A stretch of 36,743 nt of DNA, from positions 111,233 to 147,975 of the forward strand of contig JAUVZL010000001.1 in NCBI GenBank assembly GCA_030602565.1, written 5' to 3'. The stretch is from Candidatus Stahliibacteriota bacterium (GTDB lineage Bacteria; Hydrothermota; Tepidihabitantia; SM23-42). The notes beneath the pieces were generated by a model that did not search any database, was not told the origin of the DNA, and saw only the letters and a list, made by a program, of their open reading frames with translations. The translations under genes and the position numbers were made by a program. Shown piece by piece: positions 1-36,743 of this stretch; the stretch's first letter is position 1, and each line of letters begins with the position of its first letter.

Positions 1-2276
1 ATTACAAAACACCTACTACGTCGATATACCCGATAACCGTTTAAATCGGGTTCAGAATTTTTGTGCCAGTAGAGACGCACCTTATAATTTTCAAGAGTTG
101 CGGATAATCCAGTTGGGGCATCGGGGATGCTGTCGCGAATGCGATGATGCAAAAGAATTTGATTTAAGGCAAATTGATGGCCATAGTTGTAAGAATTCCA
201 ACCTGAACGGAAATCAAAGATTGTCCAACAGTTGGTTGGGTCATCTGGTGGATTATAATGATCAAAGACATCCCAGATCTCTTCAGGACCCATTGTTAGA
301 GAATCAGCCAGAGCAGTATCTGGAAACCAAACTCCATTTAAAGAATCTGGGTAAGAATGATATGGAATTTCATTGTGAGGATCATAAATATCCCAAAGAG
401 CGCCAGCCACTGACCCTTCACACCAGGGGCCGCCTTCGAAAAATTCGGGAATAGTTACAGTATTATCCCAAGGATTCTCAATATTATGATAATACAAATC
501 AAGGTAGGTTCCTCCTATTCCATGGTGTGTGCTAATAAAAAGTGAATCGGTACTTGTTCCAACTCTTGCTCTACCTGAGAAAAAATGAGCCCATCCTTCG
601 CCATACCCAATACCTAGTTTTTCTGGATATTCAAATGGCCAAAAGTGAGAACCAGTACAACTGGGTGGACCCTGTGCATAGCATTTCATTATATAGTGCC
701 CAAATTCGTGTAGTAAAACATCATCATCCCATTCATCTGTATTAGCAGTATCACCTTTAACCCAAATAGTGTCATCGCAATTATAATAAGTCATGTTCAT
801 TGCGCTTCCGTGAAGGTAATTTGGTTCCCACATCACCCTTAATGGTCTTGTGGGCGGTGGATTCATAAATGTTCGGGCATGGAGATAGGTCTCGTAGATA
901 TTAATACAACCGCTCTGAGGTTGAGCAGATTGAGGAAATGTGTCGGTCCAAATCACACCCAGACTACAAGGAATAGCATTTGCATAAAAATCATGATAAG
1001 TTGGAACCCCGAGCTCTCGCATTATAAAAAGCGTATTATCATCAGTATCTTTCCAATAATCTGGTTGAGTAATATCGGGATCCGACACATTTATCTTCGG
1101 AGAAGACGGAACCGGACCACTTGGGTATATAATTGGATACGCTTTACACCCGGTAGCACCTTGTGGGATGTCAAATGTTATACAAAAATAACCTGAATCA
1201 TCAGTAACGTCATAATCTGTTAGTACCCGATAGTAAATACTGTTATACATATAGGTCATTAAAAGACGAGCCTTACCGTTTTTTATCGGTCTTTTCACCG
1301 CAGTTGCTAACAATCCTCGGTCTTTGTTGTAATTATGGTCTTTGTACCACCACTGCCCGTAAAAGTCTTTATCAAACCTATCAGGATAATAATTATTACC
1401 ACGATTATGCCTATTATCAGGACGAAAAAAGTTAAGCTTGTGCTTATCAACCTCCTTCATGATTTTTTCACGCTCTTGTATAATCCACGCCTCACGTTTT
1501 CCCGCATGTAAAGACTCAAACCAACCATCTTTCAAATAATACTCAAATATCTCTTCTTCAATCCAGCGTTGTTTCTCTTCATCCCATCTCGGTAATCCTT
1601 TTGGAACTCCAACTCGATATTGGTCTGAGTGAAAAAGCAATGCCAGAGAATCACTAAGTCGAGGCTCTAAATCTCTTATCATTTTGATAATCCGTCTGTT
1701 TTCTTCTACCGGTGCGGGATTTTGATCAGGTGAACAGGTAAATGAACCATCCACTGGGTCATAACGATGCTCCACCGGCAACTTTCCCTCATACTCCTCC
1801 TTGGTCCCATACTGACCTGTCAAGGAATCGAGAAGGTAAAGAGTCATCTGGATAGATGCGCCGCTTTTGCTTGCTTGAAAGCGCGTACCTGCTATTATCA
1901 TAATATTTTCAGCGCTTTCCGTAATCTTCAATTTAGCAGAGAATTCGCACCATTCACCAGGATTGAAAACTGGAACAAATGTTTCTTTGTCAGATAGAAA
2001 TCTTATCGGATCAATTGGTCTTAAGCCAAAACGCATAACATAACCCATAGCCACCATTTTTTCGGGAAATTCATTTAAACGATTCTTTTCTTTGAGTCTT
2101 ACCCGGTAGACCACTTCGAAAACCTCACCTACTTTAGGATATCCACCGGTAATATGCATTTCTTGATCAACATCGCCTTCTAAAGGATTCAGCCAACCAT
2201 TTGCTTGTCCAAACCCTATAACCAATACCATTAGCAGCCATATTGCTGCCATTTTGTTTATCTTTATGCTTTTCAT
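1..2276 (-). CDS. Secreted zinc metallopeptidase with FN3-like module, C-terminus cut by window edge
   Basis: The minus strand is open from an ATG at 2276 to the left edge (758 codons, no stop), so the gene is partial. Residues 1-27 form a typical signal peptide. Residues about 28-150 look like a beta-rich domain. Residues about 154-285 form a charged segment nearly identical to the neighbouring gene at 2729-3694. The catalytic part has HEFGH at residues 523-527 and GEGWA at 559-563, giving HExxH, a 32-residue gap, then Glu560 as likely third zinc ligand (gluzincin pattern). From about residue 722 an FN3-like segment begins (APTGLSA, SEPDLNGYRVYRR). A GGGGG Shine-Dalgarno site lies five bases before the ATG and a hairpin lies just beyond it. 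Substrate is unknown; a secreted or surface protease is the likely role. The peptidase family was not identified. Confidence 0.85.
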   Translation of the reverse strand, partial: MKSIKINKMAAIWLLMVLVIGFGQANGWLNPLEGDVDQEMHITGGYPKVGEVFEVVYRVRLKEKNRLNEFPEKMVAMGYVMRFGLRPIDPIRFLSDKETFVPVFNPGEWCEFSAKLKITESAENIMIIAGTRFQASKSGASIQMTLYLLDSLTGQYGTKEEYEGKLPVEHRYDPVDGSFTCSPDQNPAPVEENRRIIKMIRDLEPRLSDSLALLFHSDQYRVGVPKGLPRWDEEKQRWIEEEIFEYYLKDGWFESLHAGKREAWIIQEREKIMKEVDKHKLNFFRPDNRHNRGNNYYPDRFDKDFYGQWWYKDHNYNKDRGLLATAVKRPIKNGKARLLMTYMYNSIYYRVLTDYDVTDDSGYFCITFDIPQGATGCKAYPIIYPSGPVPSSPKINVSDPDITQPDYWKDTDDNTLFIMRELGVPTYHDFYANAIPCSLGVIWTDTFPQSAQPQSGCINIYETYLHARTFMNPPPTRPLRVMWEPNYLHGSAMNMTYYNCDDTIWVKGDTANTDEWDDDVLLHEFGHYIMKCYAQGPPSCTGSHFWPFEYPEKLGIGYGEGWAHFFSGRARVGTSTDSLFISTHHGIGGTYLDLYYHNIENPWDNTVTIPEFFEGGPWCEGSVAGALWDIYDPHNEIPYHSYPDSLNGVWFPDTALADSLTMGPEEIWDVFDHYNPPDDPTNCWTIFDFRSGWNSYNYGHQFALNQILLHHRIRDSIPDAPTGLSATLENYKVRLYWHKNSEPDLNGYRVYRRSRCFV
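1423..1817 (-). repeat. 395-bp near-identical block, copy 1 (partner at 2820-3214)
   Basis: Positions 1423-1817 align without gaps to 2820-3214 (constant offset 1397). I count about 13 differences by eye, near 97% identity, whereas sequence on both sides is much more diverged. The block lies inside the two paralogous genes and encodes the shared charged module. Confidence 0.85.
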
Positions 2277-2290
2277 CTTTGCCCCCTTAT

Positions 2291-2309
2291 TTCTTTGCCA
2301 TGCAAAGAA
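2291..2309 (-). promoter_or_regulatory. Leader hairpin abutting the metallopeptidase ribosome binding site
   Basis: TTCTTTGC pairs with GCAAAGAA across a 3-base loop. On the transcript it ends four bases before GGGGG, the Shine-Dalgarno site of the gene starting at 2276. The paralogue starting at 3694 has a hairpin in the same place with a different stem sequence. Confidence 0.5.
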
Positions 2310-2323
2310 ATTGATTCACACAG

Positions 2324-2434
2324 ATTAATCCCGTTAGATAATTACATAGTTTCAATATCACGATAATTTTCACCTCAATTGCTACCCATTAGATTATGCA
2401 AAACAAAAACAAACCTTTATCTAACGGGATTAAT
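2324..2434. repeat. 18-bp perfect inverted repeat pair
   Basis: The 18 bases at 2324-2341 (starting ATTAATCCCG) are the exact reverse complement of 2417-2434, with 75 bases between. No gene lies inside. The structure is compatible with a small non-autonomous element or a processed RNA hairpin; no flanking target duplication was established. Confidence 0.6.
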
Positions 2435-2510
2435 ACAGATTCAAACGGATAACGATACCATTTCTCTTTTTGTCTGGCTATTTTCACCATCTTACTTCCT
2501 TATCTTTTAC

Positions 2511-2533
2511 GCATTGCAAACTATTTGCAATGC
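2511..2533. repeat. 10-bp perfect hairpin
   Basis: GCATTGCAAA at 2511-2520 pairs exactly with TTTGCAATGC at 2524-2533 around a CTA loop. It shares the TTTGC/GCAAA core with the leader hairpins at 2291-2309 and 3708-3724. No T-run follows on either strand, so it is not an obvious intrinsic terminator. Confidence 0.6.
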
Positions 2534-2728
2534 ATGGTGATTCGTCACTTTACAAAATCGAGAGTAATTTAAAGGAGATTCTGCCCACACGGGTAGAACC
2601 ACCATTAGAAATTTATCATTACGGTAATTAAATTTTACTTCAAAATCAAAATAAATCAATGCCTTTAAAAGTTTGTTTAATCTCGCAACTTGAAATTTAT
2701 AGTTTAAAATTTTCATTTTATATCACCC

Positions 2729-3694
2729 TCAGCAAATTTGCCCTATGAATGTCGTCGTAATACGATCTTTAGGAGGATTATTACTGCCAAGATAATCACT
2801 ATTAGAGGAATTATTATCACGAAAAAAGTTAAGCTTGTGCTTATCAACCTCCTTCATAATTTTTTCACGCTCTTGTATAATCCACGCCTCACGTTTTCCC
2901 GCATGTAAAGACTCAAACCAACCATCTTTCAAATAATACTCAAATATCTCTTCTTCAAGCCAACGCTTATTCTCTTCATCCCATTTTGGCAACCCTTTTG
3001 GAACTCCAACTCGATACTGGTCTGAGTGAAAAAGCAATGCCAGAGAATCACTAAGTCGAGGCTCTAAATCTCTTATCATTTTGATAATCCGTCTGTTTTC
3101 TTCTACCGGTGCGGGATTTCGATCAGGTGAACAGGTAAATGAACCATCCACTGGGTCATAGCGATGCTCCACCGGCAACTTTCCCTCATACTCCTCCTTG
3201 GTCCCATACTGACCAGTCTGGGGATCAACAAGAAACATTTCGATATTTGCGCCTTGAGCAAAATAAGGTCTTTTTGTTGTAACAATACCACCACCAATTC
3301 CCACCCGCTCTTTTGCCTTTTTAATCACCATTTTCGCTTTAAATCGTTTCGTTTCTCCCTGTTTCAAATAATCATAAATGATGTGTTCTCTCCCATTTAT
3401 GAACTCGACATCTCCTTCAAACGTTACTTTGTAGTCTGGGCCCGGTCTACCAAGCCTATCAGGTTCAAGATCGTTTTTACAATAGATAGTGAGTGTTGCC
3501 TCGAATACTTCACCAACCTTAGGTATAAAAGGTATTGAGATTTCAACTCTGACAGATGTAAGCAGTAGTTGTGGAACCGTTCTTCCTGGTGGGTGATCTT
3601 GAGAAACCCCCACAAGACCTTGTGATGACATCATACTTATTCCTACCAGCAGCAGCCATACCGCCGCCATTTTATTTGTTGCTATACTTTTCAT
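2729..3694 (-). CDS. Secreted paralogue of the metallopeptidase, lacking the catalytic domain
   Basis: 321 residues when started at the ATG at 3694, which has GGGGG five bases upstream and gives a clean signal peptide (MKSIATNKMAAVWLLLVG). A longer in-frame ATG at 3817 would put 41 unlikely residues before the signal peptide. Residues about 28-155 are a diverged beta-rich domain (EVFEATLTIY). Residues about 161-292 are almost identical to the neighbouring metallopeptidase, including the TGQYGTKEEYEGKLPVEHRY segment. After NFFR the two diverge at once and this protein ends 29 residues later in a low-complexity Asn/Ser tail. It has no HExxH. It may be a separate secreted protein built on the shared module, or a truncated copy. 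Function unknown. Confidence 0.75.
   Translation of the reverse strand: MKSIATNKMAAVWLLLVGISMMSSQGLVGVSQDHPPGRTVPQLLLTSVRVEISIPFIPKVGEVFEATLTIYCKNDLEPDRLGRPGPDYKVTFEGDVEFINGREHIIYDYLKQGETKRFKAKMVIKKAKERVGIGGGIVTTKRPYFAQGANIEMFLVDPQTGQYGTKEEYEGKLPVEHRYDPVDGSFTCSPDRNPAPVEENRRIIKMIRDLEPRLSDSLALLFHSDQYRVGVPKGLPKWDEENKRWLEEEIFEYYLKDGWFESLHAGKREAWIIQEREKIMKEVDKHKLNFFRDNNSSNSDYLGSNNPPKDRITTTFIGQIC
2820..3214 (-). repeat. 395-bp near-identical block, copy 2
   Basis: Partner of the block at 1423-1817; see that entry. The left end falls close to where this shorter gene loses all similarity to its paralogue. Confidence 0.85.
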
Positions 3695-3707
3695 CTCTGC
3701 CCCCTTT

Positions 3708-3724
3708 GTTTTGCTTCGCAAAAC
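3708..3724 (-). promoter_or_regulatory. Leader hairpin abutting the ribosome binding site of the short paralogue
   Basis: GTTTTGC pairs with GCAAAAC around a TTC loop. It ends three bases before the GGGGG Shine-Dalgarno site of the gene starting at 3694, the same arrangement as at 2291-2309. Confidence 0.5.
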
Positions 3725-3823
3725 CGCATTCAAGGGGCAAGTGCAACACTCGGGTTCTGTCTCGATTCTTCCCGGGCTGAGGCAGGCAGACAGGTGGAAT
3801 TTTCTAAGACTATTCATGGTGAT

Positions 3824-3851
3824 AGTTTATGGAGCTGTGCCAGCATGTCAA
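3824..3851 (-). promoter_or_regulatory. Sigma-70-type promoter for the short secreted paralogue
   Basis: On the minus strand, TTGACA (3851-3846), a 16-base spacer, then TAAACT (3829-3824). The -35 box contains the TGA stop codon of the upstream sucC-like gene. It implies a leader of about 120 bases before the preferred start at 3694. Confidence 0.55.
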
Positions 3852-5032
3852 CATTTCTCTTTTGCCGTTCGAATTGTTTCCTTAATCACTTCCTCAATAG
3901 GTGTATCAACCGCATATATCTTGATCTTTTTGAATAGCTCTGGAAAATCTCTTTTTGCTTGTTCCAGTATTTTTCTGCCCTGCTCCTCCATATTGCCGGC
4001 CATCCTCATGATCATCGGTTTTTCAGGTTTGTTTTCCTTAACATATTGTACTATTGCCTTTGCCCAATCATCACACCGAGAAATGCCTCCAAAACGGGCA
4101 CCAAATATAGCTTTCACTTTAGGGTTATCAATGAGCAATCCAAGCATGGCCCGGAGCTTTTCCTGGGTCGGAGCGCCACCTGAATCCATGAAATTGGCTG
4201 GTTTTCCCTGATAAAGTGTTATCAAATCTATCGCTGCGATGCCAAAACCCGCACCTCCGGGGAATACACCGATATCACCGTCAAGGTCAACATAAGGGAT
4301 ACCTTTCGCCTTAGCTATTTGTTCGCGTTGGGTAAGCTCCCCGAGCTCGTGCCTTGCCACAATACCCATTTCTTTGAGTTCTTGGTGTTTAAACATAGCA
4401 TCTTCGTCAAGGTCAATTTTGGCATCAAGCGCGTATATGTTTCCGTCCTTTGACAAAACCAGGGGGTTGATTTCGACTAACTTACAATCATAATTTAGAA
4501 AAAGCTTGTACACCTTCAAGATAATACCCGCAACTATCCCTAACCCAGCACTGGAAAACCCTAAATCACCTGATATGGTTCTTGCCTTAAAACCATACAT
4601 TTCTTCGCCTGGATTAAAGTAATACTTTAATAATGCACCAGGGTCGTCTTTAGCAATTGCTTCTATGTCCACGCCGCCTTTTTTGCTCGCTATAAATAAG
4701 AGCTTATGCTCGAGCCGATCGATCAATGCAGCAATATACACTTCACTTTCAATATCTATTTTCCTCTCTACCAAAACTTTCTCGATCACAAATGGACCAT
4801 GCTTCTTGCCCAAAATTGAGCATATTACGGCTTCAGCTTCTTTTCTATGTTTGGCGAATTGAACAAATCCAGCTTTCCCCCGGTCGCCTAGAAACGCCTG
4901 TCCTTTAATAACAACCGGATAGACGACCTTATCCAGCTCATTGAAGCTATCCCTACTGATGACAACTCCCTCGGATACTGGTATCTTGTACCTTCTGAAT
5001 AGTTTTTTTGCTTCGAATTCGTATAATCTCAT
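3848..5032 (-). CDS. sucC: Succinyl-CoA ligase (ADP-forming) beta-subunit-like protein
   Basis: 394 residues, the usual size of SucC. The N-terminus has the ATP-grasp start of the family (LYEFEAKKLFRRYKIPVSEG). The middle carries KLVEINPLVL and the C-terminal CoA-ligase domain carries the glycine-rich GVFPGGAGFGIAAID and NFMDSGGAPTQEK. SucC joins with SucD to interconvert succinyl-CoA and succinate with ATP formation. No SucD gene is in this window, so the partner must lie elsewhere, or the protein serves another acyl-CoA ligase. It is the last gene of the metabolic block and has its own promoter, with -10 box eight bases before the ATG and no Shine-Dalgarno site. Assignment to the family is firm; the exact acyl substrate is inferred. 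Confidence 0.88.
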   Translation of the reverse strand: MRLYEFEAKKLFRRYKIPVSEGVVISRDSFNELDKVVYPVVIKGQAFLGDRGKAGFVQFAKHRKEAEAVICSILGKKHGPFVIEKVLVERKIDIESEVYIAALIDRLEHKLLFIASKKGGVDIEAIAKDDPGALLKYYFNPGEEMYGFKARTISGDLGFSSAGLGIVAGIILKVYKLFLNYDCKLVEINPLVLSKDGNIYALDAKIDLDEDAMFKHQELKEMGIVARHELGELTQREQIAKAKGIPYVDLDGDIGVFPGGAGFGIAAIDLITLYQGKPANFMDSGGAPTQEKLRAMLGLLIDNPKVKAIFGARFGGISRCDDWAKAIVQYVKENKPEKPMIMRMAGNMEEQGRKILEQAKRDFPELFKKIKIYAVDTPIEEVIKETIRTAKEKC

Positions 5033-5040
5033 AGGCTATA

Positions 5041-5068
5041 ATTATATAAAAATAGAAGTATATTGCAA
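5041..5068 (-). promoter_or_regulatory. Promoter of sucC-like gene, probably leaderless
   Basis: Minus strand: TTGCAA (5068-5063), 16-base spacer, TATAAT (5046-5041), then eight bases to the ATG at 5032. No Shine-Dalgarno site fits between, so the transcript would begin at or within a base or two of the start codon. Confidence 0.6.
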
Positions 5069-5103
5069 TAGGCAGTGACCACGGTGTGGTATTGCAGGTA
5101 TTG

Positions 5104-5613
5104 CTACTTTGATCTTTCTATATCAAAATCTATAAAATCGCAGTGATGTATAATTACGGCTTCATTAGAACGCTTCACCTTCTCGCCTTCAACTGAATGG
5201 GCTGCTACGATGTGAGCAACTTCAATAGGCAAACCAACATCAAGGGTTAAACCATACCCTGCTACTGGATGCCGAATAAGTTTACCAAAACTGGACTTAG
5301 TGTATTTTTTACCAAGCTTTTTGTATTCAAGTAATTTTCCGACGTCATGGACCAAGGCACCAGCAATAACGTAGTCTAGTTTAACATCCTGGCGTTTACC
5401 TGCTACTGCTATCGCCATGCGCGTGACAGTCCTGGTATGTTCAACGAGTGTTTTCTTTGTTTTAATGAGCAGAGTAAATGGTATCTTGTCAATCTTCTGC
5501 CACTTGCCTCTTTTCACAGCTAATAGCCATACTGCGATAACGCCTTTACGAAGTGATTTACTTGTTATCTTCTTTACTTCAGGGAAGAGCGCTATTATAT
5601 ATTTTTTATCCAT
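5104..5613 (-). CDS. HD-domain phosphohydrolase
   Basis: 169 residues forming a compact HD domain. Likely metal ligands are visible in order: His59 (VEHTRT), His89-Asp90 (LVHDVGK), His115 (RHPVAGYG), His139 (AAHS) and Asp159 (HHCDF). No extra domain, membrane segment or signal peptide is present. Stand-alone HD proteins of this type are metal-dependent phosphohydrolases acting on nucleotides or related phosphoesters; the substrate cannot be read from sequence. It starts at an ATG preceded by AGGTG and follows the small hydro-lyase subunit by about 54 bases, so probably belongs to the same transcript. Confidence 0.8.
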   Translation of the reverse strand: MDKKYIIALFPEVKKITSKSLRKGVIAVWLLAVKRGKWQKIDKIPFTLLIKTKKTLVEHTRTVTRMAIAVAGKRQDVKLDYVIAGALVHDVGKLLEYKKLGKKYTKSSFGKLIRHPVAGYGLTLDVGLPIEVAHIVAAHSVEGEKVKRSNEAVIIHHCDFIDFDIERSK

Positions 5614-5667
5614 TATTCACCTATATAACCATATAACCAATTATCTATTCTCTCTTGTTTAACCATC

Positions 5668-6159
5668 TTAGTCTTTCTTCTTCAGATAGTCAAGTAAACC
5701 GCCAGCCTTCATGATTTCCATTTCAAGCGGTGCAATAGCGATGCCTTGATAAACCTTATTCTGTGATAGATTGCTGATTCTACCGTTTTCAATATTAACC
5801 TCAAGTCTATCCCCCTGTTTAATCTCCCCGGTTCCATCAAAAAGTATAATCGGCAAACCAGTATTAACCGCATTTCTATGGAATATCCTGGCAAAAGACC
5901 TGGCGATCACAAGAGAAACACCGATACCATGGATCGCTACAATCGCATGCTCACGTGAAGAACCGCAGCCAAAATTCTTGCCGGCTACGACAATATCACC
6001 TGGTTCCACATTGTTCATGAATTCTTCCCCGCCAGGCGCGCCTTCCATAGCATGGAGCGTCATTTCCTGCTTGTCAGTAATGGGCAAATACTTACCCGGA
6101 TATATCTGGTCAGTATCAATATCATCTCCAAAGCACCATACCTTTCCTTTGATTATCAC
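5668..6159 (-). CDS. leuD: 3-isopropylmalate/homoaconitate-type hydro-lyase, small subunit
   Basis: 163 residues from a GTG at 6159, preceded by GAGGTG and giving the family start (MIIKGKVWCFGDDIDTDQI). An upstream in-frame GTG at 6171 would add four residues and lies inside the large-subunit gene. The swivelling-domain signature GKNFGCGSSREHA is intact. The protein completes the active site of the adjacent [4Fe-4S] large subunit. The substrate-recognition loop reads YLPI (residues 24-27), unlike YLRT reported for homoaconitases or the YLV-type of isopropylmalate isomerases, so the substrate is uncertain. The symbol reflects family, not proven leucine synthesis. It begins two bases after the large-subunit stop, so translation is probably coupled. 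Confidence 0.88.
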   Translation of the reverse strand: MIIKGKVWCFGDDIDTDQIYPGKYLPITDKQEMTLHAMEGAPGGEEFMNNVEPGDIVVAGKNFGCGSSREHAIVAIHGIGVSLVIARSFARIFHRNAVNTGLPIILFDGTGEIKQGDRLEVNIENGRISNLSQNKVYQGIAIAPLEMEIMKAGGLLDYLKKKD

Positions 6160-6160
6160 A

Positions 6161-7405
6161 CTACACCTCACGTGGATCAGTAATGACTCCAGTCAAAGCA
6201 GTCGCGGCAGCAGTTGCTGGCGACGCAAGAAAAACTTTAGCACCTTTACCGAGTTTGCCTACGAAATTACGATTTGAGGTAGAAACCATTACCTCTCCAG
6301 GTGCAAGAATACCAGGGTGTCCAGTCGTGCACAGTGCACAACCCGGGTTGGTCACCACTGCGCCAGCATTTATAAAAATGTCGTACAAGCCTTGTTTTAG
6401 TGATTTTTTTGCCACCTCCATGGTCGTTGGTACAACAATAAGACGTATACCAGGTTTAATTTTATTCCCTTTTAATATTTGTGCCGCGATATTTAAATCC
6501 TCAAATCTACCATTAGTACAAGAACCTATGAACACCTGGTCAACCTTGGTCTTGGCAATATCTTTAACATCCTTAACATTATCTGGTGAATGGGGACAAG
6601 CAATCTGTGGTTGTAGATCATCGACTTTGAATTCATATATTTCCTCGTATGCGGCATCTGAGTCAGGCCCGATTGTTTCAACCTTTTCTTCAGTCCTCGC
6701 TTTGATATAATCCAAAATCTCATCGTTAGGTTGTATAAAACCGATATCTCCAGACATCTCGGTTACCATACTTGCCATTGTTATACGTTCAGCAAGATTC
6801 AGGTGGTCGATTGTCGGGCCAGAGAATTCGACTGCCCGGTTGAGCGCACCATCAGTCTTCAATGTCTTGAGTAGAAAAAGTATTATATCTTTTGCCGTAA
6901 CAAGCTTCTTCAACACACCAGTAACTTCAATCTTGATCGTTGGCGGTACACGAAAATATAACTCGCCCTTGTACATTGCGCCGGCAATGTCGGTTGTGCC
7001 CATACCAAACCCTGCAGCGCCGACCCCACCAAGTAGGTTCATATGACTATCAGTACCAACAATAATATCCCATGGTTTTGCCAAACCGCTTTCAAAAAGA
7101 ATATGCTGACCAACACCTGTATCGATATCAAAGAGTTTCACACCTTGACGAGCAGCAAATTCCCTCAAGAATTTTTGATTTACCGCGACTTTCTCGTCAC
7201 GAGCTGGGATATGAAGGTCAAAAGTTATCGCTACTTTCCCCTTATCAAATACCGGCTGTTCACCAAACTTGTTCTGATATTCCTGGATAACATTTGGTCC
7301 GCCAAAATCGCGCATCGCTACAAGATTCAATTTCGCCCAGATATATTCACCTGGTTTAACATCTCTACCTGCCGCGCGTGCAAAAATCTTCTCAATGATC
7401 GTCAT
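6161..7405 (-). CDS. leuC: 3-isopropylmalate/homoaconitate-type hydro-lyase, large subunit
   Basis: 414 residues, matching the archaeal-type LeuC/HacA group (about 420) rather than the longer enterobacterial LeuC. The iron-sulfur ligands are Cys296 (GSCTNGR), Cys356 and Cys359 (NPGCALC). VGTDSHMN and the glycine-rich GFGMGTTDIAG segment are also typical. With the small subunit it should move a hydroxyl group by dehydration and rehydration on isopropylmalate, homocitrate, citrate or a similar acid. Upstream lies a relic of the dehydrogenase that normally follows this step. The start has a weak AAGG ribosome binding site. Family certain, substrate not. Confidence 0.88.
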   Translation of the reverse strand: MTIIEKIFARAAGRDVKPGEYIWAKLNLVAMRDFGGPNVIQEYQNKFGEQPVFDKGKVAITFDLHIPARDEKVAVNQKFLREFAARQGVKLFDIDTGVGQHILFESGLAKPWDIIVGTDSHMNLLGGVGAAGFGMGTTDIAGAMYKGELYFRVPPTIKIEVTGVLKKLVTAKDIILFLLKTLKTDGALNRAVEFSGPTIDHLNLAERITMASMVTEMSGDIGFIQPNDEILDYIKARTEEKVETIGPDSDAAYEEIYEFKVDDLQPQIACPHSPDNVKDVKDIAKTKVDQVFIGSCTNGRFEDLNIAAQILKGNKIKPGIRLIVVPTTMEVAKKSLKQGLYDIFINAGAVVTNPGCALCTTGHPGILAPGEVMVSTSNRNFVGKLGKGAKVFLASPATAAATALTGVITDPREV

Positions 7406-7625
7406 TTTAACCTTGGGTTAAATCGATTACCCCGTACGATTAGCATCTTACGAGGCAGGCGGAGATTAACAGAAAGATTATCCCGATTTTTCATATAAAA
7501 TTATTAATTACGAAGAATCGAGGATCCCGCAAAGCGGGACAGTGATTTTTCTATTTACCATGTCTTCAGCGCAGCGTGTCTTCAACAGAGTGTGTTCTCC
7601 ATTACTCCGACATTCTGATACACCG
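7406..7625. other. Gene-free interval with GC hairpin
   Basis: Between the dehydrogenase remnant and the LeuC-type gene I see no coding frame. A hairpin CCCGC-AAA-GCGGG lies near 7528-7540. The segment also carries the GCCTGCCTC-like and GGAGTAATGGAG-like short motifs seen in other intergenic regions of the window. Confidence 0.55.
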
Positions 7626-7718
7626 TTACATAATTCTGTCAAGGACGATTCTTGTTGCGTCGAGAACATCCTTTCCTATACCACCACCAGGTAACCAGGC
7701 AATCTTATATTTTGCCAT
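7626..7718 (-). pseudogene. Remnant N-terminus of an isocitrate/isopropylmalate dehydrogenase
   Basis: A 30-codon frame from an ATG at 7718 to TAA at 7626 reads MAKYKIAWLPGGGIGKDV and then an ATRIVLD helix. This matches the N-terminal strand, PGDGIG loop and first helix of the decarboxylating isocitrate/3-isopropylmalate dehydrogenase family (normally 330-400 residues). The invariant Asp of PGDGIG is Gly. After the stop, no frame continues the family; the sequence becomes repeat-like intergenic DNA with a CCCGC/GCGGG hairpin. The position, between the acyltransferase gene and the LeuC-type gene, is where a functional dehydrogenase would be expected, so this looks like a deletion remnant. A short functional peptide is an unlikely alternative. 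Confidence 0.7.
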
Positions 7719-7747
7719 TTTTATTCCAGCATCCTAACCCATCGACC

Positions 7748-8863
7748 TTATACTATCCCCTCATATATGCGGTATTTTTTGTAGAGCTTACCACCCATTT
7801 TTGTAACCGCATTGTTGGTTGAGTGGTTATCCTCAAGTACCCATGATAGCTCACCTGCATTGTAGCCGAGCTGCTGAGCGGCTCGAAAAGACTCAAGGAA
7901 AAGTAGTGACTCTAAACCCATTTTTCTGTACTGCTTACGCACGCCCATGATCATCATACGCGCGTCTTTTATCTTCTTTTTGTAATACAGGAACTTCAGC
8001 ATCTCAATAGGGCCCAATCGTCCGTTCAGCTTTTTCAGTACCGTATTGTAATTCGGCACAGCAAACGAAATAGCTACTGGAACATCGTCTATTTCTATGA
8101 TCGGCACTAACTCTGGGATAATCAATGATTTCATATGCTCGGCAAAGACACTTATTTCCTCATCAGTCATCGGTACAAACCCCCAATTACGGCTCCACGC
8201 ATCATTATAGATCTCTTGTATTTTCTTTACTTCATTCTCGAAGTCAGCAACATTAATCGGTCTGACCTTCATATCATGTACCCGTCTCCGTACAATAGAA
8301 CAAATTCTTTCCAGATATTCAAAGGGTGCGTCTTTCATATCACAGTAATACGCAAAGAGATCTTTGGTTTTCTCAAGCCCACATTTTTTTATCAAATCAT
8401 CGTAATACTCATAATTGTAAGGCATCATTATAAAAGGTGTTGTATAAAAGCCCTCAATCAGAACTCCGCATTCATCATTAGTCGATGGGTTCAAAGGACC
8501 GATGTATTTGGTGACATTTTTGTCACTAAGATATTCCTTTACATGTTCAAAAAGGGCTTTTCCTGCATCTTCATCATCATCACACTCAAAGAACCCAAAA
8601 TATGCTGTCTTTTCATCCCAGAATTCCATGAAGTTATAGTCAATAATCGCGCATATCCTCCCGGACAACTGTTTATCCCGGTAGACAAGAAACAATTCCT
8701 TTTCAGCATGGTTCCAGAACGGATTCTTTGTTTTATCAAAGAGATTACGTACCTCATGTTTAAATGGAGGCACCCAATAGCGATTTTTTTTATACAATTT
8801 AAAAGGAAGGTTTATAAAATCCTTCAGTTCTTTTTCGGTTTTTACAGGAACTACAGTAATCAT
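7748..8863 (-). CDS. Large GNAT-fold N-acyltransferase coupled to the serine-palmitoyltransferase-like gene
   Basis: 371 residues, about twice a simple GNAT domain. The C-terminal third has the acyl-CoA-binding pattern MGVRKQYRKMGLESLLFLES followed by an Asn-rich LEDNHSTNNAVTKMGGKLY segment, typical of GNAT motifs A and B. The N-terminal half is probably a second, degenerate GNAT-like unit. Its ATG overlaps the stop of the upstream gene (TAATG), so the two are translationally coupled. Large GNAT-fold proteins have been implicated as bacterial ceramide synthases beside serine palmitoyltransferases; the neighbour makes N-acylation of a long-chain base a reasonable inference, but orthology is not shown. 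No signal peptide or membrane segment. Confidence 0.72.
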   Translation of the reverse strand: MITVVPVKTEKELKDFINLPFKLYKKNRYWVPPFKHEVRNLFDKTKNPFWNHAEKELFLVYRDKQLSGRICAIIDYNFMEFWDEKTAYFGFFECDDDEDAGKALFEHVKEYLSDKNVTKYIGPLNPSTNDECGVLIEGFYTTPFIMMPYNYEYYDDLIKKCGLEKTKDLFAYYCDMKDAPFEYLERICSIVRRRVHDMKVRPINVADFENEVKKIQEIYNDAWSRNWGFVPMTDEEISVFAEHMKSLIIPELVPIIEIDDVPVAISFAVPNYNTVLKKLNGRLGPIEMLKFLYYKKKIKDARMMIMGVRKQYRKMGLESLLFLESFRAAQQLGYNAGELSWVLEDNHSTNNAVTKMGGKLYKKYRIYEGIV

Positions 8864-10050
8864 TATTTCTTTAACCCAAACTCTTCAGCACAGTGTGCAA
8901 AAGCCTCTAAGATAATTTCAATGTCTTCATCCGTATGTGTAGACATATAGCTGGTTCGAATCAAAGCGCGGCCGGGCGGCGTCGCCGGAGAAATGACCGG
9001 GTTTGCAAAAATACCGCTCGCAATCAGTTTTTTCCAAAAGGCAAAGCAGTGTTCATCTTCACCAATGATAATCGGGATGACCGGCGTCGCACTATCACCA
9101 GTATCAAGCCCGATATCTCTAAAACCTTTTAACATACGTCGGGCTACCGCCCACAATCTTTTGCGGCGTTCAGGTTCGGTTTTGATGATATTCAAAGCCA
9201 TCTGGGCACTCGCAACTGAAGCAGGAATCATGGACGCCGAAAATATTAATGCCCGAGCACGATGCTTAATATGGGTGATAACGTCTTTATCACCGACAAC
9301 AAAACCGCCCAGTGATGCAAATGCCTTACTAAACGTCCCCATTAGTAAGTCAACTCTGTCGAGCACACCAAAGTGCTCACATGTACCTTGACCTTTTTCG
9401 CCGTGTACACCGACTCCGTGTGCATCGTCAACGAGTAAGCGGCACTTATATTTTTCTTTTAAACGGACGATTTCAGGGAGGTTAGCCAAATCACCTTCCA
9501 TGCTGAATACGCCATCAACAATTATCAATTTACCGCGGTCTTCAGGTAAGGTCTTTAATATCCGCTCTAAATCTTCCATATCATTGTGCCGATACTTCTT
9601 AACATCGGCAAATGATAAACGGCAGCCATCAATGATAGAAGCATGGTCCTGACGATCAATGATCAAGAGATCGTCTTTGCCGCCAAGTGCTGAAATAATA
9701 CCCAAATTCGTTTGAAAGCCGGTGGAAAAAATAATCGCCCCGTCTTTTTCATAGAACTCAGCCAGGTCTTTTTCAAGTTTGACGTGAATATCGAGTGTCC
9801 CATTGAGAAACCTTGAACCAGAACATGTGGAGCCATATTTTTCCACGGCCTTGATCGCTGCTTCCTTCATGCGCGGATCAGCAGCCAGACCAAGGTATCC
9901 ATTAGACCCGATCATTATGAATTCTTTACCATCTATTTTGACGCGGTGGTCTTGGGCAGATTCAATCGGTGTGAAGTAAGGATAAATCCCAAATTCCTGT
10001 GCTTTTTTCACTTGTTCAACGGTGAAAGCACACTTTTTGAATAAATCCAT
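8863..10050 (-). CDS. spt: PLP-dependent alpha-oxoamine synthase, serine-palmitoyltransferase-like
   Basis: 395 residues, full length for the family (KBL, BioF, HemA, SPT). The Schiff-base lysine is Lys242 in MGTFSKAFASLGG; the cofactor-binding LVDDAHGVG is near 206-214. Many segments recall bacterial serine palmitoyltransferase from sphingolipid producers: YPYF near residue 23, GSRFLNGTLDIH near 78-89, FSTGFQTNLG near 108-117, DHASIIDG near 135-142 and VDGVFSMEGD near 178-187. The expected reaction is condensation of serine (or another amino acid) with a fatty acyl-CoA or acyl-ACP to give a 3-keto long-chain base. 2-amino-3-ketobutyrate CoA ligase is the main alternative. It leads an operon with the GNAT gene and has a probably leaderless promoter. 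Confidence 0.82.
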   Translation of the reverse strand: MDLFKKCAFTVEQVKKAQEFGIYPYFTPIESAQDHRVKIDGKEFIMIGSNGYLGLAADPRMKEAAIKAVEKYGSTCSGSRFLNGTLDIHVKLEKDLAEFYEKDGAIIFSTGFQTNLGIISALGGKDDLLIIDRQDHASIIDGCRLSFADVKKYRHNDMEDLERILKTLPEDRGKLIIVDGVFSMEGDLANLPEIVRLKEKYKCRLLVDDAHGVGVHGEKGQGTCEHFGVLDRVDLLMGTFSKAFASLGGFVVGDKDVITHIKHRARALIFSASMIPASVASAQMALNIIKTEPERRKRLWAVARRMLKGFRDIGLDTGDSATPVIPIIIGEDEHCFAFWKKLIASGIFANPVISPATPPGRALIRTSYMSTHTDEDIEIILEAFAHCAEEFGLKK

Positions 10051-10055
10051 TGATT

Positions 10056-10083
10056 AGTATAGTTACTTTTTGTCTGAAGTCAA
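10056..10083 (-). promoter_or_regulatory. Promoter of the spt-like gene, probably leaderless
   Basis: Minus strand: TTGACT (10083-10078), 16-base spacer, TATACT (10061-10056), then five bases to the ATG at 10050. The -35 box includes the TGA stop codon of purB. There is no room for a Shine-Dalgarno site. Confidence 0.62.
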
Positions 10084-11348
10084 CCTATGTTCCTCAAGAA
10101 CCATTTCAGGTCAAAAATCTTTGCGATCTCTTTTTCATTAAGGTATTGGCACACTTTTTTGTCCTTAAGAACTGTCTTTTTCAGATCTTCTTTTGCCGCA
10201 ATAGTCTTGAAAGACAAACGCTGTACAGTGTTATAAGCCTCTCCCCTGCTCATACCATGTTGTACGAGTTTGTTCATTAAGTTCTGGGAGGCGTAAACAC
10301 CGTAGCTTGCCTCAATATTCTCCATCATGCGTTTTGGATACACATTCAGGTTCTCAAGTACCCAGCGTGTTTTTAAAGTAAGGTAATGTGCCAAGTGAAA
10401 TGCATCCGGGAAAATAACCCGTTCGACTGAAGAATTAGTAATATCCCGTTCATGCCAGAGCGTGATATTCTCGTAAGCAGGGATTAGATAGCTACGCAGA
10501 ATCCGCACCAAACCGCTTATGCGCTCACAGGTAATCGGGTTTTTCTTATGCGGCATGGCAGAAGAACCCTTTTGCCCACGAGTAAACGGTTCAAGCACCT
10601 CACCTATTTCAGTACGGGAAAGGTTCCGGATTTCAGTGGCAATCCTTTCCAAAGCGCATGCATACAATGCAATAATAGCAATCAGCAAAGCGAAACGATC
10701 CCTTGGTAGAACTTGAGTTGACACGGGTTCTGGTTTCAAACCTAACTTCCTCATAACTCTTTTCTCAAGCGCTGGTGATAGCATTGTATAGGTACCAACT
10801 GCACCAGACAGTTTACCAAAGGACATTTCTTTTCTAGCAAGGATAAGACGCTGATACGCCCGCTTGATTTCTTCATACCAGGAAGCGACTTTGTAACCGA
10901 ATGTAATAGGCTGAGCAAAAACACCATGTGTTCTGCCCATCTGGGGCGTTTTTTTGTATTTCAAGGAAAGCCATTTCAACACGGTCAGGAGTTTCTTCAC
11001 ATCACCCAGCAAAACATCAATGGCTTCAAGGAGCATCAACACAAAGGCGGTATCAACAAGATCGTACGAGGTCAGTCCAAAGTGCAACCATTTACCAACT
11101 CGCTTGTCGAGTTTTTCCCGGGCCGCTTCTAAAAAAGCAATAACGTCATGGTTAGTGACTTTTTCTATGGTTCGAACTCGTTCTGGTTTCACCTTTATCT
11201 TGGCTAGTTTGCTACTGAGTCCACGCGGAATCACCCCATATTTTTCTTCAATCCCAGCAACAATTCGTTCGACAAAAAGCCATTTCTTTAATTTGTATTC
11301 ATCATTGAATATTCTTGCCATCTCTTTTGTCTGATAACGTTCTATCAT
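10080..11348 (-). CDS. purB: Adenylosuccinate lyase
   Basis: 422 residues, normal for PurB. The fumarase/aspartase-superfamily signature is clear (GSSAMPHKKNP), with the earlier HFGLTSYDLVDTA and MGRTHGVFAQP segments carrying active-site residues. The enzyme removes fumarate from SAICAR and from adenylosuccinate in purine synthesis, in the cytosol. AAGGAG lies 12 bases before the ATG. The gene starts about 20 bases after the protease gene on the same strand, so it is probably co-transcribed with it. Confidence 0.95.
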   Translation of the reverse strand: MIERYQTKEMARIFNDEYKLKKWLFVERIVAGIEEKYGVIPRGLSSKLAKIKVKPERVRTIEKVTNHDVIAFLEAAREKLDKRVGKWLHFGLTSYDLVDTAFVLMLLEAIDVLLGDVKKLLTVLKWLSLKYKKTPQMGRTHGVFAQPITFGYKVASWYEEIKRAYQRLILARKEMSFGKLSGAVGTYTMLSPALEKRVMRKLGLKPEPVSTQVLPRDRFALLIAIIALYACALERIATEIRNLSRTEIGEVLEPFTRGQKGSSAMPHKKNPITCERISGLVRILRSYLIPAYENITLWHERDITNSSVERVIFPDAFHLAHYLTLKTRWVLENLNVYPKRMMENIEASYGVYASQNLMNKLVQHGMSRGEAYNTVQRLSFKTIAAKEDLKKTVLKDKKVCQYLNEKEIAKIFDLKWFLRNIG

Positions 11349-11367
11349 ATTATTATTGCTCCTTGCA

Positions 11368-12813
11368 TTATGAACCCAGATACAACTGGATTATTAAACC
11401 ACCTCGGTCCAAAATAAAATAAAGGAAACGGTCACTTTTCATTGCTTCATTAAAATCATTCTTATTCCGTATGCGTTTATCATCGATTCTTAGAATAACA
11501 TCACCCGCTCTAATGCCCAATCGTTCTCCAGTGCTGCCTTTTTCAACCTTTAAGACAACAACACCATCTTTGTACCCTGATTTATATCTCTTGGCAAGTT
11601 GCGTACTTATATCTTCAACGTACAATCCAAACTTGCTTATCGTCTTTGAGTATTTGAATTCCTCAACCATGAGTTTGACTTTGATGGTGTTTTCATTCCT
11701 TAAACCAGTGATTTGGAGTTCCTCATCCACAAAAACATTGGCGATAAACCTATCCCAGTCTGACACCCGTTTTATTAAGACACCATTGACTTCAACGATT
11801 CTATCGCCGATCTTTATGCCAGCTTTTTCAGAAGGACTCAGCGGATCAACGTTAGTTACTATCACACCAAAGGCGGGAATCCTGAAGTTTTCAACAATAT
11901 CTGGGGTGATATCCTGTAACCATAAACCAACCCAAGCCTGACGGATCTTGCTGTGCTCTTTCGCCTCAGCGATGAACTTCCTTACAAAATTGATGGGTCG
12001 GGCAAACCCAATACCTTCAGACCCACCGCTCGATGTAAAAATGAAATTATTGATGCCGATTACCTGACCAAGAACATTGACTAAAGGACCGCCTGAATTA
12101 CCCGGATTTATTGCCGCATCAGTCTGGATCATATTTTTATAGACTCTTTCATCATGACTTGATTTTATTGATCTATTCAGTGCCGAGACAACGCCAACTG
12201 TAACTGTAGGGCTTGTATCTTCAAGCAAAAATCCAAATGGGTTGCCAAAAGCGATCACCCATTCCCCGATCATCAAATCGTCAGAATCCCCAAACTCAAC
12301 ATACGGTAAGTCATTTGTATCGATTTTGATCAGTGCCAGGTCCATAGTACGGTCAGCGACCACAACCATACCCTCTATTTGCCGACCATCGGGCAGGGTT
12401 ATCTTAATTTTGGTCGCATTGGATATCACGTGTTCATTCGTTAAAATATAGCCATCTTGGGAAATAATAACGCCTGTACCAAGGCTCTTAACTTGTTGTT
12501 TATGATATCGTTCAGGAAAAAAATCACGGAAAAAATCACGGAACATATCATCTGCATAAGGTGAGAAAAAAGGAGAAGTTGCCACAACTTTTGTCTGAAT
12601 CACTGATATGGACACTACTGCATCCGTGACTTTATTGGCGGCTAAAACAATGGCATTTGTCCTTTGTATCGAAACATTTTTGTTCAGACTTAACCTTTCG
12701 TCTTGTCGGTTACGAAAAGACTGCGGTCCTACGGCACTGTATAGGCTTATTGCAAAAATTGTGACCACAATGCCGAGAAATCCGTATAAAATGTTCTTCT
12801 TTGTTAGTATCAT
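11368..12813 (-). CDS. degP: DegP/HtrA-type periplasmic serine protease with two PDZ domains
   Basis: 481 residues. An N-terminal hydrophobic segment (about 9-27) is a signal peptide or anchor. The trypsin-like domain has the triad His128 (TNEHV), Asp158 (DLALIKI) and Ser240 (NPGNSGGPL). Two PDZ domains follow, near residues 290-380 (PSEKAGIKIGDRIVEVNG) and 390-480 (GIRAGDVILRIDDKRI). HtrA proteins degrade or refold damaged envelope proteins. A short Phe/Arg/Asp-rich insertion near residues 81-103 corresponds to the flexible loop between the first strands. AAAGGA precedes the ATG. Whether it is soluble or membrane-anchored is not certain. Confidence 0.92.
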   Translation of the reverse strand: MILTKKNILYGFLGIVVTIFAISLYSAVGPQSFRNRQDERLSLNKNVSIQRTNAIVLAANKVTDAVVSISVIQTKVVATSPFFSPYADDMFRDFFRDFFPERYHKQQVKSLGTGVIISQDGYILTNEHVISNATKIKITLPDGRQIEGMVVVADRTMDLALIKIDTNDLPYVEFGDSDDLMIGEWVIAFGNPFGFLLEDTSPTVTVGVVSALNRSIKSSHDERVYKNMIQTDAAINPGNSGGPLVNVLGQVIGINNFIFTSSGGSEGIGFARPINFVRKFIAEAKEHSKIRQAWVGLWLQDITPDIVENFRIPAFGVIVTNVDPLSPSEKAGIKIGDRIVEVNGVLIKRVSDWDRFIANVFVDEELQITGLRNENTIKVKLMVEEFKYSKTISKFGLYVEDISTQLAKRYKSGYKDGVVVLKVEKGSTGERLGIRAGDVILRIDDKRIRNKNDFNEAMKSDRFLYFILDRGGLIIQLYLGS

Positions 12814-12853
12814 GTTCAGTCCTTTCTTGCTATCATAGACCCGGCAGGCGTAA

Positions 12854-13576
12854 TCAGTACTTCACTTCCACAAGAAATAACCCTTGTGGAGGTGCGAAAA
12901 AGAGATCTCTTATCTTACCGTCTAAAACATCTTGTGTCTGCTCTGGCTTATAATGACCACGACCCACATCATGCAGAAAACCGACTATGCCGCGCACCAT
13001 CTTTCTGAGGAAGCGATCACCCTTAATTTGTATTATAATACGTGAATTATGTTCTGTCAAGCTAATGCTGTGGAGAATGCAGAATGTATTATCCTTATCA
13101 TTTTCAGCAGAGAAGTATTTGAAATTGCGTTGGCCAACCAAACAACCCTTTGCCTTTTGCATTTTGGATAAATCGAGTGGGTGCCCCACATACCAATTGT
13201 AGCGCAGCTTGAATGGCGATGGTTGAAGAACTATATTATATTCATAGACCTTATATTGTGCAGAATATCTGCCATGAAAATCGTCGTTCACCTTAAATAT
13301 CTGCTTAATATATATATCGTTGCCAGTCAACGAATTGAGTGCCTTGCGGATCTTGGCTAATTCAAGAGAAGAGGATGTGTGGAAATTTGCAACCTGACCA
13401 AACGCATGGACCCCTTGGTCAGTTCTCCCGGCTCCGATTATCCTGATGTTCTCGCTGGTTAGTTGCTTTAAAGCATGCTCGACCTCACCCTGGACAGTCC
13501 GTTCATTGGGCTGGTACTGCCACCCGCAGAAATCAGTCCCGTCGTATTCAATAACCATCTTTATATTCTTCATCAT
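12854..13576 (-). CDS. truA: tRNA pseudouridine(38-40) synthase
   Basis: 240 residues, typical for bacterial TruA. The catalytic Asp is Asp53 in GAGRTDQGVHAFGQ, and the N-terminal strand with YDGTDFCGWQ is characteristic. The enzyme converts uridines 38-40 of the tRNA anticodon arm to pseudouridine. AGGTG precedes the ATG at 13576; a second ATG three bases downstream could also serve. The gene sits just downstream of the repeat-rich interval and upstream of the protease gene on the same strand. Confidence 0.95.
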   Translation of the reverse strand: MMKNIKMVIEYDGTDFCGWQYQPNERTVQGEVEHALKQLTSENIRIIGAGRTDQGVHAFGQVANFHTSSSLELAKIRKALNSLTGNDIYIKQIFKVNDDFHGRYSAQYKVYEYNIVLQPSPFKLRYNWYVGHPLDLSKMQKAKGCLVGQRNFKYFSAENDKDNTFCILHSISLTEHNSRIIIQIKGDRFLRKMVRGIVGFLHDVGRGHYKPEQTQDVLDGKIRDLFFAPPQGLFLVEVKY

Positions 13577-13597
13577 TCACCTGACGCCCTACTCCTT

Positions 13598-13658
13598 TTT
13601 GAATCCCAAGGGGATTGGAAGAGAGCACTACGTGTTTGAATCCCAAGGGGATTGGAAG
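13598..13658. repeat. Two copies of a 24-bp palindromic repeat, period 37
   Basis: Identical 24-mers at 13598-13621 and 13635-13658 (core AATCCCAAGGGGATT) are separated by 13 bases. Each can fold as a hairpin (AATCCC/GGGATT). Spacing is too short for a CRISPR array. Confidence 0.75.
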
Positions 13659-13918
13659 GGATCCCTCGACCTCTCGACAGGCTCGAGACTTGCAGCTTGC
13701 TCACTTCGATTACACTCAGTACTAACAGGAAAAGCGGGATGGAAATGAGCCTCTGGCTGGAAGTTAGCGCTTTGCGCTGGAATGATGTTTGATCTTTTTT
13801 CATTTCCATAATAATCATCATCTTCATAACTTCCTATCTTCACAGCTTCATTCATTAATCCTCTTCCATGCTTAGCATCATTTCTCCCTACGCCTTACTC
13901 CCTACTCTCTACGCTCTT

Positions 13919-14025
13919 GTAGTCGCCCGATTCATCCACGCCCCTTATGAAGGAGCGGGATTCATCCACGCCCCTTATGAAGGAGCGGGATTCATCGGGC
14001 AATGTCTGATAAATCAGACAACTAC
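13919..14025. repeat. Composite hairpin repeat, copy A, with 30-bp internal tandem duplication
   Basis: The element is bounded by GTAGTCG and CAACTAC. Inside are a stem GTCTGAT/ATCAGAC, a CCCGAT/ATCGGG pairing and a CGCTCCTT/AAGGGGCG stem with a 3-base loop (listed 5'-3' on the minus strand). A 30-bp unit is tandemly duplicated exactly at 13930-13959 and 13960-13989. The same element lies in the opposite orientation at 32782-32858. Confidence 0.85.
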
Positions 14026-14087
14026 AGCGCTCTACTCTCTACTCTCTGCGCTCTATTCTCCGATACTCCGTTACCCGGTTACCCAAA

Positions 14088-15551
14088 TCAGGCAAGCGGT
14101 AGTATTACCTTAAAAGTGGTTCCTCTACGCATTTCACTATCCACCTCGATACTCCCGTCATGTGCCTCAATTATGTTCCTGGCTATTGCTAGACCAAGAC
14201 CTATGCCACCTTTTTTTGTTGTAAAGAAAGGTTCGAAGATCTTTTCCAGAGCTCGCCTGGAAATACCTTTGCCAGTATCCTGTATTTCAACCATACCTTT
14301 CTTTTTGTTTATATATGTCCTTATCTTAACAGTCTTACCTTCAGGGGTAGCTTCGCAGGCATTACTAAGAATATTCAACAGACCGGCTTTCAGTTTATTG
14401 AGATCACCAAGGATGAAGAAATCATTGTCTTCTCTTTTTATCACTATCTTCTTGGTTTTGGCACGCGGCAACGCATCAATGAATGCCTCGTTTACGACTT
14501 CACTGATACGCAAACGATTTTTCTTGAGCGGCACGAATTGGGCAAAGTTCAAGAAATCAGTAACAATTTCATTCAACCTTATTGATTCGTCTAATGCCAT
14601 ATTTATGAAATGGAGGATATCAGCATCCCTCTGTGAATCCCGGATTACTTCAAGGGACCCTCTTATTGACGATAAGGGGTTCCGGATCTCATGAGCCAAA
14701 GAACCACCTAATTCCGCAAGGAGTTGTGTCTGTTTGGAGACGCGTGATTTTTCTTCCAGTTTTCTAATAGCTGTAATGTCCTGGAGTATACCAAGACCGA
14801 TTTTTGAACTGTAAATCCTGGCGCACGACAATACAAAATACCGTTTACCGATCTTCAGTTCAATCGACCTTTTTGCGTGACGTGCCTTAAGAAATTTTGC
14901 AATATAGAGGTGAACCCTTGACTGTATTGGACCTTCTGGGATATTGGTATGAATTATCGTGCCGCTCCGGTCGATGGTTATGATCCCTGAAGGAAGATTC
15001 TTTAATATTTCTTCGGTTGTGAGCCTCAATCTCGCGGCCTCTTCAGTACGGCTTTGATAGCGCTCTGACCATGCACCACTCAGTATCCCGGTAAAGAGAA
15101 ACAGTAGTCCAAAGATATAGAATCGATACATGACATATTGCATTGTCGCATTTGTCTCGTGCATTTCATAGAATAGCAAGCCGAGAAAGAAAATCACCGA
15201 AATAACACTAACCGTATACGCACCAGTTTTATAAAGGTACAAGGATACAACAATAATCAACAATATGTAGAATAATGGGAAGATAGATTCAACCCCGCCT
15301 GAGTAGTGAATCATAGAACCAATTAGCGGGATATCGACCAGGAAAATGATGTAAAAGGAAGTTTTTTCTGGTAGCCAGGTCTGCAAGAGTAGAAAAACCG
15401 AAGCCAATATGAAAGATGCAAGGATAATAAACCAAAAAGGTGTTGGGATACTGTGAATTATTGGATACGAGGATAACAGAATAAAAGTAATCAACAAAGG
15501 GTGAAGAATGATTAGACCAGCTCTTCTACTGAAGAACGTCGAATATACCAC
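14088..15551 (-). CDS. pilS: PilS-like membrane sensor histidine kinase
   Basis: 487 residues. The first 160 hold about six membrane segments. A small PAS-like domain (about 178-268) follows, then HisKA with His287 in SLAHEIRNPLSS, and HATPase_c with NILSNACEAT, DTGKGI and GIGLGLAIARNIIEAH. The six-helix input plus PAS plus kinase layout and the position after pilus genes match PilS, which phosphorylates the NtrC-type regulator PilR to control pilin expression. No PilR receiver protein is adjacent; the sigma-54 activator at 31036 lacks a receiver domain. The start is a GTG with weak AGGTA upstream. It lies 100 bases downstream of pilC. Confidence 0.8.
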   Translation of the reverse strand: MVYSTFFSRRAGLIILHPLLITFILLSSYPIIHSIPTPFWFIILASFILASVFLLLQTWLPEKTSFYIIFLVDIPLIGSMIHYSGGVESIFPLFYILLIIVVSLYLYKTGAYTVSVISVIFFLGLLFYEMHETNATMQYVMYRFYIFGLLFLFTGILSGAWSERYQSRTEEAARLRLTTEEILKNLPSGIITIDRSGTIIHTNIPEGPIQSRVHLYIAKFLKARHAKRSIELKIGKRYFVLSCARIYSSKIGLGILQDITAIRKLEEKSRVSKQTQLLAELGGSLAHEIRNPLSSIRGSLEVIRDSQRDADILHFINMALDESIRLNEIVTDFLNFAQFVPLKKNRLRISEVVNEAFIDALPRAKTKKIVIKREDNDFFILGDLNKLKAGLLNILSNACEATPEGKTVKIRTYINKKKGMVEIQDTGKGISRRALEKIFEPFFTTKKGGIGLGLAIARNIIEAHDGSIEVDSEMRRGTTFKVILPLA

Positions 15552-15651
15552 TACCTATTCCGGATCTACACCCAAACATATGCAATAGCGTTTGCCTACA
15601 CAGCTATCCGCGTTCAGTAACTCTGGCACAACCTATTGTTTGCTTATAAAG

Positions 15652-16857
15652 TTATTCCGTAATTGTGCCGGCTAATTGGAATATGGGCAGATACATGGAA
15701 ATGACTAAGAATCCAACAATTCCACCCAAAAAGACCATGATAAGAGGTTCAAGAGCAGCGGTCAGGTTCTCGACTGCCTGATCTACCTCTTCATCGTAGA
15801 AATCAGCGACTTTAGCAAGCATTTCGTCCAAACCACCCGATGCTTCGCCGATTGCAATCATTTGCGTAACCATCGGTGGAAAAACCGCAGTCTTGGACAA
15901 CGGATCAGCGATGTTTTCACCGCCTTTAATCGAGATTCGAGCTTTTAAAATGGCATCCTCGACAACCCAGTTCCCGGCACTGCGTGCGGTTATTTCCAGG
16001 GCATCAATAATGGGTACACCACTGGACAGCAAAGTTGATAGGGTTCTTGCGAAACGAGCAATTGACTGTTTTCTAGTTAGATCGCCGAAGACCGGGAACT
16101 TAAGGAATATTGGATCCATTGCCTTAGCACCAGAGGTAGTCTTATGCCACCGTCTGAGGATCGTAAATAGGGCAATGACGATAATCACTAATGGTATTAT
16201 CGCAACCTTGAGAAAGTCAGACATTTTCATGACCACGCGCGTCATAGCTGGTAATTCAGCGCCTACGCCAGAATACATTCTTGCAAAAATAGGTATCACA
16301 AAAAGAAGCATTACCGAGATAGCGCCAACCGCAACGAGCGAAATAATGGCCGGATAGATCATCGCACCCTTTATCTTCCGCTTCAGCGCCGCGCTCTTTT
16401 CCAAATATACCGCCAGACGCATGAGGATGACGTCCAAAGCACCGCCGGTTTCACCTGACTCGATCATATTCACATACAGGTTATCAAAGGTCTTTGGTTG
16501 TCGACGTAATGCATCAGCAAGTGACAAACCACCTTCAACATCGCCTCTCACTTCAGTCAAGACTTTACGCAGCGCCAGACTTTCCGTCTGCTTACCGAGA
16601 ATCTCAAGACACGTTAACAACGGAAGACCAGCGTTGAGCATAGTCGAAAATTGTCGAGTAAAAACAGCCAGTGCACGTCCTGTAACCCGGCCCGCAAATA
16701 GCGTCAATTTTTTCTTTTCTTCTTTAACCTTTATTGAAGTGGGAATAATTTTCTTCTGGCGCAGCGCAGCTACAACGTCGGTTTGAGAACCTGCAGCAAT
16801 TTCACCAGTAGCTGAGGCCCCTGATGCTGTTCTACCTTTCCAGACAAAAGTTGGCAT
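15652..16857 (-). CDS. pilC: Type IV pilus inner-membrane platform protein PilC
   Basis: 401 residues, the standard PilC/GspF length. It has two T2SSF domains, each with the hydrophobic segments of the family, and conserved text such as FTRQFSTMLNAGLPLL (near 69) and FARTLSTLLSSGVPIIDALE (near 268). PilC is the inner-membrane platform that transmits ATPase motion to the growing or retracting pilus. The ATG follows AAGGAGGTGAA, a strong ribosome binding site. It follows pilT by about 65 bases. Confidence 0.93.
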   Translation of the reverse strand: MPTFVWKGRTASGASATGEIAAGSQTDVVAALRQKKIIPTSIKVKEEKKKLTLFAGRVTGRALAVFTRQFSTMLNAGLPLLTCLEILGKQTESLALRKVLTEVRGDVEGGLSLADALRRQPKTFDNLYVNMIESGETGGALDVILMRLAVYLEKSAALKRKIKGAMIYPAIISLVAVGAISVMLLFVIPIFARMYSGVGAELPAMTRVVMKMSDFLKVAIIPLVIIVIALFTILRRWHKTTSGAKAMDPIFLKFPVFGDLTRKQSIARFARTLSTLLSSGVPIIDALEITARSAGNWVVEDAILKARISIKGGENIADPLSKTAVFPPMVTQMIAIGEASGGLDEMLAKVADFYDEEVDQAVENLTAALEPLIMVFLGGIVGFLVISMYLPIFQLAGTITE

Positions 16858-16922
16858 TTCACCTCCTTATTTGAGATAATGGTTATTTACAAAACAAATT
16901 CTCTTAAACCCCATAAACTATC

Positions 16923-17999
16923 TTAACGCCTCTGAGCTGGACTTTGCTCAACCATATGTTCAAATTCTTCTATGTTAGGCGTATAATCAAAGGCTGTTTC
17001 CAATGTAATCGTGCGTTTTGCATACAGATTGAACAAAGAATTGTTCATTGTCTGCATACCATATTTCGAACCAGCTTGGATCGTTGAATAAATTTGATGT
17101 TCTTTTCCATCACGGATAAGAGCACGGATTGCTGGAGTTGCGATCATTACCTCGCACGATAGAACCCGCCCACCACCGATTTTCGGAAGTAACTGTTGCG
17201 TAATCACACCTTCAACCACAAAAGCAAGTTGTGCTCTTACCTGGCCTTGTTGGTGAGGAGGAAAAACATCGATGATACGGTGAATTGACTCAGCGCATGA
17301 ATTGGTATGCAAGGTGGCTAGGGTAAGGTGACCTGTTTCGGCAATAGTAAGCGTCGTACCGATAGTCTCCGTATCACGCATCTCACCGATCATAACAACA
17401 TCCGGGTCTTCACGTAAAACATATTTCAATGCATTACCAAAGGATTTCGTATCGCTACCTACCTGACGCTGGTTAATTATCGCCTTTTTGTGCCTAAACA
17501 GATACTCAATAGGATCCTCGACAGTGACTATGTGACATCGACGTTCATTATTCACCTTATCGATCACTGCCGCCAAGGTGGTCGATTTTCCGCTACCGGT
17601 TGGACCAGTACAGAGTATTAAACCCTTTGGTCTACCGGCAAGTTCTTGAACAACGAGTGGGATCCCCAGTTCTTTAAAACCCCTGATCTCAAACGGGATG
17701 GTTCGTAGAGCTGCAGCAACGCTACCCCGTTGTTGGAAACAATTACCTCGAAAACGCGATAAACCAGCAATACCAAAGGAGAAATCCAATTCCCACTCCA
17801 TCTCGAATTTCTTTTTTTGCTGATCATTTAATACGCTGTATATCAGGTTTTGAATCAATTCCGGGGTCATAATCTCATAATTGGTTGGCACCAAATCACC
17901 ATCGATTCGATACATCGGCGGCGCACCAGTAGTCAAGTGCAAGTCGGTTGAATTCCTCTGCACCATTTCTTCTAAAAGTTGTTTCATTGTTACAGGCAT
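16923..17999 (-). CDS. pilT: Pilus retraction ATPase PilT
   Basis: 358 residues, typical for PilT. Walker A is GPTGSGKS at 132-139, the Asp box VTVEDPIEYLF and Walker B VVMIGEMRD follow, and the His box is TLATLHTNS. The C-terminal PAIRALIRDGK segment is the PilT-specific AIRNLIRE-type motif needed for retraction. It powers pilus disassembly at the inner membrane. AAAGGAGG precedes the ATG. It lies between pilB and pilC in one operon. Confidence 0.95.
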   Translation of the reverse strand: MPVTMKQLLEEMVQRNSTDLHLTTGAPPMYRIDGDLVPTNYEIMTPELIQNLIYSVLNDQQKKKFEMEWELDFSFGIAGLSRFRGNCFQQRGSVAAALRTIPFEIRGFKELGIPLVVQELAGRPKGLILCTGPTGSGKSTTLAAVIDKVNNERRCHIVTVEDPIEYLFRHKKAIINQRQVGSDTKSFGNALKYVLREDPDVVMIGEMRDTETIGTTLTIAETGHLTLATLHTNSCAESIHRIIDVFPPHQQGQVRAQLAFVVEGVITQQLLPKIGGGRVLSCEVMIATPAIRALIRDGKEHQIYSTIQAGSKYGMQTMNNSLFNLYAKRTITLETAFDYTPNIEEFEHMVEQSPAQRR

Positions 18000-18033
18000 A
18001 GAGCCTCCTTTAAATTAATCATAGAGCTTGTAC

Positions 18034-19755
18034 CTAAAATGCCGTAGTTTCCCTCATTAATTCATCAACAGTCGTAACCCCTTGTTTTATCTTTTCCATC
18101 CCATCCTCGCGCAGCGTTGCCATACCTTCTTTGACAGCTTGTCTAGCAAGCTCGTCTGAAGAAGCACCTTTCAGTATCATCTGTCTTAGTTCCGGAGATA
18201 TCGGCATTACTTCATAAAGACCAACTCTGCCTTTATACCCTGTCTGGTTGCAGTGACTGCATCCCTTTCCCTTATAGACTATGCCATCAGGAAAAGTACC
18301 TTCAGGTATACCAGCGTCTTCAAGGAGCTTTTCGCTCACCTTAATCTTCTCTTTACACTTCGGACAAATTCTTCTTACCAGACGTTGTGCTTGGATAAGA
18401 ACCAGAGCACTCGACACCAGATATCGTTTTATACCGATATCGACCAATCGGTGAACTGTTGTCGGTGCATCATTGGTATGAATCGTCGAAAAGACCAGGT
18501 GCCCGGTTAGCGCAGCTCTTATGGCGATTTCCGCTGTTTCATTATCACGGATTTCACCGATGAGTATAATATTCGGCGACTGACGCAAAAAAGCACGCAA
18601 TGCACTGGCAAAAGTTAAACCAATCTCTTCATGGACTTGAATTTGATTAATGCCGTGCAAATTATACTCGACCGGATCTTCAACCGTCATTATCTGGCGC
18701 TTAGGTTTGTTTAACCGTGCAAGTGTAGAATACAGAGTGGTTGTTTTACCGCTGCCAGTTGGGCCGGTTACAAGAACTATGCCGTAAGGGCTCTCAATCG
18801 CCTTCAAAAATTTCTTTAAAGCTGCTGGAGCAAAACCAAGTTTCGAGAGGTCGAGCATCAAAGAACTCCGATCCAATATTCGCATAACGATTTTTTCGCC
18901 GTACAGAGTCGGGATTACTGAAACACGTAAGTCAATCATCTTATCGCCGACCTGAATATTTATACGACCGTCCTGACATAGCCTATGTTCAGCGATATTC
19001 ATCTTCGCCATAAGCTTCAACCTGGTAATAATACCAGCTTTTAGATTTATGGGCGGCGACTGTTCTTCTCGAAGCACGCCATCGATTCTAAAACGAACCC
19101 TGACCTCCTTTTCATAAGGTTCAATATGAATATCTGAAGCAAGTCTATTTACGGCATCGGCAATATAGAAATTAACCAACCTTATAACTGGTCCGCCTTC
19201 AGCATCAGCTCTTAGTTTGTTCTCCTCTATTTCTTCTTGGAATTCAGTTTCGAGAAGTTCCATGTCCTCAATACCCAGTTCCTTGGCACCATCAGTGGTA
19301 GTCTCCGCGGTCACTTCAGCAATACCTTTTTCCATTGTGTAGTAGCGATCCAGTGCTTCCCTGATGCTCGATTCAGCAGCCAAAACAGGGTTTATTTCCA
19401 TGGACGTAATGAAACGCAAATCTTCAATCGCACTTATGTCAGTCGGGTCAACCATTGCCACGGTCAGGTATCTTCCTTTTCGGTCAATAGGCAGCACTTC
19501 ATAATGGTACACTTTTTCCGCCGGGATCATCTCGAGAACTTCTTTTTCAGGGATAATATAATCGAGGTCAACAACCTCCATTTTATAAAGGTTGCTCAAT
19601 TGCGCAAGCAACTTACTTTCCGGGATCATCTCAAGACGGTTCAAAACACTGACCAAACGCTGTCCAGTTTCGCGCCGCTCCTGCATAGCCTCGCGTAACT
19701 GCTCCTCACTTATTAGACCACTATCTACTAAATATGAAGCAAGTCTTTCTTCCAT
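18034..19755 (-). CDS. pilB: Type IV pilus/type II secretion assembly ATPase, copy 2 of a tandem pair
   Basis: 573 residues. An N-terminal MshEN-type domain (about 1-150) precedes the RecA-like ATPase with Walker A GPTGSGKT (331-338), Asp box VEDPVEY and Walker B IILIGEIRD. A C-terminal zinc finger uses CPKC and CSHC. This is the extension ATPase fold that drives pilin polymerisation. The ATG overlaps the stop of the preceding paralogue by one base. It lies directly upstream of pilT, so it is the better candidate for the true PilB. The usual RLPQDGR motif reads RLCQDGR. Confidence 0.92.
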   Translation of the reverse strand: MEERLASYLVDSGLISEEQLREAMQERRETGQRLVSVLNRLEMIPESKLLAQLSNLYKMEVVDLDYIIPEKEVLEMIPAEKVYHYEVLPIDRKGRYLTVAMVDPTDISAIEDLRFITSMEINPVLAAESSIREALDRYYTMEKGIAEVTAETTTDGAKELGIEDMELLETEFQEEIEENKLRADAEGGPVIRLVNFYIADAVNRLASDIHIEPYEKEVRVRFRIDGVLREEQSPPINLKAGIITRLKLMAKMNIAEHRLCQDGRINIQVGDKMIDLRVSVIPTLYGEKIVMRILDRSSLMLDLSKLGFAPAALKKFLKAIESPYGIVLVTGPTGSGKTTTLYSTLARLNKPKRQIMTVEDPVEYNLHGINQIQVHEEIGLTFASALRAFLRQSPNIILIGEIRDNETAEIAIRAALTGHLVFSTIHTNDAPTTVHRLVDIGIKRYLVSSALVLIQAQRLVRRICPKCKEKIKVSEKLLEDAGIPEGTFPDGIVYKGKGCSHCNQTGYKGRVGLYEVMPISPELRQMILKGASSDELARQAVKEGMATLREDGMEKIKQGVTTVDELMRETTAF

Positions 19756-21467
19756 TAAACCACCTTTGTTTCACGGATCACTTCCTCAACCGATGTTAGA
19801 CCGTGTTCAAGCTTGTGTATTGCTGAATCATGAAGGGTCTCCATACCTTGTTCAACCGCTGTTTTTTCAAGTTCTTCACTCGTTGCACCCTTTAGGATCA
19901 AATCACGTATCTTGGCGGTAATCATCATGTTTTCAAAAATTCCAATCCTTCCTTTATAGCCGGTGCCCCGACAATGCTCACACCCTTCACCATGAACCAA
20001 AGGATAATCTATCTTTCCGGGTTCAAGGCCAGCATCCATGAGTACTTCGTCTGGATATTTAACTTCTTGTCGGCATTTGCCACAGACCTTTCTCAGCAAT
20101 CTCTGTGACGAGATTGCCAACACCGTAGATGCGATCAAAAAGGATTCAACATTCATATTTGTCAATCTGATTACCGTTGCCCCAGCTGAATTTGTATGGA
20201 CCGTTGACAAGACAAGGTGTCCAGTCAATGATGCACGGATTGATATTTGAGCAGTTTCCAAATCACGAATTTCACCAACCATTATGATGTTTGGGTCCTG
20301 TCGAAGATATGAACGCAATGCACTAGCAAAGGTTAAACCAATCTTTTCGTGAACTTGCAGCTGATTAATCCCATGCAGCGAGTATTCAATTGGATCTTCA
20401 GCCGTAATTATGTTGAGGCCAGGATCATTCAGTTCAGTCAATGCAGAATACAAGGTTGTCGTCTTACCAGAACCAGTTGGCCCAGTAACAAGGACAATAC
20501 CATAAGGTGTCTGAATCGCACTGCGGAAGGTCTTTAGCGTTTTCTCCTCAAAACCTAAGAGATCAAGGTTCAGCTGTATCGTTGAACGGTCAAGGATACG
20601 TAAGGCAATCTTTTCGCCAAAAAGCGTCGGTACGGTCGAAACACGAATGTCAATGATCTTGTTGTGAATTCTTGCCTTAATTCGACCGTCTTGCGGTAAT
20701 CTCTTCTCTTCGACTTTCAGTTTTCCCATCACTTTTATAACCGTCGCCAAAGCACGGTTCATCCGTTTTGGCGGTTTCAAAATCTCGTGGAGTATGCCAT
20801 CAATACGATAGCGTATCCTCATATCATTTTCGTATGGCTCAATATGTACATCCGACACATTCATGTCAACTGCGTCAGTAATGATCTTGCTGACAAGCTT
20901 GAGGGCTGGTCCACTATCACGGTCATCCTGAACAGATGATAAATCTTCCTCAACCGCCTTGACCTCTTCTGTGCCATCAATAACTTTGACATTTGCATCA
21001 CCAGCATCGGCCATCTCTATCTCGTACATAACATCAGATAACATTTTCTGAACATTATAGTGGTCTTGCACTACCTTTAGTAAAGCATCTTCAGCAGCAA
21101 CAACTGCATCCACCTCAAAGCCTGTCGCAAATTGGATATCCTCAATCGCCGCCACATCGCCAGGGTTAATCATAGCGACGGTGAGGGTACGTCCGAAGCG
21201 TGAGACCGGTACGATAAGATATTTCCCGGCGAGGTCGCTGGGGACTAACTTTAACAATGATTCATCAATTTCTATGTTTCTAAGATCAACTGACTTAACA
21301 CCATAGTGTTTTGAAAGTGCTACCAACATCTCTTCTTCTTTTACATAGCCGAGATTTATCAGCGTAGTTCCAAGTCTAGTCCCGTCTTTCTTCCGAACTT
21401 CTAAAGCTTGAGCAAGCATATCTTCAGAAATTGTACCCTGTTTCAGTAATAATTCGCCTAATTTCAT
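19755..21467 (-). CDS. pilB: Type IV pilus/type II secretion assembly ATPase, copy 1 of a tandem pair
   Basis: 570 residues with the same layout as the next gene: MshEN-like N-terminus, RecA fold with GPTGSGKT, VGEIRD and TVHTNS, and the four-cysteine zinc finger (CGKC, CEHC). The two proteins are clearly paralogous but well diverged, and differ most in the linker near residues 150-185. It opens the pilus operon from a promoter whose -10 box ends 10 bases or fewer before the ATG, with no Shine-Dalgarno site. It could serve a separate pseudopilus or a mixed hexamer; the sequence does not decide. Confidence 0.9.
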   Translation of the reverse strand: MKLGELLLKQGTISEDMLAQALEVRKKDGTRLGTTLINLGYVKEEEMLVALSKHYGVKSVDLRNIEIDESLLKLVPSDLAGKYLIVPVSRFGRTLTVAMINPGDVAAIEDIQFATGFEVDAVVAAEDALLKVVQDHYNVQKMLSDVMYEIEMADAGDANVKVIDGTEEVKAVEEDLSSVQDDRDSGPALKLVSKIITDAVDMNVSDVHIEPYENDMRIRYRIDGILHEILKPPKRMNRALATVIKVMGKLKVEEKRLPQDGRIKARIHNKIIDIRVSTVPTLFGEKIALRILDRSTIQLNLDLLGFEEKTLKTFRSAIQTPYGIVLVTGPTGSGKTTTLYSALTELNDPGLNIITAEDPIEYSLHGINQLQVHEKIGLTFASALRSYLRQDPNIIMVGEIRDLETAQISIRASLTGHLVLSTVHTNSAGATVIRLTNMNVESFLIASTVLAISSQRLLRKVCGKCRQEVKYPDEVLMDAGLEPGKIDYPLVHGEGCEHCRGTGYKGRIGIFENMMITAKIRDLILKGATSEELEKTAVEQGMETLHDSAIHKLEHGLTSVEEVIRETKVV

Positions 21468-21477
21468 AGTTTATTAT

Positions 21478-21505
21478 AATATATTGAAATATTTTAACTT
21501 GTCAA
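21478..21505 (-). promoter_or_regulatory. Promoter of the pilus operon, very short or no leader
   Basis: Minus strand: TTGACA (21505-21500), 16-base spacer, TATATT (21483-21478), ten bases to the ATG at 21467. An overlapping TATAAT (21478-21473) is closer to the ATG but 21 bases from the -35. Either way the leader is only a few bases or absent. Confidence 0.6.
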
Positions 21506-21548
21506 GGCTTTATTTGCACTATTATTGTTTTAAACACTACTTGCTTGC

Positions 21549-21576
21549 TTGACACTTTTTCATATATCATTATAAT
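21549..21576 (+). promoter_or_regulatory. Promoter of the YfiM-like gene, probably leaderless
   Basis: TTGACA (21549-21554), 16-base spacer, TATAAT (21571-21576), then eight bases to the ATG at 21585. The intervening TCCCCGGT offers no Shine-Dalgarno site. It lies back to back with the pilus-operon promoter. Confidence 0.7.
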
Positions 21577-21584
21577 TCCCCGGT

Positions 21585-21977
21585 ATGAATAAATGTATTG
21601 CACTTGTTTTGGTCTCAATCTTTTTCCTGATTGCTCAAAAAATTACCCCTCTATCTGGGAAAACACGTTCAGCTGGATACAATCTAACACCGGAAATACT
21701 TGCGGTATTGCAACATAATCCTGATCCGTGGTTTTCTGAAGACAAGTTCTACCACCTCACAGCATGTGCAGTAATTCCGTGCTTGACCTTTCATTTATAT
21801 ACCAACTTTGGAAACGGCGATGTAACCAAGGCAAAGGTGTATTCAGTATCAGCAACCGCTCTTGTCGGTATTGGCAAAGAAATATGTGACAAAAAGAAAA
21901 AGAACCATTTCTCATGGAAAGACTTGTTCTGGGATAGCATTGGTCTGGCAATAGGTTATTTTTTATTTATCGATTGA
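21585..21977 (+). CDS. YfiM/DUF2279-like envelope protein
   Basis: 130 residues. The N-terminal hydrophobic segment (about 3-20) is a signal peptide or anchor. The rest has the pattern I associate with YfiM/DUF2279: WFSEDKFYHLTA, then GIGKEICDKK and FSWKDLFWDSIGLAIGYF with a final hydrophobic segment. The family is small, envelope-associated and without a defined biochemical role. It is transcribed alone and converges on the beta-lactamase-fold gene with only four bases between stops. Confidence 0.72.
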   Translation: MNKCIALVLVSIFFLIAQKITPLSGKTRSAGYNLTPEILAVLQHNPDPWFSEDKFYHLTACAVIPCLTFHLYTNFGNGDVTKAKVYSVSATALVGIGKEICDKKKKNHFSWKDLFWDSIGLAIGYFLFID

Positions 21978-21981
21978 TTTC

Positions 21982-23037
21982 TTAAGCCATGGTTTTTGCA
22001 GTAATTTCGACAAGCCGCTGCCTTACTTCTGGCATAAGGTCAGCGCGCACTACCGGGTGCACCGCATTAGTAAGAAATACAACAATGCTATCCTTTATCG
22101 GATCAACAAGACACATAGTTCCGGTAAAACCAGAGTGATAGAAAGACCTGCTTGAAACGAAATTAGGGAACGGGTTTATTATCCAACCGAGTCCTCGTTT
22201 CTCCTTACCGTTCGTTTGAACCCGTGTCATCATCTTTACCGTTTTTTTACTGACTATACCACCTGCTGTATACACACGCACGAGTTTTGCCAATTCCCGA
22301 GCAGTCGAGAAAAGTCCCGCATTACCTGATACACCATTGAAACCGTAGAATGAATTCCCGTCATGAACTTCACCCTTGAGCACATAGTTGCGCCACTTTA
22401 TTGCTTTGGTCTTACCATGCTGCGCCGCGGTCTGCTCCTCATATTTATTGCCGAATTCAGTTGCCGCAACATTTTTCTTCTTGATCGGGCCAAACATTGT
22501 ATTGCTCAACCCCAAAGGTCTAAAGATGTATTCTTTACAGAATCTATCAAGGCGCAGATTTGTTACTTTTTCTACAATCATGCCTAAGAGTATGTAACCA
22601 AGACAAGAATAAAGAACCCCTTTGTTCTTACTTGCTACACTTGCTAAATACTGCAGTCGCTCTTGTTGAGGCAACAGATAGAGCGGAAACCAAGCAGGTA
22701 ACCCGGCAGTATGGGTAAGAAGTTGCTTGATAGTCTTCTGACCTGTTGCACAAGATGCGCTCATCGGCAAAAATGTCCTCACCCGATCGTTTAATCTCAG
22801 TTGTTTTTTCTCATAAAGGAACATTATCGACAGGGCGGTGGCTAAAGGCTTGGTTATTGATGCAAGATCGAAAATAGTGTTCTTGTTAATATTTACTTTG
22901 CCTGGAATCAACTGTGCAAAACCACGGGCTTCAAAAAATAGAGTTTTTTTACTGGTACCAACCCAGCACACAATACCAGGTATTTTCTTCTCTGTAATGC
23001 AGGCGGTGAGGTACCTATCTAATTGTTGGAAAGACAC
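21982..23037 (-). CDS. Serine beta-lactamase-fold hydrolase in the PG-salvage operon
   Basis: 351 residues with class-C-like motifs: nucleophile Ser60 in SITK (60-63), Tyr142 in YSC (142-144) and HSG at 300-302. The HDGN and NAGLFSTA segments recall the YbbE/AmpH/esterase subgroup rather than true beta-lactamases. Such proteins act as DD-peptidases, amidases or esterases. No signal peptide is visible, so it is predicted cytosolic unless exported otherwise. It starts at a GTG and overlaps the end of the kinase gene by 19 bases. The ybbC-ybbE pairing of Bacillus has the same two families, supporting a peptidoglycan-turnover role. Confidence 0.82.
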   Translation of the reverse strand: MSFQQLDRYLTACITEKKIPGIVCWVGTSKKTLFFEARGFAQLIPGKVNINKNTIFDLASITKPLATALSIMFLYEKKQLRLNDRVRTFLPMSASCATGQKTIKQLLTHTAGLPAWFPLYLLPQQERLQYLASVASKNKGVLYSCLGYILLGMIVEKVTNLRLDRFCKEYIFRPLGLSNTMFGPIKKKNVAATEFGNKYEEQTAAQHGKTKAIKWRNYVLKGEVHDGNSFYGFNGVSGNAGLFSTARELAKLVRVYTAGGIVSKKTVKMMTRVQTNGKEKRGLGWIINPFPNFVSSRSFYHSGFTGTMCLVDPIKDSIVVFLTNAVHPVVRADLMPEVRQRLVEITAKTMA

Positions 23038-23954
23038 GCTTCACTAACTTGCGCACTCATCACGCAATCATTGAGTTCTTTGTACTCAGTTTTTTCCAAA
23101 CCTGCTCGGAGTAATTCCAAACCCCTTGGGATGTATTCTTTGAAACGAACTTTGTCTTTGTTCAACGACAGATTGGCAAATGCACCGAGGGCTTGTAAGT
23201 TTCTCTGCAGAGCAGTCAATGCATAAGCGTACAAAAACTCTCGCTTCTTGAATTGGATGTGTTTTTTCTTGAGACACTCAAGGTAATAGTCGATTAGTTT
23301 TTTCTCTATTTTTGGAGTAATATTTACATAACTGTCCCTTAACAGAGCAGCCAAGTCATAGGTGAGTGGACCTATTCGAGCTGACTGATAATCAATGATC
23401 TTGGCCTTGCGCTCTTTTATATAGATATTCTGGGATTGGTAATCCCGATGCATGAGGAAATTGCTCCATGGTTCTACAGCTTTTAGTAGTTCCTTAGCGA
23501 GTTTCTCAAAGTCATCGTTGAGTTTCTCTATTTTCCGCCTTGAGATTTTGCAGTATTGAGCGAGGAAATGTTTCTTGAAGTACTGCTGCTCCCATTTGAC
23601 ATGTTCGTAATCATAGTAGTCCTCAGTTGGTGCATTATCATAACCATCAACTTGGAATTTCACGAGTTCTTTGATCGCGGTCCGATACTGTAAAATAAGG
23701 CTTCTCTTTTTCTTGGATAATTCGTATAAAGAATTATCTCCCAGATCTTCCATGAGTATGAGATTCAAGTTTTTATCTGACCAGTGTACTTCTGGTACAC
23801 TAATACCCTTGCCAAAAAGATGCTTCTGTATTTTCAAATGATACTGAATGTTCTTATCCCAAACGAGTATATAGGTTTGATTTCCTTTGTTACACCGATA
23901 GTAAATCCGATCCGAACCACCAATGGTTATCTTTTCAATAATTTTGTATTCCAT
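23019..23954 (-). CDS. amgK: AmgK-like sugar kinase (aminoglycoside-phosphotransferase fold)
   Basis: 311 residues. The kinase core is clear: MEDLGDNSLYEL near 68-79, the catalytic loop HRDYQSQN at 169-176 (Asp171) and the metal-binding IDYQSARIGPLTYDLAALLRD from 187. This loop pattern resembles AmgK, the kinase that phosphorylates MurNAc and GlcNAc at C1 in the MurNAc salvage route. Its direct neighbour is a MurU-like nucleotidyltransferase, which would use that product. A good GGGAG site precedes the ATG. A choline/aminoglycoside kinase of other specificity is possible; operon context favours AmgK. Confidence 0.8.
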   Translation of the reverse strand: MEYKIIEKITIGGSDRIYYRCNKGNQTYILVWDKNIQYHLKIQKHLFGKGISVPEVHWSDKNLNLILMEDLGDNSLYELSKKKRSLILQYRTAIKELVKFQVDGYDNAPTEDYYDYEHVKWEQQYFKKHFLAQYCKISRRKIEKLNDDFEKLAKELLKAVEPWSNFLMHRDYQSQNIYIKERKAKIIDYQSARIGPLTYDLAALLRDSYVNITPKIEKKLIDYYLECLKKKHIQFKKREFLYAYALTALQRNLQALGAFANLSLNKDKVRFKEYIPRGLELLRAGLEKTEYKELNDCVMSAQVSEACLSNN

Positions 23955-23965
23955 TTCTCTCCCGC

Positions 23966-24862
23966 TTAATGCTTAATCTCAATACAGAACATGTCAGACA
24001 ATAGGCAATTCATGTATTCACCATCTTGAATTGCACTGTTGCCAAGAACGACCGTATTGGTTAATGCCACCTGAGCAGATATTGTGCAATTCGGGCCAAC
24101 ACTAACAAAACCATCGAGTGATGTAGTTTTAACCTGGCTTGTCGGGTCTATGTAAAAAGATGAATCAAATCCATGACCACCTACGACAACTTTGTCAATA
24201 AGTAAGTCATAGTGTACCTGCCAATATGTATCTGGTGAGTTGATGTTGTACCAGTTCATCTCCTTGGGCACGCCCAGAAGGTATTCGCCGTTTTCAAGCA
24301 TCCGGGTCCACACCTCGACAATATTAAATGTCTCTTTTTTAGGTAAGTAGGAAAAAATGCGCTCCGAAAACACTGCAATACCGGCAAAATCATAGAACGT
24401 ATCATCGCTGTTCCTGGTAATTTCCTTTATTCTGTGCTCATTGTCTATACCAATAATATTAGCTCCATCATTATTGAGCAAAACAATCGTTGCCGCAGGT
24501 TTGCGCGTCAGGTGTAACTCTACAACTTCAGCGAGATCAATATCAGTCAATACATCGCAGGAGTAAAAAATAAAGTCACCCCGAATAAAATCCTTGAAAT
24601 TTACCAAAGCTCCACCAGTTCCTTTTAAATTCGGTTCAGTTACCATATACAAATTCTCTGAAGACTTTTCCAAATATTCTCTGATTACCCCTGCTTTATG
24701 GAAAAGGTTTATGCCGATTTGCTTTATACCGATATTAAAAAGCCGTGCAATATTGTAATCTATCAAGCGAAAATCAACGATCCGTAGCAGAGCTTTTGGT
24801 ATATGCTCAGTTATTGGTTTCATTCTTTCTCCTAAACCAGCAGCGATCAAAACAGCATTCAT
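23966..24862 (-). CDS. murU: MurU-like sugar-1-phosphate nucleotidyltransferase
   Basis: 298 residues. The N-terminal nucleotide-binding motif is AAGLGERMKPITEHIPKALL, followed by GTGGAL and the metal-binding FYSCDVLTDID. MurU makes UDP-MurNAc from MurNAc-1-phosphate, bypassing de novo synthesis. Known MurU proteins are about 225 residues; this one has an extra C-terminal region (from about 225) with a repeating pattern that suggests a left-handed beta-helix as in other sugar nucleotidyltransferases. A mannose- or glucose-1-phosphate enzyme is the alternative. GGAG precedes the ATG. It lies between the NamZ and AmgK-like genes. Confidence 0.78.
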   Translation of the reverse strand: MNAVLIAAGLGERMKPITEHIPKALLRIVDFRLIDYNIARLFNIGIKQIGINLFHKAGVIREYLEKSSENLYMVTEPNLKGTGGALVNFKDFIRGDFIFYSCDVLTDIDLAEVVELHLTRKPAATIVLLNNDGANIIGIDNEHRIKEITRNSDDTFYDFAGIAVFSERIFSYLPKKETFNIVEVWTRMLENGEYLLGVPKEMNWYNINSPDTYWQVHYDLLIDKVVVGGHGFDSSFYIDPTSQVKTTSLDGFVSVGPNCTISAQVALTNTVVLGNSAIQDGEYMNCLLSDMFCIEIKH

Positions 24863-24884
24863 TCCGTTACTCCATTACGCCGTC

Positions 24885-26048
24885 TCATCTGTAAAGCAGG
24901 TATTTTCTTCGTTTTCTCTTGAACCGATATAACTCCATTTGCCATCGTTTCTTTATCGAGTTAATAGAGTGGTTCTTGTCCAGAGCTTGTTTTATCCAGG
25001 CATTACCAGCCAATATGTCAAAGGGTAACCTGCGCGTTTCATGCTCGTATGGCGGTCTGCGCCACCTGAATTTACCGGGATATAGACTCTTTATCGCGTG
25101 TATTATTTCCAATCCAGCTGAAAACGGATTAAAACGTCGCATATTGGTCACGTATATCTGTGCACCACCACATAACCGGTTCTTGTATTTGCTAAAGGTC
25201 GGAATAAAAAATGCTGGACGGAACATAACACCAGGTATCTTTTTCTTATTCAGTGATTTTACAAAAGAAAAAGGACCTATCCAAGGTGCTCCAAAAATCT
25301 CAAAAGGTCTGGTCGTTCCTCGACCTTCGGATACATTAGTACCTTCAAGCAAACACATACCAGGATATACCAAAGCAGTTGAAAAACTGGGCATATTCGG
25401 TGTTGATACAGTCCAGTACAACCCAGTATTTTCAAAGCAGAATCCCCGTTCCCAACCTTTCATTTTCACAACCTGAATATCCGCACCAAGGTGGAGTTCA
25501 TCATTGACCAAGTTACAGAGTTCGCCAATCGTCATACCGTGCCGGACCGGAACCGGGTATAGACCGACAAAAGAGACATATTCTGGTTCAAGAACAGGTC
25601 CTTGGACAGTCTTACCATTTAAAGGGTTAGGTCGGTCCAGAATAACGATTTTCTTGCCCAGACGTGCCACCTGCTCAATCAATAGAATCGCTGACCAGAT
25701 AAACGTGTAATAGCGGGTTCCGATATCTATCAGGTCAATGACCAGGATATCTATCTTTTTCAGTATCGCCTTATCCGGCACAAGACTCTTACTATACAAG
25801 GAATAAACCCTGACTTTTCTCTCCTTGTCATAGTAGTTTTGCGAACGCACCTGATCTTGCAGAGCACTGAAAAAACCATGTTCTGGTGCAAAAACTGCAT
25901 TAAGTTTGAAAGCCTTTTGTTTGATGAATATAGCGACGGTTGGTTCAAGAACAGAATTACAAGATGCGATATTGGTGCACAAGCCGACATTACTGCCCTT
26001 GAGCAGGTCAAAACCTCTGCTCATGAGGGTATTTATACCAAGTTGCAC
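24885..26048 (-). CDS. namZ: NamZ-type exo-beta-N-acetylmuramidase (DUF1343/YbbC)
   Basis: 387 residues when started at a GTG at 26048, giving MQLGINTLMSRGFDLLKGSN, the usual start of the family's mature domain. A longer frame from 26072 runs into the promoter. Family landmarks are present: FAPEHGFFS, DIGTRYYTF, DRPNPLNGK, VRHGMTIGEL and SEGRGTTRPFEIFGAPW. NamZ removes terminal MurNAc from peptidoglycan fragments. No signal peptide is visible, unlike Bacillus YbbC/NamZ, so this enzyme may act in the cytosol. It leads the operon with MurU-like, AmgK-like and beta-lactamase-fold genes. Confidence 0.88.
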   Translation of the reverse strand: MQLGINTLMSRGFDLLKGSNVGLCTNIASCNSVLEPTVAIFIKQKAFKLNAVFAPEHGFFSALQDQVRSQNYYDKERKVRVYSLYSKSLVPDKAILKKIDILVIDLIDIGTRYYTFIWSAILLIEQVARLGKKIVILDRPNPLNGKTVQGPVLEPEYVSFVGLYPVPVRHGMTIGELCNLVNDELHLGADIQVVKMKGWERGFCFENTGLYWTVSTPNMPSFSTALVYPGMCLLEGTNVSEGRGTTRPFEIFGAPWIGPFSFVKSLNKKKIPGVMFRPAFFIPTFSKYKNRLCGGAQIYVTNMRRFNPFSAGLEIIHAIKSLYPGKFRWRRPPYEHETRRLPFDILAGNAWIKQALDKNHSINSIKKRWQMELYRFKRKRRKYLLYR

Positions 26049-26053
26049 GAGAT

Positions 26054-26082
26054 AGTATAGCACAAAAAACAATCAATGTCAA
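26054..26082 (-). promoter_or_regulatory. Promoter of the PG-salvage operon, leaderless GTG start
   Basis: Minus strand: TTGACA (26082-26077), 17-base spacer, TATACT (26059-26054), then five bases to the GTG at 26048. The expected transcription start coincides with the start codon. Confidence 0.65.
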
Positions 26083-26100
26083 GGAAAAGTGGTGGTCTGA

Positions 26101-26148
26101 TATTACCAAGCAGAAATGTTAACAGTTATTACTAAGCGGAAATGTTAA
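26101..26148. repeat. Two imperfect direct repeats of 22 bp, possible IS21-type end relic
   Basis: Units at 26101-26122 and 26127-26148 match at 20 of 22 positions (TATTAC.AAGC.GAAATGTTAA) with a 26-base period. Repeats of this general form occur at ends of IS21-family elements. No istA or istB gene is nearby, so at most this is a solo end. Confidence 0.5.
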
Positions 26149-26272
26149 TTTTTTGCAATTGCGGAAGAGCGATTTCGTTCTGTTTCTTGGCCTTTTTAGG
26201 TATTTAGGTATTTTTGGATTTTACCCAAGCCCGTTGTAAACAAGCTGGGTTTAGGTATTTGCATTTTCCCCC

Positions 26273-26300
26273 TTGACAAATGCAAATTTTTGATTATAAT
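26273..26300 (+). promoter_or_regulatory. Promoter of the fur-feo block, very short or no leader
   Basis: TTGACA (26273-26278), 16-base spacer, TATAAT (26295-26300). ATG codons follow at 26305 and 26311 with no Shine-Dalgarno site. A Fur-box-like sequence (26306-26320, 10 of 14 matches to the 7-1-7 consensus on the minus strand) overlaps the start codons. Confidence 0.62.
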
Positions 26301-26304
26301 GTAA

Positions 26305-26829
26305 ATGAAAATGAAAGTCAAAGTCAAAAAAGAATCTAATGGTTGCCAAAGCAGATGGTCAAACTACACGAGTATAAGTCCCAAAAAGGAAAAAGAATTA
26401 GATGAAGTCCTTAAGTGTCGAGCGAAAAGAGGGCTCAAGTTCTCCAAAAAAAGGGCGGCGATCATTGAGTATTTCATCAATGTAGATAGGCACTATACAG
26501 TTGAACAGCTCTACAATGAAATTAAGAGAACAGATTCGAAGATAAGTTACTCCACAGTCTATCGTACGCTTAGACTACTCGTAGACTGCGGAATGGCGAA
26601 TGTACATCATTTTGGCAAAGAGAATGCAAAATTTGAGGTGGTACATAAAGAACAACACCATGATCATCTTGTTTGCGAAAAATGCGGCAGGATTATTGAA
26701 TTCACGCATGAGGGTATAGAGAAGTTTCAGAATGATGTGGCAAAGAAATATGACTTTGTGATAAGAGGTCACGAACATCAAATCTTTGGTATCTGTAAAC
26801 GATGTCAGCAGAAGAAATCGCGGAGGTGA
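26305..26829 (+). CDS. fur: Fur-family metalloregulator at the head of the iron block
   Basis: 174 residues from the ATG at 26305; an ATG at 26311 fits equally well. The Fur fold is clear from FSKKRAAIIEYF onward, with the recognition helix SYSTVYRTLRLL, metal-site residues in EQHHDHLVCEKCGRIIEF and a second CKRC pair for structural zinc. A basic, weakly conserved N-terminal extension of about 45 residues precedes the winged helix, longer than usual. Being just upstream of feoAB and having Fur-box-like sites nearby, it is most likely the iron-responsive repressor of this block. The feoA start lies four bases after its stop. Confidence 0.88.
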   Translation: MKMKVKVKKESNGCQSRWSNYTSISPKKEKELDEVLKCRAKRGLKFSKKRAAIIEYFINVDRHYTVEQLYNEIKRTDSKISYSTVYRTLRLLVDCGMANVHHFGKENAKFEVVHKEQHHDHLVCEKCGRIIEFTHEGIEKFQNDVAKKYDFVIRGHEHQIFGICKRCQQKKSRR

Positions 26830-26833
26830 TAAA

Positions 26834-27067
26834 ATGGCAGCAATTGATTTATCTCAAATGATGGCTGGGCAAACCGGTAGGATTATTAGTCTTAACGGAG
26901 GTCGAGGCTTAGTACAAAGGCTCGAATCTATGGGTATCAGGCTTGGCGTTCAAATAACCAAAGTTAGTGGGCAAATTATGCGCGGACCAGTAGTTGTAAG
27001 ACTCGGCAACATGCAGGTAGCAATAGGTTTTGGTATGGCACGCAAGGTTCTTGTTGAGGTGGATTAG
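26834..27067 (+). CDS. feoA: FeoA, small SH3-like iron-transport protein
   Basis: 77 residues starting at the ATG at 26834, which has GGAGGTGAT immediately upstream; a longer frame from 26786 would overlap fur. The sequence has the FeoA pattern: GQTGRIISLNGGRGLVQRLE, SMGIRLGVQI, and GPVVVRLGNMQVAIGFGMAR. FeoA is a cytosolic SH3-like partner needed for FeoB iron uptake. The feoB ATG follows one base after its stop. Confidence 0.93.
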   Translation: MAAIDLSQMMAGQTGRIISLNGGRGLVQRLESMGIRLGVQITKVSGQIMRGPVVVRLGNMQVAIGFGMARKVLVEVD

Positions 27068-27068
27068 T

Positions 27069-28796
27069 ATGCAAGTGAGGAAAATTCTCCTTGTGGGTAA
27101 CCCTAATGTTGGTAAAAGTGTAGTATTCTCTCGCTTAACCGGCGTAAGTGTAATCGCCTCAAACTATCCTGGTACAACCGTTGAATTCTGTGAGGGCGGT
27201 CTTGGCTCAGGTAACAAAAAAATGGCTGTTATTGATGTTCCTGGGACATATAGTCTGTATCCTATATCCCCAGCTGAAAAAGTTGCCGTCGAGATGCTTG
27301 ATAAGGCAACTGAAGAAAAGAATTGTATTGTAATAAATGTCATTGATGCCACGAACCTTGAGAGGAATCTAAATTTGACTCTACAACTGCTTAAAAAGAA
27401 CATCCCAGTAATTATTGCGCTAAACCTTTGGGATGAAGCAAAACACATCGGCATCTCAATTGATGTGGAAAAACTCCAAAAGATTCTTGGTGTTCCTATT
27501 ATTCCTACAGTGGCAATAACCGGTCAAGGTATCAAAGAACTCGTAAATCGGCTCACCGAAGCAAAACAAGGTACCTATGAATATGAAGATGAGGAACGCT
27601 GGCATGAAATAGGTAATATTATCGAAAAGATTCAGGTAATTAAGCATAAACATCATACATTTGCTGAACGCCTGTCTGACCTTACTGTCCACCCCTGGAC
27701 CGGTATACCAATTGCCATAGGGATTATGTACATTATCTTTCAAATCATCAGATTTATTGGCGAAAGTCTAATTGGTTATGTATTCGAACCATTGTTTGAA
27801 AACTTATGGGCGCCTGTAATGATGGCATTTTCGCGTGTGCTGGGCGGTCAAGGTATAATTCACAATATTCTCATTGGTCAACTCATTGAGGGAGAGATCG
27901 ACTTTGGTCAATCATTCGGTTTGCTCACTACTGGTTTGTTTGTTCCTTTTGCTGCAGTTTTACCCTATATTGTTGCTTTTTATCTTGTTTTGAGTTTTCT
28001 TGAAGACTCTGGTTATCTTCCCAAACTTGCTGTGTTAATTGACAAACTAATGCATTCAGTTGGTCTGCACGGGATGGCAATCGTTCCTATGTTATTAGGT
28101 TTAGGTTGTAATGTACCTGGTGCATTGGCAACAAGGGTTCTGGAGACAAAAAGAGAACGTTTTATTGCCGCCACCCTTATGGCGATTGCAGTCCCATGTA
28201 TGGCACAGATTGCCATGATATTTGGCTTGATTGGGGAATATGGGGCAAGAGGGCTATTCCCTGTCTTTGGAACGCTGTTTATTGTTTGGTTTGTATTCGG
28301 TATATTAATGAAACTGGTAATAAAAGGCGAGAGTCCGGAGATATTTACAGAAATTCCGCCGTATCGTCTCCCCTATTTCGGCGCTCTCTTGAAAAAACTT
28401 TGGATGCGTATCAAATGGTTTTTAAAAGAGGCAATTCCTTTTGTTCTTTTAGGTGTACTTGTTGTAAATCTTCTCTATTCGCTGGGGATTATTGAATTCT
28501 TTGGAAGAATAGCCGCACCGGTAATTACGAAGCTTATGGGTTTGCCCCTCGAAGCAGTTGGCGCTCTGATAATCGGCTTTTTAAGAAAAGACCTGGCTGT
28601 TGGTATGCTTGCGCCGTTAGGACTTTCACTAAAACAACTTATTATTGCCAGTGTTGTTTTGACCATGTATTTTCCATGTGTTGCAACCTTTGCAATTCTT
28701 TTAAAAGAGCTGGGAATTATCGACATGATTAAAGCAGCAGCCATAATGATTGTCTCAGCATTTCTCGTCGGCGCATTACTAAATCTGATTCTATAA
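27069..28796 (+). CDS. feoB: FeoB ferrous iron transporter
   Basis: 575 residues from the ATG at 27069 (a longer frame from 27030 runs over the end of feoA). The GTPase domain has G1 GNPNVGKS (10-17), NYPGTTVE, G3 DVPGTYSL and G4 NLWD. The membrane domain carries the two Gate motifs: LGLGCNVPGALATR and the later FLRKDLAVGMLAPLG segment. FeoB imports Fe2+ across the inner membrane. The protein is on the short side (E. coli FeoB is 773) because it has a compact C-terminus. No FeoC is seen. Confidence 0.94.
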   Translation: MQVRKILLVGNPNVGKSVVFSRLTGVSVIASNYPGTTVEFCEGGLGSGNKKMAVIDVPGTYSLYPISPAEKVAVEMLDKATEEKNCIVINVIDATNLERNLNLTLQLLKKNIPVIIALNLWDEAKHIGISIDVEKLQKILGVPIIPTVAITGQGIKELVNRLTEAKQGTYEYEDEERWHEIGNIIEKIQVIKHKHHTFAERLSDLTVHPWTGIPIAIGIMYIIFQIIRFIGESLIGYVFEPLFENLWAPVMMAFSRVLGGQGIIHNILIGQLIEGEIDFGQSFGLLTTGLFVPFAAVLPYIVAFYLVLSFLEDSGYLPKLAVLIDKLMHSVGLHGMAIVPMLLGLGCNVPGALATRVLETKRERFIAATLMAIAVPCMAQIAMIFGLIGEYGARGLFPVFGTLFIVWFVFGILMKLVIKGESPEIFTEIPPYRLPYFGALLKKLWMRIKWFLKEAIPFVLLGVLVVNLLYSLGIIEFFGRIAAPVITKLMGLPLEAVGALIIGFLRKDLAVGMLAPLGLSLKQLIIASVVLTMYFPCVATFAILLKELGIIDMIKAAAIMIVSAFLVGALLNLIL

Positions 28797-28827
28797 TTAA
28801 TGACAAACAAATTTTTTTAATAAAGAA

Positions 28828-28842
28828 TGATTTTCATTTTCA
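28828..28842 (+). promoter_or_regulatory. Fur-box-like site
   Basis: The 15-mer TGATTTTCATTTTCA matches the 7-1-7 Fur consensus at 11 of 14 defined positions. It lies between feoB and the seven-helix membrane gene, within 20 bases of that gene's Shine-Dalgarno site. AT-rich sequence makes chance matches possible. Confidence 0.45.
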
Positions 28843-28858
28843 TGAAGGGAGAACATTA

Positions 28859-29482
28859 ATGAAAAATACTGCGTTTAAAACTTTTTTGATCACATTTATT
28901 TGCTTTGGTGGTCTTTATGTCCTTCTAGTCCTCTCTTCGCGATATAGTCAAACAAGCTACCACATAATCGGCACGCTCCTTGCTGTTTTCTCTATTTTCG
29001 CATTTGTGATGAGCGAATTACAAAAAGAAAAACCTGTTATTGCAAACCAATGGGGGATTCTTTCTGGACTTGCATTATGGGGATTCTTAGGCGAATACTT
29101 AGAGCATCTTGGCTGGCTTGATATTGCCTCATGGCACTATTTACCAGCACTACTAATACTGACCTTTTTTACAATCTTTCTCCTTAAAAAAACACATTTA
29201 CCTGTCCGTTTCGGCTTTGCCTTTGGACATTTTCTTGGCATCTGGACATTGCACATGCTTATGATAACCCAATTTGAACTCTTGGGAAAAAACCACTGGA
29301 GCACCTATCCTACTGCTGTATTTATTGGTATTGTTGCTTTATTTTCATATATAAAAATTCGCAGGGCAAAATCTATTGATCAAAAAATGGTATGGTCACT
29401 GGTTTTATTACTCACATCATGGACTGTGTTAGAGTATATCTGGGCATGGCGCCTTATTCCAGGACCTTGTTCTATATCTTAA
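28859..29482 (+). CDS. Unrecognised seven-helix membrane protein in the metal block
   Basis: 207 residues with about seven membrane segments (near 9-27, 37-55, 65-82, 92-110, 118-138, 150-167 and 175-195). I do not recognise the family. Charged or metal-capable residues sit in or beside helices: GEYLEHLGW near 77, SWHYLP near 91, FGHFLGIWTLHM near 122-133, and LEYIW near 190. This suggests a metal, heme or proton path but is not proof. GGGAG precedes the ATG, and a Fur-box-like site lies just upstream. It is followed within seven bases by a DUF1007 gene and then a NicO-type permease, so the three may form one transport unit. Confidence 0.75.
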   Translation: MKNTAFKTFLITFICFGGLYVLLVLSSRYSQTSYHIIGTLLAVFSIFAFVMSELQKEKPVIANQWGILSGLALWGFLGEYLEHLGWLDIASWHYLPALLILTFFTIFLLKKTHLPVRFGFAFGHFLGIWTLHMLMITQFELLGKNHWSTYPTAVFIGIVALFSYIKIRRAKSIDQKMVWSLVLLLTSWTVLEYIWAWRLIPGPCSIS

Positions 29483-29488
29483 AAATTA

Positions 29489-30079
29489 ATGAAGAAACGT
29501 TATCTTATATTGATTGCTCTCCTTATCCCCTGTTCTCTATTAAGTCACCCACATGTGTTTATTGATTATACAGTGAATTTCGTTTTCGACCAAAATGGAC
29601 TTGCAGGCATAGAAGCCAAATGGATTTTTGATGAAATGTATAGTAGTATGTTAATTCAAGACTATGATGAGGATAAAGATGGTAGATTCAGTAACAGTGA
29701 AATAATAACAACAAAGCAAGATGCATTTTCAAACCTTGAAAATTATAATTACTTCATTTATCTATCAATTAACAGTAAAAATTTCAAGGTTAAATCAATC
29801 AAGAATTTTTCTGTAGATGTGTATGATAACAAAGTTATCTATAGTTTCTTTATCCCCTGGGTCGTACCGGCAACCCTATCGTACAAAAAAATTGAAATAT
29901 GTATGTATGATGAAACATACTATGTAGACCTATTGCCGCTGGGCGACGACCCTGTTCGCTTCACTAACGAAGGAAGCATTGATTATGAAGTCAAGGTTTT
30001 TGAAGACACCAAAGAATCCCAGGATTATGGTGAAATCTATCCTTATTCAATTAGCCTAAAATTCAGAGGAATAGAATGA
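29489..30079 (+). CDS. DUF1007 periplasmic protein
   Basis: 196 residues with a clear signal peptide (about 1-19). Cleavage after LLS would leave HPHVFIDY at or near the mature N-terminus, the conserved start of DUF1007. Next come WIFDEMYS and the acidic DYDEDKDGRFSNSE segment, an EF-hand-like loop typical of the family. DUF1007 proteins are commonly encoded next to or fused with NicO/RcnA-type permeases and are presumed to deliver or sense a divalent metal outside the membrane. Its end overlaps the permease start by four bases. Confidence 0.85.
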   Translation: MKKRYLILIALLIPCSLLSHPHVFIDYTVNFVFDQNGLAGIEAKWIFDEMYSSMLIQDYDEDKDGRFSNSEIITTKQDAFSNLENYNYFIYLSINSKNFKVKSIKNFSVDVYDNKVIYSFFIPWVVPATLSYKKIEICMYDETYYVDLLPLGDDPVRFTNEGSIDYEVKVFEDTKESQDYGEIYPYSISLKFRGIE

Positions 30080-30984
30080 AAAAACACAGCATAATAATAA
30101 TTATCATAGCAGTTTTAATTACCCAGTCTTTTCTGTTTGCACAGGATAATCCATTTATTTCAAAAAAACCTCAGGAGAAAATAGGGAAAACAACTCAATA
30201 CCCGGGTTTTGTCAATAAATTTCTGAAACACATATCTGTACTTCAACGTAGTCTCAATCAAAAGATTACTGAATTGTCTAAAGAAATAAAAGAAAAAAAA
30301 TCCCCCAAGCCTATTCTTATCATTCTCTTTGTTACATTTATCTATGGTATGGTTCATGCATTAGGACCTGGACACGGTAAAACTGTGACATTCTCGTACT
30401 TTTTATCAGAACGTGCTCAAGTAAAAAAAGGAATTATGGTTGGTACTTTAATCGGATTTCTCCATGCCGGATCTGCACTAATCCTTGTGCTCGTCTTGTA
30501 TTTTATAATTCAACAGTCTTTTTTGCGGCCGATTGAAGATTTAAGTAGAATAATTAAGTTGATAAGTTATGCCTTGATCACCGCGATAGGTCTGTTTTTA
30601 TTGCTTAAGGCAACTATTGCTCTTTGGAGAAAAGAAAAAAACGCAGGAAAAAGTACTTATGAAAATTCAGTAACTACTAAAGGCATAATCCCCTTTGCTA
30701 TTGCTGTTGGTATGATCCCCTGTACTGGTGCTGTGATTGTACTATTGTTTTCAATTTCAATGGGCATTCTGGGGATTGGTATTATCAGCACCCTGTGCAT
30801 GGCGTCAGGAATGGCAACTACTATCTCTCTTGTTGGCGTTTCAACGATTCTGGCAAAAAAGGGGGTAACAAAATTTATTATCAACAGACCAAAGATGAAT
30901 ACGATTTTGCAAACAACACTTTCTATAATTGGTGCATTGCTGCTCACATTGTTAGGAATTCTGTTGTTCACAAGTACGCTATAA
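30076..30984 (+). CDS. NicO/RcnA-type nickel-cobalt permease
   Basis: 302 residues. A signal-like helix and a soluble region of about 80 residues precede the permease. The core motif is MVHALGPGHGKT near 93-104, a histidine motif of the NicO family, followed by GFLHAGSALILVL and a second half with GMIPCTGAVIVLLFS. About six helices form the permease. The direction of transport and the metal (nickel, cobalt or iron) cannot be read from sequence. It overlaps the DUF1007 gene by four bases (ATGA), so the two are coupled. Confidence 0.85.
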   Translation: MKKHSIIIIIIAVLITQSFLFAQDNPFISKKPQEKIGKTTQYPGFVNKFLKHISVLQRSLNQKITELSKEIKEKKSPKPILIILFVTFIYGMVHALGPGHGKTVTFSYFLSERAQVKKGIMVGTLIGFLHAGSALILVLVLYFIIQQSFLRPIEDLSRIIKLISYALITAIGLFLLLKATIALWRKEKNAGKSTYENSVTTKGIIPFAIAVGMIPCTGAVIVLLFSISMGILGIGIISTLCMASGMATTISLVGVSTILAKKGVTKFIINRPKMNTILQTTLSIIGALLLTLLGILLFTSTL

Positions 30985-31035
30985 TATGAACCCTCTTATG
31001 CCCTTTCTCAGCCTTCTTAAGCCTTCTTTACTGAC

Positions 31036-32751
31036 ATGTTATTAGATAATATTGAAAATATTCTCGATTCCTTTTCTGATGGTGTTATTGCGATTGATAA
31101 GAACTTCAAGATAGTAAGCTTTTCTAAAGGTGCAGAAAGGATCACCGGTTTTCTTGCAATCGATGTCACTGGCAAGAGCTTCAACGAGGTATTCAACAGT
31201 GAACTGGATGCTCATAAATCACCTATAGACGGGGTCTTAGAAAATGGCAAATCACTCACTAATATCAGGACTAAAATCAACAATATTGAAAACAAGTCAA
31301 TTACCATTTCGATAAACGCAACACCACTTAAAAACGTTAAGGGTGACATAATCGGCGCGATAGTTAATTTCCGTGATATCGAGGAAATCTACAAATTGCA
31401 CGCCGAACTATACACGGAGAATACCCGGCTCATTTCTATACTCAATTCTATTACCGATGGAGTATTGACGGTTGATAATGAATGGCGTATCACGAGCTTC
31501 AATCCTGCTGCTGAAATAATCACTGGTAACCGAGTAGAAGATGTCCTTGGTAAACAATGTCATGAGATCATGAGAAGCAAAACATGCAAAACTGATTGTC
31601 CTTTAAGAAAAACAATGGCAACAAAGATGCCTATTTACGATTATGAGATTGAAATCATCAATGCCCAAGGTAAAATTGTGCCGATCAGTGTGAATACTGC
31701 TCTGTTAATAGATGAGCAAGACAATATAATTGGCGGGGTTGAAACCTTTAGGGATCTCTCTATATTCAAAAAACTCGCTGAGGAATTACACGAGAAATAC
31801 AGCTACGAGAAGATCATTGGTAAAAATAAGAAAATGCAGAAGGTATATAGTCTCTTGGAAACAATAAGTCCGATAAACACAACTGTCTTGATCACCGGTG
31901 AAACAGGAACTGGTAAGGAACTGGTGGCGCGTGCAATTCACCATAATTCACCAAGAAAACACAAACCATTTGTTAAGATAGATTGTTCAGCGATACCAGA
32001 GACATTAATAGAGAGTGAGCTTTTTGGCTATATGAAAGGCGCTTTTACGGATGCGCGTGCTGACAAACCGGGTAAATTTCAACTTGCTGACAAAGGTACG
32101 ATATTTCTCGATGAGATCGGCAATATCCCATTGTCTATTCAAGCAAAATTACTTAGGGTTATTGAAGAACAAACCTTCGAACCTCTTGGTGGTATAAGAA
32201 CCATAAAGGTTGACGTCAGAATGATAGCTGCAACAAACCGCGATCTCCAGAAATCAATTGCCCAAGGGACCTTTCGTCAGGATCTCTACTACCGCATAAA
32301 TGTGTTACCTGTACCCTTACCACCACTACGTGCTCGATCTGGTGACATACCGATGCTTGTGAATCATTTCATCACTGTTTTCAACGAGAAATTCGGTAAA
32401 GCTATTTCTCAGCTGTCTCAGGATGCAATGGACATCCTTATTGATTATCCTTGGCCAGGCAATGTTCGACAGCTCGAACATGCGATTGAACATGCATTTA
32501 TACATTGTTCAGGAAGAACAATTCAAACAAGACATTTGCCTGAAGATATTAAACAAAAATCAAGTGCTTTGATAGATGAATTATTAACAAAAGAAAACCC
32601 TATAGATGAAATAGAAAAAGAGGTCATCCTTGAGGCACTAAAAAGAAATCATTGGGACCGAGAAAAAACTGCAAAAATACTAAAAATCTCCCGTATTACC
32701 TTATGGCGGAAGATGAAGAAATATAGTATTAAACAACAAAATACCCGATAA
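31036..32751 (+). CDS. Sigma-54-dependent activator with two PAS domains and a Cys motif
   Basis: 571 residues. PAS1 is near 5-120 and PAS2 near 132-245. The AAA+ domain has Walker A GETGTGKE (288-295), GAFTDA (335-340, usually GAFTGA) and the R-finger region near FRQDLYYRINV. A C-terminal Fis-type helix-turn-helix follows (about 530-571). There is no receiver domain, so it is not a classical response regulator. PAS2 has C-x8-C-x3-C (Cys175, 184, 188), possibly a redox or iron-sulfur sensor. The last codons and stop lie in a repeat element. Target genes are unknown; sigma-54 promoters were not found. It sits between the metal block and nrdD. Confidence 0.88.
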   Translation: MLLDNIENILDSFSDGVIAIDKNFKIVSFSKGAERITGFLAIDVTGKSFNEVFNSELDAHKSPIDGVLENGKSLTNIRTKINNIENKSITISINATPLKNVKGDIIGAIVNFRDIEEIYKLHAELYTENTRLISILNSITDGVLTVDNEWRITSFNPAAEIITGNRVEDVLGKQCHEIMRSKTCKTDCPLRKTMATKMPIYDYEIEIINAQGKIVPISVNTALLIDEQDNIIGGVETFRDLSIFKKLAEELHEKYSYEKIIGKNKKMQKVYSLLETISPINTTVLITGETGTGKELVARAIHHNSPRKHKPFVKIDCSAIPETLIESELFGYMKGAFTDARADKPGKFQLADKGTIFLDEIGNIPLSIQAKLLRVIEEQTFEPLGGIRTIKVDVRMIAATNRDLQKSIAQGTFRQDLYYRINVLPVPLPPLRARSGDIPMLVNHFITVFNEKFGKAISQLSQDAMDILIDYPWPGNVRQLEHAIEHAFIHCSGRTIQTRHLPEDIKQKSSALIDELLTKENPIDEIEKEVILEALKRNHWDREKTAKILKISRITLWRKMKKYSIKQQNTR

Positions 32752-32765
32752 ATCGGGCAACTACA
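32742..32765. repeat. Half-copy of the composite hairpin repeat overlapping a stop codon
   Basis: ACCCGATAAATCGGG (hairpin CCCGAT/ATCGGG) followed by CAACTAC. The PAS activator ends inside it: its final Thr and Arg codons and TAA stop are repeat sequence. The full copy follows at 32782-32858. Confidence 0.65.
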
Positions 32766-32781
32766 ATAGGTTAAACAAACT

Positions 32782-32858
32782 GTAGTCGTTTGATTTATCA
32801 AACAATACCCGATAAATCCCGCTCCTTCATAAGGGGCGTGGATGAATCGGGCAACTAC
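32782..32858. repeat. Composite hairpin repeat, copy B
   Basis: Opposite orientation to copy A at 13919-14025 and exactly 30 bp shorter, because the internal 30-bp unit is present once. The small stem is GTTTGAT/ATCAAAC here and GTCTGAT/ATCAGAC in copy A, so paired bases changed together. Confidence 0.85.
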
Positions 32859-32962
32859 TTTAGGAAAAATAGAGAATAAAGTTTTTAAATTTTTTGAAAT
32901 TTTAGACAACTTTTCCTCTCCCCTATTTGGTAAACCGTTGCTATTTATACTTAAATTAACTC

Positions 32963-32990
32963 TTGACAAATGTTGGTTTTTAATTATAAT
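32963..32990 (+). promoter_or_regulatory. Promoter of nrdD with long leader
   Basis: TTGACA (32963-32968), 16-base spacer, TATAAT (32985-32990). It gives a leader of about 100 bases and the gene has a good Shine-Dalgarno site, in contrast to the probably leaderless genes. Confidence 0.7.
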
Positions 32991-32998
32991 GATTACAT
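32984..32998 (+). promoter_or_regulatory. PerR-box-like site overlapping the nrdD -10 box
   Basis: TTATAATGATTACAT matches the PerR consensus TTATAATNATTATAA at about 12 of 15 positions. A direct repeat of AATGATTACA occurs at 32988-32997 and 33005-33014 (17-base period). The AT richness limits the weight of the match. Confidence 0.4.
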
Positions 32999-33096
32999 AT
33001 TTAAAATGATTACAAAAAGTAAGGTATTAAAAAATGGCATGAACAAATGGAGATTCTTCTTTAATTTATCAGATATATCAATAAAGGGAGGATGGT

Positions 33097-35184
33097 GTGT
33101 TCAAAAAGATTAAAAAAAGAGATGGTAGAATAGCAAAATTCGATGCACAAAAAATTACCGATGCGATTGCTAAAGCAGGTGAAGCAACCAGTGAATTCGA
33201 TACGGAAATTGCAAAAAAACTCACTCTCAAGGTTCTAAATCTGGCTCAGCAAGCAATTACCCACAAGATACCAACAGTTGAAGGCATTCAGGATGCTGTT
33301 GAAGAGATTTTATTGTCTTCTCCTTACCGCAAGACAGCCAGGGCTTATATTATTTATCGGGATCAGCATACCCGAATCAGAGAAATTACTGCTAAGGCAA
33401 ATGTTAATATAGTAGACCAGTATTTAGAACAAATTGACTGGCAGGTTAATGAGAATAGTAATATGACATTCTCGTTGCAGGGATTGAACAATTATATTTC
33501 TTCAGAGGTCAGTAAAGTATATTGGTTGAATAAAATCTATCCCGCTGAGATAAGAGAAGCTGACACCAACGGCGATTTTCATATTCATGATTTGAATATC
33601 CTGTCTGTTTACTGCGTTGGATGGGACTTATATGACCTCTTGGTACAAGGATTCAAAGGTGTAATAGGAAAGGTAGAGAGTTCACCAGCCAAACATTTCA
33701 GAAGTGCATTGGGACAAGTGGTTAATTTCTTCTATACTCTACAAGGTGAAGCTGCTGGTGCTCAGGCATTCTCCAATTTGGATACACTCCTGGCGCCATT
33801 TATAAGATATGATAAACTAAATTATAAAGGAGTGAAACAAGCCTTACAGGAATTTATTTTCAATGTAAATGTACCTACCAGGGTTGGTTTCCAGTCTCCA
33901 TTCACTAACATTACATTGGATTTAACCGTTCCCAAATACTATACTGACCAGGGTGTTGTTATTGGCGGCAAAGTACAAGGCACAACCTATAAAGATTTCC
34001 AGGAAGAAATGAATACATTCAATAAAGCCCTTTTTGAGGTAATGATGGAGGGTGACGCAAAAGGCAGAGTATTTACTTTCCCAATACCTACTTATAATAT
34101 CACCAAAGATTTCAATTGGGATAATCCTGATTTAAATGGACTGTGGCAGATGACTGCCAAGTATGGAGTACCTTATTTCTCCAATTTCATAAATTCCGAT
34201 ATGAAACCAGAAGACGCAAGATCAATGTGCTGTCGTCTGAGAATAGACAATAGAGAACTAACAAAAAGAGGTGGCTCACTTTTTGGTTCTAACCCCTTAA
34301 CCGGATCAATCGGTGTAGTTACGGTCAATATGCCAAAACTTGGGTATTTATCCAAGAATGAAAATGAGTTTATAGAAAGATTGGAAAAACTAATGACCAT
34401 AGCGAAACAAAGCTTAGAAATAAAAAGAAAAGTCCTTGAAAGATTCACCGAGAAAGATCTCTATCCGTATGCAAAATTCTATTTAAGAAATGTTAAAAAA
34501 CGTTTCAATGAATACTGGAAAAATCACTTTTCAACAATTGGATTAATCGGAATGAATGAGGCTTGCCTGAACCTGCTTGGAGAAAATATCGCTACGAAAG
34601 AATCCCAAGCATTTACGTTAAGGATCTTGGATTTTATGAGGAATAAATTAATAGAATTTCAAAAGGAGACTGGCAATAATTACAATCTTGAAGCAACGCC
34701 TGCTGAAGGCACAGCCTATCGGTTAGCAAAGCACGACAAAGCAAAATATCCCCAGATCATTTGTGCAAACGAAGAAGAATACAAAAGGAGCGCTGAACCG
34801 TTCTACACAAATTCTACGCAACTGCCAGTAAATTTTACGGATGATATTTTCGAAGCCATTGAATTGCAAGATGAGATTCAAACAAAATATACCGGCGGAG
34901 TAGTCTTGCACATTTTCGCAGGTGAAAGCGTTAACGACTATAATACAATCAAGGCCTTAGTCCGCAAAATCTGCGAAAACTTTCATCTGCCCTATTTGAC
35001 TTTTACGCCTACCTTTAGTGTTTGCCCGAGTCATGGTTATTTATCCGGAGAACATAGTAAGTGTCCGAAATGTGGCTTGGAATCTGAAATTTACTCGCGT
35101 GTAGTAGGCTACCTCCGACCAGTAAAACAATGGAACAAAGGCAAAAAACAGGAGTTCAAATTAAGAAAAACGTTCAGGACATAA
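33097..35184 (+). CDS. nrdD: Anaerobic (class III) ribonucleoside-triphosphate reductase
   Basis: 695 residues from a GTG at 33097 with AGGGAGG upstream. An ATP-cone domain (about 1-90, RDGRIAKFDAQKITDAI) precedes the catalytic barrel with SMCCRLRID. The C-terminus has the zinc-site pattern CPSHGYLSGEHSKCPKCG and the glycyl-radical loop YSRVVGYLRPVKQW. It makes dNTPs from NTPs under anaerobic conditions and needs NrdG for activation. NrdG is not in this window. The promoter overlaps a PerR-box-like site and a PerR-like gene follows directly, consistent with oxidant or iron control. The organism can make dNTPs without oxygen. Confidence 0.95.
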   Translation: MFKKIKKRDGRIAKFDAQKITDAIAKAGEATSEFDTEIAKKLTLKVLNLAQQAITHKIPTVEGIQDAVEEILLSSPYRKTARAYIIYRDQHTRIREITAKANVNIVDQYLEQIDWQVNENSNMTFSLQGLNNYISSEVSKVYWLNKIYPAEIREADTNGDFHIHDLNILSVYCVGWDLYDLLVQGFKGVIGKVESSPAKHFRSALGQVVNFFYTLQGEAAGAQAFSNLDTLLAPFIRYDKLNYKGVKQALQEFIFNVNVPTRVGFQSPFTNITLDLTVPKYYTDQGVVIGGKVQGTTYKDFQEEMNTFNKALFEVMMEGDAKGRVFTFPIPTYNITKDFNWDNPDLNGLWQMTAKYGVPYFSNFINSDMKPEDARSMCCRLRIDNRELTKRGGSLFGSNPLTGSIGVVTVNMPKLGYLSKNENEFIERLEKLMTIAKQSLEIKRKVLERFTEKDLYPYAKFYLRNVKKRFNEYWKNHFSTIGLIGMNEACLNLLGENIATKESQAFTLRILDFMRNKLIEFQKETGNNYNLEATPAEGTAYRLAKHDKAKYPQIICANEEEYKRSAEPFYTNSTQLPVNFTDDIFEAIELQDEIQTKYTGGVVLHIFAGESVNDYNTIKALVRKICENFHLPYLTFTPTFSVCPSHGYLSGEHSKCPKCGLESEIYSRVVGYLRPVKQWNKGKKQEFKLRKTFRT

Positions 35185-35185
35185 A

Positions 35186-35200
35186 TTATGATTATTAATA
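35186..35200 (+). promoter_or_regulatory. PerR-box-like site upstream of the PerR-like gene
   Basis: TTATGATTATTAATA matches the PerR consensus at about 12 of 15 positions. It lies two bases after the nrdD stop and about 57 bases before the PerR-like start, so autoregulation is possible. AT-rich, so weak evidence alone. Confidence 0.35.
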
Positions 35201-35256
35201 CATGTATGCAACCTTTATCCTTAATCCAGTCGTTTGCTGATTAAGTGGAGTTCATA

Positions 35257-35709
35257 GTGAAAACAATATCACATATGGAAAGATTAAAAAATACCCTTAA
35301 AGAAAAAGGTCTTAAGCCAACATACCAGCGTTTAAAAGTTCTCGAATATCTCGATAAACATGAAAATAGCCATCCAACTGTAGAAATGATCTACGAAGCA
35401 CTCGCCAGAAAAATACCAACAATGTCGATGACGACTGTCTATAATACCTTAAGTGCCTTTCTTGAAAAGGGTCTTGTTGCGGAAGTGACTATTACAGGAA
35501 CAGAGGTGAGATATGATTTTGTCAGCACTCCCCATCACCATTTCTTCTGTAAAAAATGTGGTAATATTATTGATATCAATATCAAATGTCCTATTGCCGA
35601 AAAAAAACAAACGCATGGTCATAAGGTTGAAGAAGTACACGGATACTTCAAAGGTCTGTGTAAGGATTGTCTTAAGAGCGAAAAAAATAAGAGGATAGAT
35701 GATGAATAG
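35257..35709 (+). CDS. perR: PerR-like Fur-family regulator
   Basis: 150 residues from a GTG at 35257 with GGAG six bases upstream; a GTG at 35245 or an ATG at 35275 are alternatives. The winged helix has PTYQRLKVLEYL and MSMTTVYNTLSAF. The metal region RYDFVSTPHHHFFCKKCGNI closely follows PerR (Asp and His ligands in the same order), and a second CKDC pair gives the structural zinc site. PerR senses peroxide by metal-catalysed oxidation of histidine. Proximity to nrdD and box-like sites supports that role over Fur or Zur. Confidence 0.85.
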   Translation: MKTISHMERLKNTLKEKGLKPTYQRLKVLEYLDKHENSHPTVEMIYEALARKIPTMSMTTVYNTLSAFLEKGLVAEVTITGTEVRYDFVSTPHHHFFCKKCGNIIDINIKCPIAEKKQTHGHKVEEVHGYFKGLCKDCLKSEKNKRIDDE

Positions 35710-36014
35710 AAGTAGGGGCTTTAGTCCCGTTAAGTCGGAGAATTGGTTGATCGGTGAATTAGAGAATTTGTTAATTATCTGGAGTAGGGCGTTTACGCCC
35801 GTTATGTCTTACGAGCCCTGTGAAATAACAAAGAACTTATGAAGAAGCATAAATACAAATTCAACGATAAGATTATTACCACGTTCAATACTGTGTCGTG
35901 TATTTCACGGGGCGAGCCTGCATCTCGTCCCGAGACTCGATATCGAGGGAAAGGCTCTACTCCAGTAAAAATTTTTAGGTATTTAGGTGTTTAACATATA
36001 TTAAGGAGGAAACC
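35710..36014. other. Gene-free 305-bp interval with nested inverted repeats
   Basis: No coding frame is convincing. Short hairpins GGGGCTTTAGTCCC (near 35716) and GGGCGTTTACGCCC (near 35787) occur, plus a nested element at 35779-35965. A TTTTTAGGTATTTAGGT motif near 35969-35987 also occurs near 26190-26212. A CTCGATATCGAG palindrome lies near 35936. Promoter elements for the NifU-type gene were not identified. Confidence 0.6.
35779..35965. repeat. Nested inverted-repeat element, about 187 bp
   Basis: The outer ends CTGGAGTAG (35779-35787) and CTACTCCAG (35957-35965) are exact reverse complements. Inside, GCCCTGTGAAATA near 35815 pairs with TATTTCACGGGGC near 35900 (12 of 13). The left end also carries the GGGCGTTTACGCCC hairpin. 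It has no gene and is compatible with a MITE-like element or a structured RNA. Confidence 0.6.
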
Positions 36015-36239
36015 ATGAAAGATAAGGTCGAAAAGGTCCTGGATGAAGTAAGACCAGGTTTGCAGGCAGATGGCGGTGATGTTGAATTAGTAGATGTTAC
36101 TGAAGATGGCATTGTAAAGGTGAAGCTAACCGGTGCGTGTGCTGGCTGTCCAATGAGCACCCTTACTCTTAAGATGGCTATTGAGAAAAAATTAAAAGAA
36201 CAAATTCCTGAAGTGAAAGCAGTGGAGCAAGTATTTTAG
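36015..36239 (+). CDS. NifU C-terminal-domain iron-sulfur scaffold protein
   Basis: 74 residues, a stand-alone NifU_C/Nfu domain. The signature is [13 protein letters not shown] and [14 protein letters not shown], with the CxxC cysteines near residues 42 and 45. Such proteins carry or transfer [4Fe-4S] clusters in the cytosol. The ATG follows AAGGAGG. It fits the local need for iron-sulfur supply (LeuC-type hydro-lyase, class III reductase activation), though this is inference from the window's content. Confidence 0.93.
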
Positions 36240-36350
36240 TAATGGATACCAGATTATCAGAGGATCAGGATGAAGAATATCAGCACACCAGATAATCACT
36301 TCCTGATAGCCTGGTTTCCTGATAACCATTGCGCGGAGCGCTTGTAACTT
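36240..36350. other. Short palindromic interval before the permease gene
   Basis: Contains repeated forms of CCAGATTATCAG and CTGATAACC (near 36249-36330), so an imperfect hairpin is possible, and a GCGCGGAGCGC hairpin near 36331. No gene is visible. Confidence 0.45.
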
Positions 36351-36743
36351 ATGCTTGATGCTCTTTTAAGCATTCTCATCGAAGTATGGCGTCTTTTGCT
36401 CATAGTAAGTCCCTGGTTATTAATTGGACTACTTATTGCCGGTATTATCCACTCGTTTATTGGTGAGGAGTTTATCCGACGTCATTTAGGCGGCTCTGGG
36501 TTTATCCCGGTTTTGAAATCAACACTCTTTGGTATCCCACTCCCGGTATGTTCTTGTGGTGTGATCCCTATTGCTGCTGGTTTGAGAAAGGACGGCGCTT
36601 CTAAGGCATCAACAATGGCATTCCTCGTGTCCACACCAACCACTGGTATTGATTCCATATTTGTCACATATGCCTTTCTCGGAGGCATCTACATGATTGC
36701 AAGACCATTGGCAGCCCTTATTGCAGGACTGCTTATTGGGATG
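36351..36743 (+). CDS. COG0701-type membrane permease, cut by right window edge
   Basis: The ATG at 36351 opens a frame of 131 codons that continues past the right edge. The sequence has several helices and the PVCSCGVIPIAAGL and FLVSTPTTGIDS segments of the permease family that includes ArsP and related UPF0718 proteins. The paired cysteines near residues 67-69 are family-typical. Reported members export organoarsenicals or other substrates; the substrate here is unknown. The start has only a weak GGAG 12 bases or so upstream. Two-thirds or so of the gene is missing. Confidence 0.8.
   Translation, partial: MLDALLSILIEVWRLLLIVSPWLLIGLLIAGIIHSFIGEEFIRRHLGGSGFIPVLKSTLFGIPLPVCSCGVIPIAAGLRKDGASKASTMAFLVSTPTTGIDSIFVTYAFLGGIYMIARPLAALIAGLLIGM

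Follow-up and report, generated by a model that had tools for sequence, protein, structure and literature searches.

About a quarter of the operon-leading genes in the candidate division WOR-3 genome analyzed here (approximately 24-33% over three genomes of its class, as estimated at one score threshold) carry a sigma-70-type promoter directly in front of the start codon, and their mRNAs are predicted to begin at or near the first codon. Ordinary leaderless initiation from sigma-70 promoters that are pressed against the start codons is very probably the best explanation for this arrangement. The finding emerged from a stretch of 36,743 nucleotides, referred to as the window (contig C72, positions 111233-147975), which belongs to a genome of 2.74 Mb in 104 contigs with a completeness of about 96%. 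The nearest relatives of the PilT protein encoded in the window were found in candidate division WOR-3 and Stahlbacteria assemblies, with a value of 89% to CP070705.1; in the NCBI taxonomy, candidate division WOR-3 is placed in the phylum Caldifarciminota. Gene-level statistics for the window genome (G000) were drawn from 976 kb, and two further genomes of the same class, G083 and G098, were used for gene-level replication. Gene starts were assigned with a simple, purpose-written hexamer caller, which yielded 88% coding sequence; a codon-only caller yielded 73% and misplaced starts. The promoter scoring matrices were trained exclusively on promoters located well upstream of called starts.

An initial annotation of the window had proposed that six operon-leading genes share TTGACA-like and TATAAT-like boxes with a spacing of 16-17 bp and a start codon 4-10 nt after the -10 box. 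All six box pairs were present, and the 17-bp spacer occurred solely at namZ. On the minus strand, the putative leaderless promoter of sucC (5041..5068) is composed of a weak -35 box, TTGCAA (5063-5068), a 16-bp spacer, and the -10 box TATAAT (5041-5046), followed by 8 nt to the ATG at 5032. For the serine palmitoyltransferase-like gene spt (minus strand, 10056..10083), the boxes are TTGACT (10078-10083) and TATACT (10056-10061) with 16 bp between them and 5 nt to the ATG at 10050. The pilB promoter (minus strand, 21478..21505) contains TTGACA (21500-21505), a 16-bp spacer and TATATT (21478-21483), and its 10 nt to the ATG at 21467 lie outside the 5-8 nt optimum. The promoter of the YfiM-like gene (plus strand, 21549..21576) contains TTGACA (21549-21554), 16 bp and TATAAT (21571-21576), with 8 nt to the ATG at 21585, and the putative leaderless promoter of namZ (minus strand, 26054..26082) contains TTGACA (26077-26082), 17 bp and TATACT (26054-26059), with 5 nt to the GTG at 26048. 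At fur (plus strand, 26273..26300), TTGACA (26273-26278) and TATAAT (26295-26300) are separated by 16 bp, and the distance is 4 nt to the ATG at 26305 and 10 nt to the ATG at 26311, both again outside the optimum. These six genes were not the complete set, and a seventh case had been missed: a candidate leaderless promoter of an unnamed gene (2729-3817) is located on the minus strand at 3824..3851, with a 16-bp spacer and a -10 box 6 nt from the ATG at 3817, and its -35 box overlaps the sucC stop codon.

The assignment as operon leaders was certain for four of the six genes, i.e. for the divergent pairs pilB and YfiM-like gene (117 bp between them) and namZ and fur (232 bp between them). It could not be upheld for sucC and spt, which are not clear leaders and follow a co-directional gene at a distance of 71 bp and 29 bp, respectively; the -35 box of spt overlaps the 3'-end of the upstream gene. 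These two genes thus have their own promoters inside or beside another transcription unit. The leading genes at 7405, 13827, 15551, 33097 and 36015 of the window were also tested and were not leaderless. The anaerobic ribonucleotide reductase gene provides the contrast: it has an ordinary promoter (plus strand, 32963..32990), a leader of approximately 100 nt, a GTG start at 33097 and an SD motif. Between this gene and a NifU-like gene, a second Fur-family regulator is encoded (35245-35709). The window also contains two directly adjoining PilB-type ATPase genes in tandem (18034-21467); both match TIGR02538, the second (18034-19755) is about 47% identical to the first, and the pair stays together in at least most family relatives.

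The distance between the -10 box and the start codon was quantified genome-wide. In a scan without gene calling, ATG codons downstream of exact promoters peaked at 5 nt (14 cases) and 6 nt (9 cases), with about 3 cases at neighboring distances, and one-mismatch promoters yielded 18 cases at 5 nt and 18 at 6 nt. GTG codons also peaked at 5 nt (11 cases), and no peak at 5-6 nt was detected for TTG and CTG in the scan without gene calling. The genome-wide spacing scan suggested in the initial annotation thus revealed a strong enrichment: the pattern TTGAC-N17/18-TANNNT-N5/6-ATG was present at 209 places in the whole genome, compared with 9 for the pattern read backwards. At the gene level, an ATG or GTG preceded by a promoter at 4-8 nt was found for 84 of 342 leading genes, 25 of 143 ambiguous genes, and 9 of 380 internal genes in the 976 kb (leading versus internal, Fisher 1.5e-20). 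When the distance was displaced to -18 to -14 nt as a null, the numbers dropped to one leading, no ambiguous and one internal gene. The result was replicated in G083 (30/127 leading versus 2/181 internal genes) and G098 (29/88 versus 4/203). The distance distribution was bimodal: beyond the peak at 5-6 nt, it fell to a minimum at 12-13 nt and rose again to a broad mode at 14-23 nt, which represents the leadered genes.

Strong promoters are common in this AT-rich genome, with 296 exact TTGACA-N16-18-TATAAT sites, and some of them might lie near start codons by chance. The probability of this explanation is negligible: it is refuted by the sharp peak, the near-empty null windows and the replication in two genomes, and the conservation in orthologues described below also contradicts it. 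The distribution among genes supports the view that leaderless or near-leaderless starts are nearly confined to transcript-leading genes. The earlier proposal of two initiation modes split by operon position therefore held in one direction, but not in the other, as most leading genes are not leaderless. The restriction to leaders also bears on the possibility that the TATAAT-like run is no promoter element but a translational signal, comparable to the A/T-rich initiation regions that lack an SD in Bacteroidetes. The AT-richness of the -10 position and the missing SD motifs at leaderless starts would agree with such a signal, yet internal genes would need it equally and are almost devoid of it, the run goes along with a TTGACW box at a fixed distance of 16 (17) bp, and SD sites are plentiful elsewhere in the genome. 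This explanation was rejected as highly improbable.

The 16-bp spacer between the two boxes is unusual. In the 976 kb, exact TTGACA and TATAAT pairs were found 91 times at 16 bp, 13 times at 17 bp, and zero to two times at every other spacing, and reversed motifs used as a control formed almost no pairs at any spacing. For TTGAC and TATAAT, the numbers at 16 versus 17 bp were 139 versus 20 in the window genome, 46 versus 7 in G083, and 32 versus 6 in G098. Taken over leadered and leaderless sigma-70-type promoters, the 16-bp spacer was favored five- to ninefold over 17 bp in the three class genomes. The usual spacer in E. coli has 17 bp. Because the 16-bp optimum was also found for leadered promoters (103 versus 9 in the training set), it is a trait of the lineage and not a part of leaderlessness.

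The usual bacterial initiator is a pyrimidine followed by a purine. The base before the start codon was a pyrimidine in 41 of the 48 genes with the -10 box at 5 nt, and in 60 of 80 genes with a distance of 5-6 nt, compared with 117 of 257 SD genes (p = 3e-6). The pyrimidine at -1 of the 5-nt genes thus leads to a predicted transcription start about 6 nt past the -10 box. In the favored explanation, the housekeeping sigma-70 holoenzyme would transcribe from TTGACW-16-TATAAT promoters with the -10 box 5-8 nt (up to about 10 nt) from the start codon. RNA polymerase would start about 6 nt past the -10 box, with the A or G of the start codon, or a base 1-5 nt ahead of it, as the first nucleotide; for spt and namZ, the predicted start coincides with the start codon, and the predicted leaders comprise 2-3 nt for sucC and the YfiM-like gene and 3-5 nt for pilB. 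The products would be leaderless or near-leaderless mRNAs, and their 5'-terminal AUG or GUG would initiate translation without SD pairing, presumably via the 70S/IF2 route, which is known for leaderless mRNAs. Both the transcript 5'-ends and the ribosomal route are inferred here. Leadered first genes and the later genes of operons would make use of SD sites or coupling, with a normal anti-SD being kept.

The 3'-end of the 16S rRNA of the window genome reads ...GGATCACCTCCTTTC, and the anti-SD is therefore intact. SD motifs of at least 6 nt were present at 44% of the non-leaderless leaders versus 26% of the internal genes. The claim that internal genes are strongly SD-led was thus correct only in part: the examples named, pilC, pilT, feoA and nifU, have SD matches of 7-8 nt, but nifU itself, located 305 bp from the upstream gene, was scored as a leader. 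Many internal genes have a weak SD, and translational coupling may operate there. The claimed lack of SD motifs at the six window genes was confirmed, and no match of at least 5 nt was found at any of their in-frame starts. The 109 non-internal leaderless genes start with ATG (93 genes) or GTG (16 genes), and 100 of them have no SD match of at least 4 nt at the leaderless start. In the window genome, no gene with a TTG start was found at 4-8 nt from the -10 box, versus 28 TTG leading genes at 12-30 nt.

Conservation of the promoters was analyzed in 23 genomes of the family, among which the identity of the orthologues goes down to about 50-75%. The box pair and its distance from the start persisted across the orthologues, while the surrounding sequence drifted. 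TTGACA and a -10 box at 5-11 nt were kept in 21 of 23 pilB orthologues, and both boxes at 5-8 nt in 19 of 19 spt orthologues. For sucC, 16 of 18 orthologues had the arrangement at 6-9 nt, and the weak -35 box itself was conserved. All six orthologues found for the YfiM-like gene keep boxes and distance. The namZ arrangement was conserved in 16 of 17 orthologues at nearly always exactly 5 nt, although some orthologues start with ATG and others with GTG.

The situation was less uniform for fur, for which about 10 of 19 orthologues were short-leadered. In five relatives, the gene has a leader that contains a Fur-box-like inverted repeat, mostly together with an SD motif. Of the two ATG codons, the second (26311) is conserved better as a start. 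The sequence comparison suggests autoregulation by occlusion together with switching between leadered and leaderless forms of the gene. The inverted repeat (ATGAAAATGAATTGCAATTTCAT) is located directly after the fur -10 box and before the start codon in several relatives, and a half-site-like ATGAAAATGAAA remains at the beginning of the fur ORF in the window (26301-26320). In a same-genus genome (G077), the reading frame of the fur orthologue was reported with one internal TAG.

The five fur relatives, in which the gene starts downstream past the repeat and mostly behind an SD, would be compatible with a general mis-assignment of start codons, i.e. true starts located downstream of a normal leader and an SD motif. 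However, SD motifs of at least 6 nt were found at the alternative starts of 6% of the leaderless-class genes, compared with 5% for shuffled sequences and 43% for the other leading genes, and the orthologues of spt, namZ and pilB conserve their N-termini at the leaderless start. Mis-assignment is thus very unlikely and was rejected as well.

Inheritance of the initiation mode between the three class genomes was evaluated with reciprocal best hits, for which few usable pairs were available. For G000 and G083, four pairs were leaderless in both genomes, 3+3 were discordant and 15 were leaderless in neither (p=0.07); the respective numbers were 5, 0+2 and 8 for G000 and G098 (p=0.007), and 2, 2+2 and 3 for G083 and G098 (p=1).

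The breadth of the pattern was assessed in 141 genomes of the phylum by counting ATG codons at 5-6 nt versus 28-29 nt after TTGAC-N17/18-TANNNT; MAG assemblies may include foreign contigs. In the class of the window genome, 62 of 62 genomes favored 5-6 nt, with a pooled ratio of 4.7 (7859:1671) and a lowest single ratio of 2.2. The 79 genomes of other WOR-3 classes were patchy, with a pooled ratio of 2.0 and values of 0.6-1 in several families; some of these low-ratio families are poor in the TTGAC/TANNNT promoter type altogether, so that a missing pattern does not prove that leaderless genes are lacking there. Three named WOR-3 assemblies yielded 136:33, 82:19 and 141:38. Outside the phylum, eleven genomes were mostly at about 1:1, with one Aminicenantes genome at 41:17.

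Leaderless genes occur widely among bacteria, and their share is above 20% in Actinobacteria and Deinococcus-Thermus (Zheng 2011, PMC3160421). In Deinococcus, the -10 motif next to the ORF has been put to an experimental test (Zhong 2025, PMC12340547). The WOR-3 genes resemble those of Deinococcus-Thermus in having a -10 box directly before the start and no SD, in co-existing with a class of SD genes, and in being conserved between species (PMC12340547, PMC3160421). The fraction there is about 30% of the ORFs, compared with 24-33% of the operon-leading genes estimated here. The WOR-3 system differs in that its -10 boxes are as a rule accompanied by a strong -35 box at 16 bp, and it belongs to a different phylum. 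In Mycobacterium tuberculosis, leaderless genes make up 26% of those with a primary TSS, and a pyrimidine is likewise favored at -1 of the TSSs (Cortes 2013, PMC3898074); there, leaderlessness was established by TSS mapping, whereas in WOR-3 it is inferred from sequence alone. For Sulfolobus, PMC3160421 describes a split in which proximal (first or single) genes are leaderless and distal genes SD-led, and it discusses this split for bacteria. The WOR-3 arrangement is similar to this description, but Sulfolobus promoters are archaeal and most WOR-3 leading genes are not leaderless.

In agreement with the initial annotation, a literature text search retrieved no paper containing both 'WOR-3' and 'leaderless', although subscription journals were mostly outside its coverage and an unseen report is possible; the Deinococcus study (Zhong 2025, PMC12340547) does not mention WOR-3. 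The finding itself is well supported and, as far as this search goes, new for the WOR-3 lineage. The leaderless mode was already known, and no new mechanism is involved.

A random sample of leaderless leaders included serS, hslU, murJ, a glmU-like gene and signal peptidase I, and SD leaders in the sample included enolase, recA, trigger factor and the V-ATPase K subunit. Among the tRNA synthetase genes of M. tuberculosis that have a primary TSS, leaderless ones account for half (PMC3898074), and serS is leaderless in the window genome. The WOR-3 sample, ten genes picked by eye and only a lead, is reminiscent of Mycobacterium, where functions of active growth tend not to be leaderless (PMC3898074). 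We tentatively consider it possible, though rather doubtful, that leaderless versus leadered initiation defines an expression class that is stable, specific to the gene and passed on throughout the WOR-3 class. High-output housekeeping leaders such as enolase, RecA, trigger factor and V-ATPase K would then be SD-led, whereas membrane proteins and enzymes of lower output would be leaderless, with the 16-bp-spacer promoter common to both.

In practice, TTGACW-16-TATAAT followed by a start codon 5-8 nt later predicts start codons and transcript starts in WOR-3 metagenome assemblies, in which SD-trained gene finders may misplace starts. With these results, a largely uncultured phylum, of which the WOR-3 isolate sy37 is in culture (PMC12285271), joins the bacteria with extensive leaderless initiation, which has so far been best documented in Actinobacteria and Deinococcus-Thermus, and this bears on the question of whether leaderless initiation is ancestral or was gained repeatedly. 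If the tentative view of an expression class were true, ribosome selectivity could co-regulate a quarter of the first genes.
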